Shown here: piece after piece, positions 1 to 64,000 of the stretch | How positions within the stretch are numbered: the first letter of the stretch is position 1 | Layout: every line of letters starts with the position of its first letter | The notes under the pieces: generated by a model | What the model was told of the DNA's origin: nothing | What the model saw: the letters and a program-made list of their open reading frames with translations, nothing else | The model's database searches: none | From: Brenneria izadpanahii | Lineage (GTDB): Bacteria; Pseudomonadota; Gammaproteobacteria; Enterobacterales; Enterobacteriaceae | Direction: 5' to 3' | DNA length: 64,000 nucleotides | Assembly (NCBI RefSeq): GCF_017569925.1 | Contig: NZ_CP050854.1 | Location: 3,224,001-3,288,000, forward strand | Made by a program: the position numbers and the translations under genes

Positions 1-1497
1 CACGGTCAGCGGAAGATTTAAAGTGCCTGATTATGCTGCGGATGATCGGATACAGCAGAGTGAACGCCGCCAGCCCCAGCAGAACGGCGGTGATGGGATG
101 GGTGTAGAGAAAATCCATGCTGCCGTTGGATATCGACATCGCCCGGCGGAAGTTGCTTTCCGCCATCGGCCCCAGAATGAGCGCCAGTACGACCGGCGAC
201 GGCGGGAATTCGAATCTGGCCATCACGTAGCCCGCGACGCCGGCCGCCAGCATAATACCAATATCGAAGATGCTATTGTTGATGGCGTAAGTGCCGATGA
301 TGGATAGCGCCATGATCAGCGGCGTGAGGACAGGTTTCGGAATTTGCAGCATCTTCACAATCAGCTTCAGCGAACCCAGCCCCATGATCAGCATGACGAC
401 GTAGCAGAACAGCATGCCGGCGAAAATGGTGAACACCATATCGCCATGTTCTTTGAACAGCATCGGTCCCGGCTGTAGCCCCTGTAGCGTCATGGCGCCC
501 AGCATGATGGCGGTGACCGCGTCGCCGGGGATCCCCAACGTCATCATCGGCAACATTGCGCCGCCGGTACAGCCGTTCGCGCCGGACTCGCAGGCGGCGA
601 CGGCGGTGATTTCGCCTTTGCCGAAGTTTTCCGGGGTTTTGCTGAAACGCTTGGCCTCGTTATAGGCGACGAAAGCCCCGATCTCCGCGCCGACGCCGGG
701 TATGGTGCCGATGAAAACGCCGATGCCCGACGAACGCAGGATGGTGCCCAGACAGCGCTTGATGGTGGCTTTGGTGGGGATCACGCTGCCAATCGCCACG
801 GCGCTCTTCTTGACTAAATCGGTTTCCGCCATGCCTTTAAACGCCTCGGACGCGGCGAACAGGCCGATCATCACTGGAATAAAGGGCACGTTCATCAACT
901 CCGGCATACCGGCGGTGAAACGTGGAAACCCGGTCATGGGATCAAGCCCGACGGTTGCGATGAGCAAGCCGATGAAACCGGCGATAATCCCTTTGATCAT
1001 GGATTTGCCGGCGATGCTGGAAATAATGCTCAGGCCGAAAATCGCCAGCGCGAAATTTTCCGCGGCGCTGAACTTCAAGGCGACCTGCGCGAGCAGCGGC
1101 GCGAGGAAAACCAGCACCAGAACGCTGATGATGCCGCCGACGGTGGAAGAGATGATGGCGATGCCCAGCGCGCTGCCGCCCTCACCCCGTTTGGTCAGTT
1201 CATAACCGTCGATCGCCGTGGCGGCGGCGGCGGGCGTCCCTGGAATTCTCAGCAAAATGGCGATGATGGAACCGCCGTACACGCCGCCGAAAAATACCCC
1301 GCTAATCATCAGCAGGCCGGTTACCGGATCCATGCCAAAGGTAAACGGCAGCAGAATGGCCACCCCCATAGTGGCGGTGAGGCCGGGCAGCGCCCCACCA
1401 TAATGCCGAGAAACACGCCGAAAACGGACAGCAACAGCGCCGTAGGGTGATTGAATAATGCGATGAAGCCATCTGCAAGCATGGATAGTTCTTGCAT
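1..1497 (-). pseudogene. tctA: Tripartite tricarboxylate transporter large permease (TctA family), frameshifted, 3' end at or beyond window edge
   Basis: Large membrane subunit of a TTT importer, expected to have about 12 membrane helices and to work with TctB and the periplasmic TctC encoded just upstream. The ATG at 1497 gives an N-terminus MQELSMLADG, then the TctA-typical stretch with FGVFLGIMVG. There the frame breaks: after the CCCC run at 1393-1396 the expected residues ALPGLTATMG continue in the -1 frame. Restoring one G on the coding strand rejoins a reading frame of about 500 codons that is still open at base 1, which is the usual family length. Motifs visible downstream include GVYGGS, RIPGTPAAAA and CESGANGCTGGAML. 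The gene is last in a minus-strand operon with the IclR regulator, dgoK, dgoA, tctC and tctB. I think a base-calling error is more likely than a true pseudogene. Confidence 0.85.
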
Positions 1498-1526
1498 ATC
1501 GTTACCTCTTTACGCCGCCTTGCCGT

Positions 1527-2063
1527 TTATTCGAACAGCAGACCGACGGGGACGGCCACATTAAGGCCAAGATAGAAAATCGCGTAGGTCAATCCCGTAA
1601 TAAAAATAGCGATGACGGGATTCCATATCCTGTGTTTGAACGCCATGAGCCACATCAGGAAGATCAGATAAGGGATCATGGAAACGATATAGCCGACATA
1701 ATACATGCCGAAGAAACAGGCAAAGGACGCCAGGATGCCCAGGATGGTTTTCCCGTGCCGAATATCCACACCGTCGGGCGGAGGCGGGGTTGAAATCGTG
1801 ATGCCGGCGCGTTTATTGCGCCTGATAACGGACAGGTTATTAAAAATCAGTAATAACGCGAGCAGTATCAGCACCACGGAATAAAATACCGGAAAGCGCG
1901 CAGGCCCGATATCGGTCGCCAAACGCGAAGCCGGAAATTTCAGGGTGGCGACGATGGCGGCCAGCGATACCAGGATCAGAACCATGCCGATGACGATTTC
2001 AATTTTACGCGCGTTATCCGGTACTGAGGTATCCGGCGCTTTCGGTTGATGAGCCATATTCAT
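1527..2063 (-). CDS. tctB: Tripartite tricarboxylate transporter small membrane subunit (TctB family)
   Basis: Small, poorly conserved membrane subunit of the TTT importer; 178 residues from the start chosen here. Four hydrophobic segments are visible: the first in the run beginning IEIVIGMVLILVSLAAIVA, a second around VFYSVVLILLALLLIF, then a paired C-terminal set (TILGILASFACFFGMYYVGY and the last 30 residues). The frame extends upstream to 2114, but I prefer the MNMAHQ start at 2063, or the ATG at 2057, because a purine-rich CAGAGAA lies just upstream and the earlier stretch has no ribosome site. It lies between tctC and tctA, 29 bases before tctA. Identification rests on position plus helix pattern. 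Confidence 0.82.
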   Translation of the reverse strand: MNMAHQPKAPDTSVPDNARKIEIVIGMVLILVSLAAIVATLKFPASRLATDIGPARFPVFYSVVLILLALLLIFNNLSVIRRNKRAGITISTPPPPDGVDIRHGKTILGILASFACFFGMYYVGYIVSMIPYLIFLMWLMAFKHRIWNPVIAIFITGLTYAIFYLGLNVAVPVGLLFE

Positions 2064-2188
2064 ATTCTCTGATGCAAAAGGTTTCTGCGGCAGTCTGAGA
2101 GCGGGATAGCGCATCGCCGCCCTCTCTGGGAAACCGGGTGAAAAATCCTAGCGCCGGGGTTGCCCCCGGCACGCCGTTCCTTCACGAA

Positions 2189-3160
2189 TTACTGCGCCAG
2201 ACCGACTTTGGTCATCAACTCTTTGAAATAACGGTTGTCACGGTCGATCAACTGCTGAAACTCCTCCGCGTTGCGATAATCGAAGTTCAGATTAATGCGG
2301 CCCAGCGATTCGGCGAACCTGGGGTTTTCCGCCACCTTGCGCGCGGTTTCCGCCAGCACCGCCTGAACGTCCTGCGGGGTTTTCTTCGGAACGAGAATGC
2401 CCCGCCAGGTGCCGATGGACAGATCGACGCCGTTTTCTTTCAGCGTGGGTACGTCTTTGAAGGCGGGTAAGCGTTCATCGGCCATGATGCCGAGAATTTT
2501 CACGCTTCCTGCCGCCACGTGCGTGGACACTTCCGCGGCGCTGACGCTCACCGCTTCGATATGCCCGCCCAGAAGCGCGGTAATGGCCGGCGCGGCGCCG
2601 TCATAAGGGATGTTGTTGAACTTCGCGCCGGTTTTATCGCTGAGCGCTTCCGCGGCCAGATGCCAGATGGCGCCGGAACCGGAATTGCCGATGCGTATTT
2701 TGCCCGGATTGGCCTTGGCGTATTCCATAAATTCCGCGAAGGTATTCCATGGCGCGTCGCTTTTCACCGTGATGGCGCCCGGATCGGCGTTCAACAACGC
2801 GATGGCGGCGAAGTCGTCGGCATTGAAATTGACCAGTCCCATGTGCGGCAACATGGTGATCTCGGCGGTGCCGAGGCCGATTTTGTAGCCGTCCGGACGG
2901 GCCGCGACCAGTTCGGAGAAGCCCACCGCCCCGCCGCCGCCGGGCTTGTTGACGATGCCGATAGCCCTGGGCAAATATTCTTTCGCTACATCGGCGAACG
3001 AACGGGCGACCAGATCGGTGCCGCCGCCGGCGCTGTAGGGAACGACCATTTCTATCTGCCGGACCGGATAATCGGCAGCCGACGCAGGCGCGGCGGACAG
3101 AAGCGAGCAGGCGGCCAGGAATCCGGCCAATGCGTGGGGCAAACGATTATGAGTTTTCAT
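2189..3160 (-). CDS. tctC: TctC/Bug-type periplasmic solute-binding protein
   Basis: Extracytoplasmic receptor that delivers a carboxylate to TctAB. The 323-residue product starts with a clear signal peptide (positive MKTHNRLPH, hydrophobic core, cleavage probably after PASA near residue 28). It then shows the Bug-family hallmark YPVRQIEMVVPYSAGGGTD and, later, KPGGGGAVGF. Bug proteins bind many organic acids, so the ligand cannot be read from sequence. The neighbours dgoK and dgoA suggest a sugar acid such as a galactonate-like compound (inference). The gene sits between dgoA and tctB on the same strand, with gaps of about 34 and 125 bases, consistent with one operon. Confidence 0.93.
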   Translation of the reverse strand: MKTHNRLPHALAGFLAACSLLSAAPASAADYPVRQIEMVVPYSAGGGTDLVARSFADVAKEYLPRAIGIVNKPGGGGAVGFSELVAARPDGYKIGLGTAEITMLPHMGLVNFNADDFAAIALLNADPGAITVKSDAPWNTFAEFMEYAKANPGKIRIGNSGSGAIWHLAAEALSDKTGAKFNNIPYDGAAPAITALLGGHIEAVSVSAAEVSTHVAAGSVKILGIMADERLPAFKDVPTLKENGVDLSIGTWRGILVPKKTPQDVQAVLAETARKVAENPRFAESLGRINLNFDYRNAEEFQQLIDRDNRYFKELMTKVGLAQ

Positions 3161-3194
3161 ATTGCACTCCAGGTACAGAGGTATAGTTATTTAT

Positions 3195-3822
3195 TTAGTT
3201 ATGCGACGAATTTCGCCAGGCCCGCACAAAAGCGGCGGCGCGCTCTCCGACGCTCTCAGGCGGCATGCCGGGTTTATAGAGCATGCCTCCAATGCCAAAA
3301 CCGCTGGCGCCGGCCGCCAGCCAGCCGGATAGGGATTCGGGAGTGATCCCGCCGACTGGCAGCAGGGGATCTCGGCGGGTATCACCGCCCGCCATGCCTT
3401 CAGCGTCAGCGGAGAAGCCGCCTCGGCGGGAAAAATCTTGATGCCGTGCGCGCCGTGGGACAACGCGCTAAAGGCTTCGCTTGGCGTGGCCGCGCCGGGC
3501 AGACTAATCAAACCCTGTTTTCGGGTTTCCTGAATAATGGCCGGATCGGTATGCGGCGATATGATGATTTCCCCCTGGTGCTGCTTTACCGAGCGGACAT
3601 CGCTATCCGACATAACCGTTCCGGCGCCCACCCGGCAATCCTGCGGCAGGCTCTGCCGCAGACGGGCAATGCTGAGCAGCGGATCGGGCGAGTTTAACGG
3701 TATTTCAATGATGCGCACCCCCGCCAGATACAGCCGGCGCCCGACATCCTCAACCTCATCGGGAGTGATCCCCGAAGGATGGCAATCAGTCCCGTTTGCC
3801 TTAATGTTGTTAAAAAATCCAT
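3195..3822 (-). pseudogene. dgoA: 2-dehydro-3-deoxy-6-phosphogalactonate aldolase, two frameshifts
   Basis: KDPG/KDPGal-family class I aldolase that would split 2-dehydro-3-deoxy-6-phosphogalactonate into pyruvate and glyceraldehyde 3-phosphate. The N-terminus (ATG at 3822, MDFLTTLRQTGLIAILRG) breaks at the CCCC run 3770-3773. The central part carries IEIPLNSP, VGAGTVMS, ISLPGAATPSEAF and the Schiff-base lysine in GIKIFPAEA. A second break falls at the GGGG run 3365-3368, after which PVGGITPESL and the C-terminus follow. Adding one base at each run gives a 209-residue protein, the normal family length. It lies between dgoK and tctC. Two independent losses in an otherwise well preserved gene make sequence error the better explanation. 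Confidence 0.85.
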
Positions 3823-3856
3823 TGTTAAATCCCCTGGTATTGGCGAAAAAACGGCG

Positions 3857-4828
3857 TTAGTCGAGCAGGCCCGCCAAGCTGGCGATAAACCACAGCCCCC
3901 TCTCCGTCGCGCCGTCGGAAATATGAACCGGATAAGGACACTCCAGGCAGGTCAGCGCCCGGATATAACGCTGGCACAGCGTTTCTGAACCGATGAAAGT
4001 GAGCGGTATATCCTGGCCCGGTTCTGGCGTCAGCCTGGACAGTACCGCCAATAATTCACTGCCCAGCACCAGGCCGGAAAGATAGTCGGCCTGCTGTCGC
4101 GCGTTGATATGCTTGCACAGCAGGCGGCTGCGCACCGAAAACAGCGTGCCGAGCAAACCGGCGGATTGTCTGTATCGCTGCGCGACCGCCACTCCCTGGT
4201 CGAACGCGTCCCAGTCCGGCTGTTCAGAAGGCTGTATCGTGGCGGCCAGAATGGTGTGGTGCGTCAGCGCATCGTAAAGATCGCCGGTCATAAAAGTCTG
4301 GATGTGCGTGATCCGGTTTTGCGTCACTTCGACCCACTTGGAGTGGGTTCCCGGCAGCGCGATCAGCGCTTTTCCCTGCCGCGCCATCGCCGAACGCAAT
4401 TGTTCGTCATGCTGCAACGCGCCGGCTATCTGCGTCTCTTCGCCGCGCATCACCTCAGGCAGATCGCCGTCTTGCCATACGCCGGGTACGATGGAAAAAG
4501 CGCGATCCGGGCCGGTTTCGATACGGATCAACTGCCGGGCCAGCTGCCGGATATCGCAGGGCGCTTCAATATAGGGAGCCTGACGCCAGCCCTGGGCGCT
4601 GCCGATCATGCCGCAGGCCAGCACCGGACACGCCGGCGTTTCCCGCAGCCAGTCGCCGCACGCCTGGGTATAAGCCTGAAGAAAAGCCTCTTCCCGGTTG
4701 GCGACCGGCGACGGCAGCTTCGCCACCCCGTACGGCAGCGTCCTTTTTTCCAGAACGACGCCGTTTTTCCCCAGGCGGCAGGCGCGTAGCATAGAAGTTC
4801 CCCAATCCAGCGCGATTAGTGTTGTCAT
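3857..4828 (-). CDS. dgoK: 2-dehydro-3-deoxygalactonokinase
   Basis: Phosphorylates 2-dehydro-3-deoxygalactonate, the step before DgoA cleavage, in the cytoplasm. The 323-residue product opens with MTTLIALDWGTSMLRACRL, the DgoK-type phosphate-binding start (DWGTS), followed by ACGMIGSAQGW, MRGEETQIAG and LPGTHSKWV, all typical of the family. I chose the ATG at 4828 because an AAGGTGG ribosome site lies 6 bases upstream; the frame runs open further upstream without a better start. It follows the IclR gene by 13 bases and precedes dgoA by 34, so the three are probably co-transcribed. Confidence 0.93.
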   Translation of the reverse strand: MTTLIALDWGTSMLRACRLGKNGVVLEKRTLPYGVAKLPSPVANREEAFLQAYTQACGDWLRETPACPVLACGMIGSAQGWRQAPYIEAPCDIRQLARQLIRIETGPDRAFSIVPGVWQDGDLPEVMRGEETQIAGALQHDEQLRSAMARQGKALIALPGTHSKWVEVTQNRITHIQTFMTGDLYDALTHHTILAATIQPSEQPDWDAFDQGVAVAQRYRQSAGLLGTLFSVRSRLLCKHINARQQADYLSGLVLGSELLAVLSRLTPEPGQDIPLTFIGSETLCQRYIRALTCLECPYPVHISDGATERGLWFIASLAGLLD

Positions 4829-4841
4829 CGTATCCACCTTG

Positions 4842-5636
4842 TTATTTTTTCCCTGCCTGCGCCCGACTGCGCATGTTGAACAACGCCCTGCTCCACCCCA
4901 TTTCGCTGGAAATGGCGTCGGCATGGCCTTTAACGATATTAATGAGTTCGCTCATGCGGCTGTCTGGCATATAAGGCGCGATACTGGCGACGGAAATGGC
5001 GGCGACAATTCGATTGGAAGCGTCCCGCACCGGCGCGGCGACGCAGCGGATGGTGAATTCATTTTCTTCCAAATCGAACGAATACCCCCCCTGGGCGTAT
5101 TTAGTCATCACCTGGATAAACCGCGCTGCGTCGCACGACGGCTGATTAACCTGAAAAATGGCTTTCCATTCCTCCGGGCCATCGTCGAGGAGGAGCGACT
5201 TGCCAAGGCCTGTGGATGACAGCGGCATGCGCTGTCCGACGCGAGAGCGCATTTCCAGCCCGCGCATGCCGGGGATCTTATCGATGTACAGCAAGTCGTT
5301 GCCTTCCCTGATGGCGAGATGCACCGTATCCTGGGTCAGTTGCGCCAACGCCTCCAGGGTAGGTCTGGCGGCGATCCTCAGCGGATAGGCGTTGAGGGAA
5401 CGGGTGCCGAGCTCGATTAATTTCGGGCCGAGATAATATCCGTCCTTATCCACCAGCCTTAATAGGTTCTCCTCGACCAGCGCGTTGACCAGGCGGTGTG
5501 TGGTGCTGCGCGAAGTGCCGACATAAGCGCCGATGGATTTCAAATCACGATGACCAGCGGCCACGGCATCAATAACCGATAACCCTCTTAGCAGCGTCTG
5601 AACACCACTGGGTCCCGCAGCGCTATCCGATTTCAT
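4842..5636 (-). CDS. IclR-family transcriptional regulator
   Basis: 264 residues with the two-part IclR layout. An N-terminal winged helix-turn-helix (about residues 12-70, with TSRSTTHRLVNALVEENLLR as recognition region) is followed by the effector-binding domain (about 85-250), which has typical elements GLGKSLLL and CVAAPVRD. The start is supported by a strong AGGGGAAGG site. As first gene of the operon with dgoK, dgoA and tctCBA it most likely controls that operon and itself, probably in response to galactonate or a keto-deoxy acid (inference). Two copies of TGTGGTCATT upstream are candidate operators. Confidence 0.93.
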   Translation of the reverse strand: MKSDSAAGPSGVQTLLRGLSVIDAVAAGHRDLKSIGAYVGTSRSTTHRLVNALVEENLLRLVDKDGYYLGPKLIELGTRSLNAYPLRIAARPTLEALAQLTQDTVHLAIREGNDLLYIDKIPGMRGLEMRSRVGQRMPLSSTGLGKSLLLDDGPEEWKAIFQVNQPSCDAARFIQVMTKYAQGGYSFDLEENEFTIRCVAAPVRDASNRIVAAISVASIAPYMPDSRMSELINIVKGHADAISSEMGWSRALFNMRSRAQAGKK

Positions 5637-5664
5637 CGTCCTTCCCCTGTAACCAAATATGAAT

Positions 5665-5737
5665 TGTGGTCATTTTTAGCACAGGTATGCGGTGTCCTTT
5701 TGTGATGCGCCCCGCAGAACTCTACAATGTGGTCATT
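5665..5737. promoter_or_regulatory. Candidate IclR operator: direct repeat of TGTGGTCATT
   Basis: The decamer TGTGGTCATT occurs at 5665-5674 and again at 5728-5737, in the same orientation and exactly 63 bases apart, close to six helical turns. Both copies lie within 101 bases upstream of the IclR gene start. Spaced repeats of this type suit a dimer or tetramer binding on one face of the DNA. The assignment to the adjacent IclR protein is inference from position. Confidence 0.45.
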
Positions 5738-6163
5738 CGTCCCATATATAGGGATTTTTTCCATTTAATAGAAGGGATGCATCTCTCAAGGCCCGTCTGA
5801 AAAAACTGCCGTTGAAAGAACTGAAAGATGGCAATCTCCATCGCCAAAAGATGTGCGCTTTCGCAAGGGGAAAAAGTTCGGCTGGAACCACATGCCGTAC
5901 CGCAACGGATGGCGTACACGGCATTGCAGGACGATTCAAAGCAGGAGGTTCGATTGAGTGGCGGGAAACTCGTTGCGGGCCATTGTTTGGGCGTGAATGT
6001 GCCAGCCCGCAGGGATTATGGGTTCGTTATAGGGGCGTTTGGGAACAAACGGTTTCCGCACCCGCAGTGAAGTGATTCCTCGTTATCGATCTCCCGGATA
6101 ACGCCTTTCAGAAATTAGCCCCACCGCAGCGATAAATTGAACGCCCCATGATTAATGCAAATA
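5738..6163. other. Intergenic stretch between the dgo and 4-hydroxybutyrate operons
   Basis: About 430 bases lie between the 5' end of the IclR operon and the 3' end of the crotonase gene. Short open frames exist here (for example 5828-6070 on the plus strand) but they resemble no family I know and have no good ribosome site, so I do not call a gene. A 7-base inverted repeat (CGTTATC at 6081-6087, GATAACG at 6097-6103) could form a stem past the end of the crotonase operon, but it lacks the T-run of a classical intrinsic terminator. Confidence 0.4.
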
Positions 6164-6967
6164 TCACCGATTCTTGAAATTCGGCCGGCGCTTTTCCCGG
6201 AAAGCGGCCATGCCCTCCTTTTGATCTTCGGTAGCGAACAGGGCGTGAAACATGCGTCTTTCGAAGCGCGAACCTTCGGCCAAAGAGCTTTCGTAGGCGC
6301 GATTAACCGACTCTTTAGCGGCAAGCACCGCAGGACGGCTCTTCGCGGCGATGCATTCGGCGACCTTGAGGGCTTCGTCAAGCAACTCTTTGGCCGGCAC
6401 AACGCGGCTCACTAAGCCGCAACGTTCCGCCTCGGCCGCGTCCATAACCCGGCCGGTAAGCACCATCTCCATGGCTTTGGGTTTGCCAATAAAACGGGTC
6501 AGGCGTTGCGTTCCACCGGCCCCTGGAATGATGCCCAACGTGATTTCCGGCTGCCCGAATTTGGCGGTATCGGCGGCCAGGATGACATCACACATCATTG
6601 CCATCTCACAGCCGCCGCCGAGCGCATATCCGGCTACGGCGGCGATTACCGGCTTTCTGACTTTGGAGACGACTTCCCAGCCTTCGGTGAAGTGGTCTTT
6701 ATCATAGCATTTTGTAATAAAATCAGTTACATAACATTCAGTGAAGGTTTTATCCATCATCTCTTTGATATCGGCGCCGGCGGCGAAAGCCTTCTCGTCG
6801 CCGGTAATAACAATGGCGCCGATTTCATCATCGGATTCAAAGCGATCAAGCGCCGTTACTAATTCCGCAATCAGGGGGCTCGACAGAGCATTCAGCGCCT
6901 TTGGCCGATTTAAACGGATTAGGGCGACATGGCCTTTGATTTCAACAAGTAGATTTTCGTAGTCCAT
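6164..6967 (-). CDS. Enoyl-CoA hydratase (crotonase)
   Basis: Hydrates crotonyl-CoA to 3-hydroxybutyryl-CoA, or runs in reverse. The 267-residue product has the crotonase fold signatures: oxyanion-hole segment [11 protein letters not shown] near residue 60, [15 protein letters not shown] near 103, and [16 protein letters not shown] near 137 with the conserved Glu. I start at the ATG at 6967 ([12 protein letters not shown]), which has GGAGAA a few bases upstream; the frame extends further upstream without family similarity. It is the last gene of the operon starting at 19488 and follows the 3-hydroxyacyl-CoA dehydrogenase gene by 31 bases. Besides crotonyl-CoA it could also eliminate water from 3,4-dihydroxybutyryl-CoA (inference). 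Confidence 0.93.
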
Positions 6968-6998
6968 AACATGATTCTCCATTGTTAATAGGTGATAT

Positions 6999-7913
6999 CT
7001 AGCGCGTCGGTTCCGGCTTCTCGCCGGAATAGTCGTAAAAACCACGCCCCGCTTTACGTCCGAGCCAACCTGCCTCGACATATTTTACCAACAGCGGGCA
7101 TGGGCGGTATTTGCAGTCGGCGAATTCGTGATGCAGCACTTGCATAATCGCCAAACAGGTATCGAGGCCGATGAAATCAGCCAGTTCGAACGGCCCCATC
7201 GGCTGGTTGGCTCCCAGTTTCATGGCATTGTCGATATCGCCGACCGATGCAACGCCCTCATAGAGGGTGTAAATCGCCTCATTAATCATCGGCAGCAAGA
7301 TGCGATTGACGGCAAATCCGGGAAAATCCTCGACGCTGACGGCCGTCTTGCCCAATCGTCCGACTAAATCGAGGATGGCGGAGTAGGTTTCTGAGGTGGT
7401 GGCGATACCGCGAATGATCTCCACCAGGGCCATCACCGGAACGGGATTCATAAAGTGCATGCCGATAAATTGCGAGGGGCGATCGGTTGCCGACGCCAGA
7501 CGGGTGATCGACAGCGATGAGGTATTTGAGGCGATGAGCGCGTCGGGCCGCAGCGCCAAGCAAAGTTTGGCGAAGATCGCTTTCTTGATGCTTTCATTTT
7601 CCGAAGCCGCCTCGATCACCAGATCGGTATCCGAGAAAATGTTGTAGTCGGTGCTGGTAGAGATCTCGGCCAGCGCCGCTGTTTTGGCTTCGGACGACAA
7701 TTTACCGCGGCTAACCTGTTTTTCAAGGTTTTGCTCAATAGAAGCCACGCCCTTTTTGACAAGATCTTCTCTGATATCCAACAGCCGCACCTGAAAGCCG
7801 CTGACGGCAGCGACCTGGGCAATGCCGATGCCCATCTGCCCCGCGCCGATAACGCCAATGGATCCAATATGAGCCGAGTTTAATGCAACAGAGGAATTGC
7901 TTACGTGTGTCAT
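6999..7913 (-). CDS. hbd: 3-hydroxybutyryl-CoA dehydrogenase
   Basis: NAD(P)-dependent oxidation of 3-hydroxybutyryl-CoA to acetoacetyl-CoA. The 304-residue product shows the Rossmann motif [14 protein letters not shown] near residue 20, ASNTSSLSI, the active-site HFMNPVP and the C-terminal [11 protein letters not shown], all typical of the short Hbd form. I start at the ATG at 7913, which has a GGAGAG ribosome site; the upstream open region is not homologous to the family. It lies between the thiolase and crotonase genes and completes the beta-oxidation part of the operon. A 246-base gap separates it from the thiolase gene, long for this operon and without a gene I can support. Confidence 0.94.
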
Positions 7914-8159
7914 GACTATTACTCTCCTATCGTTCACCGCCAGCAACGGCTGGCTTTCCATATTTTTCGCGTCATTTTGTTGTTGGCCGTCAATCTGTGG
8001 TTGGCCATCAACGACAATGAAAATTGACGCCCTATGACGCGCGTGACGATATGGCGCATGCTCAAGCACGACTGTCGTTTACCCAATGCGTCGTACTTGT
8101 TCAGCCGCGGCCGCACTCCGAGTCCATCGGGCGGCCGTGGCGTATGCGTATAGGTTCAA

Positions 8160-9335
8160 TCAAAGCGCCTCGACGCAGATAGCGATTCCCATGCCCCCGC
8201 CGATACACAGCGTAGCCAGTCCCTTGCGCGCTCTGCGCCGGCGCATTTCATGAACCAGGGTGACAAGGATGCGCGCTCCCGAAGCGCCGATGGGATGACC
8301 CAGTGCGATAGCGCCGCCATTGACATTGACTTTATCCGTGTCCCATCCCATTTCCTGATTAACGGCCAGCGCCTGGGCGGCGAAGGCCTCGTTGGCTTCT
8401 ATCAGGTCAAGATCCGCTACCGACCAGCGGGCCTTGCTCAAGGCTAATCGGCTGGCGGGAATCGGCCCGGTTCCCATAATGGAGGGATCGGTGCCGGCGG
8501 TTCCCCACGACACGATGCGGGCCAAAGGCGTAATGCCCCGTCTGGCGGCATTCTCCTCCGTCATCAATACCAGAGCGGCGGCGCCGTCATTGATGCCTGA
8601 CGCATTGCCCGCCGTCACCGTTCCGTCCTTGACGAAAGCGGGCTTGAGTTTCGCCAATGTTTCCACGGTGGTGCCGAACCTGGGGAACTCATCGCGATCC
8701 ACCACCACATCGCCTTTGCGGCCGGGAACCGTCACCGGGACGATCTCGTCCGCAAATTTACCCTCCCTGATGGCAATTTCCGCCTTTTGCTGCGAAGCGG
8801 CGGCAAAAGTATCTTGTTGTTCGCGGGTCAACCGCCACTGTTTGGCAATGTTTTCAGCGGTAACGCCCATGGGATAATCATGGAACGCATCGGTCAGACC
8901 ATCCTTGAGCATGGTATCAACCACCTGCGTCGATCCCATTTTGACGCCGGCGCGTAAAAAGGAAGCGTGGGCTGACTGACTCATGCTCTCCTGACCGCCG
9001 ACCACCATGATGTCGGCGTCGCCCATCCCGATGGCCTGATAACCGAGCACCACCGAGCGCAGCCCTGAACCGCACACTTGATTAATGCCGAAAGCGGTTT
9101 TTTCTTGCGGAATACCGGCGGCAATGGCTGTCTGACGGGCATCATTTTGGCCCAGTCCCGCGGTTAACACTTGACCGAGAATGACCTCGGTAACTTCTTC
9201 CGGCTGCGTCCCGGCGCGCAATAGCGCCTCACGAACCACGAGAGTCCCCAGCGCATGGGCGGGAAGCGAACTCAAGCTCCCCAGAAACGCGCCTATAGGG
9301 GTTCGAACGGCGCTGGCGATGACGATATTGGTCAT
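8160..9335 (-). CDS. Acetyl-CoA acetyltransferase (thiolase)
   Basis: Degradative or biosynthetic thiolase that splits acetoacetyl-CoA with CoA into two acetyl-CoA. It has 391 residues, the usual length. The acylated cysteine is C88 in [10 protein letters not shown]; the second catalytic pair lies in [11 protein letters not shown] and in the C-terminal CIGGGMG. I start at the ATG at 9335 ([15 protein letters not shown]), just after a GGAGGCAATA ribosome site. It follows fixX by 182 bases and precedes hbd. In this operon it is the final, acetyl-CoA-releasing step. Confidence 0.95.
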
Positions 9336-9456
9336 GTTATTGCCTCCATTTTTTACCGTTGAGCCATGCATCGAGGGACAGAATAGGAACCTGGTCGGGG
9401 CAATCCGGTAGCCCTCAGCGTCCGCCGAAGCATTTCCTTGTCGTCGTATTCGTTAA

Positions 9457-9484
9457 CCGGCCTTCCCCGTCGTGAGCAGGCCGG
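9457..9484 (-). other. Stem-loop between fixX and the thiolase gene
   Basis: CCGGCC at 9457-9462 pairs with GGCCGG at 9479-9484 around a 16-base loop in the 182-base gap. There is no T-run, so it is more likely an mRNA processing or stability element, or a weak attenuator, than a full terminator. Function is inference. Confidence 0.3.
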
Positions 9485-9517
9485 CCGCAAAGATTCATAC
9501 TCCCCCGCCTCAACCGA

Positions 9518-9808
9518 TCAGCTGCTGCGGAAGGTGACGCCAAAAGATACGCGGGGATAATTCCAACTGGTGACGCCGCCGTCGCTGCACATGATGCGGC
9601 AAGTGCCGCATTCCAGGCATCCGGCATATTCGAAATTAACCTCACCGTCTTTCAACCGATAGCAACGGGCGGGACAAACGACCAGACAAACCCGTCCCTT
9701 GCACGTTGCGCAAATCACCTTGTCGACGAGAATATGAGGGTTGCCTTCGTCGACCCCGAATCTATCGAGGGCGAGAAGGTCTTCCGGGCTTAATCGTTTG
9801 ATCGTCAT
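9518..9808 (-). CDS. fixX: Ferredoxin-like protein FixX
   Basis: Small iron-sulfur partner of the FixC quinone oxidoreductase; 96 residues, the normal size. Cysteines lie in two clusters: CATCKGRVCLVVCPARC near residue 33 and CLECGTCRIMC near residue 69, the latter supporting a [4Fe-4S] centre. Its ATG overlaps the 3' end of fixC by four bases, so the two are translationally coupled. FixX relays electrons between ETF (FixAB) and the quinone-linked FixC. Confidence 0.95.
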   Translation of the reverse strand: MTIKRLSPEDLLALDRFGVDEGNPHILVDKVICATCKGRVCLVVCPARCYRLKDGEVNFEYAGCLECGTCRIMCSDGGVTSWNYPRVSFGVTFRSS

Positions 9809-11085
9809 AGGTGCCTGTATATTTTCCAGCAGTCGACCGCCAACCGGCCGAACGAGACATTGCGTTTAATTGATTCCATTATTCCCTTGAACATCGGCTT
9901 GGGCGTTTTGCCGTCGACGCTGAACATGAAGCGCATGGCGTCGTTGGCAAGATTGGGATACTCGCGGAAAATTCGCGGGATTTCGAAAATGCCGTGAAAG
10001 TTTTGGTAAGCCTTCTGATTGGCGATCAACAGCAACTCCTCCAACTGCTGCTGATAAAGCCGCTCCACATCGGCCGGCTGTTTGGCCGCGATGATGGCCC
10101 GCGCGGCCGCCAGACCGCTGACGATCGCCAAATCCATGCCGCGAATGGTCACCCCGGTATTAATGCCGAATTGAGCCGCATCGCCCACCACCACCAACCC
10201 CTCGCGGGCCAGCCGCTTGGGAATGCCGTGGAAGCCGATTTCGGGAACCAGATGCGCGCCGTATTCGATGCTGGTGCCGCCGTCGATCAGGGACAGGATC
10301 GCCGGATGCATTTTAAAATCCTGGAGAATATCCTGGATATGGCGTTGCTGCCGGCCCGCCTGTTCGGGATTAAAAACGATGCCCAGGGAAATGCTGCCTT
10401 TATTGGTGTAAAGAAAGCCGCCGCCCGAAATACCGTCCGTGCAGCCGATCGCCACGCGCGCGGCGCCTTCGCCATCCTTGACGCCGAAACGGGCGCTGAT
10501 CAGGTTGTCGGGCAGTTCGATGGTCTCTTTGACGCCGACCCCAACGGCGTGCGGCTTGACGTCGGGGAACAGCCCGGCCTTCTGGCCGAGCAGCGAATTG
10601 ACGCCGTCGGCGGCCACCACTACATCGGCCCGCATCTCGTCTTCACCGGTTCGAATCCCGACGATCCGCCCGCCCTCCTCAACCAAGTCGTCCACCAGAA
10701 CGCCGGCGGCCAGCATGGCGCCCTGGGCTTCCGCCTCGCCGGCGAACCATTCATCCAGATCGGCGCGAACCACCGAATAGGACTGCGGGACTTCGGCGCC
10801 GAAACTCGGATCGAAATAGTCGACGGTGGTGGCGCTCCGGTCGTTCAGCAACATGACCTGTTCGCGAATGATCTTGCGTTGCAGGGGCGCGCGTTCGTAC
10901 AAACCGGGTTCCACCAGCTCCAACGCATAGGTATAAAGACGTCCGCCGGATACATTCTTGGCGCCGGGAGCGTCGCCGCGTTCAAGCAGGAGGACGCTGC
11001 GTCCCTCCTTCGCCAGGGTATAGGCGCAAGCCGACCCCGCCGGGCCGGCTCCCACCACGATCGCATCGAACTTATCTTCTGACAT
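9805..11085 (-). CDS. fixC: FAD-dependent ETF-quinone oxidoreductase FixC
   Basis: Membrane-associated flavoprotein that exchanges electrons between the FixAB electron-transfer flavoprotein and the quinone pool. The 426-residue product begins with the FAD dinucleotide fold (DAIVVGAGPAGSACAYTLA, residues about 7-25), has the family's GAKNVSGGRLY near residue 41 and the second FAD contact GLVVVGDAAQFG near residue 290. It lies 7 bases after fixB and overlaps fixX by four. In Enterobacterales FixABCX is best known beside the carnitine genes, where it supports crotonobetainyl-CoA reduction; here it is placed in a C4-CoA operon. Confidence 0.96.
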   Translation of the reverse strand: MSEDKFDAIVVGAGPAGSACAYTLAKEGRSVLLLERGDAPGAKNVSGGRLYTYALELVEPGLYERAPLQRKIIREQVMLLNDRSATTVDYFDPSFGAEVPQSYSVVRADLDEWFAGEAEAQGAMLAAGVLVDDLVEEGGRIVGIRTGEDEMRADVVVAADGVNSLLGQKAGLFPDVKPHAVGVGVKETIELPDNLISARFGVKDGEGAARVAIGCTDGISGGGFLYTNKGSISLGIVFNPEQAGRQQRHIQDILQDFKMHPAILSLIDGGTSIEYGAHLVPEIGFHGIPKRLAREGLVVVGDAAQFGINTGVTIRGMDLAIVSGLAAARAIIAAKQPADVERLYQQQLEELLLIANQKAYQNFHGIFEIPRIFREYPNLANDAMRFMFSVDGKTPKPMFKGIMESIKRNVSFGRLAVDCWKIYRHL

Positions 11086-11092
11086 CGTCGCC

Positions 11093-12016
11093 TCAGTTAT
11101 CGATTGCCGTGGTCAGCAACGGCAGCACGGTATAAAGGTCGCCGACGATTCCGTAATCGGCGGCCTCGAAAATCGGCGCCCGTTCGTCATTGTTGATGGC
11201 CACAATGACCTTCGATTCGCGCGCGCCGACCATGTGCTGCACCTGGCCGGACAAGCCGACGGCAAGATAAAGGTCGGGCTTCACGGTCTGACCGCTGATG
11301 CCGATGTAGCGTTCGATAGGCAGCCAATGCTCATCCTCGGCAATCCCCCGCGTACAGGAGACTTCGCCTTTCAGCTTGGCGGCCAGGCGCTCGGCGAGCT
11401 GCAGATCGTCTTTCGCGGCGAATCCCCGGCCGACCGACACCAGCTTGTTGGCGGCTGAAATATCGACGCCCGAACTTTCGGTCGGCGTCGTCGCGGCGAT
11501 CGTCACCCGCCCGTCGTCGGCGACGGGGGCCGGTTCGACGCTGCCGGCCTCCGCCGCGGCGCCCGGTACCGGGAAACTGCGCGGCGGAATGGTGGCGACG
11601 GCGGGGAACGTCAGTTCCTCCTCGACGACCGCCAATCCGGCATACAGAATGCGCGACGTCACCAGTTTGCCATCTTCGATGGCCAGGGATTTGGCGTCGG
11701 TGGACAGCCCGGCATCAAGTTTGGCGGCGACATGAGCGGCGAGATGCTTGCCGCGCAGCGTTCCGCCCACCAGCAACACCGTGGCGTCATCCTTGACGAG
11801 TTCATAAACCGCGTCGCCAAGCCCTTCAACCCACCCCGAAGCGGATTGTAAAACCAAGACTCGGTCGGCCCCCAGCTTCGCCAATTCGTCGGCATTGGCG
11901 GCATCAAGAACCAGCGCCGTGATCGGTTGCCCTAGTGAACGCTTCAGTTCCAGCGCCGGCGTCAACAGTTGCTTAGCCAGCGGGGGGACTTCAGAAAAGA
12001 GGAAAATTCCAGTCAT
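11093..12016 (-). CDS. fixB: Electron-transfer flavoprotein alpha subunit FixB
   Basis: Carries the FAD that shuttles electrons for the acyl-CoA dehydrogenases encoded upstream. 307 residues; the N-terminal half has the ETF alpha/beta domain (GGTLRGKHLAAHVAAKL near residue 85). The C-terminal half has the FAD-binding region with SVGRGFAAKDDLQLAERLA near residue 191, YIGISGQTVKPDLYLAVGLS near 235 and VAINNDERAPIFEAADYGIV near 275. It lies between fixA and fixC with gaps of 16 and 7 bases. FixAB of this group can belong to bifurcating ETFs; I cannot decide that from sequence alone. Confidence 0.96.
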   Translation of the reverse strand: MTGIFLFSEVPPLAKQLLTPALELKRSLGQPITALVLDAANADELAKLGADRVLVLQSASGWVEGLGDAVYELVKDDATVLLVGGTLRGKHLAAHVAAKLDAGLSTDAKSLAIEDGKLVTSRILYAGLAVVEEELTFPAVATIPPRSFPVPGAAAEAGSVEPAPVADDGRVTIAATTPTESSGVDISAANKLVSVGRGFAAKDDLQLAERLAAKLKGEVSCTRGIAEDEHWLPIERYIGISGQTVKPDLYLAVGLSGQVQHMVGARESKVIVAINNDERAPIFEAADYGIVGDLYTVLPLLTTAIDN

Positions 12017-12032
12017 ATTCGTTATCGCTCTT

Positions 12033-12812
12033 CTATATAAGACCTTCGGAGACCAGACTGGTCACCAACTTGCCAACGGCATCCGCCGGGTCGGCGTCTT
12101 TGAAAACCACATTCTTGCGGGTCATTACGAAGCCCTTGACCGAACGGCGAACCGCCTTCGGTTGCAGATCCGCCGGCGACAGGCCGAGAGAGTCCAGCGC
12201 TATCTCTTCGTTTGGTTTCTTGGCCGCGCCCAAAACCTGTTTCAGACCGGGAATACGCGGTTTATTGATATCGGACAGCACGCTGATCACCACCGGCCCG
12301 TTGACCGTCACCTGTTCGGTGCAATCGGTCAATTTACGCGTTACGCTGACCGTCTCGCCGTCCACATCCAGCTTGTGAATAAGGGTCAGACAAGGCAGGC
12401 CGAGAAGCGCCGCCAGACGAGGCGCCGTTTGCTGATTAAACTGATCCGAGCTGCCTTCGCCGGTCAGGATAATGTCGTAAGGGCCGATCTTGCGGATGGC
12501 GGCCGCCAAAACCTTGGCGGTCACCGTCGCGTCGGCCGTTTCGGCGGAGGCGTCGGCTATCCAATAGGCCTTATCGGCGCCGCGGGAAAGGACATCTTTC
12601 AGGGATGACTTAAGCGACTCGGCGCCGTAGGTCAGAACGTCGACGCTACCGCCTTGCGCTTCGACGATCTGCGCCGCCTCTTCAATCGCATTGCGATCGA
12701 AGTCGCTTATTTTGCCTTTGGCGCGGCTGGCATCCAGGCTTAGGTCATCCGGCCTGATCTTGATGTCCTGCTCATTGAGAGTCCACTTGTACAAAACCAA
12801 AAACTTGGGCAT
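12033..12812 (-). CDS. fixA: Electron-transfer flavoprotein beta subunit FixA
   Basis: Beta subunit of the FixAB electron-transfer flavoprotein, 259 residues. Family features: an AMP/FAD-type nucleotide site around LSLDASRAKGKISDFDRNAI (residues about 24-43) and the GEGSSDQFNQQTAPRLAALL segment near 120 that corresponds to the ETF-beta signature. It follows the second acyl-CoA dehydrogenase gene by 45 bases and precedes fixB by 16, so dehydrogenases and their electron carrier are in one operon. Confidence 0.95.
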   Translation of the reverse strand: MPKFLVLYKWTLNEQDIKIRPDDLSLDASRAKGKISDFDRNAIEEAAQIVEAQGGSVDVLTYGAESLKSSLKDVLSRGADKAYWIADASAETADATVTAKVLAAAIRKIGPYDIILTGEGSSDQFNQQTAPRLAALLGLPCLTLIHKLDVDGETVSVTRKLTDCTEQVTVNGPVVISVLSDINKPRIPGLKQVLGAAKKPNEEIALDSLGLSPADLQPKAVRRSVKGFVMTRKNVVFKDADPADAVGKLVTSLVSEGLI

Positions 12813-12857
12813 TTTTTATCGCTCCGTTGACGTGTTTTCTGACCGGGTTAATATCGA

Positions 12858-13993
12858 TTAAGCGATGGAGTCCGCGATGATCTTGTCGGGGAAATCGGCA
12901 GGAGCATCGAGCAGAGTGGTTCCCGCAATGTCGCGGAACATACGCGGCAGCGGCATAAATTCGCTATAACCGAAACCACCTTCAACCTGACAGCTATCGA
13001 TCAGCATTTGCGAACCGAAACGGGCAAGAAACGCTTTGACCATCGCCGCATCGGTTTCGAACGGTTCGCCGTCTTCAATCAATTGGGCGGTCCGTTGCAC
13101 CCCCAGCCAGGCGAGATGGCAGTTGGAGGCGGTTTCGGCCAACAACGTTTGGATCGCCTGTAGCGCAGCGATGGGACGTCCGAACTGAACACGCTGTTTG
13201 GCATATTCAGCGGCATGTTTAACCGCCGCTTTGCCGATGCCGACGGTCTGCGCCGCTTCAAACACCGAAGCCTTGGTCAGAAGCGATTGCGCGATGGCGG
13301 AGCCGCCATGTTCGCCGCCCAACAGCGCCGCTGCGGGCAGCGTGACGTTGTCGAAGGTGATATGAGCCACCGGACATCCGTTAAGGCCCATGGTTTCCAG
13401 GCGGGGCCCACCTTCAAACCGGGAGTCCGGCCATCCACCAGGAAGACGCTGAACGCCTTCTTGTCCGCCGCCGGCTCAAGGGTTGCGAAAACCACATACA
13501 GATCGGCAACGCCGGCGTTGCGCACAAAAGTCTTGACGCCATTCAGCACATAGTTGCCGCCCTGACGCGAAGCGAGCAGAGCATCGGCGCCGATCCCCGG
13601 CGCCGGGCCGTTTTCATAGATAGCCGGAGTAGCCAGACGCTCCCCCTTGGCCAACGGCGGCAGGTAATCACCCTTCTGCGTCTCGCTCCCCCATTCGGCG
13701 ATGGCAAGCGCGCCCAGGGTATGGTTGTTCAGGATTGTCGCCACCGCCGCGCAGGACTCGGAAATCCCTTCGATCACCTCGATATAAGCGACAGCGCCGG
13801 CGTTGGCGCCGCCCGCCGTTTCCGGCAGCAACAGCCCCAGGAAGTCATATCCCGCCAACCGATCGATGATCTCCTTGGGATACTCTCCGCCGTGGTCCAA
13901 CTCGGCGGCGATAGGATCCAAATACTCCTTGGCGAACTCGCGGGCGCTTTGCCCGATAAGACGTTGCTCTTCGTTCAATTCGAAATTCATCAT
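12858..13993 (-). pseudogene. Acyl-CoA dehydrogenase subunit with altered catalytic site, frameshifted
   Basis: Acyl-CoA dehydrogenase family flavoprotein of about 378 residues once one base is restored. The N-terminal part (MMNFELNEEQRLIG...) runs to VDGRTPGLKVGP, then the frame breaks at the GGGG run 13403-13406. Adding one C on the coding strand gives VGPRLETMGLNGCPVAH and continues to the end. The start overlaps the preceding dehydrogenase stop by four bases. At the position of the usual catalytic Glu (IYEGT motif) this protein reads RDIAGTTLLDAP, with Asp instead. The substitution and the tight coupling suggest it works as a partner subunit of the upstream dehydrogenase rather than alone (inference). 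Confidence 0.85.
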
Positions 13994-15153
13994 GCACCTA
14001 CCTTCTGAGCTGGGGCTGGGGCCGCCGCCGGAGCGGGGGCGAGAACCGCACGGGAAATCACCAAACGCTGGATCTGATTGGTGCCCTCATAGATCTGCAT
14101 GATTTTCGAATCGCGCATATATTTCCCCAACGCCGACGTGTAGCCGTAGGAGCCGGCCAGACTCACCGCCTGTGCGGTAACACGCATCGCCACGTCCGAA
14201 CAGAAGGTCTTGGAAATCGCCGACTCTTTGGAAAACGGCTGTCCGCTATCGCGCAATTGCATCGTGTGATGCAGCGTTTCGCGCGCGGCTTCCACCTGGA
14301 TGGCCATATCGGCCAGTTTGAACTGTAGCGTCTGCCCCGGCTGCATTTTGTCCGGGAAGCGTTGGCGCAGATAGTTGACGCATTCGTCGAGGGCGCGCTG
14401 GGCCAGACCGACGCTCAGGGCGGCAATGGCCGGACGGGCCAGATCGAGGGTCTTCATGGCGATCTTCATGCCTTCGCCTTCTTTACCCAGCAGATTGGCG
14501 GCGGGAACGCGTACGTCTTTCAGCAGCAGTTCCGAGGTATTCGAACTGCGGATGCCGAGTTTGTGGTCGATGGTGCCGATGGTGAAGCCCGGACGATCGC
14601 GCTCAACGATAAATGCGCTCAATCCTTTCACGCCCTTGGCCGGATCGGTCAGAGCGAAGATCACGTAAACCGTGGCGATGGCGCCGTTGGTGATCCAGCA
14701 CTTCGAACCGTTGATCACATATTCGTCGCCGGACCTGATCGCCGTAGTCTTGCCGGAACCGGCGTCCGAACCGGCGCCGGGTTCGGTCAAACCGAAAGCG
14801 CCGAGCTCGGCCGAAAGCATCGGCGTGAAGTAACGCCGTTTCTGCTCATCGGTGCCGGCCACCAGCACCGAATCCATGCTAAGAATACTGGCCGCCAGCG
14901 TGGTCCCCATGCCGGCGCAGCCGTATCCCCACTCCTCAAGCACCAACGCCTGGGTCACTGAGTCATAATCCAGGCCGCCGTACTCTTTCGGTACTGCCAT
15001 GGCAAAGACCTTGCTCTCCCGCGCAGCATCGAGTAGATAAGGGGGAAACTCGCCGCTCCGATCGAACTCCGCCGCCCTTGGTGTAATATATTCCGCAACG
15101 AAACGCCTTGTTGCCTGCTTTATTTTCTCTTGTTCTGGATTTAGGATCGCCAC
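13990..15153 (-). CDS. Acyl-CoA dehydrogenase, short-chain type
   Basis: FAD enzyme acting on a C4 acyl-CoA with FixAB as electron partner; it may oxidise, or reduce an enoyl-CoA as CaiA does with FixABCX. From a GTG start at 15153 it has 387 residues, and I prefer this because a GAAAGGG site lies 8 bases upstream; a TTG at 15180 has no ribosome site. Motifs: FGLTEPGAGSDAG (flavin domain), KCWITNGA, RDSKIMQIYEGTNQIQR with the catalytic Glu at about residue 356, and an unusual Ala/Pro-rich C-terminal tail. It is followed by a coupled second dehydrogenase and fixABCX. Confidence 0.93.
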   Translation of the reverse strand: MAILNPEQEKIKQATRRFVAEYITPRAAEFDRSGEFPPYLLDAARESKVFAMAVPKEYGGLDYDSVTQALVLEEWGYGCAGMGTTLAASILSMDSVLVAGTDEQKRRYFTPMLSAELGAFGLTEPGAGSDAGSGKTTAIRSGDEYVINGSKCWITNGAIATVYVIFALTDPAKGVKGLSAFIVERDRPGFTIGTIDHKLGIRSSNTSELLLKDVRVPAANLLGKEGEGMKIAMKTLDLARPAIAALSVGLAQRALDECVNYLRQRFPDKMQPGQTLQFKLADMAIQVEAARETLHHTMQLRDSGQPFSKESAISKTFCSDVAMRVTAQAVSLAGSYGYTSALGKYMRDSKIMQIYEGTNQIQRLVISRAVLAPAPAAAPAPAQKVGA

Positions 15154-15244
15154 GTCTTTTACCCTTTCGCTATTATTCAAATTGATTAGGCCAAATCATC
15201 CCGCGCCGTAAATACTGCGGCCTATCGGCCGTCCGATACGCCCG

Positions 15245-16552
15245 TTAGGCCAAAACGGAATCCCTGACGCCTGCGACAACCGTTTGGCGCAAGGCATCCC
15301 GGAAATCGGGATGGGCGATGGCGATTAGCGCCTCGGCCCGCTGGCGCAAAGTTTTGCCGCGCAGATCGGCGATACCGTACTCCGTCACCACATAATGGAC
15401 GTCGGTACGCGAGGTGGTCACCGCCGCGCCCCGATCCAGTTCCAGGCAAATGCGCGAGACGGTTCCCTTGGCCGCCGTGGACGGCATGGCGATGATGGCT
15501 TTGCCGCCTTTGGAGCGGCTCGCCCCGCGGATGAAATCCACCTGGCCGCCGATGCCGGAAAACTGCCGGCGTCCAATCATCTCGGCGTTCACCTGCCCCA
15601 TGAGATCCACCTGCAGCGCGGAGTTGATCGAAATCAGATTGTCATGCTGACCGACCACGAAGGGATCGTTAACATAGTTCACCGGCCTCATTTCCACCGC
15701 CGGGTTATTGTCGACGAAGTCGTAAAGCTTGCGGCTGCCCATCAGGAAGGTCGCGATGAACTTGCCGGGGTTGATGGTCTTTTTCTTGTTGGTGATGACG
15801 CCCATTTCGGCTAAATGCACGACGCCGTCCGAGAACATTTCGGAATGGATGCCGAGATCTTTTTTATCGTTCAAAAACAGCAGCACCGCGTCGGGAATGG
15901 CGCCGATACCCAGTTGCAGCGTCGCGCCGTCGGGAATAAGGCTGGCGACATGACTTCCGATCTTGCGCTCCACCTCGCCGATTTTCGGCGGCTGCAGCTC
16001 AATAATCGGCTCGTCTTTCTCAACGATGTAGGTGCACTGATCGAGCGAAATCTTCGCCCCGCCGGTGCGGGGATAAAGCGAGTTCATCTGGGCAATGACG
16101 ATCCGGGCGCTCTCTGCCGCCGCCTGGGTGTAGTCCACCGAAACGCCATAGCTGCAAAAGCCATCCTCGTCCGGCGGTGAAATCTGGATCAGCGCCACAT
16201 CCACCGGCATTATCCCTTCCTTGAACAAGCGCGGAACTTCGGAGAAGAAGCTGGGGGTGAAATCGCCGCGTCCGTCTTCGATCGCCTGCCGCGTGGTCGC
16301 GCCGAGGAAAAAACCGTTGTGGCGAAAACTTTTCTCCATACCGGGCTGGGCATATTTCGCCGGCCCCATGGCCACCATATGGACGATCTCCACGTCCCTC
16401 AGTTCATCAGCCCGCGCCACCAGCGCCGCGATCAACGTCTGCGGCTCGCCGGTGCTATGGCCCACGACGATGCGGTTGCCCGAATTGACTGCGGCCAAAG
16501 CCTGTTCTGCGCTGACGATCTTGTCACGATACCTGTCTTTCCAACTGGTCAT
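15245..16552 (-). CDS. abfT: 4-hydroxybutyrate CoA-transferase
   Basis: Transfers CoA from acetyl-CoA (or another acyl-CoA) to 4-hydroxybutyrate. It has 435 residues. The catalytic glutamate that forms the enzyme-acyl anhydride falls at E238 in GIHSEMFSDG, the same number as in the characterised clostridial enzyme as I remember it. Other family motifs: VGHSTGEPQTL near residue 30, QLGIGAIPDAVL near 213 and VVTEYGIADLRGKTL near 390. The start at 16552 has a GAGGAA site; the longer open frame upstream is not homologous. It lies between AbfD and the dehydrogenases. It might also activate related acids such as 3,4-dihydroxybutyrate (inference). Confidence 0.92.
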   Translation of the reverse strand: MTSWKDRYRDKIVSAEQALAAVNSGNRIVVGHSTGEPQTLIAALVARADELRDVEIVHMVAMGPAKYAQPGMEKSFRHNGFFLGATTRQAIEDGRGDFTPSFFSEVPRLFKEGIMPVDVALIQISPPDEDGFCSYGVSVDYTQAAAESARIVIAQMNSLYPRTGGAKISLDQCTYIVEKDEPIIELQPPKIGEVERKIGSHVASLIPDGATLQLGIGAIPDAVLLFLNDKKDLGIHSEMFSDGVVHLAEMGVITNKKKTINPGKFIATFLMGSRKLYDFVDNNPAVEMRPVNYVNDPFVVGQHDNLISINSALQVDLMGQVNAEMIGRRQFSGIGGQVDFIRGASRSKGGKAIIAMPSTAAKGTVSRICLELDRGAAVTTSRTDVHYVVTEYGIADLRGKTLRQRAEALIAIAHPDFRDALRQTVVAGVRDSVLA

Positions 16553-16730
16553 TATTCGTTCCTCACATATGGATCGAGTCCATATCGGTCTCCGCTCCGT
16601 GAACCCTTTTCGAGCCGGCGAACGGGTGGCTAAGTCATCTTTCACCGCTGCGACAGCCCTCCTTCCGCAGCTTTAAAAACGGAGAAAACCCATAAACGGC
16701 TAGTCGGGACGTTCCTTGTCGGTTATCGCC

Positions 16731-18260
16731 CTACTTGGCGGAAGAGAGCTCTTTCTTCTTTATGTCCTTTCCATCTTTTCCGTCTTTTGCATCCTTTTCG
16801 GCGCCCGCCTCAGGGGGAATGCCGGCGATGATCTTCGCCAATTCTTTCTTCCCGTTGAGGTTGCCCTGACGGGCGATCATGATGCGCTGCGCCTGCGGAC
16901 TGCCGGCGCCGTGCATCGATTCCGTGCGGTATCCGACGGCGGCGGTGCCGAGCGTGATGTTTTCGATCAAGCGAAGGATGCGCATACGATGTTCGGTCGG
17001 CACCGGAGAGACGCCGGACAGATATTTTTCCAGCACATTGGTGAGTTCCGGGTTTTTGAGGTCTTTCTCGGACGGCATGGTAACCATCAGACCGCCGGCG
17101 ATATCCTCGGCGAGACGGGCGATCTCATAGGGGAAGCGGGTAATATTCTGCTTGCACACATTGGCCAGCAAAAGGTTGATGAGATAGGTGCCCGACGCCG
17201 TCTTGTGGCCTTCGCAAGAACAGGAAATGCCGCACGCGTACAGCGTTTCATTGAGATGCGTCATCTCAATGAGTTTATCCTTAACGTGCGACGCCTTCTG
17301 GGCGCCATTGTATTCGGCCGCCAGCGCCGACGCGCCGATCAACACATCGCCTACGCCGACCTTGCAGCCGCCATAACTCTGGCGGTGATAGCCGGCGAAC
17401 CGTTCCACCAGCATGCCGGAGAATTCGCATTCGCCGCACATAAAGACGCGTTCCCACGGCACGAACACGTTCTCGAATACCACCAACGCTTCATGGCCGC
17501 CATAGGTCGGGTTGCCGACGTCGATGTCGCCGCCTTCAAGTTTGCGCGTATCGCAGGACTGCCGGCCGTAAATGTAAAGAATGCCGTCGGAATCGGCGGG
17601 GATGGCGAAACTGACCGCGTAGTCATCGTCGCCGGGCCCCATGCTGATGGTCGGCATGACCAGAATCTGATGCGAATTGAGGGCGCCGGTCTGGTGGGCC
17701 TTGCACCCCTTAACCACGATGCCGTCGGCGCGCCGTTCAACCACGTGCAGGTACAGATCGGGGTCGACCTGTTTCGACGGCGCCAGGCTGCGATCGCCCT
17801 TAACGTCGGTCATTGCGCCGTCAACCGTCCAGTCATTTTCCTGCATGGCCCGCAGAAAATTTTCGAACCGTTCGTGGTAGTTGGTGCCGAGTTTCTGGTC
17901 CATTTCAAAGGTCGTGCTATCCAGCGCGTTGACGGCGTCCATACCGACGCAGCGCTGAAAGCAGGAGGCGGTAGCCTGACCGAGCAAACGCTGCATTTTG
18001 ACCTTCTTGATCAGATCATCGGTGCTGCGGTGCAGGTGGGTGAACCGGTTGACTTTCTTACCGGTCAGATGAGAAGTTGCGGTCATCAGATCCTGGTACT
18101 GCGGATCCTGAGCCAGTGCGTAAGTCGCCTTCACCGAATTCAAGGAAGGGCGGATGATGGGATGATCCACCGTGTTTTCCACCAGTTCCCCTTGTAGATA
18201 AACCTTGAAGTTCATCTTGCGGAGGCTTTCTTCATACTGTTCGGGTGTCATTAATGGCAT
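16731..18260 (-). CDS. abfD: 4-hydroxybutyryl-CoA dehydratase / vinylacetyl-CoA delta-isomerase
   Basis: Oxygen-sensitive [4Fe-4S]/FAD enzyme that dehydrates 4-hydroxybutyryl-CoA to crotonyl-CoA by a ketyl-radical mechanism. The four cluster ligands are all present: C100 and C104 in ASCFQRCVGMD, H292 and C299 in YHRQSYGGCKVG. Also conserved are MTDPKGDR-like MTDVKGDRSLAP, YGRQSCDTRK, ASHVKDKLIEMTHLNETLY and TESMHGAGSPQAQR. Length is 509 residues against about 490 in the family; the excess is a Lys/Asp-rich tail after residue 481 (AKDGKDGKDIKKKE). I start at 18260 (MPLMTPEQYEESLRK); an ATG three codons later is also possible. It lies between the Fe-dehydrogenase and AbfT genes and is the defining gene of the operon. 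Confidence 0.95.
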   Translation of the reverse strand: MPLMTPEQYEESLRKMNFKVYLQGELVENTVDHPIIRPSLNSVKATYALAQDPQYQDLMTATSHLTGKKVNRFTHLHRSTDDLIKKVKMQRLLGQATASCFQRCVGMDAVNALDSTTFEMDQKLGTNYHERFENFLRAMQENDWTVDGAMTDVKGDRSLAPSKQVDPDLYLHVVERRADGIVVKGCKAHQTGALNSHQILVMPTISMGPGDDDYAVSFAIPADSDGILYIYGRQSCDTRKLEGGDIDVGNPTYGGHEALVVFENVFVPWERVFMCGECEFSGMLVERFAGYHRQSYGGCKVGVGDVLIGASALAAEYNGAQKASHVKDKLIEMTHLNETLYACGISCSCEGHKTASGTYLINLLLANVCKQNITRFPYEIARLAEDIAGGLMVTMPSEKDLKNPELTNVLEKYLSGVSPVPTEHRMRILRLIENITLGTAAVGYRTESMHGAGSPQAQRIMIARQGNLNGKKELAKIIAGIPPEAGAEKDAKDGKDGKDIKKKELSSAK

Positions 18261-18315
18261 GATGATATGTCCAAAAGTTATTTCATTGCGGTGCGGCAAT
18301 ACCCCAGCCTCTTGC

Positions 18316-19488
18316 TCAGAAGGCCTCTTTATAAAGGGCAAGCGCATCGGCCTCGGTGACTTCCACCGGATTATTAATCAGCAGTCGGGTCTGCTTCATG
18401 GCGTCGGACGCCAAAAGGCCCAGGCTATCTTCAGTCACGCCGACGTCGCGAAGCCGCAAAGGCGCCCCGCTATCGTTCAGCAAGGTTTCCATGGCGCGGA
18501 CAAAGGCGGAGGAGCGCGCCTGTACGTCGCCGGTGCCTGGCCCAAGCAGCACATCGGCCAGTTCGGCGTAAAGCGGCGCCGCCGAGCGGGCGTTGAAACG
18601 CAGCACCGGCCCCAGCATCAAAGCGTTCGATAAGCCATGGGGGACGTGATAATGCCCTCCCAGCGGATAAGCGAGCGCATGCACGGCGCCGACCGGCGAA
18701 TTGGCGAACGCCTGGCCGGCAAGCGTGGCGCCGGCCAACATTCCTTCACGGGCGGCGCGGTCTTTTCCGTCTTTGCAGGCGGCGATCAGATTGCTGCTCA
18801 ACAGCCGCAGCGCCTCGCGGGCAAAGGCGTCGGAGATAATGTTTTTCTTGATTCGGCCCGTATAGGCTTCAATGGCGTGCACCATGGCGTCGATACCGGT
18901 CGCCGCGGTGTGGACCTTCGGCAGCCCGACCGTCAGTTCGGCATCAAGCAGCACATAGTCGCAATAGAGTTGAGGCGCCACGACGCCGGATTTGGTTGAT
19001 TCGCCCGTGGTAATGATGGCGATGTTGGTCACTTCCGATCCGGTGCCCGCGGTAGTGGGGATCAGCACCAGCGGCAGCCGTTCCCCCTTCACATTGCCGA
19101 TGCCGGCCATCTCGGCCAGCGTCTGCGGGGTACGGAGCAGAATGGCGGCCAGTTTGGCGACATCAAGGGACGATCCCCCGCCCAGGCCGATGACGATATC
19201 CACGCCGGCGGCGCCGGCCTGCTCGACGCACTGCATTAAAATGCTTTCCGGCGGATCGGCAAGAACGCCGTCGAAAATAGTCACCGAAAAGCCATTCTCC
19301 TTCAGATTCGCCGCAATCGGCTCGACCATGCCGGCTTTAACCAGACCAATATCGGTGATCACCAGCGCCCGTCGCGCGGCGAAACGGCCTTTCAGCAGCT
19401 CGCCAAGCCGCTTGGCGCCAGACCACACCATCTGGATATTGGATACCGTGTTGAATTCAAAAGGTTCGATGAATTTAGGCACAATCAT
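18316..19488 (-). CDS. Iron-containing alcohol dehydrogenase, probable 4-hydroxybutyrate dehydrogenase
   Basis: Group III Fe-dependent dehydrogenase of 390 residues; in AbfD/AbfT operons this enzyme interconverts succinate semialdehyde and 4-hydroxybutyrate. Motifs: GLGGGSSLDVAK (NAD site) near residue 100, IPTTAGTGSEVT near 144, and the metal-binding histidines in TGIDAMVHAIEAY and VGAVHALAYPLGGHYHVPHG. The ATG at 19488 sits only one base from a GGAG, so the GTG two codons later (19482) at 7 bases spacing may be the true start. It is the first gene of the twelve-gene operon and lies directly behind promoter module A. Substrate identity is inference from context. Confidence 0.88.
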   Translation of the reverse strand: MIVPKFIEPFEFNTVSNIQMVWSGAKRLGELLKGRFAARRALVITDIGLVKAGMVEPIAANLKENGFSVTIFDGVLADPPESILMQCVEQAGAAGVDIVIGLGGGSSLDVAKLAAILLRTPQTLAEMAGIGNVKGERLPLVLIPTTAGTGSEVTNIAIITTGESTKSGVVAPQLYCDYVLLDAELTVGLPKVHTAATGIDAMVHAIEAYTGRIKKNIISDAFAREALRLLSSNLIAACKDGKDRAAREGMLAGATLAGQAFANSPVGAVHALAYPLGGHYHVPHGLSNALMLGPVLRFNARSAAPLYAELADVLLGPGTGDVQARSSAFVRAMETLLNDSGAPLRLRDVGVTEDSLGLLASDAMKQTRLLINNPVEVTEADALALYKEAF

Positions 19489-19490
19489 TC

Positions 19491-19720
19491 TCCATTCATA
19501 ATCATATATATTTAATTTTAATTAGCTTTACGCGCTAAATTGTCTAAACTTCCAGATGGCTAATACAATTAGAGAAAATATATTTCTCTAGACGGCTAAT
19601 GAGATTAGAAAAAGTATATTTCCCCCTGGCAATAAATACTTTAGCGATCTTGGGTTAAATAATGACTTAAATGCCGATCGCCATCACACATTGTCTTTGG
19701 TTTATTAACAATGTTGTTTT
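19491..19720 (-). promoter_or_regulatory. Promoter module copy A, upstream of the 4-hydroxybutyrate operon
   Basis: One of four copies of a shared module (others at 21313-21528, 30900-31110, 31561-31783). The 55-base core at 19639-19693 is identical to that of copy B. It contains TAGCGATC, the segment TTGGGTTAAATAATGAC and the dyad ATGcCGATCGcCAT. Gene-proximal, an AT-rich part ends in the stretch TTAATTTTAATTAG next to ATATATAT. Only this copy has a 36-base tandem duplication starting GGCTAAT at 19558 and 19594. All copies face their downstream gene in the same relative orientation, so this is a regulatory region rather than a mobile element. Beyond it, 19721-20097 is AT-rich, without a gene or clear signal. 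Confidence 0.75.
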
Positions 19721-20097
19721 GCCCTTCAGGGTAATGTTTACTGTAACTAGGTGAGATTAATAGCTTTCCATTTTATCAGCCGTGGTTTTCCGTCGGGAAA
19801 TGGCGTTCCGCCGATCAAAAAAATTCTATATTTTTCAATAGCAGCCGCAGATATCGGCATCCGCGGCTGCGTAAAACGGGCTGCTATAACGAAATAAAAA
19901 TCAATTAGCAAGACGAGATCGCCGCCTGCTTACATAATTCAATCCATTTGGGTAAGACGATTATTCAGAACATTCAAACCGGATTGAGCTCCCGTAAAAT
20001 AATCGGCTAATGACTAATTAGTTTGGCTAGTCCGTCGCGCTTATTCAGTGAACTCATCAGACAACCTCTCTTCGGGGAGCGCGCGGCCCGGAGCGCG

Positions 20098-20973
20098 TCA
20101 CTCGTTTTCCATCAGATACTCGCGCCGGAACTGCCCCGGCGTCTTCCCGCCGCACCGTTTTTTAAAATAGTTTTGAAAATGACTCAGGTTGGCGAAGCCG
20201 ACGCGATAAGCGATCTCGGTGATATTTTCCATCGCCTTCCCCTCTGCGGTGGTTAGCAGTATTTGAGCTTCTCCCAGCCGCCTTTTTATCAGGTAATCCA
20301 TCGGCGAGTAGCCGTAGGCCCTCTTAAATTCATGCGAGATGTAATAAGGGCTCACCCGGAACTTACGCGCCAGGGTTCCCAGCAGAATGGGTTCGTGGTA
20401 ATGCTGATCGATAAAATTTTTTATGCTTGCCGGCAGCGTGTCGCTTTGCGGGTCAACGCTGTCGTCGATCGTTACCAGAATATTGCCGTTGATGTAGTCC
20501 AGCAGCACCTGCGTCAGGGACTGCGCCATAGAGTTCCGTTTTTCCGCGGCGCTGTTGAGCATCGTGAAGATGAGATTCATCAGCATAGACACGTTGCCGT
20601 AATGGTGATAGAGCGGGAATATCGGCACCGCGCCATCCGGAATGAGCGTATTTGGACGCATGCCGCGCTTGACGATGTTGCGGATGCCGCAGCAGAGAAG
20701 AGAGTGCGCCGATGATGAGTTCGCCTTCTCAAGGAATTCATCATGCACCACAAGACTGTTATAAATCACCAGATCGCCGCGTTTGACCGGATATGTCCGA
20801 TTATCAATGAAAAAGTCTCCCGCCCCGTCAGTGATCAAAATAAGCTCCACTGTCTCTGGATGCATGTGCATAAAACGGGAATACGAGCCTTGATACTGAT
20901 CGACTTTGCTGGCCCATGCCAGGTATGGGCGATCCGTCATGGGGGAATCAGGCTGGCAGAAACTCTGTCGCAT
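20098..20973 (-). CDS. AraC-family transcriptional regulator with cupin sensor domain
   Basis: 291 residues. The N-terminal half is a cupin-like ligand domain (MHPETVELILITDGAGDFFIDN and KRGDLVIYNSLVVHDE near residues 40-80). The C-terminal 100 residues hold two helix-turn-helix units, LGTLARKFRVSPYYISHEFKRAYG and ITEIAYRVGFANLSHFQNYFKKRCGGKTPGQFRR, the standard AraC signature. The start at 20973 follows a very strong GAGGAGGAAAG. It sits between promoter modules A and B, is read away from iolI, and is the only regulator between the 4-hydroxybutyrate and inositol operons, so it is the first candidate to bind the four shared modules (inference). Its own upstream region (E1) has a near-perfect CRP-type site. 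Confidence 0.93.
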   Translation of the reverse strand: MRQSFCQPDSPMTDRPYLAWASKVDQYQGSYSRFMHMHPETVELILITDGAGDFFIDNRTYPVKRGDLVIYNSLVVHDEFLEKANSSSAHSLLCCGIRNIVKRGMRPNTLIPDGAVPIFPLYHHYGNVSMLMNLIFTMLNSAAEKRNSMAQSLTQVLLDYINGNILVTIDDSVDPQSDTLPASIKNFIDQHYHEPILLGTLARKFRVSPYYISHEFKRAYGYSPMDYLIKRRLGEAQILLTTAEGKAMENITEIAYRVGFANLSHFQNYFKKRCGGKTPGQFRREYLMENE

Positions 20974-21029
20974 TATCACTTTCCTCCTCAATAGCGTTGC
21001 ACTAGCAAGCATGCCCTGAACACGCCCTG

Positions 21030-21235
21030 AAGTTGAACTGTAAATCAAACAACACGGTTCAGTATGTAGGTAGGATATTTCCGGGCAGACCAGGCAGGGA
21101 TAATCACTTCAATTAATTTGCCCGATAGTATTGGTATACTTAAGCATGAATTTATAAAGTGATCCTTTTCACATAACGTTATCGTCACGAATAAAAACAA
21201 AACCATAATTTGTAAATTTGTATAAACCATTATTA
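21030..21235 (-). promoter_or_regulatory. Element E1, upstream of the araC-type gene, with CRP-like site
   Basis: About 205 bases that recur in the same orientation at 30600-30803 before the MFS-iolE-iolG operon. Shared segments include AAGTTGAACTGTAAA, CAAACAACACGG, ATAGTATTGG and CCTTTTCACATAA. At 21158-21173 the sequence AGTGA-TCCTTT-TCACA matches the CRP consensus TGTGA-N6-TCACA except for the first base, suggesting carbon-catabolite control of the regulator. In E2 the left half of this site is degraded. Confidence 0.6.
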
Positions 21236-21312
21236 CGTCGGCGTCACAAAAAACGGAAAATTCTGATTTATTCATCAAGATGTCAAAGCGGCCGAAAAAC
21301 ATTACCACAGCG

Positions 21313-21528
21313 TGAAAAGCAATATTGTGAATAAGTTGGAAGCAATGTGTGATGGCGATCGGCATTTAAGTCATTATTTAACCCAAGATCGCTAAAGCAT
21401 TCATTGCCAGGGAGAAATATACTTTGCCTCATCTTATTAGCCGTCCACCTTATTAGCTCTTCTGTAAATTTATAAAAATCCGGCGAGTAAAACTAATTAA
21501 AATTAAATATATATGATTGCGAATGAAG
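21313..21528 (+). promoter_or_regulatory. Promoter module copy B, upstream of iolI
   Basis: Inverted copy of module A. The core at 21343-21397 is identical to copy A over all 55 bases. It includes the palindrome CAATATTG at 21322-21329 followed by GAATAAG, found also in C and D. Gene-proximal AT-rich sequence with AATTAAAATTAAATATATAT ends near 21515, about 215 bases before the iolI start. Between the module and iolI lie a possible 11-codon frame (ATG at 21540) and a GC-rich hairpin (GCCGGA at 21584-21589 pairing with TCCGGC at 21594-21599). Confidence 0.75.
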
Positions 21529-21742
21529 GCGTAATTATTATGTCCGATATGATTAAAAATATAATCATCCCCTGACGCCCGTTGCCGGACGGCTCCGGCG
21601 GGCGGAACCATCCGGGCAGCCCGCGCGCCGCCGCGGTACGGTTCGATTCGGACAGTCGCGCCGCAATGCGCAATAAACGATAGCGATTACGGCATCGGCC
21701 ATTCGAGCCGCTATGTCCGATCCATAAAAGGGGATGCACATC

Positions 21743-22579
21743 ATGAAACTGGGATTTAATCAGGCCACCTGCATGGAGAATTCGACGCTGGAGCAAGATA
21801 TCCAGCTGGCGGAAAGCTGTGGCTACGACGTGATCGAGTTACGTCTGGATATGCTGGCAAACTATCTGAAACAGCACGATATCAGCGAGCTGGCGGATTT
21901 CTTCGCCTCCAGCCGCCTGAAGCCCCACGGGTACAACTCATTGGAAGACATCACTTTCTGCGATCCCGAAAGCTGGCGGGAAAAGCGCGCCCAACTGGCT
22001 TTTGCCTGTGACGCGGCCGCGGCCATCGGCGGCGATTGCCTGGTGGTGGTGCCCACCATTCAAGCCGGCCTTGCGCGCACGCAGGATGAAGTCATCAAGG
22101 ATTCGGTGAAACGGCTGCGGGAGTTGTCCGACTATGCCGGCGAGCATGGAATGCGTCTGGCTTTCGAACCCATCGGCAGTGCGAACTGTTGCGTGCGCAG
22201 CCTGCCTCTGGCGATGGAGATTGTCGATGCCGTCGACCGCAGCAATGTCGGCGTGGTGGTGGACGCCTTCAATCTGTTTCTGTTTGATCAATGGCGCGAT
22301 CCCACAATATTGCGCAAGGTGCCGACGGAGAAAATATACGTTTATCACATCGATGACGCCGACGATTTGCCGGTGGACAAGTTAGATCACTGCCATCGGC
22401 TATTTCCCGGCAACGGCATCATTCCCCTGGCGGAGATTTCCCGCCAGTTGCAGGCCATAGGCTATACGGGGCCCTGCTCGCTGGAGCTGTTTAATCCGGG
22501 CTATTGGCGCATGGCGGCGCGGGATGTGTTTGAGATCGGCGCCAGCAAAACCAAGCCGTTCCTCGGCGTTGACGCCTAG
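21743..22579 (+). CDS. iolI: IolI-type inosose isomerase (sugar phosphate isomerase/epimerase TIM barrel)
   Basis: 278 residues resembling Bacillus IolI (2-keto-myo-inositol isomerase) along the whole length: MKLGFNQATCMENSTLEQDI at the N-terminus, GGDCLVVVPTI near residue 95, LAFEPIG near 140, VGVVVDAFN near 173, IYVYHIDDADDLP near 196 and PCSLELFNPGYW near 245. The Glu, Asp, His and Glu of these motifs are the expected metal ligands. I start at the ATG at 21743, which has AAGGGGA 8 bases upstream; the ATG at 21734 would overlap that site. It is followed by an MFS carrier and preceded by module B. Confidence 0.88.
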   Translation: MKLGFNQATCMENSTLEQDIQLAESCGYDVIELRLDMLANYLKQHDISELADFFASSRLKPHGYNSLEDITFCDPESWREKRAQLAFACDAAAAIGGDCLVVVPTIQAGLARTQDEVIKDSVKRLRELSDYAGEHGMRLAFEPIGSANCCVRSLPLAMEIVDAVDRSNVGVVVDAFNLFLFDQWRDPTILRKVPTEKIYVYHIDDADDLPVDKLDHCHRLFPGNGIIPLAEISRQLQAIGYTGPCSLELFNPGYWRMAARDVFEIGASKTKPFLGVDA

Positions 22580-22806
22580 TCGCGGCGCAAGCCGGGATCC
22601 CGGAGCGAAAGGTGGGCGAAGAATTGCCCGCCTTTTGCATTATGCGTTCGATGTTCGACGGAATGCAGCCATAGCGGCGCCTCTTATCACGGGCAAGACC
22701 CGGTGATTTGACTCTTTCTTTCCATGTCGTCCGCCCGCCGGTCACGCTGAATTGTCTTCGACGGTATGCGTCGGCCGCGTTATTGGCGACAGCCGGGGGA
22801 AAATTA

Positions 22807-24078
22807 ATGAATCGGCAAGCAGAAGCGGATATCGGCCGCCGCACGCCAGCGGGACGGGATCCGTCAGCAGGAAACCCGGCTATCACCGTAGTTGGCGACG
22901 GTACGCCAAAACAGATGAACTCCCGGCTATTCCGCATCATTTGCTCCATGTTCCTGGCGTATATGACTATCGGCCTGCCGCTGACGGTCATCCCGCTTTA
23001 TGTCCACCAGCAGTTGGGGCTGAATGATACGCTGGTCGGCGTGGCCGTGGGCATCCAGTTTCTGGCCACGGTTCTGACCAGGGGATATGCCGGCCGGTTA
23101 GCGGATAAGCATGGCGCGCGGCGCACGACTTTCCAAGGGTTGCTGGCGTGTTCGCTGTCAGGTCTGGCTTATATTACTTCCGCCATACTGGCTGACTCCA
23201 CCGTCGCGGCTTTTTTGCTGCTGATAGTCGGCCGGTTGCTGCTGGGGCTGGGAGAAAGCCAACTGCTGACCGGTAATCTGACCTGGGGACTGGGGCTGGT
23301 TGGCGCGCAGCGTTCCGGCAGAGTTATGTCCTGGAACGGTATGGCGACTTATGGCGCCCTGGCGGCCGGGGCCCCGCTCGGCCTGGTGATTTTCCACCTA
23401 TGGGGATTCGCCGCCCTCGGCCTCGCCACCCTGCTATTACCCGTGACGGCCATGCTGCTGGATCTGACCGTTCCCCCCGTCGCTCCGCGCAAAGGCGAAC
23501 GCGTGCCGCTGATGAAAGTTATCAGTCTGATCTGGCGGCCGGGATTGGCCCTGGCGCTGCAGGGTATTGGCTTTGCGGTAATCAGCACCTTTATTTCGCT
23601 GCATTTCAGCGTCCGCCAGTGGGGCAATGCCGGCTTTGCCTTGACGGCTTTCGGCTGCGCTTTTATCGCCATGCGCCTGCTGTTCGGCTCAATGCCGGAC
23701 AAGTACGGCGGGGCTAACGTGGCAAAATTATCGCTTTTATTGGAATGCGCCGGCCTGTTGCTGCTGTGGCTGGCGCCGGTATCCTCGCTGGCGCTGGCTG
23801 GCGCGGCCATTACCGGAAGCGGCTGTTCGCTGATATTCCCTTCGCTGGGGGTTGAGGTTATCAAACGGGTCAGCCCCCAGGCGCACGGTACGGCGCTTGG
23901 CGGTTATTCCGCCTTTCAGGATATCGCTTACGGCGCAACCGGCCCGCTGGCCGGTATGCTGGCGACATTTTCAGGTTATCAAACGCTGTTTCTGGTTGCG
24001 GCGATCTGCGCGTTATCGGGAGCGGCGGTGGTTCACTATCTGGTGCAACACAAAGGTTGCAGCCAGATCGGGAAATAA
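22807..24078 (+). CDS. MFS transporter, YfcJ/YhhS type
   Basis: 423-residue, 12-helix major facilitator close to E. coli YfcJ: matching stretches are [52 protein letters not shown] (MFS loop motif), [40 protein letters not shown] and [16 protein letters not shown] start at 22807, where GGGGGA precedes the ATG; the open frame starts at 22708 but that part is not homologous. It lies 227 bases after iolI on the same strand and may import or export a cyclitol derivative, or be an efflux pump; the substrate is unknown. Confidence 0.88.
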
Positions 24079-24092
24079 CTTTCTGCCAAACA

Positions 24093-24881
24093 TTATATTT
24101 CTGGGAAGTATTTTGCCTCTTTATCCGCGACCCACGCATGTTCAGGCGCCAAAATAGTCTTCATCGCCACGTTATCCTGTAGCCGGATAACCCAAATATA
24201 GTATTCGGCATAGCCAGGCGCCGTCGCCTGGCTATGGGTAAGACCGCTGGGCATGCCCGTAAGATCGTTGTGTCTGACTTTGTAGACATCATCGCCGATC
24301 TCCGCAAAGCCGTAACCGTTCTCCGGCAAGAATTTATAGAAATAGATCTCCGGCTCCACGTGGAAGTGAGGCGGAAAGCTAGACCACTTGCCCGGATAAC
24401 TTACGACCTCGCCGATAAAGAAGTTGGTCTCAGGGCAATTCGACCGATCGAAGAAGGTACGGACGATACGGGTAGACGCCTCATTCATCAGACCGGCCCC
24501 CCGCTGTTCGGAAGCGCAGAGCAAATCCTGGCTTTTCATCAGACGGGGAACAAAACTTTTGGGGTTGGTTGTGCGCTGGATAGCCACCTCCGCCTTGTCG
24601 GATACGCACGTAATGCTAACGGCGGTATTCTGGGGAACATGAAGCAGGATAGGATCCTCTTTAAAACAGGACGTCCGCTCGACGGTCTCCCGCTTGCCGT
24701 CCCATTCAAAGGTAACCTTGCCGAATATCAGCACATAGATGGATTCCTTCGGTTCATTATAGGAAACAGCGTCGCCTTCACTCATGCGCTGGACGCCGAA
24801 ATCCATGTTCATATCCCTATTCGTTTCCTGAACCACCATAGAGTTGTAACCGTTTTTAAATTCACCAGCTGTCAGTTTCAT
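24093..24881 (-). CDS. iolB: 5-deoxy-glucuronate isomerase
   Basis: Converts 5-deoxy-D-glucuronate to 2-deoxy-5-keto-D-gluconate in inositol catabolism. 262 residues, double-cupin fold. The signature region is intact: RIVRTFFDRSNCPETNFFIGEVV near residue 138, then PGKWSSFPPHFHVEPEIYFYKF with the His and Glu metal ligands, and the C-terminal MPSGLTHSQATAPGYAEYYIW. It is the last gene of the minus-strand operon that starts at 30559, 54 bases after the transketolase C-terminal gene. Its end lies 14 bases from the convergent MFS gene. Confidence 0.95.
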   Translation of the reverse strand: MKLTAGEFKNGYNSMVVQETNRDMNMDFGVQRMSEGDAVSYNEPKESIYVLIFGKVTFEWDGKRETVERTSCFKEDPILLHVPQNTAVSITCVSDKAEVAIQRTTNPKSFVPRLMKSQDLLCASEQRGAGLMNEASTRIVRTFFDRSNCPETNFFIGEVVSYPGKWSSFPPHFHVEPEIYFYKFLPENGYGFAEIGDDVYKVRHNDLTGMPSGLTHSQATAPGYAEYYIWVIRLQDNVAMKTILAPEHAWVADKEAKYFPEI

Positions 24882-24935
24882 GATAGATCCTCTCCTTGTT
24901 AAGGGTCGATTTACGGTTGTTCCGGCATCGGCGCG

Positions 24936-25913
24936 TTATCCTCCGTTCTTTTTTCTCTGTATCGCCTTGATCGCCTTCTCGGCGATAGCATTCGCTGAAA
25001 GGCCAAATTTGTTACGGAGGTAATCTACCGAACCGACTTCGCCGAAATGATCCTGTACGCCGACCCGCTCCATCGGGACGGGATGAGTCTCGACCAACGC
25101 CTCGGCGACGGCGCTGCCTAATCCATTGTAAATATTGTGGTTTTCAGCGGTGACGATAGCGCCGGTTTTTATCGCCGCCTGTTCGATGGCTTCCCGGTCA
25201 ACGGGCTTGATGGTAAACATATTCAATACCGCGGCGCTGATGTTCTGTTCTTTGAGGATGCTCGCCGCTTTCAGCGCTTCGGCAACGCAGATGCCGGAGG
25301 CGATAATGGTGACGTCCTTACCCTCGCGAAGCGGCGCTGCCTTGCCGATTTCAAAGGTGGATTTATCCTCGAAGATCTTGATCGCATTCTTGCGGGAAAG
25401 ACGGACGTAGAACACGCCGAATTTCTTCTCTAGCTGCCGTATTATGTCCTCCAGCATAACCGAGTCGGTGGGTTCAATAATGGTGACGCCGGGAACGTCC
25501 CTGAGCGTGCCGATATCTTCGAAGGGCATATGGGTCGCGCCGTTGAAGGCGGCCGTTATGCCGGGATCGCTGCCGATGATGCGGATATTGTTGCGGGCAA
25601 ACGCCGCGGAAACGAAGATCTGATCCAATGCCCGGCGCGTCGCAAAACAGGCGAAAGTGTGGGCGTAGGGAATCAATCCCACCGCCGACATGCCGGAGGC
25701 GACGCCCATCATGTTGGCTTCCATGATGCCGCAGTCGACGATGCGCCCAGGAAACGCCTTAGCAAATTTTACCATGCCCACCGAGTTCATGAGGTCGGCA
25801 TCCAGGGCCACGATTTTGTCGTTTTGGGAGGCGAGTTCTATCATTGTTGATGCATAGACATCCCGCATCGCCACTTTTTCCGTTTCCAGACCAGTACACA
25901 CCTTGTAGTCCAT
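24936..25913 (-). CDS. Transketolase, C-terminal subunit
   Basis: 325 residues covering the pyrimidine-binding and C-terminal domains of transketolase: MRDVYASTMIELA, the LNADLMNS-like VALDADLMNSVGMVKFAKAF, GIMEANMMGVASGMSAVGLIPYAHTFACFATRRALDQI (split here by my quoting limits), MPFEDIGTLRDVPG and the C-terminal VTAENHNIYNGLGSAVAE. The catalytic Glu lies in the GIMEANM segment. The ATG at 25913 is one base after the stop of the N-terminal subunit gene. Together they form one enzyme moving two-carbon ketol units with thiamine diphosphate. Location between iolG and iolB is unusual; see findings. Confidence 0.93.
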   Translation of the reverse strand: MDYKVCTGLETEKVAMRDVYASTMIELASQNDKIVALDADLMNSVGMVKFAKAFPGRIVDCGIMEANMMGVASGMSAVGLIPYAHTFACFATRRALDQIFVSAAFARNNIRIIGSDPGITAAFNGATHMPFEDIGTLRDVPGVTIIEPTDSVMLEDIIRQLEKKFGVFYVRLSRKNAIKIFEDKSTFEIGKAAPLREGKDVTIIASGICVAEALKAASILKEQNISAAVLNMFTIKPVDREAIEQAAIKTGAIVTAENHNIYNGLGSAVAEALVETHPVPMERVGVQDHFGEVGSVDYLRNKFGLSANAIAEKAIKAIQRKKNGG

Positions 25914-25914
25914 G

Positions 25915-26739
25915 TTAGCACCCCTCATCAACAAGCTTAGCAATGGCGTCGTCGCATTGCTCTTTGGTGAACGTCATGTGGTGGTTGTACAGAATCCCTT
26001 CCGCAAAGTTACATCCCCGGCCCTTCTGGGTGTGGAGGATAATCATCACCGGTTTTTCATCTTGTCCCTTGCCCAGTTCGATGGCCGCAACGATCGCATC
26101 GATGTTGTGTCCGTCCACTTCCAGGGCGTACCAGCCAAAGTCATGGAATTTCTGACGCAGGTCGCCAAGATCGCATATATCTTTGGTATAGCCGTCCAAC
26201 TGCTGCTTGTTGTAGTCAATGAAGGCGATAAGGCGGGACAACTTCTGTTGCGGCGCGTAGAGGGCGCCCTCCCAGATCTGCCCTTCCTGGCATTCGCCGT
26301 CGCCAAGCAGAAGATAGGTATAATTCTTCTTGCCGAGGATCTTGTTGCCGTGAGCAATGCCGATGCCGGTCGACATTCCCTGCCCCAGCGATCCCGTGGT
26401 CATATCGATTCCGGGGGTGCTGTTGCGGTCGCAGTGGCTCGGCAACCGGGTGCCGTTCGTATTGATTGTTTTCAACTCTTCAATTGGGAAATACCCCCGC
26501 AACGCCAGAGCCGCGTAGAGACCTGGCCCCGCATGCCCCTTGGACATGACGAAATAGTCGCGATCCTCCCAACTCGGATTTTTGGGATCAATCTTCATAA
26601 CGCCGCCATAAAGAACGCCCAGCACGTCCGCCGCCGACATCACGCCGCCGATATGACCGAAGCCCAGCCCGCTTAGCGCTTTAAGCGATTCCACGCGGAT
26701 GTTTCTGGCGTAAACCCGCATATCTTCATGATGATACAT
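25915..26739 (-). CDS. Transketolase, N-terminal (thiamine diphosphate-binding) subunit
   Basis: 274 residues of the thiamine diphosphate domain: FGHIGGVMSAADVLGVLY near residue 27, FVMSKGHAGPGLYAAL near 67, TGSLGQGMSTGIG near 117 and the ThDP motif GDGECQEGQIWEGAL with the closing YNKQQLDG near 150-185. Split transketolases are common in Firmicutes and as specialised paralogues in Proteobacteria (for example apulose pathway enzymes). It follows iolG by 245 bases, a gap in which I see no gene, and is coupled to the C-terminal subunit. Natural donor here may be an inositol-derived keto acid (inference). Confidence 0.93.
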   Translation of the reverse strand: MYHHEDMRVYARNIRVESLKALSGLGFGHIGGVMSAADVLGVLYGGVMKIDPKNPSWEDRDYFVMSKGHAGPGLYAALALRGYFPIEELKTINTNGTRLPSHCDRNSTPGIDMTTGSLGQGMSTGIGIAHGNKILGKKNYTYLLLGDGECQEGQIWEGALYAPQQKLSRLIAFIDYNKQQLDGYTKDICDLGDLRQKFHDFGWYALEVDGHNIDAIVAAIELGKGQDEKPVMIILHTQKGRGCNFAEGILYNHHMTFTKEQCDDAIAKLVDEGC

Positions 26740-26984
26740 CTAGCCCTCCTTACTTTTACTCGTGTTTGGTTTGGCGCAGGGCCGATGAAAAGAACCTGCG
26801 CCCAGTCATCTATAGGTTTTTCCGCGCCTCGCTTGGCACATCAATAACAACTTCAATCACAACTTCTCCCAACACCCGGTTCGTTCGAACATCCGCGAAC
26901 CCTTCGCCCCAAGCCTGAAATATTCAGCTGCCTCCGTTACGGCTTGGGACGATCATGCATGGGCATCGCGCGCCGAACGCGGGC

Positions 26985-28007
26985 TTACAGCCGAACCTCA
27001 TCAATCTTCACCGGGCGGTGTTCTTTCAACGATAAGTCAAGCGCATCGCAGACATAGAGAGCTTCCAAGGCATCAGCGACCGTGGCGATGCTCTTGCCGC
27101 CGGCGTTCACGGTTTCGATAAACTGCCGGACCTCCGACTTGTATGCGGGCACGAACCGTGGGTAAAAATTGGGATAACGTTCGCCGGCCTGTTGGAAGAC
27201 GAAGTCTGGCTCTGCGGACGTCACCGGCATGTAGGTATCGAATCCGACGGACAAAGTCTCTTTGGTTCCAAACAGCTCCATCCGAATATCGTAACCGGCG
27301 CCATTGTTTCGGCTCACCTGGAAGGTGACGATGGTGTCGTCGCTCAACGTCCAGACTCCGCCGCCCTCATCGATATCCCCTAGCTCGCCGATATAGGTCG
27401 CAGGGCCGCGGGCCTTGCCGATCGCATAAACCTCGGTGATCTCTTTTCCCGTAACCCAACGCGTAACATCGACGTCATGGATGATGCAGTCCTTGAAAAT
27501 GAATCCGGATCCGGGAATGTAAGAGGCCGGAGGCGGAGGGAAATCGCCCATCGTGATATTAATGCGATGGAGTTCGCCGATATCCCCGTTATCCAGCCGC
27601 TTCTTGGCGTTGATGTATCCCCCGTCAAAGCGGCGCATGAACCCAACCTGCACCAGGGTTCCCGTCCGCTCGATGACATCAAGCACAGACTTGGTCGTAG
27701 CCGCGTCAAGCGCTACCGGCTTCTCGGTGAACACGGGAATATGTTTTTCGGCCGCAGCGATGATCCAGCGAGCGTGATCTTTGGTCGGCGTGGTGATCAC
27801 CACCGCATCAACTACGTCGAGAATTTCTTCCGGGGGAAGCGCCGTGGCGTTCAGTTCTTTGGCGACGGCCACGGCTTTCTCCGGAATGCTGTCAGCCAGA
27901 AACAGATCGCCGACGCCATTGACGGTCCTTATCGTCCGGGCGTGGTCAGCGCCAATTCGCCCGATGCCAATTACTCCGATATTCAACGACTTTGATTGCG
28001 CGTTCAT
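26985..28007 (-). CDS. iolG: Inositol 2-dehydrogenase (IolG-type Gfo/Idh/MocA oxidoreductase)
   Basis: NAD-dependent oxidation of myo-inositol (or an epimer) to inosose. 340 residues, typical of IolG. Rossmann motif IGVIGIGRIGADHARTI at residue 9, the catalytic lysine in FTEKPVALD near 99, VQVGFMRRFDGGYINAK near 125, and the Asp/His pair in FKDCIIHDVDVTRW near 175. The start at 28007 follows AAAGGAG. It lies between iolE and the transketolase genes in the operon starting at 30559. Confidence 0.88.
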   Translation of the reverse strand: MNAQSKSLNIGVIGIGRIGADHARTIRTVNGVGDLFLADSIPEKAVAVAKELNATALPPEEILDVVDAVVITTPTKDHARWIIAAAEKHIPVFTEKPVALDAATTKSVLDVIERTGTLVQVGFMRRFDGGYINAKKRLDNGDIGELHRINITMGDFPPPPASYIPGSGFIFKDCIIHDVDVTRWVTGKEITEVYAIGKARGPATYIGELGDIDEGGGVWTLSDDTIVTFQVSRNNGAGYDIRMELFGTKETLSVGFDTYMPVTSAEPDFVFQQAGERYPNFYPRFVPAYKSEVRQFIETVNAGGKSIATVADALEALYVCDALDLSLKEHRPVKIDEVRL

Positions 28008-28059
28008 AATTGCAACTCCTTTTGTGACAAGTGTTGTTTTTTTATCAGGACTCTGAGTG

Positions 28060-28965
28060 CTAGCGACGTGCGACGCCTTCCGAGGAAAGATTCCACAGAA
28101 AAGCAAGGCTCTCCTTGATATCGTTGAACGTAGCGGCGAGATCGTCCTCAGATGCGAGAATCGCATCCTGCTCCATGACATACCAACCCGTGTACCCAGC
28201 CTCCTCTAGCGCCATAACGATTTCGCCGATCTTCGCCTCCCCGGCGCCAAGGGGATGGAAGATTCCTTCGCTGAGCGCATCCATGTACTTCAATTCGCCC
28301 TTTTGCACCCGTTTGGCGATAGCGTTGTCTACATCTTTCAGATGCACGAAATTGATACGCGATCCGTACTTTTTGGCGAGGTCGATCGGATGGACGCCGG
28401 CAATCATGGCGTGGCCGGTATCCAGACACAGACCGATCTCCGAATTGGCGAGCAGCCGATCGATTTCCTCAGCCGTTTGAATGATGGTCCCCATGTGATG
28501 GTGCAGCGTGGGGGTGATGTTCCGTTTCTTTGCCGCCTTGACCAGCCGATCCAGATTAGCGAAGAAGGTGGCCCACTCGCCCTCGGTCAGCTTCGGCCGA
28601 TCGTTGTAACCCTGCCCGCCGGACAGCGCGGCATAGATGATGGTTGATGCGCCGGCCTGCACATAGTTATCAAGAATCGTCTCGACCTCCGGCAGAGGGT
28701 CGTGATCTTTTTTGAACAGCAATACCGGCACGAACGCCCCCAGGCTCTGCAAACCGTAGGCTTCCAGCTTCGCCTTCCGGGCGCGCCCGTCGACGGGAAG
28801 CCACCCTTCGGGACCGAATTCGGTTGCCTTTAGCCCAAGGTCTTGAACTTGCCGTAAATAAAGGTCGGGAGGAAGCGTCCAGCCAGAGGCGCCGTTCGCC
28901 TCCCAAACTCCCCAAGAGATGGGAGCGGCTGCTATCCGTTCACGTATACTCACCATGTTTTTCAT
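28060..28965 (-). CDS. iolE: IolE-type inosose dehydratase (TIM barrel)
   Basis: Dehydrates inosose to trihydroxycyclohexane-dione. 301 residues with the IolE hallmark at the N-terminus, AAAPISWGVWEANG and LKATEFGPEGWLP. It also has TPTLHHHMGTIIQTAEEIDRL near residue 157, the metal-site LCLDTGHAMIAG near 184, NFVHLKDVD near 215 and a Glu in WYVMEQD near 270. Start at 28965 after AGAGGAAA. It lies between the MFS gene (29093) and iolG in one operon. It could alternatively be a cyclitol isomerase, since a second IolE-like gene is at 32105. Confidence 0.87.
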   Translation of the reverse strand: MKNMVSIRERIAAAPISWGVWEANGASGWTLPPDLYLRQVQDLGLKATEFGPEGWLPVDGRARKAKLEAYGLQSLGAFVPVLLFKKDHDPLPEVETILDNYVQAGASTIIYAALSGGQGYNDRPKLTEGEWATFFANLDRLVKAAKKRNITPTLHHHMGTIIQTAEEIDRLLANSEIGLCLDTGHAMIAGVHPIDLAKKYGSRINFVHLKDVDNAIAKRVQKGELKYMDALSEGIFHPLGAGEAKIGEIVMALEEAGYTGWYVMEQDAILASEDDLAATFNDIKESLAFLWNLSSEGVARR

Positions 28966-29092
28966 ATTTTCCTCTTTAATCTCATCTCTATTTGGGTCTG
29001 ATCGGGCGTAATGCCCAAAGCCTGCTTGATATTTGGACAAACCTCAGGATCATTACCCGGTGATAATCAAAGCCATCGCCTACTGTTGAACC

Positions 29093-30559
29093 TTAGGCAC
29101 GGCCTTCACGACGACGGCCTGGCGCATAGCGCATCATCGTCTCTTCGATCTTTTCGAGCGAAACTCCGTTGGTTTCAGGCACGAACCGCATCACGAACCA
29201 GAACGAAAACAGCCCTAACCCCGCGAATAACCACATCGAAAAAGCGCCGTGGAACCGTTCCAATAGCCAGGGATTTTCATTAAGCATCGGGAAGCTCTGG
29301 GCGACGGTGAAATTGAATATCCAGTTGGACGAGCACGCGATACTCATGCCGAGACCCCGGCAGCGGTTGGGAAAGATTTCGGAAACCAGGGTCCAGGCGA
29401 GAGGCGCCCAGGACATGCCGAAAAACACCATGTAGGCGAGCATGCCCGTCAGCATCAGACCCGTACCGGTTTTCATATACATGCTCCAGGAGACAACCAA
29501 CAGGCTGAGGATTACGCCGACCGACCCGACGGCTATCAGCGGCCGCCGCCCCTTACGGTCAACCAACGCCACGCCGATCGCATTGCCGATCAACTGCGCG
29601 ACGCCGATCCATATCGTTTGGAATAGCGCCTCCACCATGTCGCCGCTTGAACTCTTTAGAACCATCGGCGCGTAGTACATCATGACGTTGACGCCCATGA
29701 TTTGTTGGCAGCCCGCGATCATAAAACCCACGAACACCAGCCAGCGCGCATTAAAGTCATTCAGCAGTTCCCTAAGCGTGACTTTCTTGTTGCCGATGGC
29801 TTCGTTAATCGATTCGCGGATTTCCCCCATAAGCTCCAGGGCGTGCTTCTCATTGGAGATACGTGTAAGCGCTTTCTTCGCACGTTCCTCCCGGCCAATC
29901 AGCATTAGCCAGCGCGGCGATTCGGGAATGAAGAAAATCACGGCGCAGAAAAGCACACAGGGAACAACCTCGGAGGCAAACATCCATCGCCAGCCCATGG
30001 AGTGCAGCCAGGCTTCGGTCGCGCTGCGCGCTATCAAATAGTTGACGATGAAAACGACGATTTGGCCGAAAATAATCGCGAAGTTATTCATGCTGACCGC
30101 ACGGCCGCGCATGTTCTTCGGCGAGACTTCGGACATATACATCGGGGAGACTACCGAGGCGATACCGACGGCGATGCCTCCGGTTAAGCGATAGACGACA
30201 AACCAGAAAAAATCCGGCGCCAGCGCCGCGCCGACGGACTGGACGGTGAAGAGCAACGCGCACAGAAAGAGTGTGATGCGCCGCCCAAAGCGATTCGCCA
30301 GAAAGCCGGCCATCATTGCGCCGAAGATACATCCCACTACCACGTTCGATACCGCCCACCCGGTTTCCGCCGCCGACAGACCGAAAGCAATGCGCAAAGG
30401 CTCAATCGCGCCGGAGACAACCGAGGTGTCGTAGCCGAACAGCAGGCCGCCTAAAGCCGCCACGCTACATATTCTCAGCAGGTAGGATATATCGTGCTTG
30501 ACCGGCACGTCTTCCGCCGATCGCGCTAATCCAACTGGATCATTGCCTGTTGGAGACAT
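29093..30559 (-). CDS. MFS sugar porter, inositol-type transporter
   Basis: 488-residue proton symporter of the sugar porter family: ALGGLLFGYDTSVVSGA in helix 1, loop motif ANRFGRRITL, GGIAVGIASVVSPMYMSEVSP (R-P-E-type PMYMSE region), PESPRWLM, AGCQQIMGVNVMMYYAP (QQ motif), DRKGRRPL and WTLVSEIFPNRCRGLG, ending VPETNGVSLE. I start at ATG 30559 (MSPTGNDP), 7 bases after GAGGAAAG. It is the first gene of the operon MFS-iolE-iolG-tktN-tktC-iolB and lies downstream of element E2 and module C. Likely substrate myo-inositol or another cyclitol. Confidence 0.9.
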   Translation of the reverse strand: MSPTGNDPVGLARSAEDVPVKHDISYLLRICSVAALGGLLFGYDTSVVSGAIEPLRIAFGLSAAETGWAVSNVVVGCIFGAMMAGFLANRFGRRITLFLCALLFTVQSVGAALAPDFFWFVVYRLTGGIAVGIASVVSPMYMSEVSPKNMRGRAVSMNNFAIIFGQIVVFIVNYLIARSATEAWLHSMGWRWMFASEVVPCVLFCAVIFFIPESPRWLMLIGREERAKKALTRISNEKHALELMGEIRESINEAIGNKKVTLRELLNDFNARWLVFVGFMIAGCQQIMGVNVMMYYAPMVLKSSSGDMVEALFQTIWIGVAQLIGNAIGVALVDRKGRRPLIAVGSVGVILSLLVVSWSMYMKTGTGLMLTGMLAYMVFFGMSWAPLAWTLVSEIFPNRCRGLGMSIACSSNWIFNFTVAQSFPMLNENPWLLERFHGAFSMWLFAGLGLFSFWFVMRFVPETNGVSLEKIEETMMRYAPGRRREGRA

Positions 30560-30599
30560 AATGTCTTTCCTCATTGTATTTTCCCGCAAGCACATCCTT

Positions 30600-30803
30600 A
30601 AGTTGAACTGTAAAACAAACAACACGGCTCAGTGGCAGGTAGAATATTTCCGGACAGGCTAGACGGGAATAATTAGAATCACACCAATAAAAACAGACTA
30701 AATAGTATTGGCATACCTATACATAGCCCTGAAAACGCTCCTTTTCACATAATGCCATTGTTATTAAAAATCAGAGTTTGTATAAAGCAGCTATAAAACA
30801 TTA
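30600..30803 (-). promoter_or_regulatory. Element E2, upstream of the MFS-iolE-iolG operon
   Basis: Second copy of element E (first at 21030-21235), same orientation relative to the downstream gene, ending about 40 bases from the MFS start. Aligned segments include AAGTTGAACTGTAAA, CAAACAACACGG, AATATTTCCGG, TAGTATTGG and TCCTTTTCACATAA. The right half of the CRP-like site is kept (TCACA) but the left half reads AACGC, so CRP binding would be weaker here. Confidence 0.6.
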
Positions 30804-30899
30804 CCCGCTATGATTTTTGTAACTTTTCTTATATCCGTTCTTATATCCGTTACCGGTAAAGCATGTTGACTTTTATAAGAAAGATGGCAAAACACGACC

Positions 30900-31110
30900 G
30901 TTATGGCGCAACGGTCTGCTATCCATATATATTTTTTAATTTGTTCCACATGCTAAAAATGCCAAACAACCCAGATGCATAATGAGATGAGAGAAAGTAT
31001 ATTTCCAGCTGGCAACGAATACTTTAGCGATCTTGGGTTAAATAATGACTTAAATACCGATCGCTATCACACATTGCTTTCTGCTTATTCACAATATTGC
31101 TTTACTCATC
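30900..31110 (-). promoter_or_regulatory. Promoter module copy C, facing the MFS-iolE-iolG operon
   Basis: Copy of the shared module with core 31022-31076, identical to copy D over 55 bases and differing from A and B at two positions. Those two differences are symmetric about CGATCG: ATGcCGATCGcCAT becomes ATAcCGATCGcTAT. Gene-proximal sequence 30901-30940 (containing CAACGGTCTGCTATCCATAT) repeats inverted in copy D at 31750-31783. Confidence 0.75.
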
Positions 31111-31560
31111 AGGGAAATGCATCATCCCTTTTTAACCGGGATTTTTAACCCAGGTTATGCTGTAAATAATTCGAGCCGCGGCAAAGCGGCGGCTGAACGG
31201 CCATTCGCCGGGAACGGATTTGACCGGCCTTCGGCGGCAGAACGGCGCTCTCCCATTACTCCCCTGGGGCTTAGCTCAAGCAACCGGCCGGGGCGAGCGG
31301 CAAAAGCGCCGGGAGCGGCCCCGCAGCAACGCAGCCCATGTATGAGAGCAACTGCATGAGAGCCGCAGCCCATGCATGAGCCGGGCGGCAAAACCAACGC
31401 GCCGGCAACTCTTGCAGCCTGTAACTTGAAGCATGGCGAGTATGCGTTATACGCTTGACCGCTCTGCGGGTCAGAAAGAATCTCCGGCGTTCAGGTTACA
31501 AGACATTTCTATTTATCAACTTATCAACGCGCCGTTTTTTTCGGCGGATTATCTTTTCAT
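31111..31560. other. GC-rich, repeat-containing spacer between promoter modules C and D
   Basis: This 450-base spacer is much more GC-rich than the modules around it. It holds a near-direct repeat (GCAGCCCATGTATGAG at 31331-31346, GCAGCCCATGCATGAG at 31365-31380), a long-range inverted repeat (TGTAACTTGAA at 31420-31430 with TTCAGGTTACA at 31490-31500) and, inside that, a hairpin GACCGC-TCT-GCGGGTC at 31457-31472. An open frame at 31117-31359 is low-complexity and lacks a ribosome site, so I do not call it. The nested inverted repeats could be an untranslated RNA or attenuator. Confidence 0.4.
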
Positions 31561-31783
31561 GATAAGCAAAGCAATATTGTGAATAAGCAGAAAGCAATGT
31601 GTGATAGCGATCGGTATTTAAGTCATTATTTAACCCAAGATCGCTAAAGTATTCGTTGCCAACTAGAAATATACTCTCCCTAATCTTATTTAGGCATCCG
31701 GATAGTTTTAAAAACTTGGCGCCCGGCTAGAACCGAGTCAAGTCAAATATATATGGATAGCAGACCGTTGCGCCGTAATGGTC
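31561..31783 (+). promoter_or_regulatory. Promoter module copy D, facing the iolE-like/iolD operon
   Basis: Inverted partner of copy C. Core at 31595-31649, identical to C. It begins with the CAATATTG palindrome and GAATAAG, continues through the core, GTTGCCA and GAAATATACT, and ends with ATATATATGGATAGCAGACC. The downstream start codon is at 32105, leaving roughly 320 bases of AT-rich leader (31784-32104) in which I find no gene. Confidence 0.75.
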
Positions 31784-32104
31784 TCGTTTTGTTATCTATC
31801 TTATAGAGACAAGGTCAGAAGTTGCGATTTATGAACGCTAAATCGTTGAAAGAGGCAGAAAGCCGTTTTCCGTATTTCCCGTTCATAACGTATGACGCAT
31901 CGCCAGCAGCAAAGGCGCCATCTGACAAACCATAACGATTAAAGAAAAAACGACACTGCGGGAGGATGCCATATTTCAATGCAACATTCTTAAAACGCTA
32001 AAAAATAATGTCTATTTAAAAAACGGGCCGTATCGCCGCAGTCGTGAGAAATAACGTAAAACGAATTGGACGATTTATTACTTTAATTGGATGGAGGTTT
32101 TTTT

Positions 32105-33028
32105 ATGGGAATTAGAATATCAACGGCGCCTTGCTGCTGGGGAGTGGATGATGTAACGAATCCGCATCTGCCACCGTGGGAACGCGTGTTATCCGAAGCG
32201 CACCAGGCCGGATACAAGGGAATCGAGCTCGGTCCATATGGGTATATCCCGCTGGATTTGGCGCGCGTTTCGGCGGAGCTGGAAAAGAACGATCTGATTA
32301 TCGTTGCCGGCACGATCTTCGACGACATGGTATCGGAAAGCAACTATCAAAACCTCCTGCGGCAAACCGACGAAATCTGTTCGTTGATCACCAAGCTGCC
32401 GCAAACGACTAAAGACGAGGGACAGCATTTCGCCGCGCCCTATCTTACGGTAATGGATTGGGGGCACGACGAGCGTGATTACGCCGCGGGCCATCCTGAC
32501 CGGGCGCCCAAACTGCCTGAAGATATCTGGAAGCGCACCGTGGAGCACTTTTACACCATCTCCAAGAAGGCCTGGGAAGAGTATGGCGTCCGCGCCGTCA
32601 TTCACCCCCATGCCGGCGGATATATCGAATTTGCCGACGAAATCGACATGATTGCCGACGCCGTTCCGCCGGAAATCGCCGGATTCTGTCTGGATACCGG
32701 CCACCTGACTTATTCGGGCATGGACCCTGTCGTATGGCTGCGAAAATACGCCTCCCGGCTTGACTACATCCACTTCAAAGACATTGACGCAAAAGTATAT
32801 GCCCAGGTGATGAAGCAGAAAATCCGCTTTTTCGAGGCTTGCGCCAACGGCGTTATGTGCCCCATCGGACAAGGCATCGTCGACTATAAAGCCGTACTGA
32901 AATTGCTCAAGGAAATCAACTACAACGGCTTCATCACCATAGAGCAGGAAAAGGATCCCAGAAACGCGGATGCGAGCCTCACGGAAGTTAAGAAAAGCCT
33001 GGATTACTTGATTAGCGCTGGTTACTGA
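32105..33028 (+). CDS. IolE-like sugar phosphate isomerase/epimerase (TIM barrel)
   Basis: 307 residues of the inosose dehydratase group: ISTAPCCWGVDD at the start, GYKGIELGPYGYIPLD near 37, AVIHPHAGGYIEFADEIDMI near 165, the metal-site GFCLDTGHLTYSG near 196, YIHFKDIDAKVY near 222 and FITIEQEKD near 278. The ATG at 32105 has GGAGG 8 bases upstream. It heads a six-gene plus-strand operon with two dehydrogenases, iolD, an MFS carrier and another TIM-barrel enzyme. It may act as inosose dehydratase or on an inositol epimer; sequence alone does not say which. Confidence 0.85.
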   Translation: MGIRISTAPCCWGVDDVTNPHLPPWERVLSEAHQAGYKGIELGPYGYIPLDLARVSAELEKNDLIIVAGTIFDDMVSESNYQNLLRQTDEICSLITKLPQTTKDEGQHFAAPYLTVMDWGHDERDYAAGHPDRAPKLPEDIWKRTVEHFYTISKKAWEEYGVRAVIHPHAGGYIEFADEIDMIADAVPPEIAGFCLDTGHLTYSGMDPVVWLRKYASRLDYIHFKDIDAKVYAQVMKQKIRFFEACANGVMCPIGQGIVDYKAVLKLLKEINYNGFITIEQEKDPRNADASLTEVKKSLDYLISAGY

Positions 33029-33049
33029 TAAAAACAGAGGAAGATTACC

Positions 33050-34213
33050 ATGATCTATGGAGGCAAAACGATTGACCGCCCTCTTCGTTGGGCAATGGTC
33101 GGCGGCGGCAGCACAAGCCAGATTGGCTATATTCACCGAAGCGCCGCGCTGCGCGATTTCTACTTCGACCTGGTGGCGGCCGCTCTTGATATCAATCCGG
33201 AACGCGGCAAGGAATTCGGCAACAAGCTTCATATTGCGGAGGATCGCTGCTATCCGGATTATAAAACCATGTTTGAGAAGGAAAAAGAACGCCCAGACGG
33301 CATTGAAGTCGTTACCGTCGCAACGCCCAACGGAACCCACTATGAAATTTGCAAGGCGGCGCTGAACGCCGGCCTCCACGTCGTCTGCGAGAAACCGCTA
33401 TGCTTCACCACCGAAGAAGCCGAAGAGCTGGTGGCGCTGGCCGAAAGTAAAAACAAGATTGTCGGCGTTACCTATGGATACTCCGGCCATCAGTTGATCG
33501 AACAGGCTCGGCAAATGATTGCCGCAGGCGAACTGGGCGAAATCCGCATCGTCAATATGCAGTTTGCGCACGGCGCGCATAACGTGGCGGTGGAAAAGAA
33601 CGCGGAGAGCACCCGGTGGCGCGTAGACCCCAAAATGGCCGGTCCCAGCTATGTTTTAGGCGATGTGGGCACCCATCCCTACTACATCTCCGAAGTGCTG
33701 CTGCCGCACCTCAAAATCAAACGTCTGCTGTGCTCAAGGCAGAGCTTCGTCAAAAGCCGCGCTCCTCTGGAAGACAACGCGTACACCCTCATGGAATACG
33801 ACAACGGCGCCGTAGGCATGGCCTGGTCCAGCTGCGTAAATAGCGGCTCTATGCACGGCCAGAAAATTCGCGTGGTCGGCGAAAAGGCCAGTTTGGAGTG
33901 GTGGGATGAACGCCCCAATCAGCTTATTTACGAGGTTCAGGGCGAACCCATACGGATATTCGACCGCGGGATGGACTGCTTATACCCCTCCGCGCGGGAG
34001 GAAGACCGTATCGGCGGCGGACATCCAGAAGGACTCTTTGAAGCATGGTCAAATCTGTACGGGCGTTTTGCCCGCGCAATGGTTGCCGCCGACAAGCATG
34101 AAACGGTCGACTATTGGTATCCGGACGTCCATGCGGGGCTGGAAGGCGTACGTTGGGTCGAAAACTGCGTTCGCTCCGCCGATGGCGGCGCCGTTTGGGT
34201 CGACTACCGATAG
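33050..34213 (+). CDS. Gfo/Idh/MocA family dehydrogenase, cyclitol type
   Basis: 387 residues, longer than IolG (about 340) and resembling the scyllo-inositol dehydrogenase-like group. Nucleotide site WAMVGGGSTSQIGYIHR near residue 14, catalytic lysine in VVCEKPLCFT near 108, and the Asp/His motif in LGDVGTHPYYISE near 205. The gap to the preceding gene is 21 bases and to iolD 31, so the three are co-transcribed. Probable role: oxidation of a cyclitol or epimerisation by oxidation-reduction. The exact substrate is not readable. Confidence 0.85.
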   Translation: MIYGGKTIDRPLRWAMVGGGSTSQIGYIHRSAALRDFYFDLVAAALDINPERGKEFGNKLHIAEDRCYPDYKTMFEKEKERPDGIEVVTVATPNGTHYEICKAALNAGLHVVCEKPLCFTTEEAEELVALAESKNKIVGVTYGYSGHQLIEQARQMIAAGELGEIRIVNMQFAHGAHNVAVEKNAESTRWRVDPKMAGPSYVLGDVGTHPYYISEVLLPHLKIKRLLCSRQSFVKSRAPLEDNAYTLMEYDNGAVGMAWSSCVNSGSMHGQKIRVVGEKASLEWWDERPNQLIYEVQGEPIRIFDRGMDCLYPSAREEDRIGGGHPEGLFEAWSNLYGRFARAMVAADKHETVDYWYPDVHAGLEGVRWVENCVRSADGGAVWVDYR

Positions 34214-34244
34214 CGGTTAATTATTTGGGAAGAGGAGGTACAAA

Positions 34245-36182
34245 ATGAATCGAATCAAAATGACCGTCGGTCAAGCCGTTGTCAAATTTCTGAACCAGCA
34301 ATATGTCAGCCTGGACGGCGTGGAGAACAGGTTCGTGGATGGGATCTTCGCCATCTTCGGCCACGGCATCGTGGTTGGCCTGGGACAAGCATTGGAGGAG
34401 GATCCGGGCGAACTCCGGGTCTACCATGGCCGCAACGAACAGGGCATGGCCCATGTAGCCATGTCTTATGCAAAACAGAATAACCGTCGCAGGATCATCG
34501 CCTGCACATCGTCCATCGGCCCTGGCGCCGCCAATATGGTTACCGCCGCCGCGACAGCGTCGGTCAACAACGTGCCGCTGCTGCTGTTTCCGGCCGACAC
34601 CTTTGCGACCCGCCAGCCCGACCCGGTGCTCCAACAGGTAGAGCACGAATCCAGCCTGGCGATCACCACTAACGACGCGTTCAAATCGGTTTGCCGCTAC
34701 TGGGATCGCGTCAACCGTCCCGAACAGTTGATGACGGCGTTGATCAACGCGATGCGCGTGCTTACCAACCCCGCTCAAGCCGGCGCGGTATGTATTGCGC
34801 TTCCCCAGGACGTACAGGGCGAGAGCTTTGAATTTCCAGACTACTTCTTCCAGAAACGCGTGCACCGCATTCCCAGAACGCCGGCGGACCCCGAGCAAAT
34901 AACGGATGCCGTGAACATGATCCTGGCCAGCAAGAGGCCTTTGTTCATCGGCGGCGGCGGCACGCGCTACTCCGAGGCCGGCGCCACCCTGCAGAGCCTT
35001 TGCGAAGAACTGGGCATTCCCTACGCCGAAACCCAGGCCGGTAAGAGCGCCACCCCGTCCAGCAGCCCCATGAACATGGGCGGCGTGGGCGTGACCGGTA
35101 CGCCGTCGGCCAATACCGTGGCGGAAAAAGCGGATCTGATCGTAGGCATCGGCACCCGTTTCTCCGACTTTACCACCGGCTCAAAAGAGATCTTCCGCAA
35201 CCCCGACGTCAAGGTGCTGACCATCAACGTTTCCGAGTACCACGCGGAGAAGTTAGACGCGGTCAAGGTCGTTGGCGACGCCAAGACCTGTCTGGCGGCT
35301 ATTGGCGCGGAACTTAAGGCCAAGGGATACAAGCCCGGCTATGGCGACGGCGAGATTGCCGGTATCAAAGCCGAGTATATGGCGGAGCTGAAACGGATTC
35401 AGAATCTGACATACGACGGCCAAGACTTCGTTCCCGTCGTCGCCTCATGGACGCCGAAGATCATTGACGACTATCTCAAAATGATTGGCGGCAAGATTAC
35501 CGAAACCAACGGTCTCAGCATCGTGCGGGAGTGCATTGCGGACGATGCCATCGTGGTCAGCGCTTCCGGCAGTCTGCCCGCCGACATGGAACGGATGTGG
35601 CTGACCGACGCCAAGGACTCCTACAACATGGAATACGGCTACAGCTGCATGGGTTACGAAGTACAGGGAGCGTTGGGCTCCAAGCTGGCCCGCCCCGACA
35701 AAGAGGTTTACGCCCTGGTCGGCGACGGCGCTTTCTTGATGCTCCACTCCGAGCTAACCACCGCCATTCAGGAAAAGAAGAAAATTAACGTGATAATTTT
35801 CGACAACTGCGCCTTTGGCTGCATCAACAACCTGCAAATGGGCAACGGTATTGGCAGTTTGTGCACCGAGTTCCGCTACCGCAATGAGGATACAGGCAAA
35901 ACCGACGGCGACTACATCTATGTGGACTTCGCCAAGGTAGGCGAAGGTTACGGTCTGAAAACCTACACCGCCAAGACGCCGGAGGAACTGCGCGCCGCCA
36001 TTGAAGACAGCAAGAAGCAGACGGTCTCCACGCTGATCGATGCCAAAGTGCTGCCTAAAACGATGGCCGAAGGCTATTTCTCCTGGTGGCATTTCGGCGT
36101 GGCTTCAGTCAGCAAGTCCGAAGGGACTCAGGCCTCTTACAAAAATAAGGAAGAGAAACTTAAGAAAGCCAGAATGTATTAA
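34245..36182 (+). CDS. iolD: 3D-(3,5/4)-trihydroxycyclohexane-1,2-dione acylhydrolase
   Basis: Thiamine diphosphate enzyme that opens the inositol-derived ring to 5-deoxy-D-glucuronate. 645 residues, the family length. N-terminal ThDP pyrimidine domain with the catalytic Glu in YHGRNEQGMAHVA near residue 67; central domain with PLFIGGGGTRYSEAG near 230; C-terminal ThDP domain with YGYSCMGYEVQGALGSKLA, the motif GDGAFLMLHSEL and the closing DNCAFGCINN near 525. A GAGGAGG site precedes the ATG. Its presence is the strongest single proof of an inositol pathway in the window. Confidence 0.96.
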   Translation: MNRIKMTVGQAVVKFLNQQYVSLDGVENRFVDGIFAIFGHGIVVGLGQALEEDPGELRVYHGRNEQGMAHVAMSYAKQNNRRRIIACTSSIGPGAANMVTAAATASVNNVPLLLFPADTFATRQPDPVLQQVEHESSLAITTNDAFKSVCRYWDRVNRPEQLMTALINAMRVLTNPAQAGAVCIALPQDVQGESFEFPDYFFQKRVHRIPRTPADPEQITDAVNMILASKRPLFIGGGGTRYSEAGATLQSLCEELGIPYAETQAGKSATPSSSPMNMGGVGVTGTPSANTVAEKADLIVGIGTRFSDFTTGSKEIFRNPDVKVLTINVSEYHAEKLDAVKVVGDAKTCLAAIGAELKAKGYKPGYGDGEIAGIKAEYMAELKRIQNLTYDGQDFVPVVASWTPKIIDDYLKMIGGKITETNGLSIVRECIADDAIVVSASGSLPADMERMWLTDAKDSYNMEYGYSCMGYEVQGALGSKLARPDKEVYALVGDGAFLMLHSELTTAIQEKKKINVIIFDNCAFGCINNLQMGNGIGSLCTEFRYRNEDTGKTDGDYIYVDFAKVGEGYGLKTYTAKTPEELRAAIEDSKKQTVSTLIDAKVLPKTMAEGYFSWWHFGVASVSKSEGTQASYKNKEEKLKKARMY

Positions 36183-36377
36183 TTAGCATGATGGAGGGCC
36201 CCCTCTGTCAGGATAGTTGTCGCTTCTAAACTTATTAATACACGATGTTTAGGGGTGTAGATTGCCGGGGGAATAGGTTGAAAGACTTCCCTATGGGCAA
36301 TGCACCCTGACAATAAGTCAGCACTGCCGGCTTCTCCTTCAATATTGTTTCCTATGCATCAGAGGGGAAGTCGGAAC

Positions 36378-37733
36378 ATGAGCAATAGAAATATCAAGAC
36401 GGGAATAATCTATTTTTTTGGCGCATTGGGGGGGCTGCTGTTTGGCTATGACACTGGCGTCATCGCCATAGCGCTCACCTACATCAAAAAAGACGTCACG
36501 CTTTCCGCCACGCCATTATCTTCCGCTGCGGAAGGGTTGATCGTCAGCGGCGTGCTATGGGGCGCCATTCCCGGCGCGGTGCTAGCGGGACCGTTGTCAG
36601 ATCGCTTCGGCCGCAAGCGCGTAATCATCGCTTTGGGCTTTCTCTTCACCATTGGCGCGTTGGGCTGTGCCTGGGCGCCGACGGTATCCGTGCTGGTCTT
36701 TTCACGCATCATCCTTGGGTTTGCCGTCGGCGGCGCGTCGGGTCTTGTGCCGGTCTACCTTTCCGAAATAGCGCCGGCCGGCAGCCGCGGGATGATTGGC
36801 GGTATTAATACAAGCATGAATGCCGTTGGTATCCTGATGGCGTATATATTCGGCAATCTCTGCGCCGCCAATGCCGATTGGCGCATGATGGTCGGTTTGG
36901 CCATCGTTCCCTCGATCATGCTGATGGTCGGTATGTTTTTCATGCCGGAAAGCCCTCGCTGGCTGTTGAAGAATGTGGGCGAGAAAGCGTCGAGAAAGGT
37001 TTTGCTCATGCTGCGCAACGAAAAGGAGGTCGATGCGGAAATCGCGGAGATCAATTTAGCGAACGAAATGGAAGTGAAGCAAAACCAGAGCAGATGGGAA
37101 ATGCTTTCCGAATCCTGGGTGCGCAAATTAATCCTGATAGGGATAGGGTTGGCCATCGGACAGCAGATCCTGGGCGCGCAGGTTCTTCTCTATTATACGC
37201 CGACGATTCTGCTGGGCGTGGGGTTCTCCGAACAGTTCGCGCTGCTCTCCACGTTGGGCATCGGCATCATCAATCTACTCTTTACCTTCCTGGGTATGGC
37301 GTTAATCGATCGCTGGGGACGTAAAAAGCTGCTCATTGCCGGAAACATCCTGATGTGCGTTTCGATCGCGCTGCTTGGCGGCCTGGGCGTTCTCAATATT
37401 AGCTCCGGCCCGCTGATGCTGACATGCATGTGCCTCTTTATGGTCGGATTCTCCGGCTCATGGGGGATGACGGTCTGGGTTGTTCTTTCGGAGATTTTTC
37501 CGCTCAAAATCCGCGGTTTGGGGATGGGGATCTGCAGCACCTGTCTGTGGGTAAGCTGCGCTTTGGTTTCTCAATTTTTCCCAATTCTGTCGGACATCAT
37601 CGGTTACTACACCATCTTCTTGATTTTTGCCGGCATCAACGTGCTTGTGTTGCTGTTCGTGGCGTTCAAAGTGCCTGAAACCGCACGCCGCTCTCTGGAG
37701 GTGATCGAGATGCAAATGCGAGCGAATTACTAA
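36378..37733 (+). CDS. MFS sugar porter, IolT-like
   Basis: 451 residues, sugar porter family, clearly paralogous to the carrier at 29093: ALGGLLFGYDTGVIA, GPLSDRFGRKRVI, GGASGLVPVYLSEIAPAGSRG, PESPRWLLKN, GQQILGAQVLLYYTPTI, DRWGRKKL, VLSEIFPLKIRGLGMG and VPETARRSLE. I start at 36378 (MSNRNIKTG), which has GGGGAAG upstream; the open frame begins at 36300 with a non-homologous stretch. Between iolD and this gene lie about 195 bases with a short GGGCCCCC-centred hairpin after the iolD stop. Likely cyclitol uptake. Confidence 0.9.
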   Translation: MSNRNIKTGIIYFFGALGGLLFGYDTGVIAIALTYIKKDVTLSATPLSSAAEGLIVSGVLWGAIPGAVLAGPLSDRFGRKRVIIALGFLFTIGALGCAWAPTVSVLVFSRIILGFAVGGASGLVPVYLSEIAPAGSRGMIGGINTSMNAVGILMAYIFGNLCAANADWRMMVGLAIVPSIMLMVGMFFMPESPRWLLKNVGEKASRKVLLMLRNEKEVDAEIAEINLANEMEVKQNQSRWEMLSESWVRKLILIGIGLAIGQQILGAQVLLYYTPTILLGVGFSEQFALLSTLGIGIINLLFTFLGMALIDRWGRKKLLIAGNILMCVSIALLGGLGVLNISSGPLMLTCMCLFMVGFSGSWGMTVWVVLSEIFPLKIRGLGMGICSTCLWVSCALVSQFFPILSDIIGYYTIFLIFAGINVLVLLFVAFKVPETARRSLEVIEMQMRANY

Positions 37734-37865
37734 TGCATGGCGCATAACGCGCTAGCTTTCGCTTCTAATTCCGCAAGCGGAAAAAGATTTCGCCATTCGT
37801 CATGGTCGGCCTGGCCGAACGGGGGCGCGCAGTGAACAACTTAAAAAATGTAAAGGTGAGTCATT

Positions 37866-38684
37866 ATGAAACAGATTAAAATTGGCGCGTGCGACTGGGG
37901 TCTGCCCGGAGCCGGACTGTATGCCACACAGATCGCCGCGTCTGTCGGACTGGATGCGCTTTCGCTAAAGATCGGGCTTTATGAGAACGATTACCCCATC
38001 ACCCATCGCGAAATGCAGGCCATCTACCTCAGCGAGCAGCAAAAGTACGGCATTGAGTATTGCGCGGTCGCGCTCAACGACTTCGACAATATTCCCATGC
38101 ACGCGCGGCCGGGCACAAAAGAATACGAGATCGTCTGGGATCTGCTGCGCCGCGCCGTGCCTACCGCCAAAGCGCTCAACGTGCCGATCATCCAGGTGCC
38201 GGGCTTCGCGGCAAGCGAGGTAATAACCGAAGAAGATTTCGAACACAGTGCGCGCGCCTTTCAATATTTATGCGACGCGGCCGGCGAATATGGCATATCC
38301 GTCGCCGGCGAAAACCTGATGACCCCGGCCGAATTCGGCAAAATGTCCGGCCTGGTGGATCGTCCGAACTTCCATCTCTATTTCGACAGCCAGAACTATC
38401 ACCTATTCCGCAATTATTCACAGCTCGAAATTCTGGCGGGCGTATATCCGTACATGTGCAACCAGATTCATGTCAAAGACGGTCTGGGCGCCATGAGCGG
38501 CGGCCTTCTGGGCACCGGCGATTCCGATTTCTTCGCCACCATCTCCTGGCTGAATGAGCATGACTTCACCGGCTATATCTTGTTGGAAAATTACTATGAC
38601 CAGCTTCCTCTGCGCTTACAGTCGCCAGATCCTTATGAACTGCTGCGCGAGGATATCAAGATCCTGAAGAAAGCAATTCAATAA
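37866..38684 (+). CDS. Sugar phosphate isomerase/epimerase family protein (TIM barrel)
   Basis: 272-residue AP-endonuclease-2-type TIM barrel: IGACDWGLPGAGLYATQIAA at the N-terminus, VPIIQVPGF near 103, SVAGENLMTP near 145, FHLYFDSQNYHLF near 169, NQIHVKDGLG near 198 and GYILLENYYDQLP near 238, giving the usual Glu/Asp/His/Glu metal site. It lies 132 bases after the IolT-like gene, with AAAGGTGAG before the ATG, and 37 bases before a dehydrogenase gene. This is the fourth barrel enzyme of the cluster; it may epimerise a ketocyclitol. Confidence 0.83.
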   Translation: MKQIKIGACDWGLPGAGLYATQIAASVGLDALSLKIGLYENDYPITHREMQAIYLSEQQKYGIEYCAVALNDFDNIPMHARPGTKEYEIVWDLLRRAVPTAKALNVPIIQVPGFAASEVITEEDFEHSARAFQYLCDAAGEYGISVAGENLMTPAEFGKMSGLVDRPNFHLYFDSQNYHLFRNYSQLEILAGVYPYMCNQIHVKDGLGAMSGGLLGTGDSDFFATISWLNEHDFTGYILLENYYDQLPLRLQSPDPYELLREDIKILKKAIQ

Positions 38685-38721
38685 CCCTATAAAAACCGTC
38701 AAATTTAAAAGGGCAATTCAA

Positions 38722-39744
38722 ATGAAAAAAGCAGCATTGAAAGTCGCCGTTCTCGGCGCAGGACGTATCGGCCGCGTTCATATCGAAAATATTAGTTCCG
38801 GCGTGCGGGGAATGCAGATCAAAACCGTGGCGGACCCTTATCTCGATCAAGAAGGCGAATCTTTCGCCAAAGAATTCGGAATTCCCGTTATCACCAAGGA
38901 TGTGGATTCGGTTTTCTCCGACCCGGAAATTGACGCGGTCCTGATCTGCTCGTCGACCGATACCCACGCCGACCTGATTATCAAAGCGGCCGCCGCCGGC
39001 AAGCATATCTTCTGCGAAAAACCGGTAGATCACGACGTACAACGCGTCCGCAGCGCGCTCGCCGCCGTAAAGGAAGCGGGAGTAAAAATGCAGATTGGCT
39101 TCGTACGCCGCTTCGATCACAACCACCACGGAGTATATGACGCCGTGCGCAGCGGCAAGATTGGAACGCCGCATATCCTGCGCATCAGCTCCCGCGATCC
39201 TCAGCCGCCGACCATCGAATACGTGCGTCGTTCGGGAGGACTGTTCTACGATATGATGATTCATGACTTTGATATGATCCGCTTTTTAGCCGACAGCGAA
39301 GTCACCGAGGTTTATGCCAAGGGAACCGTGCTTGTCGATCCAGCCATCGGCGCGGAAGGCGACGTGGATACCGCTCTGGTCACCCTGACTTTTGCAAACG
39401 GCGCGCTCGGCGTAATCGACAACAGTCGTCAGGCTGTCTATGGCTACGACCAGCGTCTGGAAGTCTTCGGCACCAAGGGCTCGGTGCAGAGCGCCAATGA
39501 TATTCCCAATACCGTGGTGGTGTTCGGCGCCGATAACACCTCCTACGGCACGACCTATAAATTAATGTGGGATCGCTATACGCAGGCGTTCATTGATGAG
39601 ATGAAAGCGTTCGTCGATGCAGTCATCAACGACAAGGAACCTCCGATTACGGATTTGGATGGGTTGTACCCGGTTCTTATGGCGGCTGCGGCGAACAAAT
39701 CGCTTAAAGAAGGCCGGCCGGTAAAAATTTCGGAAGTGGAATAG
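38722..39744 (+). CDS. iolG: Inositol 2-dehydrogenase-like Gfo/Idh/MocA oxidoreductase
   Basis: 340 residues, the IolG length. Rossmann motif VAVLGAGRIGRVHIENI near residue 9, catalytic lysine in IFCEKPVDHD near 97, KMQIGFVRRFDHNH near 122, and the Asp/His pair in LFYDMMIHDFDMIRFLAD near 172. A further conserved segment is GYDQRLEVFGTKGS near 235. It is last in the plus-strand operon from 32105. Like the IolG at 26985 it should oxidise myo-inositol or an epimer. The presence of two IolG-like enzymes in separate, co-regulated operons suggests different stereoisomers. Confidence 0.88.
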   Translation: MKKAALKVAVLGAGRIGRVHIENISSGVRGMQIKTVADPYLDQEGESFAKEFGIPVITKDVDSVFSDPEIDAVLICSSTDTHADLIIKAAAAGKHIFCEKPVDHDVQRVRSALAAVKEAGVKMQIGFVRRFDHNHHGVYDAVRSGKIGTPHILRISSRDPQPPTIEYVRRSGGLFYDMMIHDFDMIRFLADSEVTEVYAKGTVLVDPAIGAEGDVDTALVTLTFANGALGVIDNSRQAVYGYDQRLEVFGTKGSVQSANDIPNTVVVFGADNTSYGTTYKLMWDRYTQAFIDEMKAFVDAVINDKEPPITDLDGLYPVLMAAAANKSLKEGRPVKISEVE

Positions 39745-39810
39745 TCATGGTTCCACAGATACCGGGCTCACGCCCTAACTAGCTTCCGAATAGCGGATCG
39801 TTCGGAGAAA

Positions 39811-39857
39811 ACTCGGTCCGGATTGCGCGATCTAATCCATCGTCAACCGGACTGAGT
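39811..39857 (+). terminator. Long stem-loop after the iolD operon
   Basis: ACTCGGTCCGG at 39811-39821 pairs with CCGGACTGAGT at 39847-39857 (one G-T pair) around a 25-base loop, starting 66 bases after the last stop codon. The T-run is missing, so termination would have to be Rho-assisted or the stem may protect the 3' end of the mRNA. Confidence 0.45.
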
Positions 39858-40721
39858 TATATCCGTCAGCATCACTCCCTCAATCCCGCATCCCACATCC
39901 CACATCCCGCCGAAAAAGCAGCGTGGTCATAAATAAAATTTCCCCGAAATAAGCATGCCGAGATTTTTTATAACCCGAAGCGCATAACTCTTTAAAAAAC
40001 TCAATTCAACACCTTGATAACCGCCTATTAACGCAATATATGCAACGTTTATTGCACCAATATAAATCAAACAACAAATATTGCAGCATCTGTGATCGGT
40101 ATCATAAGTTTTATATTTTAACTTAATTAATTGATTTTATTGTTAAAAATAAGAAGCGGACGAAAACCGTTCACAACAGCGGCCCATCGTTAAGATAATA
40201 ATTCATTGTTTTAGCAAGGAAATATTAAAAACGTTCCTCTGGTTATCGCGCATCCCCCGCCTGTTGCAATTTAAATTGTGATAGATATATATTCGCAACA
40301 ATCATTGAAAATATATAAAAAGAGAAAAATAGCCTGGCCGTCAATTCGCGGGCTTTGAATTCGCATTTATACCCAATAGATCACGCTAGCTATAAATAAA
40401 AACCTATAAATAACCATTTAATAAATGCGGGAATTAAGCGGTTATTGGTTGTTATTTTGTTAATACAATGAAAAATTAACTGATAACTAATTTATGACCA
40501 TCGGCAACGGAATTGTTATTAGGAAACCAATAAATCCACGATTGCAATATATCTTTTTATCTGAATGAGGTGGCGGCGCAAGCAAAAAAAACACATTAAC
40601 GATATTCCATTAAATATATTTCATTGCAAATTTATGTAAATGAAATCCGTATCAACCCTATATTTTATGGGGCTGATAATGACGTCTAATTTAAAGGCTT
40701 ATTTTATAAGGAACAACGAAG
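39858..40721. other. AT-rich intergenic region upstream of the GRP transporter gene
   Basis: About 860 bases of markedly AT-rich DNA with no frame I can support. It contains the promoter region of the 40722 operon. The stretch at 40091-40130 (TGTGATCGGTAT followed by AT-rich DNA and TTTTAACTTAATTAA) faintly resembles the core of modules A-D, but too weakly to call a fifth copy. The base composition differs from the flanking operons and suits laterally acquired or regulatory DNA. Confidence 0.35.
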
Positions 40722-41594
40722 GTGGAAGCTATTCTGATTGGTCTTATACCGGCTTTTCTGTGGGGAATTCAGCCTGTCGTAATGCAGATATTAGGAGGAA
40801 AACCAGGAAATCAATTAATGGGGATGGTAATGGGGACGCTGCTGCTCGCCATTATAGTGGCGGTGTTCAGACCGCCGGTAGAATGGACGACGTCGCTTAT
40901 TGTGGCATCGTTTGTCTGCGGTGTGGTGTGGTCCGTCGCTCAATTCGGCCAGGTGTCATCATTTCCGCTCATTGGCGTATCGAGAGCCTTCCCCATATCC
41001 ACCGGGCTACAGTTACTCGGCACCTCTTTAGTGGGTATCTTCTATTTTCATGAATGGAATACCACGACAAAACTTGTGCTGGGGCTAAGCGCCATCGTCA
41101 TTATTATTATCGGAGTTATGCTGACGGCCTATCAGGAAAAACAGGGGAATGAAACGCGGCATCATGTCGATATGAAGAAAGGCATTTTCATTCTGATTAT
41201 CTCCAGCGCCTTTTTTATCATCTGGGTTTCTATTCCCCGAATAGCGAATCTAAACGGATGGGATGTGGTTCTCCCTCAGGCTATCGGCGCATTTTTAGGC
41301 ACGTTCTTTATTTGTCTGACCCGGAAAGACGTCAAAATATGGGCCGTCAGCTCATTTAAGAATATTGCGACGGGCTTTGTCTTTTTTGTCGCGAACCTCG
41401 CCATGATGATATCCAACCAGATGAACGGCATTGCGGTTGGTTTTACCTTAACTCAGATGTGCGTCATTGTCGCCGGAATCGGCGGTATTCTGATATTGAA
41501 GGAAAGGAAAACCAGGAAAGAGTTGATATACCTTTTAACCGGCCTGTTTCTCGTTGCTTTTGGCGGCGTTTTAATTGGCATAACCAAGCTGTAA
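40722..41594 (+). CDS. GRP/GlcU-type sugar uptake permease
   Basis: 290 residues, ten hydrophobic helices, starting with GTG (MEAILIGLIPAFLWGIQPVVMQ), preceded by AAGGA. Motifs fit the glucose/ribose porter family of the drug/metabolite superfamily (GlcU, RbsU): GKPGNQLMGMVMGTLLLAI, WSVAQFGQVSSFPLIGVSRAFPIS, STGLQLLGTSLVGIFYFHEW, the central hydrophilic loop with KQGNETRHHVDMKK, and ANLAMMISNQMNGIAVGFTL. The family is best known in Firmicutes; with the AT-rich surroundings this hints at transfer. It probably takes up a free sugar or cyclitol that the next gene's dehydrogenase oxidises. Confidence 0.87.
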   Translation: MEAILIGLIPAFLWGIQPVVMQILGGKPGNQLMGMVMGTLLLAIIVAVFRPPVEWTTSLIVASFVCGVVWSVAQFGQVSSFPLIGVSRAFPISTGLQLLGTSLVGIFYFHEWNTTTKLVLGLSAIVIIIIGVMLTAYQEKQGNETRHHVDMKKGIFILIISSAFFIIWVSIPRIANLNGWDVVLPQAIGAFLGTFFICLTRKDVKIWAVSSFKNIATGFVFFVANLAMMISNQMNGIAVGFTLTQMCVIVAGIGGILILKERKTRKELIYLLTGLFLVAFGGVLIGITKL

Positions 41595-41721
41595 CAATAA
41601 ATAGACAAAAAACGATAGCCGTCACCTTTCAAGTGGCGCAGGCGTGGGCTTCCTGCAATTCAAGACCTATTGAGCGTAAATATTCTATTGGCAATACATA
41701 TAAATTAAGGAGACAAACACT

Positions 41722-42744
41722 ATGGTTAATGTAGGCGTAATTGGCTGCGGTCAAATCGGCCGCGATCATATTTCCCGACTAAGCAGCGTTATTTCTGGCG
41801 TACGCGTTGCAGGCGTCTACGATATAATAAGAACCGCTGCGGAAAAGAGCGTTCAGGATTTTAACCTGGATGCAAAAGTTTATCCTGGCGAGGATGAACT
41901 GATAAACGCTCCCGATATAGATGCCGTTATCGTTTGTAGCAGTAACGATACTCATCTGTCGCCGGTATTGAAGTCGATAGCAGCCGGCAAACCCGTGTTT
42001 GTCGAAAAACCGATGACGATTTCCGCCAAGGATAGCTTCTCGGTTGTTTCTGCCGAAGTAGCGAAACAAAAACGCTATGTTCAGGTCGGTTTTAATCGGC
42101 GCTACGATACGGGATATTGGCAATTGAAAAACATGATCGACGCGGGAACGGTAGGCGCTCTGCTATTAGCAAACTGCCGTCATTACAACACCCGGCCTTC
42201 GACGAATTATTATAAAACTGACAACGTAATTAACGATACGCTGATTCATGACATCGACATTCTTCGTTATTTGTTTGCGGAAGAATTTCATAGCATTGAG
42301 ATGCGGTTCGCCAGACCGAATTCGCTCAATCAGGCCAGAGAATTGCGGGAACCGCAGCTCGCGCTGATTGAAATGAAAAGCGGCGCGTTGGTCGTGGTGG
42401 AGTTAAACGTCAATTGCCAGTACGGCTACGATATCCAATGCCGGTTGGTCGGCGAGACGGGAATTATCTCCCTGCCCGACGTCGCCACGCCCGAATTGCG
42501 TAAGGCCGGCCAAATCTCTCATGCGATTTCCGATAACTGGACTGAGCGTTTCATCGATGCCTATAACCGGGAATTCCAGGCTTTTATCGATAATGTGAGC
42601 GCCAGCGGCTCACCGGCGGCGACGGCAACCGCATGGGATGGGTATGCCGCTTCCGTCATCGCCGATGCCGCGATACAAAGTCTGCATCAGGGTGGCGGTG
42701 TGGATATTTTGCTGCCGGAAAAACCGGCTCTATATGATAAATAG
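41722..42744 (+). CDS. Gfo/Idh/MocA dehydrogenase, inositol 2-dehydrogenase-like
   Basis: 340 residues: VNVGVIGCGQIGRDHISRL at the N-terminus, catalytic lysine in VFVEKPMTIS near 95, VQVGFNRRYDTGYWQLK near 120, Asp/His pair in VINDTLIHDIDILRYLF near 175, and YGYDIQCRLVGETG near 240. It lies 127 bases after the GRP permease gene, with AAGGAG before the ATG. The nearby RpiR regulator supports an inositol or related cyclitol substrate (RpiR-type IolR controls inositol genes in several Proteobacteria). Confidence 0.86.
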   Translation: MVNVGVIGCGQIGRDHISRLSSVISGVRVAGVYDIIRTAAEKSVQDFNLDAKVYPGEDELINAPDIDAVIVCSSNDTHLSPVLKSIAAGKPVFVEKPMTISAKDSFSVVSAEVAKQKRYVQVGFNRRYDTGYWQLKNMIDAGTVGALLLANCRHYNTRPSTNYYKTDNVINDTLIHDIDILRYLFAEEFHSIEMRFARPNSLNQARELREPQLALIEMKSGALVVVELNVNCQYGYDIQCRLVGETGIISLPDVATPELRKAGQISHAISDNWTERFIDAYNREFQAFIDNVSASGSPAATATAWDGYAASVIADAAIQSLHQGGGVDILLPEKPALYDK

Positions 42745-43042
42745 TGGCGCGGCAGTACAGTATGGCGGCGAGCTATCCAATGGCAACGCCGCTTAAACGG
42801 CCCGGCGGTTGCGATCAACATTTCGCGGCCGCTCGGGTTATGTTCCCGGCGTTTTAACGGCGGCGGCAGGCGGATCAGGGTGACGCGGCGCATGTGAATA
42901 TAACGGGTTATCGCCGCACTCAGTGAATTTTTGCGACAGAACGCCGAAGTTTCTTCGCGCCGGTTGCAAGCTGCATTTTATATGGGCAAGCTACGTTTCA
43001 CATGATGTTAATTGTCAGATCAAGGTGAAAATTAAACAAACA

Positions 43043-43939
43043 ATGAAGACGCCGAACATCACACCGAGAACAAAAAAACAATTGCCTCATGAGAATTACG
43101 AGCGGCTCGTCAATGACATTACCGTGCGTTATGCGCAACTTTCCGAACGCTACAAAATGGTGGCCCGCTATATCACGCAAAACCCTAATACGGTGGCGTT
43201 GGAATCGAGCAACGCCATCGCCGCCAAATGCGGGGTAATGCACGCATCGGTTCTGGTTCGCTTCGCGCAATATTTCGGCTATAGCGGATTTAAACAGATG
43301 CAAAGCGTTTTCCAGACCCGGCTTGTCACCGTGGCGCCGGGATACGATGAGCGAATCGCCGCTCTTGAAGATGAATTACGGCAGAATGACGATAAAGGCA
43401 GCTTAGGTCTTTTAAAACGGCAAGTTATCCGTGATATCGCGACGCTGCAAGAGCTTTTGACCAACGTCACGGAGTCGGATCTGAATAATGCCGCATACCT
43501 GCTAAGGGATGCGGAAACCATTTTTATCGCCGGGCAGCTTCGTTCCGCCCCCGTGGCGCAATTAATGCGTTATCTACTCACCATGTTGAATCGCAAAGTT
43601 ATTTTGCTCGATCCCGCAGGGGGGCTCGCTGCATATATGGCCAGGAACATGTCGGAAAAAGATATATTAGTCGCCATTGCTTTTAGACATTACGCCCAAG
43701 AGGTCATTAGCATTGTGGATATTGCCGACAAAAACCATATCCCGACCATTTCGATAACGGATAGCCCGCTGTCGCCGCTTGCGAAAAACGCGGCCGTTCT
43801 GTTTACCATCCCGGAAGCGGAATTCAGCTTTTCCCGCTCGCTGGCTGCGCCGGTTTGTCTGGTGCAAAGTATCGCGACGACATTAGCATCCATTCTGCAC
43901 CCCGGCCAAGATCAAGAGCCGCCGCTAATGCCGCGGTGA
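43043..43939 (+). CDS. RpiR/MurR-family regulator with SIS domain
   Basis: 298 residues from the ATG chosen here (the frame is open from 42923; a GTG at 43025 is an alternative, and neither has a strong ribosome site). An N-terminal RpiR helix-turn-helix (about 15-90: LSERYKMVARYITQNPNTVALES, SNAIAAKCGVMHASVLVRFAQYFGYSGFKQMQ) is followed by a SIS domain (about 135-270: AETIFIAGQLRSAPVAQLMRY, DILVAIAFRHYAQEVISIVDIA, TISITDSPLSPLAKNAAV) that binds phosphosugars. It lies between a dehydrogenase and an aldo-keto reductase gene and probably controls this small operon. Confidence 0.88.
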   Translation: MKTPNITPRTKKQLPHENYERLVNDITVRYAQLSERYKMVARYITQNPNTVALESSNAIAAKCGVMHASVLVRFAQYFGYSGFKQMQSVFQTRLVTVAPGYDERIAALEDELRQNDDKGSLGLLKRQVIRDIATLQELLTNVTESDLNNAAYLLRDAETIFIAGQLRSAPVAQLMRYLLTMLNRKVILLDPAGGLAAYMARNMSEKDILVAIAFRHYAQEVISIVDIADKNHIPTISITDSPLSPLAKNAAVLFTIPEAEFSFSRSLAAPVCLVQSIATTLASILHPGQDQEPPLMPR

Positions 43940-44168
43940 TCGCCCCTTCCCCTCCGGCCAATGCTCCGCAATGCCGGGAACGCCGCTATCAACGCCATAA
44001 GGATATTCCCCCATTATCAACCTTATGGATAAAGTCTCTTTATTATATTTCCATATAAACCATTCACATTTGGCATCACAATGGTGCTGTTTTGCTTTCT
44101 TTCGCGGTAGCTAAATCACCGTGATTACCTACCATAAATAAACAGACCGACGTTCTATTTCACGCAAC

Positions 44169-44190
44169 CTGCGGTTCCACAGAACCGCGG
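44169..44190 (+). promoter_or_regulatory. Perfect stem-loop just before the aldo-keto reductase ribosome site
   Basis: GCGGTTC (44171-44177) and GAACCGC (44182-44188) form a perfect 7-base stem with a CACA loop, extendable by two more pairs. It lies 13 bases before the AAAGGAA ribosome site of the gene at 44215. It could be an operator or a 5' untranslated hairpin; the tight loop favours RNA. Confidence 0.4.
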
Positions 44191-44214
44191 TATAGAAACA
44201 GAAAAGGAAAAAAT

Positions 44215-45171
44215 ATGGAAAAGCGAAAACTCGGTAATACCGGACTGCAAATCGCGCCGCTGGTGTTCGGCGGTAACGTCTTTGGCTGGACGATCGATGA
44301 AAAAAGCAGCTTTACGGTTTTAGATGCCTTCATCGACCACGGTTTTAACGCCATCGATACCGCGGATGTCTATTCATCCTGGGCGCCGGGCAACAAAGGC
44401 GGGGAATCGGAGACGATTATCGGCAGATGGCTTAAGGCAAGGCCGGGTATCCGCGAAAAGGTGGTCATCTTCACTAAAGTCGGTTCCGATCTCGGCAGCC
44501 CCGATCGCAAGGGATTGTCGGAACGGTGGATCACCCAGGCGGTGGAAGGGTCGCTCAAACGCCTGGGTATTGAGGCCATAGATCTTTATTTCTCTCATTG
44601 GCCCGATCCCGACGTGAGCTATGAAGAAACGCTGGGCGCCTATGAAAAACTGCTTAAGGCCGGCAAGATAAAGGCTATCGGCGCTTCCAACCTTAACGCC
44701 GGGCAGCTGGAGGCCGCGCTCTCGACGGCGAAAGAAAAAGGGCTACCCGGATATCAGGTACTCCAACCCGAATACAACCTCTACGATCGCGACGCCTACG
44801 ATGGAGCATTACGCGATCTGTGCATAAAAGAGGGGCTGGGGGTGGTTACCTACTACAGTCTCGCATCAGGCTTTCTGTCGGGAAAATACCGTTCGAAAGC
44901 CGATTTGTCGCAGTCCCAACGGGGTGAAGGCATCGCCAAATATTTAACCGAGCGGGGAACGAAAATCATCAGCGCGCTTGAAGCCGTATCCGCCCGCCAC
45001 AGCGCCAAACCGGCGGAAGTCGCGTTGGCCTGGCTGATCCAGCAGGCGGGAGTCACCGCGCCTATCGCAAGCGCCACCAGCGTCGCCCAGGTCGCCAGTT
45101 TCGCCAACGCGGTCGGGCTGACGCTCTCTCCTGAAGACGTTAAGGCGTTGGATACTGCAAGCGCATATTAA
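44215..45171 (+). CDS. Aldo-keto reductase
   Basis: NADP(H)-dependent reductase, 318 residues, (beta/alpha)8 barrel. N-terminal MEKRKLGNTGLQIAPLVFGG, catalytic Asp/Tyr in NAIDTADVYSSW near residue 45, Lys in VVIFTKVGS near 85, His in DLYFSHWPDPD near 125, and the C-terminal cofactor loop APIASATSVAQVAS near 285. This is the YajO/IolS-like branch; IolS of Bacillus belongs to the same family and is linked to inositol genes. A terminator follows at 45187. Confidence 0.92.
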   Translation: MEKRKLGNTGLQIAPLVFGGNVFGWTIDEKSSFTVLDAFIDHGFNAIDTADVYSSWAPGNKGGESETIIGRWLKARPGIREKVVIFTKVGSDLGSPDRKGLSERWITQAVEGSLKRLGIEAIDLYFSHWPDPDVSYEETLGAYEKLLKAGKIKAIGASNLNAGQLEAALSTAKEKGLPGYQVLQPEYNLYDRDAYDGALRDLCIKEGLGVVTYYSLASGFLSGKYRSKADLSQSQRGEGIAKYLTERGTKIISALEAVSARHSAKPAEVALAWLIQQAGVTAPIASATSVAQVASFANAVGLTLSPEDVKALDTASAY

Positions 45172-45186
45172 TTTTCATTTTTCCAC

Positions 45187-45223
45187 AGGGATAAAGACGG
45201 GAACCGATCCGCGCTTTATCCCT
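45187..45223. terminator. Terminator between aldo-keto reductase and garK
   Basis: AGGGATAAAG at 45187-45196 and CTTTATCCCT at 45214-45223 form a perfect 10-base stem with a 17-base loop, 15 bases after the reductase stop and followed by TTGATTTTCTTG. The gene on the other side (garK, minus strand) ends at 45286, so it may serve both. Confidence 0.65.
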
Positions 45224-45285
45224 TGATTTTCTTGTGTATTTAACGCCTTAGCTCACCCGTTTTCCGTCATTTACCGCGCGCTTCA

Positions 45286-46431
45286 TCAGCCGCTCATGCC
45301 CTGCGCCAGTTTGATGGTCGCGGCAATATTGCGCGCCGTCATTTTCACGTTACCCGCGGCTTGCTCCAGCGCTTCGTCTAACGAGCAAATGCGGTACAAC
45401 ACGCTGAATACCGCATCCAGACCGTGTTTATGTACGATGCCGACATCCGCCGTCAGGCTGCCCGCAATCCCCACCACCGGTTTGTTATAGCGTTTTGCCA
45501 CGCGCGCCACGCCGATAGGCACTTTGCCGTGGATGGTCTGACTGTCGATGCGCCCTTCGCCGGTGATCACCAACGACGCGTCGCGGACCAGTTCGTCCAG
45601 TCCCAGCGACTCGGTTACAATATCGATCCCCTGCCGCAACGCCGCGCCGCAGAACGCCAACAGCGCGGCGCCCATGCCTCCCGCCGCGCCGGCGCCGGGC
45701 GACTGTTCGACTTCAATATTCAGATCGCGGCGAATGACGCCGGCGTAGCGCTTCAGCGCTTCGTCAAGCTGGATAATCATGGCTTCCGTCGCGCCTTTCT
45801 GCGGCCCGAACACCGCGGAAGCGCCTTGCGGCCCGGTGAGCGGATTCGTGACGTCGCAGGCGACCTCGAAACGGCACGCCTTGATACGCGTATCCAGGTT
45901 GCTGATATCGATGCTGGCGAGCTTTTCAAGTTCACCGCCGCCGTAGCCGATTTGTTCGCCTTTATTATCCAGCAGCTTCGCCCCCAAAGCCTGCGCCATA
46001 CCGGCGCCGCCATCATTGGTCGCACTGCCGCCGATACCGATAATGCAGTGCTTCACGCCGAGATCCAATGCGCGGCGGATCAATTCGCCCGTGCCGTAGC
46101 TGGTGGTAAACAGCGGATTGCGCCGCGCCATCGGCACCCGTTCCAGGCCGCTGGCGGCCGCCATTTCGATAAACGCCGTTTTCTCATCGCCCGACAGGCC
46201 GAAAAACGCGTCTATCTCCTCGCCCAGCGGGCCGGTTACCGGCACCTTGACGACCCGTCCCCGGGTTGCCGCGACCATCGCATCCACAGTGCCTTCGCCG
46301 CCGTCCGCGACGGGAAGTTTGACGTAGCTGGCATCGGGAAATATTTCCCGGAAACCGGCCTCAATCTGCGCAGCCACGTCCTGCGCTGATAAACTTTCTT
46401 TATAAGAATCCGGCGCGATAACGATTTTCAT
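45286..46431 (-). CDS. garK: Glycerate 2-kinase
   Basis: Phosphorylates D-glycerate to 2-phosphoglycerate, last step of glucarate/galactarate breakdown. 381 residues of the GarK/GlxK family: MKIVIAPDSYKESLSAQDVA at the start, LPVADGGEGTVDAM near 40, GIGGSATNDGGAGMAQALGA near 125, SPGAGAAGGMGAALLAF near 240 and VITGEGRIDSQTIHGKVPIGVA near 285. I use the ATG at 46431 (two codons inside the longest frame). It is last in the operon that begins at 54556. Confidence 0.95.
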   Translation of the reverse strand: MKIVIAPDSYKESLSAQDVAAQIEAGFREIFPDASYVKLPVADGGEGTVDAMVAATRGRVVKVPVTGPLGEEIDAFFGLSGDEKTAFIEMAAASGLERVPMARRNPLFTTSYGTGELIRRALDLGVKHCIIGIGGSATNDGGAGMAQALGAKLLDNKGEQIGYGGGELEKLASIDISNLDTRIKACRFEVACDVTNPLTGPQGASAVFGPQKGATEAMIIQLDEALKRYAGVIRRDLNIEVEQSPGAGAAGGMGAALLAFCGAALRQGIDIVTESLGLDELVRDASLVITGEGRIDSQTIHGKVPIGVARVAKRYNKPVVGIAGSLTADVGIVHKHGLDAVFSVLYRICSLDEALEQAAGNVKMTARNIAATIKLAQGMSG

Positions 46432-46540
46432 AAACAATCCTATTTTATAAACGTTCCGCTTGCGTCATCCAGTCCCGCTGAATCGGCGCCGTTTCAAAAG
46501 CCGGGGCGATACGCGACAGATCGCGCCCCGGCCTGCCGCA

Positions 46541-47425
46541 TCAGCGCGTTACCTCAATTTTAGCCAGTTTCTCGTAATAGCGGGCCAAGGCGCTATGGTC
46601 CGCCGCCCCAAGATCGTCGGTTTTCAGCGCCTGCATCATTTCCATCACCGCCGCTGTCAGCGGCAGCTGCGCGCCAACGCCGTGCGACGTATCCAGCGCA
46701 TTAGCCAGATCCTTGATGTGCAGATCGATGCGAAAACCCGGTTTGAAATTGCGATCCAGCACCATCGGCGCTTTGGCGTCCAGCACCGTGCTGCCGGCCA
46801 GTCCGCCGCGGATCGCCTGATACACCAGTTCAGGGTTGACGCCCGCTTTGGTCGCCAGCACCAGCGCTTCCGACATGGCGGCGATGTTCAACGCCACGAT
46901 CACCTGATTCGCCAGTTTGGTGACGTTGCCCGCGCCGATATCGCCGGTATGCACCACTGAAGCCGCCATGACTTTCAGTATGCTATGGCAGCGCTCGAAC
47001 AGCGCCTTATCGCCGCCCACCATGACCGCCAGCGTGCCGTCAATCGCCTTCGGTTCACCGCCGCTGACCGGCGCATCCAGCATATCAATGCCTTTTTCCG
47101 CCAGCGCGGCGGCGATTTCGCGGCTGGCGAGCGGCGCGATGGAACTCATATCAACCAGCGCCGAGCCCTTGGCCGCCCCTTCAATAACGCCGTTTTCACC
47201 CAGCACCACCTGTTTGACGTGCGGCGAATTCGGCAGCATGGTAATGATGATGTCGCTCTGCTCCGCCACCGCTTTCGGCGTGGCGGCGGATACGGCTCCG
47301 GCCGCCACGACGTCGGCGACCGCGTCTTCATTCCGGTCCAACACAATCAATGAGTAACCTGCTTTAATCAGGTTTTTACTCATCGGTCTACCCATGATCC
47401 CCAATCCAATAAAACCAATTTTCAT
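46541..47425 (-). CDS. garR: 2-hydroxy-3-oxopropionate (tartronate semialdehyde) reductase
   Basis: Reduces tartronate semialdehyde to D-glycerate. 294 residues, beta-hydroxyacid dehydrogenase family: MKIGFIGLGIMGRPMSKNL nucleotide site, MLPNSPHVKQVVLGENG near 65, substrate motif DAPVSGGEPKAIDGTLAVMVGG (about 117-138), catalytic lysine in GAGNVTKLANQVIVALNIAAMSEA near 170. It lies between garL and garK. Confidence 0.96.
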   Translation of the reverse strand: MKIGFIGLGIMGRPMSKNLIKAGYSLIVLDRNEDAVADVVAAGAVSAATPKAVAEQSDIIITMLPNSPHVKQVVLGENGVIEGAAKGSALVDMSSIAPLASREIAAALAEKGIDMLDAPVSGGEPKAIDGTLAVMVGGDKALFERCHSILKVMAASVVHTGDIGAGNVTKLANQVIVALNIAAMSEALVLATKAGVNPELVYQAIRGGLAGSTVLDAKAPMVLDRNFKPGFRIDLHIKDLANALDTSHGVGAQLPLTAAVMEMMQALKTDDLGAADHSALARYYEKLAKIEVTR

Positions 47426-47496
47426 GACGTTAACCCCGCTGTACGATCGCTAAATGGTCACTTTCGTTTACAGATTGACTGGCCGCGGTTGGTAAC

Positions 47497-48267
47497 TCAC
47501 TGTTTAAACTTGTCGAACAACGCCTGAGACGCGCCGCGGAACAAGCCCAGATCGCTGCCGACGGCGACAAAGCGGGCGCCCCACTCCAGGTAACGCCGGG
47601 CATCGGCTTCCACCGGCGCCAGAATGCCGCTGGGTTTGCCATGCGCCTCCGCACGTTCAAAGATATGGCGGATCACTTTCTGCACTTCGGGATGGTTAGG
47701 CTGCCCCAGATAGCCCAGCGCGGCTGACAGATCGCCCGGCCCGACGAAAATGCCGTCTACCCCGTCCACCGCGGCGATGGCATCCAGGTTGTCCACCCCT
47801 TCCTGGCTTTCGATCTGCACCAGTACGGTGATGTTGTCGTTAATGGTTGCGAAATAGTTGGGTTCCGTGCCGAACGAATTACTGCGGTGCGAAACGGAAA
47901 CCCCGCGGATGCCGGCTGGCGGATAGCGCGTCGATGCTACGGCGCGCACGGCTTCTTCTTGCGTCTCCACAAACGGGATCAGGAAATTGTAAAAACCGAT
48001 ATCCAGCAACCGTTTGATGATCACCGGCTCATTGCAGGGCGGACGCACCACCGGCGCGCTGTGGCTGCCTTTGAGCGCCATCAGCTGCGGAATAAAGGTG
48101 TTGATATCGTTCGGCGAATGTTCGCCGTCCAGCACCAGCCAGTCGAATCCGGCCAGCCCCAGTATCTCGGTCGAGATCGGGTTTCCCAGCCCGCACCAGC
48201 AACCGATAAGCGTTTTTTGTTGCTGTAGATTCTGACGAAAGCGGTTAGGTAAAATCGGCGTGTTCAT
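47497..48267 (-). CDS. garL: 5-keto-4-deoxy-D-glucarate aldolase
   Basis: HpcH/HpaI-family class II aldolase that splits 5-keto-4-deoxyglucarate into pyruvate and tartronate semialdehyde. 256 residues: [39 protein letters not shown] region at 20-58, [30 protein letters not shown] region at 75-104 with the conserved Arg, [14 protein letters not shown] near 150 and [14 protein letters not shown] near 170. It follows gudD by 40 bases and precedes garR by 71. Confidence 0.95.
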
Positions 48268-48307
48268 TTTTCATCCTCAGTAATTGGAAGGCGCTATTCA
48301 ATAGCGG

Positions 48308-49654
48308 TCAGCGCACCAGACAAGGACGTTTGTTATCGAACGTCCAGCCGGGAACAAGATATTGCATTCCGGCTGCGTCATTGCGTGCGCCTAACCCATT
48401 GTTTTTGTACAACTCATTGGCTTTATACAGTTGATCCATATCCAGTTCGATACCCAAACCGGGGCGCTTCGGCACATCGATCCTGCCGCCGATAATCTGT
48501 AACGGCGCTTTTGTCAGGCGCTGGTTGCCTTCCTGCCAGATCCAGTGGGTATCGATGGCGGCGATATCGCCCGGCGCGGCGGCGGCGACATGGGTAAACA
48601 TCGCCAGGGAAATATCGAAGTGGTTATTGGAGTGCGATCCCCAGGTCAGCCCCCATTCATGGCACATCTGCGCCACGCGCACCGATCCCTGCATGGTCCA
48701 GAAATGCGGATCGGCCAGCGGAATATCGACCGATTGCAACGCAATGGCATGTTTCATCTGACGCCAGTCGGTGGCGATCATATTGGTGGCGGTCGGCAGC
48801 CCCGTCGCGCGCCGGAACTCCGCCATCGTCTCGCGCCCGGAGAAGCCCTGTTCCGCGCCGCAGGGATCCTCGGCGTAGGCCAGCACGCCTTTCAGCTGTT
48901 TGCCTAGATGAATCGCTTCCTGCAACGACCAGGCGCCGTTGGGATCCAGCGTGATGCGCGCCTGCGGAAAACGCTCGGCCAACGCCGTGACGGCTTCCGC
49001 CTCTTCGCTGCCGGCCAGCACGCCGCCTTTCAGTTTGAAATCATTGAAACCGTATTTTTCATAGGCGGCCTCGGCCAAACGCACTACGGCCTCCGGCGTC
49101 AGCGCCTCTTCATGGCGCAAGCGATACCAGTCGCATTTTTCATCCGTCTGGCTTTGGTAGGGCAGATCGGTTTTGCGGCGATCGCCGATATAGAACAGGT
49201 ATCCCAGCGCCTCGACCGAATCCCGCTGCTGTCCGTCGCCCAACAGCGCCGCCGCCGGCACGTTCAGAAACTGCCCCAGCAGATCCAGCATCGCCGCTTC
49301 CACGGCGGTAACTACATGCACGGTGGTGCGCTGATCGAAAGTCTGCTGACCGCGGCCGGAAGCGTCCCGATCGGAAAACCGGCGAAAGATGGCGCTCATG
49401 ACGTTTTTGTATTCGCCCAGCGATTTGCCTATCACCAGCGCCGCAGCCTGTTCCAGCGTCCGGCGGATTTTTTCGCCGCCGGGCACCTCGCCTGCGCCGG
49501 TGCGGCCGGCATTGTCTTTCAGAATAACGATATTACGAGTGAAATACGGCGCATGCGCGCCGCTAAGATTCAACAACATGCTGTCGTAACCGGCGACGGG
49601 AAGAACCTGCATGTCGACAACAACCGGAGAATCAGGGAAGTGATGGCTATCCAT
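48308..49654 (-). CDS. gudD: Glucarate dehydratase
   Basis: Enolase-superfamily dehydratase converting D-glucarate (and idarate) to 5-keto-4-deoxyglucarate. 448 residues; N-terminal capping domain with [20 protein letters not shown], catalytic KxK in [13 protein letters not shown] near 205, metal-binding DPNGAW near 237 and EDPCG near 262, and the catalytic His in [14 protein letters not shown] near 340. The start at 49654 (MDSHHF) has AAGGAGT; the longer upstream frame has no homology. It lies between mmsA and garL. Confidence 0.95.
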
Positions 49655-49768
49655 CGCGGACTCCTTAATTTGAATCGATAAGTATTCTTTGCAGATCCCC
49701 TGCTTTCTGCGCCGCAAACCCCAACGGCAAGCGGCTTTGCAAAAAAACAAAGCCGCCGGTTGATATCG

Positions 49769-51262
49769 CTATTTGGCTGTAGGCATGGCGAATTCCGGGC
49801 CTTGCGCAATGCTGTCCGGCCAACGCTGCATGATGCTCTTATAGCGGGTATAGAAACGGATGGCCTCTTCGCCGTAGGCGTGATGTTCGCCGAACAGCGA
49901 ACGCTTCCATCCGCCAAAGGAGTGCCAGGCCATAGGAACGGGAATGGGAACGTTGATGCCCACCATGCCGGCTTTGACCTTGCGGGCGAAAGTGCGGGCG
50001 ATACCGCCGTCGCGCGTAAAGCAGACCGCGCCGTTGCCAAATTCATGGGCGTTCGTCAGCTCAATCGCCTCTGCAAATGTCGGCACCCGAACGATAGACA
50101 GCACCGGTCCGAAGATCTCCTCGCGATAGATGGTCATGTTCGGCGTTACGTCATCAAACAGCGTCGCGCCGACGAAATACCCATTTTCCGCTCCCGGAGC
50201 GCGGAAATTGCGGCCGTCCACCAGCAGCCTGGCGCCCTCTTCCACCCCTTTATCAATGTAATGGGTAACGCGCGCCTGATGTTCGGCGGTAACCAGCGGC
50301 CCCATATCGGCTTCGCCATCCGTCCCCTGGCGAATTCGCAGCTTATCAATACGCGGCAGCAGCTTCGCCACCAGTTCGTCGCCGACGGAACCTACCGCCA
50401 CGGCGACCGAACAGGCCATGCAGCGTTCTCCCGCCGCGCCATACGCCGCGCCGATCAGGGCATCCGCCACCTGATCGAGATCGGCGTCAGGCATAACGGT
50501 AATATGGTTCTTGGCGCCGCCGAGCGCCTGTACGCGCTTGCCGTGCTGGCTGGCCTGCCGATGAATGTATTCGGCGACCGGCGTTGAACCGACAAAGGAA
50601 ACGGCCTCCACTTTAGGATGCGTCAACAGACGGTCCACCGCGTCTTTGCCGCCTTGCACCACATTGAAAACGCCGTCCGGCAGTCCGGCTTCCTTCAGCA
50701 GACGGGCCACCATCAAGCTGGCGGAGGGATCGCGTTCAGAGGGTTTCAGCACGAAGGTATTGCCGGTCGCCAACGCCATCGGGATCATCCACAGCGGCAC
50801 CATGATCGGGAAATTGAACGGCGTGATGCCGACGCACACGCCAAGCGCCTGACGCAGGTTCCAGTTATCGATATTGCCGCCGATATTGTCGGAGAAAGCG
50901 CTTTGCAGCAGGCTTGGCGCGCCGCAGGCGAACTCCACCACTTCGATACCGCGGGTGATTTCGCCCATCGCGTCGGACAAGACTTTGCCGTGTTCGCGGG
51001 TGATGATCTGCGCCAGCTCTTCACTATGTTTTTCCAGCAATTCTTTGAAACGAAAAAGCACCCTGGAACGACGCAGCGCTGACTGGGATGACCAACCGTC
51101 AAACGCGGCGGCGGCGGCTTCGACGGCGAGATCGACGGTTGCCGGACGCGCCAGCGCAACCTGAGCCACCACTTCGCCGAGCGCGGGGTTGTATACGGGT
51201 TGCTGTCCGTCCTGTTCGCCCCCCACTTCTTTCCCATTGATAAAATGTTGGATTGTTTCCAT
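49769..51262 (-). CDS. mmsA: Methylmalonate/malonate semialdehyde dehydrogenase (CoA-acylating)
   Basis: 497-residue aldehyde dehydrogenase with the MmsA/IolA signature: FINGKEVGG at the start, [21 protein letters not shown] near 145, [19 protein letters not shown] near 250, and the catalytic cysteine in [16 protein letters not shown] near 285. MmsA/IolA turns malonate semialdehyde into acetyl-CoA, the last step of classical inositol breakdown, yet here it sits between an IlvD-type dehydratase and glucarate dehydratase. It may serve sugar-acid catabolism here, or both pathways; substrate preference is not readable from sequence. Confidence 0.93.
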
Positions 51263-51383
51263 TACAGCACTTCCTCTCTTTTTCGGTTCATAAAGAAATA
51301 AATAACGCGGATTAAAACGGCGTATCCGCCGCCGCGTTTTTCGTGCCCCGGCGCCCGACAGCGGTCAGGCGCCGGTTGGGCGA

Positions 51384-53129
51384 TTACTGAATCGGCGGTT
51401 CAGGAATCAGGCCTTGTTCACCCGGTACGGTTTGCAGGAAATCGAAATCGCAGCCGTCGTCGGCCTGACTGACGTGTTCGGCGAATAACCGGCCGTAGCC
51501 GCGCGGGTAATAAGGCTGGGGCGGCGTCCACGCTTTGCGCCGCTGTTCCATTTCTTCTTCGGGGATCAGTAAATTAAGCTGGCGTTTTGACACGCTTAAC
51601 TCAATGCTGTCGCCATCGCGCACCAACGCCAGCGGTCCGCCGACGAAAGATTCGGGCGCGATATGCACCACGCAGGAGCCGAAGCTGGTGCCGCTCATGC
51701 GCGCATCGGACAGACGCACGATGTCGCGGATGCCCCGTTCCAGCAGTTTTTTCGGGATCGGGATCTGTCCCCACTCAGGAAAGCCGGGAGCGCCCAACGG
51801 TCCGGCGTTTTTCAGCACCAGTACGGAGTTTTCATCCACGTCCAGCGCCGGATCGTCGATGCGTTTTTGCAGATCCTCCACGTTGTTGAAAACAACCGCG
51901 CGGCCGACGTGCTCATGCAGGCGCGGATCGGCCGCATGGATTTTCAATACCGCGCTGTTAGGCGCCAGATTGCCGCGCAGGATCACCAGGCTGCCCAGTT
52001 CGCCCAGCGGTTTCTCCAGCGGCAGAATCACATCGTCGTTGTACACTTCCGCGCCGGCGAAATTTTCCCCCAGCGTTTTGCCGTTCACCGTCAGCGGGGA
52101 AACGTCAATCAACGATCCCAGACGGTTGAGCAAGGCCCGCAGGCCGCCGGCGTAATAGAAATCCTCCATCAGGTATTTTCCGGCGGGGCGAATATTGGCC
52201 AGATGGGGCACTTTCTGCGATAGTTCATCGAAACGGTCCACCGTAAGGGGGATGCCCGCCCGGCGCGCCATGGCGATCACGTGAATCACGGCATTGGTGG
52301 AGCCGCCGAGCGCCAATGCGGTGATAATGGCGTTATCGAAAGAGGCGGGACACAGGAAATCCGATGGTTTGAGATCTTCCCAGACCATTTCGACGATGCG
52401 GCGTCCGGTACGTTCGGCCATGATGGCGTGGCGCGAATCCGGCGCCACAATGGATGACGCGCCGGTAAAACAGAATCCCAGGGCGTCGGCGATACTCATC
52501 ATGGTGGGCGCGGTGCCCATGGTCATACATGTTCCGGCCGAACGGGATATGCCGTTCTCCACCTCTTCCAACTGCTGTTCGTTATACTCTCCGGCCTTAT
52601 ATTTGTACCAGGAGGCGAACAGGTCGGTGCCCGAACCAAGGAATTTCCCTTTGTTGTCGCCGCGCAGCGAAGGCCCGGCCGGTAAATAAATAGCCGGAAT
52701 ATTCATGGAGATGGCCCCCATAATCAGGCCGGGCGTGGTTTTATCGCATCCCCCCATCAGTACCGCGCCGTCAATGGGATGAGAACGCAACAGCTCCTCG
52801 GTTTCGATTGCCAGCAAATTACGGTAGAGCATGGCCGCCGGCCTGACATAAGGCTCGCCCAGCGACATGGCCGGCAGTTCGATCGGAAAGCCGCCGGCCT
52901 GAAGAATGCCGCGTTTTACCTGCTCGGCGCGATCCTTGAAATGCGTGTGGCATGGATTGATCTCGCTCCAGGTATTGATAATCGCAATCACCGGTTTGCC
53001 CATGTAGTCTTCCCGGGCGTAACCTTGCTGGGCCATACGGGCGCGGTGCCCCAGAGAGCGGAATACCGGCGCGCCGTACCAGCGATAACTTCTTAGTGTT
53101 TCAGGCGTTTTTTTGATTTGTGCGCACAT
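51384..53129 (-). CDS. IlvD/Edd-family sugar-acid dehydratase
   Basis: 581-residue iron-sulfur dehydratase of the pentonate/hexonate branch (L-arabonate or D-xylonate dehydratase-like): [26 protein letters not shown] region near 40-65, [15 protein letters not shown] near 125, [15 protein letters not shown] near 195 (the three cysteines are the expected cluster ligands), [19 protein letters not shown] near 280 and [16 protein letters not shown] near 475. It does not carry features I would use to assign ilvD or edd, and context with GarL and MmsA favours a sugar acid. It follows the MFS gene by 41 bases. Confidence 0.92.
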
Positions 53130-53170
53130 GGTTGCCTCCAGTTATTATTAGAAAACATATTCTCATTACG

Positions 53171-54556
53171 TTATTGCTTGGCCGAAAAATCTACGCGCTT
53201 GATCTCTCCCACCAGGAACAGGTAACAGAAGATAGCCAGGGCGGCGAAGACGGAAACGTACAGCAGCGCGCCGCCGAACGAACCGCTTGTCGCCACGATG
53301 TAGCCAATAACGATTGGCGTCACGATACCGGCGATATTGCCGATGGTGTTGAACACGCCGCCGCTCAGGCCGATGGCCTCTTTCGGCGAGGTATCGGCGA
53401 CGACCGCCCAACCCAGCGCGCCGACGCCTTTGCCGAAGAATGAGAAGGACATCAGGAAGATCACCAGTCCGATAGAGTCGGTGTAGTTACACAACACCAT
53501 CGACATGGAGCAGACCATGCCCAGGATAATTGGCGTCTTGCGGGCGAGAGACAGCGAATAGCCGCGTTTTAACAGCGCGTCGGATATCACTCCGCCTAAA
53601 ATCCCGCCGGCAAAACCGCAAATGGCGGGCAATGAAGAGGCGAAACCGGCGTTAAGTATCGTCAGGCCGCGTTCTTTCACCAGATAGATGGGGAACCAGG
53701 AAATGAAGAACCAGGTCAACGTCGAGATACAGTACTGACCGAGATAAACGCCGACCAGCAAACGCTGCGACAACAGCATGCCGATCGTGACTTTCGGTGC
53801 GTCCGACGCCGGTTCGGCCGCCTTATCGACAACCTCCGTTTTCTGCTTCGAATCCAGATCGACCAGCGCGCCGCCTTCACGCATGTAGTCCAGCTCTTCT
53901 TTGCTGATGCGCGGATGGTGCACCGGCGGATAAATCACCCGCAGCCAGATCAGGCTGATGATGATGCCGAGCGCGCCCATGAAGATGAACGGGCTGTGCC
54001 AGTCGGTGATGTGAACCAGCCATCCCATAATCGGCGCGAAAAACGCGGTGGCGAAATATTGCGCGGAATTAAAGATAGCCGACGCCGTAGCGCGCTCTTT
54101 TTGCGGAAACCATGAGGAAACGATTTTACTGTTGCCAGGGAAAGCGGGACATTCCGCCAGACCGACAATAAAACGCAGCGTGAAAAGCAAAACCACGGCC
54201 AGCGATACTCCGCCGAATACCGTGATGCCGTGAAACAGAAAAATAAACCCTTGCAACAAGGTAAATAGCGACCAGAAAAAGATACTGCCGAAATAGACGC
54301 GTTTAGCGCCGTAGCGATCCAATAACCAGCCGCCTGGGATCTGGCCTATGACATAGGCCCATGCAAAGGCGGAAAAAATATATCCCATGGTGATTGAATC
54401 AATATTTAATTCATCGGCCATCGGCGAACCGGCGATAGCCAGTACCGCACGATCGCCATAGTTAATGGAAGTTACAATAAATAACATCAGAATGATGTAA
54501 TAGCGTACGTTCTTTTTCTTTTTTATATTTTCTTGCTGTTGAGCTAAGTGGGTCAT
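53171..54556 (-). CDS. MFS hexuronate/glucarate transporter (ACS family)
   Basis: 461-residue anion:cation symporter of the GudP/GarP/ExuT type: ILMLFIVTSINYGDRAVLAIAG in helix 1, AWAYVIGQIPGGWLLDRYGAKRVY, GLAECPAFPGNSKIVSSWFPQKERATASAIFNSAQYFA region, and WFFISWFPIYLVKERGL after the central loop. It is the first gene of the operon ending with garK, and a MocR-type gene lies upstream. Import of glucarate, galactarate or an aldonate fits the downstream enzymes. Confidence 0.93.
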   Translation of the reverse strand: MTHLAQQQENIKKKKNVRYYIILMLFIVTSINYGDRAVLAIAGSPMADELNIDSITMGYIFSAFAWAYVIGQIPGGWLLDRYGAKRVYFGSIFFWSLFTLLQGFIFLFHGITVFGGVSLAVVLLFTLRFIVGLAECPAFPGNSKIVSSWFPQKERATASAIFNSAQYFATAFFAPIMGWLVHITDWHSPFIFMGALGIIISLIWLRVIYPPVHHPRISKEELDYMREGGALVDLDSKQKTEVVDKAAEPASDAPKVTIGMLLSQRLLVGVYLGQYCISTLTWFFISWFPIYLVKERGLTILNAGFASSLPAICGFAGGILGGVISDALLKRGYSLSLARKTPIILGMVCSMSMVLCNYTDSIGLVIFLMSFSFFGKGVGALGWAVVADTSPKEAIGLSGGVFNTIGNIAGIVTPIVIGYIVATSGSFGGALLYVSVFAALAIFCYLFLVGEIKRVDFSAKQ

Positions 54557-55048
54557 TATTTACTCCAGCATCGAACAAAAACCAGTTTGTAGGGATATGA
54601 GGTACTAAGCTGGATACAACAAACGCGGATATTTTAGATATCTCTGATCCAGTGCACCATCATCGATAGGTTATATTCGGCATCCCGTTGTAAATAAAAA
54701 AACCTGTATTAATTAGATTATTGGTCAACGGGAAGCCAAGCGCCTCACGTTGATCAGTTTAGGGAGAGGAGTACATGCTGACCAGATACAGTTTTATTGC
54801 ATAAAAACAAACTGTATTGCTTTAAAAACAATACAGCTATAAAAACCAAAATAAATAAAAAACAATCAGTTATATATAAATTAGAAAAACTGATGTTTTA
54901 ATAATTTAACTGTATAGGTAACAATGGAATATTTTAGTGACCCCATCGACACTTTGTCGCCCCCCGAAATTCGGAGGGCAAAAAGAGGGAAAATTTATAA
55001 CAAAAAATATTTTATGAATTATTTATTTCATTTTTATATAAAATGAAT
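54557..55048. promoter_or_regulatory. Promoter region of the sugar-acid operon with shared site and palindrome
   Basis: AT-rich 490-base gap. TAAGCTGGATACAA at 54606-54619 lies 50 bases before the MFS start and matches TAAGCTGGATGCAA at 56530-56543, 51 bases before the MocR gene start. A second signal is the perfect inverted repeat CTGTATTG (54812-54819) / CAATACAG (54829-54836) with ATACAG again at 54786-54791. Two adjacent stems at 54947-54979 (CGACA/TGTCG, then GCCCCCCGAA/TTCGGAGGGC) lie past the 3' end of the MocR gene and may end its transcript. Confidence 0.5.
54947..54979 (-). terminator. Tandem stem-loops downstream of the MocR-type gene
   Basis: First stem CGACA (54947-54951) with TGTCG (54955-54959); second stem GCCCCCCGAA (54959-54968) with TTCGGAGGGC (54970-54979), one mismatch. 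They lie about 70 bases beyond the stop of the gene ending at 55049. No clear T-run follows on the minus strand, so efficiency is uncertain. Confidence 0.4.
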
Positions 55049-56479
55049 TTACACTACCATTTTATTTTCACTTAGAAACTCGTGAAATTCATCCTGATAG
55101 CGCTGTAAAAAAGCCACGTTGAATCGCGTCCAGGAACTGGTGCAGCGATGAGGATGAAATAATGTTCCCGGCGCTAAAAACAATTTATGTTGCCGCGCGA
55201 TTTCCGCCAGCTTCAAAGCATCAATGGCATTTTTCGTCGGGCGGGCATACAGATAAAAACCATTGACGGCCTGGGTATGAACCTGCCAGCCGATACGCTG
55301 AAAAAACTGGCTGGCGACGGTTTGCGCCTGGGCCAAACGGGTTCGCAGCCGGCTGCGGTATTTGTGATACTGCCCGTCTTGCAATACGGACAGAACCACT
55401 CGCTCGGTCAGTTCCGAACTGGTCAGCCCGGACATCATTTTAAAAACGATTAACCTTTCAACCAGATCCGTATTGCCGATGATGTATCCGACCCGGAGCG
55501 TCGGAGAGAGGGTTTTGGAAAAACTGCGAATTTGCGTAACGCGCTTCATCCCGCCCATTGACAGCAGCGATACCGCGTCTTGCGGCATCAGTTCTCCCGA
55601 AACGTTATCCTCCACCACATGGATATCGTACTGCTCCATTAAAGATAATATCTTGTGGGCCATGCCAAGCGACAGGCAGGCGCCGGTCGGATTCTGAAAC
55701 CAGGGATTGGTGATATACAGCCGCGGCTTCTCCCGGCGCAGCACTTCGGCCATACGATCAATATCCGGCCCCTGAGACGTCCAGGGAATGCCGATAGGCC
55801 GGATACCGCGCAACATCAGCGACGTGAGGAAGTTGCAATAGGCGGGTTCATCCACCAATACGCTGTCGCCGCGGCTCAGAAACGCCATGGAAACAATATC
55901 CAATGCTTTACTGGCGCCCTGCGTCAGCAGGATATTCTCTGGACTGACGGGCTGCATATTTTCCGGCAGCGTAACGGCCAGATGCTGGCGTAACGGCAGA
56001 TAGCCGCGGGATTCGCCATATCCTGAATTGCTCAGGCTCTGGCGGGACACGGTTCTCAGCGCTTTCGCCAGAATATCCTGTTGATACCAATCTTTCGGCA
56101 GCCATCCGCAGCTCAGTTGACGATATTCCGGCGAGGCGACATAAATGCTGGACAATAACCAGTAATCATTAACGGGGTTTATGGCAAAACTTTCATCGCT
56201 ATCGACAACCCGGGTTTCGCTTATTCCTGATTCGGCGACGTAAAAACCCGATCCAGGACGCGCCGTTATCCAGCCTTCGGCCACCAACTGTTCATAAGCC
56301 TGCACTATCGTGGAGTTGCTGACGGAAAATAAGCTGGCGCCGCGGCGCACCGACGGCAATCTCTGCCCTCCGGGCAGTTGCTTGCTGGCGATGGCGTTGC
56401 GAAGCGTGCTGACGACCTGTACGACCAAAGGTAAAGGGAGCGTTCTGTTAACGGGAGAAAAAAGCTGACTCACATGCAT
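55049..56479 (-). CDS. MocR-family regulator (GntR helix-turn-helix fused to aminotransferase-like domain)
   Basis: 476 residues. Residues about 15-80 form a GntR winged helix (VVSTLRNAIASKQLPGGQRLPSVRR, VSNSTIVQAYEQLVAEGWITARPGSGFYV). The rest is a fold-type I PLP domain, with NILLTQGASKALDIVSMAFL, VDEPAYCNF, NPWFQNPTGACLS, VVEDNVSGEL and the PLP lysine in IRSFSKTLSPTLRVGYI near 325. MocR proteins use PLP or its adducts with amines to control transport or metabolism genes. A near-identical 14-base site before this gene and before the MFS operon suggests it regulates itself and the sugar-acid operon. Confidence 0.93.
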   Translation of the reverse strand: MHVSQLFSPVNRTLPLPLVVQVVSTLRNAIASKQLPGGQRLPSVRRGASLFSVSNSTIVQAYEQLVAEGWITARPGSGFYVAESGISETRVVDSDESFAINPVNDYWLLSSIYVASPEYRQLSCGWLPKDWYQQDILAKALRTVSRQSLSNSGYGESRGYLPLRQHLAVTLPENMQPVSPENILLTQGASKALDIVSMAFLSRGDSVLVDEPAYCNFLTSLMLRGIRPIGIPWTSQGPDIDRMAEVLRREKPRLYITNPWFQNPTGACLSLGMAHKILSLMEQYDIHVVEDNVSGELMPQDAVSLLSMGGMKRVTQIRSFSKTLSPTLRVGYIIGNTDLVERLIVFKMMSGLTSSELTERVVLSVLQDGQYHKYRSRLRTRLAQAQTVASQFFQRIGWQVHTQAVNGFYLYARPTKNAIDALKLAEIARQHKLFLAPGTLFHPHRCTSSWTRFNVAFLQRYQDEFHEFLSENKMVV

Positions 56480-56529
56480 CCTCGTAATAAGTAATGAGTA
56501 CCGATAATTTCACATTCAAACCGTGTAAT

Positions 56530-56543
56530 TAAGCTGGATGCAA
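56530..56543. promoter_or_regulatory. Candidate MocR site before its own gene
   Basis: TAAGCTGGATGCAA differs by one base from 54606-54619 in the MFS operon promoter; both occur at the same distance and in the same orientation relative to the downstream start codon. Read as an operator by position; not otherwise supported. Confidence 0.45.
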
Positions 56544-56715
56544 TCCTGATGAATTGCGCCAGATGCAGGGCGGGAAAAGTGCTGGAATATCACTGTGCCA
56601 TATCCGAAGCTCGCTGAGAAGTAGTTACGTCTTATCTGACGCCGAGCCGCCGGGGAAAAGCGCGGACGAATATCCAATGATATACGCCGTTATCCGGCGC
56701 TCGCCAAAATGACAA

Positions 56716-57378
56716 TCAGCGATTAAAGTAGTTTTTCTCCAATATCGATGCGCCGTCGTCAATCGCTTTATGAATTGATTTTATACCGCGCTCGCCGTCC
56801 CCTTCCGCCAGAGCCAGCAATAATTCATCGTAATTGTGCTGACGTTGGACGGTATCCGCGGATTGGGGATAAAGATAGTTAAAACACGGCCCAATCTGCA
56901 CCCATAGCTGTTCGATCAACGAGAGCAGCGTCGGCATATCGGCATAACCATAGAGCGTAAAACGGAATTCGTGGTTGGCCTTGAGGGACGCTTCAAAATT
57001 CCGCACGATCTTGCTGGACCTGAACTGACGGTTCAACATGGTCAAATGCGCCAGCTTGTCGGCATCCATCGCCTGGGCGGCCTGCGATACCGCCAGCCCC
57101 TCCAATTGTTTCCGAATCAGGGTGATTTCCCGATACCTGCTTAATGGCATCACTGGAACCAAAAACGCTTTTGCCGGGGTCGCCTCCAGCGCGCCGGCCG
57201 ACACCAGGCGCAACAAGGCTTCGCGCACCGGCGTAACGCTGGTGCCCAACTTCTCGGCAATCTCGTTCGTCACCAGACGCGCTCCGGGTTTCAGCATGCC
57301 GACAATCAATGCGCTTTTCAGTTGGGCTTCTACTTGCATGGTCAGGCTAAGGCGCTGCGCTTTCCCCATCTCGAACAT
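56716..57378 (-). CDS. GntR-family regulator, FadR subfamily (FCD domain)
   Basis: 220 residues: N-terminal winged helix (MQVEAQLKSALIVGMLKPGARL, TNEIAEKLGTSVTPVREALLRLVSAGAL) and an all-helical FCD ligand domain with the metal-site His residues around RQFRSSKIVRNFEASLKANHEFRFTLYG region and QHNYDELLLALAEGDGERG. It is transcribed away from the ABC importer operon at 57565, so it probably represses that operon. The 186-base gap between them has an AT-rich imperfect palindrome around 57443-57462 (ACATATTATATAGGATATAT) as possible operator. Confidence 0.92.
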   Translation of the reverse strand: MFEMGKAQRLSLTMQVEAQLKSALIVGMLKPGARLVTNEIAEKLGTSVTPVREALLRLVSAGALEATPAKAFLVPVMPLSRYREITLIRKQLEGLAVSQAAQAMDADKLAHLTMLNRQFRSSKIVRNFEASLKANHEFRFTLYGYADMPTLLSLIEQLWVQIGPCFNYLYPQSADTVQRQHNYDELLLALAEGDGERGIKSIHKAIDDGASILEKNYFNR

Positions 57379-57564
57379 ATAACTTTTTCCTTTAGTTAAA
57401 AGATGATTTTGCTTTTGCAGTTTAATCGTTAGCTTGCTAAAAACATATTATATAGGATATATCGTGTATTTTGCAGTTGGGCAGCATTCGTCCAAATCTG
57501 TGACGAATAGCGTACATCAATGCTTACGTCAGCCCTTTGGGGCTATGTTTTGGGAACGATCGTC

Positions 57565-59058
57565 ATGAAAAAACCTGCCTTAACGTTAATCTCGCTCGCA
57601 CTGCTGTCCGGTCTGCTATCGCCGCCGTCGATGGCTTCGGCGTTGACGATCGCCCAACCTGCCTCCGCGACGGCGATGGATCCCGGATTTTTGAAAGAAT
57701 CGGCCACGCTGGTCGATAACGTCTTCGATACGTTGGTATTACGCGATTCGCAGATGAAACTCCAGCCAGGATTAGCGACCTCCTGGCAATCCATCGATGA
57801 TACAACCTGGGAATTCGATCTTCGCCAGGGCGTGAAATTCACCAATGGCGAACCGGTCAATGCGCAAGCCGTTAAATTCTCCATCGATCGCATTCTTGAT
57901 CCGGCCAATAATGCGCCGACCATCTCCTATATCCGCACCATTAAATCAGTAGAGGTTATCGGCGACTATCGCGTGCGTTTTCATACGGACGGTCCGGACC
58001 CCCTGCTGCCTACGCGTCTGAGCCGTTATCCGGCTTATATCGTACCGCCGGAATATGTAACCAAAGTCGGCGCGGCGGAGTTTGCCCGCAAACCCATCGG
58101 CAGCGGCGCGTATCGGGTTGAAACCTTCATTCCTGATGAAAAAGTGGTGATGCAGGCAAACAGCGCTTACTGGCGCGGCAAGCCGTCGATTGACACCGTT
58201 ACCTGGCGTCCGATACCGGAGGCCACGGCGCGGATAACGTCATTGTTGACCGGCGAGGTTCAGCTCGTCGATAGCGTGCCGGTAGATTTGGTGCCGGCGC
58301 TGAAAAACAAACCGGGCATCCATTTGGTGCAGGTCAAAGGCGGCGGACTGACGATCTATCTGGGACTGAAAAACGATCAGAAGCCGCTGGATGATGTGCG
58401 CGTGCGGCAGGCGCTGTCGCTGGCGCTGAACCGGAACGCCTATACCACCCAGCTGCTGCACGGGTTCGGCGCCCCGACCGGCACCATGGCCGGTGAAAAA
58501 GATTATGGCTATCAGCCGATACCCGCGCCGGCGCAGGATATCGCCAAAGCCAAATCTCTGCTGGCGCAAGCGGGCTATCCGGATGGATTTACCCTGCGCT
58601 TCCAGGCGCCGCGCCGCTATATCGCCAGCGCGGACGTCGCCCAGGCCATCGTGCAGGATCTTGCCGCGATCGGCGTCAAAGCGCAGTTGGAAGTGCCGGA
58701 ATGGTCGGTTTACACGCAACAGGTGGCGGCGAAAAAGCAGGCGCCGATGTATATGCTGGCCTGGGGCTCAACGCAGACGCTGGATGCCGATGCGGCGCTG
58801 TACCCCATCCTGCATTCAGGCGAACCCTACTCAACGGTGAGCCTGCCCGAACTGGATAAGTTGCTCAACGAAAGCCGCAATACGGTGAATGCCGTGAAAC
58901 GCGAAAAAATATTACAGCAGATCCAGGATATCGTCGCGCAGCAGCAGCCGCTGATCCCGCTCTACCGGGAAGATTCGCTCTATGCCGGCAGCGATGACCT
59001 GACGTTTACCGGCCGCGCCGATGCCCGGATACCATTGTTCGATCTGAGGCTGAAATGA
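57565..59058 (+). CDS. ABC transporter periplasmic solute-binding protein (family 5, DppA-like)
   Basis: 497 residues; signal peptide MKKPALTLISLALLSGLLSP with cleavage probably after MASA near residue 26. Family 5 features: VDNVFDTLVLRDSQMKLQPGLATSWQ region near 50-76, WEFDLRQGVKFTNGEPVNAQAVKFSIDRI region near 80-110, GAYRVETFIPDEKVVM near 180, and DDVRVRQALSLALNRNAYT near 275. Binds oligopeptides or related amino-acid derivatives. The ATG at 57565 is chosen because the signal peptide begins there. It overlaps the next gene by four bases. Confidence 0.93.
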   Translation: MKKPALTLISLALLSGLLSPPSMASALTIAQPASATAMDPGFLKESATLVDNVFDTLVLRDSQMKLQPGLATSWQSIDDTTWEFDLRQGVKFTNGEPVNAQAVKFSIDRILDPANNAPTISYIRTIKSVEVIGDYRVRFHTDGPDPLLPTRLSRYPAYIVPPEYVTKVGAAEFARKPIGSGAYRVETFIPDEKVVMQANSAYWRGKPSIDTVTWRPIPEATARITSLLTGEVQLVDSVPVDLVPALKNKPGIHLVQVKGGGLTIYLGLKNDQKPLDDVRVRQALSLALNRNAYTTQLLHGFGAPTGTMAGEKDYGYQPIPAPAQDIAKAKSLLAQAGYPDGFTLRFQAPRRYIASADVAQAIVQDLAAIGVKAQLEVPEWSVYTQQVAAKKQAPMYMLAWGSTQTLDADAALYPILHSGEPYSTVSLPELDKLLNESRNTVNAVKREKILQQIQDIVAQQQPLIPLYREDSLYAGSDDLTFTGRADARIPLFDLRLK

Positions 59059-59915
59059 TTGCGCCGGGTTATGCGCTGAAGAGAAAACCGCGCCGTCAAT
59101 TTTACGGCGATGGCGTTATCGGCGGGTTGCTGCTGGCGATAACGATCGCCTCGGCGATACTGTCCCCCTGGCTGTCGTTGCCCGACCCGCTGGCCAACAA
59201 TCTGGCGGATGTTTTCATGCCGCCGGGCAGCCGTACCGCCTCAGGCATGCACTGGCTGGGAACCGATCAACTGGGACGCGACATGCTAGCGCGCATTCTT
59301 TCCGGCGCTCGGCTATCGTTATTCGTGGTGCTGATGGCGGCGGCGATCGCCGCGGTTATCGGCAGCCTGCTGGGAATGCTGGCGGGATACGTCGGCGGCT
59401 GGCTGGATGCGGTAATTATGCGCCTGATGGATATTCAACTGGCGGTTCCGTTTATTCTGCTGATCCTGCTGGTGATGGCGCTGTTCGGCACCTCGCTGAG
59501 CAATATCATCGTCATTATGGGCGTGAGCAGCTGGGCTATTTACGCCCGCGTCGCCCGCGCCAAAACGCTGGAAATCCGGGAGCTGGAATATATTGAATCG
59601 GTGCGCGCCATGGGGTTTTCCACCCCGCGCATTCTGCTGCGCCACGTATTGCCCAATCTCGCCACGCCCTTGATTGTCCTGCTGACGCTGGATATCCCGC
59701 GCTTGATTGTTCTTGAAGCCTCCATCGGCTTTCTCGGCATGGGGATTCAGCCCCCGACGCCTACGCTGGGCAACCTGGTCGGCGAAGGCCGATCTTATAT
59801 GCTGCTGGCGCAGTGGCTGGTGTTGTACCCAGGACTGGCGATCGCCGCGCTGGTGGTCGGCTGTAATCTTCTGGGCGACAGCCTGTTGCGTAAAACCCGC
59901 ACGAGGCTCGACTGA
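59055..59915 (+). CDS. ABC transporter permease (DppC/OppC-like)
   Basis: 286 residues; N-terminal helix after a short cytoplasmic segment, then periplasmic MPPGSRTASGMHWLGTDQLGRDMLARIL, the DppC/NikC-type hallmark GTDQLGRD. The binding-protein-dependent EAA loop is in EYIESVRAMGFSTPRILLRHVLPN near residue 180. ATG overlaps the stop of the binding protein gene, so translation is coupled. DppC-like precedes DppB-like here, the reverse of the usual order. Confidence 0.93.
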   Translation: MIAPGYALKRKPRRQFYGDGVIGGLLLAITIASAILSPWLSLPDPLANNLADVFMPPGSRTASGMHWLGTDQLGRDMLARILSGARLSLFVVLMAAAIAAVIGSLLGMLAGYVGGWLDAVIMRLMDIQLAVPFILLILLVMALFGTSLSNIIVIMGVSSWAIYARVARAKTLEIRELEYIESVRAMGFSTPRILLRHVLPNLATPLIVLLTLDIPRLIVLEASIGFLGMGIQPPTPTLGNLVGEGRSYMLLAQWLVLYPGLAIAALVVGCNLLGDSLLRKTRTRLD

Positions 59916-59916
59916 T

Positions 59917-60831
59917 ATGGTGAGATACGTGCTGTCCCGCGTCGGGCAATCCGTTCTGGTGATGTTCGGCGTATCTATCCTGATTTTCTACAGCCTTCAT
60001 CTGACCGGCGATCCGGCGGCGGTGATGATGCCGCCCGGTTCCTCGCAGCAGGAGATCGACCATTTTCGTCACAGCATGGGCTTCGATCGCCCTCTGCTAT
60101 GGCAATACGGTCATTATCTGTATGGCGTCTTACAGGGCGATCTCGGCGATTCGCTGCGCTACAGCCAGCCCGTTAGCGCCTTGATTGGCGATCGCGTTCC
60201 CGCCACCTTGCTACTGGCCGTCAGCGCCCTGTCCTGGAGTACCGTCGTCGGTCTGACGCTGGGGATCATCGGCGCGCTATGGCAAAACAGCCTGTGGGAT
60301 TTGCTCTCGCGCCTGCTGGCCTTTTCCGGTCAGGCCATACCTGTGTTCTGGCTGGGGCTGCTGATGATTCTGTTCTTCAGCCTGGATCTGCGCTGGCTGC
60401 CATCCGGCGGTTACGGCGACCTGAGTCACCTGATTATGCCGGCCGTCAGCCTCGGCGCCTATTACATGAGCGCGATCGCCCGGCTGGTGCGCGCCAGCCT
60501 GATCGACGTCATGCAGCAGGATTATATTCGGACGGCCCGCGCCAAGGGGCTGAGCGCCTGGCGCATCGTGGTGCGCCACGGTCTGCGCAATGCATTGATT
60601 CCGGTGGTTACGGTACAGGGCATGTACTTCGCCTCGCTGCTGGGCGGCGCATTGGTGACGGAAATCATCTTTGCCTGGCCGGGCATCGGCCGTTTGGCGG
60701 TGCAGGCGATCCAGAACCGTGATTTTCCGTTGGTACAGGCCATCGTGCTGTTGGCCGCGCTGGTGTTTGTGACCGTAAACCTGATCATCGACCTGCTGTA
60801 TGTGTTGCTTAATCCGAGGATACGACTGTGA
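59917..60831 (+). CDS. ABC transporter permease (DppB/OppB-like)
   Basis: 304 residues; N-terminal VRYVLSRVGQSVLVMFGVSILIF helix, HLTGDPAAVMMPP, LGDSLRYSQPVSALIGDRVPATLLLA, and the EAA loop YIRTARAKGLSAWRIVVRHGLRNALIPVVTV region near 205-235, followed by FAWPGIGRLAVQAIQNRDFPLVQA. The start at 59917 is one base after the DppC stop; a longer frame from 59707 overlaps DppC and is not homologous. No ATPase gene is seen in the window. Confidence 0.93.
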   Translation: MVRYVLSRVGQSVLVMFGVSILIFYSLHLTGDPAAVMMPPGSSQQEIDHFRHSMGFDRPLLWQYGHYLYGVLQGDLGDSLRYSQPVSALIGDRVPATLLLAVSALSWSTVVGLTLGIIGALWQNSLWDLLSRLLAFSGQAIPVFWLGLLMILFFSLDLRWLPSGGYGDLSHLIMPAVSLGAYYMSAIARLVRASLIDVMQQDYIRTARAKGLSAWRIVVRHGLRNALIPVVTVQGMYFASLLGGALVTEIIFAWPGIGRLAVQAIQNRDFPLVQAIVLLAALVFVTVNLIIDLLYVLLNPRIRL

Positions 60832-62207
60832 CGATAAATTCAGCGGCGATGTTGCAGGCGGCCCTGACGCTACTCGAACAGATCACGCCGTTTCGCAGCG
60901 TTTCCGGTCAGATCGGCCAGCAACGCGCGATGGCGCAATGGCTGGAAACGTGGCTGGTTCAGCAGATTGGCGCTCGGCCGGTGTTGCCGGTGGCGCAACA
61001 ACAGCGGCAAAACGCTCCGCCGCTGGTTCACGTCCGCCTCGACCGCGGCGCCGATAAAACGCTGGTGCTGTATAACATGTACGATGTCATGCCGGCGGAT
61101 GAAGACGGCTGGGAAGTACCGCCCTTTACCGGCGGCGTCCGTCACTGGCCGGAACTGGGCGACGTATACATTTCCCGCGGCGCGGAAAATAACAAAGGAC
61201 CGCTGGCCGGAATGCTCGTCGCGATCAAAACCCTGTGCGATAGCGGCAGGTTCCCGGTCAATCTGGAAATTATTGTGGAAGGCGAGGAAGAGATCGGCAG
61301 CGGTCAGTTGCGGCGCTATCTGGCGCAAACCCCCTGTCCGATTGCGCCGGCCGCCGCGGTGCTGTTCCCTTCCCTTTGCGAATACGGCGGCGGCCAACCG
61401 CGCGTCTATTTGGGCTTTACCGGTCTAAGCGGCGGACGACTGACGGTTAAAGGCGGCGACTGGGGCGGCCCGCAGGCGGCCATCCACGCCAGCAACGCCA
61501 GTTGGATCGCCAATCCGGCCTGGCGGCTGGTGCAGGCGCTGCATGCCATCGCGCCGCCGGAGAAGAACGGCGTTTTGGCGACCATCAAGCCTGATGACGA
61601 AGCCAACATGCTGCTGGCCAGACTGGCCGATAGCTTCAGCATCGACGACGAACTGCGCTTTCGCCGCAGCCGGCGTCTGACGTTGACCGGCGATACGCTA
61701 AGCTGCCTGCAAACCTTTATCGGCAGCGCCGTGCTTAACCTATCCGAAATCAAAACCGCTCCCGCCGGCGCGCGCGGGGTCATTCCGCCATTCGCCGAAG
61801 CGGAGCTGGCGTTTCGCATACCTCCGGGGATCGACGGCGCGCAGTTGCTTAACGCCGCTTATGCGCGTCTGGCCGCTCCCGAACTGGCCGGCGCCGAACT
61901 GACGCTGGACGACAGCTACCCCGGCTACCGCTTCACCCTCGACGCGCCAGGCGTTCGCCAACTGCTTGCCAGCTATCGCCGGCTTGGCGCGCAAGCGCAG
62001 ATTTGGCCGTGGGCGCCGGGCTGCGCTCCCGCCTATGCCTTTGCGCCGGTTGCGCCCGCCTTTTTAATCGGCGGCCTGGGGCACGGCGGCAACGCCCATG
62101 GCGTAAATGAATTTGTCACGCTGCGCGGTTTGCAGCGTTTTATTGCGTCACTGATCAATTGGCTGACCCGTTTTACCGAGCCGGCCGAAGGCCAGCCGCT
62201 TACTTAG
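60828..62207 (+). CDS. M20-family amidohydrolase/peptidase with altered metal site
   Basis: 459 residues, GTG start overlapping the permease stop (GTGA). Two-domain M20 layout with the dimerisation insert around residues 195-310. The Glu pair of the active site is kept in VEGEEEIGSGQLRRYL near 150. The first metal ligand, usually His in GHxDV, reads NMYDVMPAD near 84 (Met for His), and the bridging Asp of the second motif reads GAENNKGPLAGM near 121 (Asn for Asp). It might be a subfamily with a different metal arrangement or a non-hydrolytic member. With the importer it would process an N-acyl amino acid or small peptide (inference). Confidence 0.85.
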   Translation: MTINSAAMLQAALTLLEQITPFRSVSGQIGQQRAMAQWLETWLVQQIGARPVLPVAQQQRQNAPPLVHVRLDRGADKTLVLYNMYDVMPADEDGWEVPPFTGGVRHWPELGDVYISRGAENNKGPLAGMLVAIKTLCDSGRFPVNLEIIVEGEEEIGSGQLRRYLAQTPCPIAPAAAVLFPSLCEYGGGQPRVYLGFTGLSGGRLTVKGGDWGGPQAAIHASNASWIANPAWRLVQALHAIAPPEKNGVLATIKPDDEANMLLARLADSFSIDDELRFRRSRRLTLTGDTLSCLQTFIGSAVLNLSEIKTAPAGARGVIPPFAEAELAFRIPPGIDGAQLLNAAYARLAAPELAGAELTLDDSYPGYRFTLDAPGVRQLLASYRRLGAQAQIWPWAPGCAPAYAFAPVAPAFLIGGLGHGGNAHGVNEFVTLRGLQRFIASLINWLTRFTEPAEGQPLT

Positions 62208-62249
62208 CCAGCACCAGGGAAATCGTTGTATCTGATTTCAGGACAATAT

Positions 62250-63248
62250 ATGAAAAATGTTAATGATTTTGAACGTGTTACGTTAGGCTTCTTCCCAACG
62301 CCGCTGGAGCCGCTCCCCCGGTTCGGCGACGCGCTGGGGATCAAACTGAATATAAAACGGGATGATTACACCGGCTTCGGCGGCGGCGGCAATAAGGTGC
62401 GGAAGCTGGAGTACCTGATGGCCGACGCCTGCCGCCGCAACGTCGATGTGGTCATTACCACCGGCGGGCATCAATCCAACCATGCGCGTATGGTGGCGGC
62501 GGCGGCGCGCAAATTCGGCATGAAGCCGGTGCTGGTATTGCGAGGCAATCCGCCGCAAACCTATCAGGGCAATCTGCTGTTGGATAAGCTGTTCGGCGCG
62601 GAACTACAGTTTCTCGATCCTGACGAGTACTTCACGCAAATCGACGGCGCGATGCAGGCGCATGCGGACGCGGCGGCGGCGCGCGGGGAAAAAGCGCTGA
62701 TTATTCCGCTGGGCGGGGCGACGCCGCTGGGCGCGCTCGGCTATGTGCGCGCGATAGAGGAGATGGACGCGCAGTTGAAAGCCCGCGATCAACGCCCGCC
62801 GCAGTTTATCGTCGCGCCTACCGGTTCCGGCGGCACGCTGGCCGGGCTATACGTTGGCGCGCATCGGTACTGGCCGGAGACCAAAATCGTCGGCATCAGC
62901 GTCAGCGCCAAAGCGCCGTGGTTTCAGGAACGCATTTCCGCCATGGCGCAGGAGTGCGCCGATTTGCTGGAGTGGCCGCAGCGCTGGAAGCCGGAGGATA
63001 TCTGGATAGAGGACGGCTATGTCGGTACGGCTTATGGCGTACCTTCGCAAGGCGGTATCGACGCCATTTACCGCGTCGCCCAGGACGAGGGCGTGCTGCT
63101 GGATCCGGTCTACACCGGCAAAGCGATGCACGGGCTGATCGGGCTGGTCGAACAAGGCAAAATCCCGGCCGGCGCCCAGGTGATATTTATTCACTGCGGG
63201 GGATCGCCGGCGCTCTACCCCTTCGCCCAAACCTTGCTGGAACGCTAG
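62250..63248 (+). CDS. PLP-dependent D-cysteine desulfhydrase / ACC deaminase family protein
   Basis: 332 residues, tryptophan-synthase-beta fold: PTPLEPLPRFGDALG, IKRDDYTGFGGGGNKVRKLEYLMADA with the PLP lysine near residue 50, TTGGHQSNHARMVAAAARKFG, APTGSGGTLAGLYVGA (phosphate cup) near 196, and GYVGTAYGVPSQGGIDAIYRVAQDEGVLLDPVYTGKAMHGL region near 260-300. Family members degrade D-cysteine, 1-aminocyclopropane-1-carboxylate or related amino acids. I use the ATG at 62250 (AGGACA upstream). It lies 42 bases after the M20 gene and 1 base before the next gene. Confidence 0.9.
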   Translation: MKNVNDFERVTLGFFPTPLEPLPRFGDALGIKLNIKRDDYTGFGGGGNKVRKLEYLMADACRRNVDVVITTGGHQSNHARMVAAAARKFGMKPVLVLRGNPPQTYQGNLLLDKLFGAELQFLDPDEYFTQIDGAMQAHADAAAARGEKALIIPLGGATPLGALGYVRAIEEMDAQLKARDQRPPQFIVAPTGSGGTLAGLYVGAHRYWPETKIVGISVSAKAPWFQERISAMAQECADLLEWPQRWKPEDIWIEDGYVGTAYGVPSQGGIDAIYRVAQDEGVLLDPVYTGKAMHGLIGLVEQGKIPAGAQVIFIHCGGSPALYPFAQTLLER

Positions 63249-63249
63249 C

Positions 63250-63840
63250 ATGCATCCCGTTTTGCGTTATCTGGACCGTCAGGCCGTTATCCAGCTTGGC
63301 GGAACCGATCCGCGGCAAGCCTTTAACGATGTGGTGGAGGTGGTCGGCCTGATGCGGCGCGGAGAAGCGCATATGACGCCAGAGTCTCATGTCGATCTGG
63401 CGACGCCGCGCGGTAGAGCCTATGCGCTGCCCGCCGGCGTAGGCGGACGATTTAACGCCGCGGGCGTAAAATGGACCGCGCACCGGCCGCAAATACAGGA
63501 TCAATTGCCGCAGGCGATGGCGCTGACGCTGATTAATCGGCTGTCCGACGGTGTTCCTGTCGGCCTGGTGGAAAGCGCGGCGTTGACCGCGGCCCGCACC
63601 GCGGCCGTGTCAGCCGTCGCATTACGCTATGCCGCCCCCAAAGAGGTGCGGCGCGTACTGCTGATCGGCGCCGGCGTTCAGGCGCAGGCTCACATTGAGA
63701 TGCTGCGGGTTCTGTTCCCGTCGCTGGAAAAACTGGCGTGGTGGAACCGCACCCCGGATACCCGCAGCGCATTTTCGCATCGCTGCCCGCACTGCCCTGG
63801 CCGGTTCATTACCGGGGGCCGGGCACTTCAACGTGTATGA
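63250..63840 (+). pseudogene. Ornithine cyclodeaminase/mu-crystallin family gene, apparently frameshifted
   Basis: The first 160 codons match the family: LPAGVGGRFNAAGVKWTAHRP, LINRLSDGVPVGLVESAALTAARTAAVSAVALRYAA region, and the nucleotide site LLIGAGVQAQAHIEML. After LAWWNRTP the frame gives an unconvincing tail and stops at 63840, far short of about 320 residues. A missing base at the CCCC run 63752-63755 would give IFASLPALPWPVHY next. A further missing base at the GGGGG run 63814-63818 would continue as GHFNVYDYFIDDC and stay open to the window end. I do not recognise that last part, so a real rearrangement is possible. Confidence 0.7.
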
Positions 63841-64000
63841 TTACTTTATTGATGATTGCACCGAGGCGGGCATCGCCGCCATGGCCGATGACGTCATGAT
63901 GGGCTGGCAACGGCTGGGCGTGATTGACGGCATCGTCCCGGTATTTTTCGAACAGCAAACCGGCATGCGTTCGCCCCGCGGCGCCTGGTTCGCCTGGCTG
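63815..64000 (+). other. Open frame to the window edge, possible continuation of the cyclodeaminase-like gene
   Basis: A stop-free frame runs off the end of the window, reading GHFNVYDYFIDDCTEAGIAA then MADDVMMGWQRLGVIDG and VPVFFEQQTGMRSPRG. Composition and codon use look coding. It either continues the preceding gene after one-base losses or belongs to a different gene whose start I cannot see. No family is recognised. Confidence 0.35.

What the first reader, a model, noticed from the sequence alone, without database searches (positions are those of the whole stretch)
6164..39744. Proposed new route: inositol to acetyl-CoA through a C4 acid and 4-hydroxybutyryl-CoA
If transketolase removes C2 from 2-deoxy-5-keto-D-gluconate, the remainder is 3-hydroxy-4-oxobutanoate. 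The co-regulated operon could process it: Fe-alcohol dehydrogenase to 3,4-dihydroxybutyrate, CoA-transferase activation, crotonase-type dehydration to 4-hydroxycrotonyl-CoA, reduction by the dehydrogenase pair with FixABCX, AbfD to crotonyl-CoA, then crotonase, Hbd and thiolase to two acetyl-CoA. This accounts for every gene of the twelve-gene operon, the two dehydrogenases, FixABCX and the shared promoter modules. It remains a hypothesis built on gene content and promoter sharing.
Basis: inference. Interest (0 to 1): 0.85.

Follow-up and report, generated by a model that had tools for sequence, protein, structure and literature searches.

The report
Kinase-free inositol breakdown via transketolase
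A Brenneria bacterium, and distant Lachnospiraceae-type bacteria, keep genes for breaking inositol together with a transketolase and a butyrate-type acid pathway, which points to an undescribed way of turning inositol into acetyl-CoA or butyrate.

Summary
Four promoter copies link them; two more lie elsewhere in the genome. The hypothesis gained outside support. Genomes related to a Lachnospiraceae MAG join the same enzymes with inositol genes in different orders: G314 (tkt, abfD and partners with iolC-iolD-iolB), G394 (iolE-iolD-iolB with tkt and abfD; no iolC found in the genome), G324 (iolE-iolD-abfD-FeADH-CoA-transferase). G395 and G551 put tkt among iol genes with GAPDH-like, PGK-like and malate-racemase genes, which fits the predicted C4 product, D-malate semialdehyde, taking an oxidative branch. 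Against it: a succinate-semialdehyde dehydrogenase (SucD) shares the promoter module, so a succinate/4-hydroxybutyrate role is a live rival; this host also has ordinary iolC elsewhere; no activity has been shown. Searches of the held papers found no such route; a 2025 review calls inositol-to-butyrate uncharacterised.

The parts
6164..6967 (-). crt, enoyl-CoA hydratase; proposed 3,4-dihydroxybutyryl-CoA dehydration and crotonyl-CoA hydration
   Evidence: NCBIfam NF004517 428 bits over cutoff; match begins at residue 39 of ORF 6164-7081, start placed from that
6999..7874 (-). hbd, 3-hydroxybutyryl-CoA dehydrogenase
   Evidence: NF005715 489 bits over cutoff; start placed from the match in ORF 6999-8069
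8160..9371 (-). thl, acetyl-CoA acetyltransferase
   Evidence: TIGR01930 467 bits over cutoff
9518..9808 (-). fixX ferredoxin-like
   Evidence: Cys-rich frame read by eye; no family search was run on it
9805..11085 (-). fixC
   Evidence: NF007450/NF007542 397/384 bits, under the curated cutoffs
11093..12016 (-). fixB (EtfA)
   Evidence: NF008884/NF002889, under the curated cutoffs
12033..12812 (-). fixA (EtfB)
   Evidence: NF008998/NF002888, under the curated cutoffs
12858..13993 (-). acd2, acyl-CoA dehydrogenase, frameshifted here
   Evidence: two ORFs, both best matched by AcrC, under cutoff; single 377-aa ORF in the sister species
13990..15180 (-). acd1, acyl-CoA dehydrogenase, keeps the IYEGT motif
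   Evidence: NF042972 389 bits under cutoff; PDB 4l1f alignment
15245..16645 (-). 4-hydroxybutyrate-type CoA-transferase
   Evidence: PDB 3eh7 E 8.7e-159
16731..18260 (-). abfD, 4-hydroxybutyryl-CoA dehydratase (ORF runs to 18347; likely start at residue 30)
   Evidence: PDB 1u8v E 4.9e-235; start
18316..19488 (-). iron-type alcohol dehydrogenase, first gene of the operon
   Evidence: under all curated cutoffs; substrate not assigned
19590..19736 (-). promoter module copy 1 (abfD operon)
20098..21048 (-). AraC-family regulator
   Evidence: under curated cutoffs
21316..21438 (+). promoter module copy 2 (tim1-mfs1)
21734..22579 (+). tim1, TIM-barrel isomerase/epimerase
   Evidence: under curated cutoffs
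22708..24078 (+). MFS transporter
   Evidence: NF009048 547 bits over cutoff
24093..24881 (-). iolB, 5-deoxyglucuronate isomerase
   Evidence: TIGR04378 95 bits, under cutoff
24936..25943 (-). split transketolase C-terminal subunit
   Evidence: PDB 6yaj E 1.8e-77
25915..26739 (-). split transketolase N-terminal subunit
   Evidence: 92% in Brenneria goodwinii
26985..28181 (-). iolG, inositol dehydrogenase (ORF; true start probably further in)
   Evidence: TIGR04380 261 bits, under cutoff, from residue 66
28060..29040 (-). iolE, inosose dehydratase
   Evidence: TIGR04379 156 bits, under cutoff
29093..30625 (-). sugar porter MFS
   Evidence: TIGR00879 over cutoff
30973..31119 (-). promoter module copy 3 (mfs2-iolE-iolG-tkt-iolB)
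31568..31690 (+). promoter module copy 4 (iolE2-gfo-iolD operon)
32087..33028 (+). iolE2, second inosose dehydratase-like
   Evidence: TIGR04379 160 bits, under cutoff; 60% in L279
33050..34213 (+). Gfo/Idh oxidoreductase
   Evidence: weak matches; 61% in L279
34245..36182 (+). iolD, trihydroxycyclohexanedione hydrolase
   Evidence: TIGR04377 889 bits over cutoff
36300..37733 (+). sugar porter MFS
   Evidence: TIGR00879 over cutoff
37866..38684 (+). tim2, TIM-barrel isomerase
   Evidence: weak NCBIfam; 69-72% in L170 and L279
38722..39744 (+). iolG2, inositol 2-dehydrogenase
   Evidence: TIGR04380 455 bits over cutoff

Best explanation
It is a transketolase-based inositol pathway. IolG, IolE, IolD and IolB make 2-deoxy-5-keto-D-gluconate. 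The split transketolase moves its C2 ketol unit onto a sugar phosphate (probably glyceraldehyde-3-phosphate, giving xylulose-5-phosphate) and leaves 3-hydroxy-4-oxobutanoate (the semialdehyde of D-malate). In the reductive branch that the window encodes, the Fe-alcohol dehydrogenase makes 3,4-dihydroxybutyrate, the CoA-transferase activates it, crotonase removes water to 4-hydroxycrotonyl-CoA, the acyl-CoA dehydrogenase with FixABCX (Etf in the Lachnospiraceae-type genomes) reduces it to 4-hydroxybutyryl-CoA, AbfD makes crotonyl-CoA, and crotonase, Hbd and thiolase give two acetyl-CoA (or butyrate where crotonyl-CoA is reduced instead). Other genomes carry a second, oxidative branch (GAPDH-II-like, PGK-like, LarAH6 malate racemase, malic enzyme) from the same C4 aldehyde to D-malate, L-malate and pyruvate. 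Shown: gene content, linkage, shared promoters. Inferred: every reaction after 2-deoxy-5-keto-gluconate, and the stereochemistry (drawn by hand).
For: The twelve-gene operon and the iol-tkt operons share promoter modules. G314: IolM-IolN-IolG-tktN-tktC-abfD-coat-crt-acd-etfB-etfA-FeADH-IolC-IolD-IolB-thl-hbd in one run. G394: IolE-IolD-IolB-CoAT-acd-etfB-etfA-abfD-GldA-crt-tktN-tktC-FeADH, no IolC match in the genome. G324: etfA-tim2(72%)-gfo(61%)-iolE2(60%)-iolD(66%)-abfD-FeADH-coat, homologs of the window's own inositol genes beside abfD. G372: tktN-tktC-CoAT-CoAT-abfD-GAPDHII-PGK-LarAH6. G395: GAPDHII-PGK-LarAH6-ME-tktN-tktC-IolD-IolB-IolE-IolG, no IolC. G551: IolG-GAPDHII-PGK-tktN-tktC-LarA-IolE-IolB-IolD (IolC not tested). 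Of 31 IolD genomes, 30 were tested for AbfD: 5 of 10 without IolC have it, 2 of 20 with IolC (Fisher one-sided p 0.026); leaving out G314 and G394, which were picked for the linkage, 4 of 9 against 1 of 19 (p 0.026). A transketolase like G314's and AbfD co-occur in 7 of 395 genomes, 1.9 expected (p 0.0014); without G314 and G394, 5 against 1.6 (p 0.018). Of 100 AbfD loci, six have a crotonase without hbd or thl at my thresholds; setting aside L116 (thl and hbd just past its edge), 4 of 5 are in genomes with these inositol modules; 0 of 15 SucD-bearing loci have a crotonase. Electron count closes: inositol 24 = C2 unit 8 + two acetyl 16.
Against: SucD, a frequent neighbour of AbfD (15 of 100 loci), has the module upstream. 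The window's Fe-ADH is 79% identical to one in a six-gene abfD cluster where my queries found no tkt, iol or acyl-CoA dehydrogenase match (L047), so it may be a 4-hydroxybutyrate dehydrogenase; after that relative, its best matches among the loci held are at 37% or less. The window transketolase does not group with the other inositol-linked ones. The host has canonical iolC elsewhere, and G314 has IolC in the operon. acd2 is broken in this genome. iolC-less G422, G570, G588, G598 and G658 show none of these modules near iolD, and G372's iolD lies apart from its tkt-abfD cluster. The statistics ignore kinship, and completeness of these genomes was not told, so a missing iolC may be a gap. I found no report of a 4-hydroxycrotonyl-CoA reductase.
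Confidence: 0.6

Rival explanations
1. The abfD operon is a succinate/4-hydroxybutyrate module of the C. kluyveri kind: SucD makes succinic semialdehyde from succinyl-CoA, the Fe-ADH reduces it to 4-hydroxybutyrate, then CoA-transferase and AbfD make crotonyl-CoA. It is induced with inositol as an electron sink, and the transketolase product is handled elsewhere.
For: SucD under the same promoter module; SucD homologs near abfD in 15 of 100 AbfD loci; Fe-ADH, AbfD and CoA-transferase are 77-80% identical to L047, a cluster without inositol matches.
Against: In G314, G394 and G324 the abfD genes lie among inositol genes and no SucD match was found in those fetched loci. This reading leaves the C4 product of the apparently kinase-less G394 without a fate, and does not explain crotonase without hbd/thl.
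Confidence: 0.22
2. Inositol is degraded by the canonical IolC/aldolase route encoded elsewhere. The window's transketolase serves ordinary pentose-phosphate balance, and the abfD operon serves an unrelated substrate that shares a regulator by chance.
For: iolD, iolB, MMSDH-type iolA and iolC at about 1.72 Mb.
Against: None of the genome's six module copies lies in that cluster; the transketolase ortholog and AbfD are in the same two of nine genus genomes; the linkages in a distant group.
Confidence: 0.1
3. The C4 aldehyde is oxidised in this host too: the SucD-like enzyme makes malyl-CoA, which donates CoA to 3,4-dihydroxybutyrate, so oxidative and reductive branches run together.
For: SucD co-regulation; an oxidative GAPDHII/PGK/LarAH6/ME set in other transketolase-inositol loci.
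Against: No malate racemase, PGK-like or GAPDH-II match in the window (the rest of the genome was not searched for them); no activity data.
Confidence: 0.08

Closest known systems
Sulfo-transketolase pathway (SqwGH), sulfoquinovose
   Same: A split transketolase removes a C2 unit from a C6 ketose acid and leaves a C4 aldehyde (PMC11659671, passages read)
   Different: Substrate is 6-deoxy-6-sulfofructose; the C4 there is isomerised and cut again, not reduced and CoA-activated. That paper gives RAFDR against RSFHR in other transketolases; the window enzyme keeps a His in THMPFED, which I take to be the H position.
Canonical Iol pathway (IolC kinase, IolJ or fused aldolase, IolA)
   Same: Steps from inositol to 2-deoxy-5-keto-D-gluconate
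   Different: No iolC match in the window; C2+C4 split instead of C3+C3
Anaerostipes inositol-to-propionate pathway
   Same: CoA-transferase, enoyl-CoA hydratase and acyl-CoA dehydrogenase/Etf follow inositol cleavage (PMC8355322, passages read)
   Different: Goes through IolC, IolJ and a C3 semialdehyde to propionate; the word transketolase does not occur in that text and the passages read show no AbfD step
4-hydroxybutyrate/succinate fermentation (C. kluyveri, C. aminobutyricum; recalled)
   Same: AbfD, 4-hydroxybutyrate CoA-transferase, Fe-ADH, SucD
   Different: Starts from succinate or GABA; no inositol or transketolase step

Membership tests
4-hydroxybutyryl-CoA dehydratase (AbfD) | Homology to the characterised enzyme over its length | tested here: met
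   1u8v E 4.9e-235, residues 32-510 against 2-489 of 490
4-hydroxybutyryl-CoA dehydratase (AbfD) | Four [4Fe-4S] ligands (three Cys, one His; identities recalled) | tested here: met
   CFQRC and HRQSYGGC match 1u8v and are the same in all five AbfDs aligned: window, G314, G394, G324, G372
4-hydroxybutyryl-CoA dehydratase (AbfD) | Dehydrates 4-hydroxybutyryl-CoA | not testable with these tools
   needs an assay
Canonical Iol pathway | iolC kinase in the same gene set | tested here: not met
   no match in the window; present elsewhere in the genome
Sulfo-transketolase SqwGH | RAFDR substrate-orienting residues (paper) | tested here: inconclusive
   His kept in THMPFED where the genome's own TktA has THQPVEQ; mapping of the other four positions not done
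Succinate fermentation of C. kluyveri type | SucD, 4-hydroxybutyrate dehydrogenase, AbfT and AbfD together | tested here: inconclusive
   SucD is under the module but about 0.2 Mb away; Fe-ADH substrate unknown; succinate CoA-transferase not searched
Transketolase acting on 2-deoxy-5-keto-gluconate | Activity on that substrate | not testable with these tools
   context only

The most novel reading that the evidence does not exclude
A general kinase-free inositol pathway exists in Lachnospiraceae-type bacteria and, by transfer, in Brenneria: transketolase splits 2-deoxy-5-keto-D-gluconate, and the C4 aldehyde is shared between an oxidative branch with substrate-level phosphorylation (GAPDH-II-like, PGK-like, nickel malate racemase, malic enzyme) and a reductive AbfD branch to crotonyl-CoA, which is how some gut bacteria turn inositol into butyrate.
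Probability: 0.5. Interest if true: 0.92.

Novelty: new variant of a known kind. Interest (0 to 1): 0.85.

Why it matters
It would be a different way to break inositol: no kinase, a C2+C4 split, no carbon lost as CO2 in the reductive branch, and a balanced electron budget. A 2025 review states that the route from myo-inositol to butyrate in gut bacteria is not characterised (PMC12482443, passages read); the operons found here name the genes to test. The large genome survey of inositol clusters offered incomplete sequence, assembly errors or frameshifts as possible reasons for clusters with three of four core genes (PMC9430895, passages read); some iolC-less clusters may instead be this pathway.

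Tried and rejected
Chance neighbourhood: rejected, because of six near-identical promoter modules and the linkages in a distant group. Module as a common genome repeat: rejected, six copies only. AbfD as an HpaB-type monooxygenase: rejected. A single inositol-specific transketolase clade: not found; inositol-linked enzymes fall in about four places of a 37-row tree. Enterobacterales transketolases at 44-51% identity to the N subunits used as queries (ten loci, L180-L189): no iolB, iolD, iolE, iolG or abfD match there within about 10 kb. Paper searches for the route: the same one paper, unrelated passages; 25 of 30 listed; 3; 12 of 396 listed; 7; 1; passages mention 3,4-dihydroxybutyryl-CoA as a polymer precursor. 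None in those listings describes it by title or abstract start; the library lacks most subscription journals.


Full report
Setting. The window is 3224001-3288000 of a 5.33 Mb single-contig genome. The sister genome G002 holds the cluster: 27 of the 31 window ORFs used as queries match there at 78-95% identity; the other four lie outside the 60 kb fetched or match only a paralog. G002's contig length, 5,360,730, is that of the Brenneria goodwinii record found for the transketolase. The host is therefore taken to be another Brenneria; its species name was not established. Of nine genomes of the genus, the transketolase ortholog and AbfD are in the same two. flags two stops inside G002's abfD match; they lie in the first 29 residues of the window ORF, before the conserved start.

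Gene content. NCBIfam and PDB searches confirm the twelve-gene operon and the two inositol operons. AbfD is a 4-hydroxybutyryl-CoA dehydratase homolog, not a monooxygenase. iolD and iolG2 pass their curated cutoffs; iolB, iolE, iolE2 and iolG1 do not, so they are divergent members; the Fix proteins scanned (A, B, C), acd1 and the Fe-ADH are also below theirs. The motif IYEGT of acyl-CoA dehydrogenases is in acd1 and reads LLDAP in acd2, by eye. acd2 is frameshifted in this genome and one open frame in G002.

Regulation. Modules of 123-147 nt stand upstream of the abfD operon, tim1-mfs1, the mfs2-iolE-iolG-tkt-iolB operon and the iolE2-gfo-iolD operon, 80-93% alike in pairs. A whole-genome search with one copy finds six places: these four, one upstream of an acylating aldehyde dehydrogenase and one upstream of an ACS-type MFS transporter. 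The aldehyde dehydrogenase is SucD-like (8cei, E 1.3e-159). None of the six lies in the canonical iol cluster at 1.72 Mb. An AraC-family gene lies between modules 1 and 2. No binding was tested.

Linkage in a distant group. One of the 78, L116 of a Lachnospiraceae MAG, has transketolase and inositol genes nearby; many of the 78 loci are cut short by contig ends. Its run, extended by L156, reads ABC transporter-IolM-IolN-dehydrogenase-IolG-LacI-family regulator-tktN-tktC-abfD-coat-crt-acd-etfB-etfA-FeADH-IolC-IolD-IolB-thl-hbd. Searches of 395 genomes related to it found a transketolase like L116's (E up to 1e-85) in 26 and AbfD (E up to 1e-100) in 29, both in 7 (G314, G362, G394, G395, G514, G588, G614), against 1.9 expected, p 0.0014; without G314 and G394, 5 against 1.6, p 0.018. 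G394 has IolE-IolD-IolB-CoA-transferase-acd-etfB-etfA-abfD-GldA-crt-tktN-tktC-FeADH; no iolG was seen in the stretch fetched. G324 has tim2, gfo, iolE2 and iolD at 60-72% identity to the window's own genes, followed by abfD, Fe-ADH and CoA-transferase. G372 has tktN-tktC-CoA-transferases-abfD beside GAPDH-II-like, PGK-like and LarAH6 genes, with its iolD elsewhere. How closely these genomes are related to each other was not told.

The kinase. Of 31 genomes with IolD (from 295 relatives of G394), 20 have IolC at E up to 1e-60 and 11 do not. AbfD was tested in 30 of the 31 (G717 was not in that search): it is in 5 of 10 without IolC (G324, G372, G394, G395, G588) and 2 of 20 with IolC (G314, G391), Fisher p 0.026 one-sided; without G314 and G394, 4 of 9 against 1 of 19, p 0.026. 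Transketolase, AbfD or the malate set lies within about 10 kb of iolD or iolB in 4 of 10 without IolC (G324, G394, G395, G478; G717 dropped, though its short contig, 98-99% like G394's, runs from IolD through IolB to acd-etf) and 1 of 20 with it (G314), p 0.031; without G314 and G394, 3 of 9 against 0 of 19, p 0.026. For G478 the iol gene is an iolB-like match at 36%. Kinship and genome incompleteness were not corrected for. G422, G570, G588, G598 and G658 lack IolC and show no such module near iolD; some of these contigs end close by.

An oxidative branch. G395 has GAPDH-II-PGK-LarAH6-malic enzyme-tktN-tktC-IolD-IolB-IolE-IolG, without IolC in the genome; G551 has IolG-GAPDH-II-PGK-tktN-tktC-LarA-IolE-IolB-IolD (IolC not tested); G324 has the four malate genes beside IolD-IolB-IolE-IolG; G514, which has IolC, has them beside tktN-tktC; G478 has GAPDH-II and PGK beside tkt, IolB and IolM/IolN. 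LarAH6 passes its cutoff as nickel malate racemase in L170, L231, L288 and L292, an activity measured for a family member (PMC7583248, passages read). By stereochemistry drawn by hand (inference), the C4 product of a transketolase cut of 2-deoxy-5-keto-D-gluconate would oxidise to D-malate, so a malate racemase and malic enzyme beside the transketolase are what the cut predicts. The GAPDH-like and PGK-like enzymes could also simply serve glycolysis.

A test of the extra dehydration step. Beside abfD, a crotonase without hbd or thl has no role in making acetyl-CoA locally, but is needed if a 3-hydroxyacyl-CoA enters before 4-hydroxybutyryl-CoA. Of 100 AbfD loci examined (78, 20, L168 and L279) nine have a crotonase near abfD and six lack hbd and thl at my identity thresholds: L064, L116, L168, L228, L241, L242. 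L116 has thl and hbd just past its edge. L064 has hbd- and thl-like matches at 34%, below the threshold, and looks like fatty-acid oxidation. L168, L228, L241 and L242 lie in G394, G514, G324 and G395, which carry the inositol-linked modules. Fifteen of the 100 loci have SucD and none of these fifteen has a crotonase.

Against and open. SucD under the module is the strongest fact against a pure reading of the hypothesis; it could supply succinic semialdehyde, or oxidise the C4 aldehyde. A weaker SucD-like match (39%) sits in an IolC-bearing cluster, L310. The Fe-ADH has its nearest relative (79%) in L047, a Xanthobacteraceae cluster of Fe-ADH-abfD-CoA-transferase-hbd-crt-thl in which my queries found no acyl-CoA dehydrogenase, transketolase or inositol match. 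The window's transketolase is not nearest to the other inositol-linked ones, so the likeness of the gene sets would come from convergence or exchange of single genes. Closer relatives, about 70-84% identical, exist in metagenomes, in Aequitasia, Faecalicatena and Enterococcus, whose gene context I could not read.

Bookkeeping. Counting available electrons, inositol (24) gives a C2 unit (8) and two acetyl groups (16); the inositol dehydrogenase and Hbd release what the Fe-ADH and the acyl-CoA dehydrogenase consume (values, sums by hand). FixABCX would feed the reduction, as it does for carnitine in enteric bacteria (recalled).

Literature. No paper describing this route appeared in the listings. 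The nearest precedent seen is the sulfo-transketolase pathway. The review leaves inositol-to-butyrate open.

Verdict.

Noticed in passing
L170, L177, L231, L288, L292, L318 (G514, G551, G372, G395, G324, G478): GAPDH-II-like and PGK-like genes beside transketolase and/or iol genes, with a LarA-type racemase in five of the six and malic enzyme in three; suggests an oxidative malate-semialdehyde branch.
   Followed up: partly
L173 (G362), 6912-13316: IolM-like and IolN-like genes followed by split transketolase, phosphofructokinase and Fe-alcohol dehydrogenase; transketolase may also act on 5-keto-L-gluconate there.
   Followed up: no
window 12858-13993: acd2 is frameshifted in this genome and intact in the sister species; its usual catalytic motif also differs from acd1.
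   Followed up: partly
L278 7934-9331 (genome 1861001-1881000): An ACS-type MFS transporter carries the same promoter module; it may move an acid of the pathway. An ANT(3'')-like aminoglycoside adenylyltransferase gene lies next to it.
   Followed up: partly
L277 8553-9968 (genome 3435001-3455000): SucD-like acylating aldehyde dehydrogenase under the same promoter module.
   Followed up: yes
window 45286-54556: Sugar-acid cluster: glycerate kinase, tartronate semialdehyde reductase, GarL-type aldolase, glucarate dehydratase, aldehyde dehydrogenase of the MMSDH family, L-arabinonate dehydratase type, MFS.
   Followed up: no
L116 11452-11730: A 92-aa protein with no NCBIfam match between abfD and CoA-transferase, with homologs at 35-39% in the AbfD loci L224, L225 and L228.
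   Followed up: no
L228 (G514): Two acd-etfB-etfA sets with abfD, crotonase and Fe-ADH, a parallel to the window's two acyl-CoA dehydrogenases.
   Followed up: no
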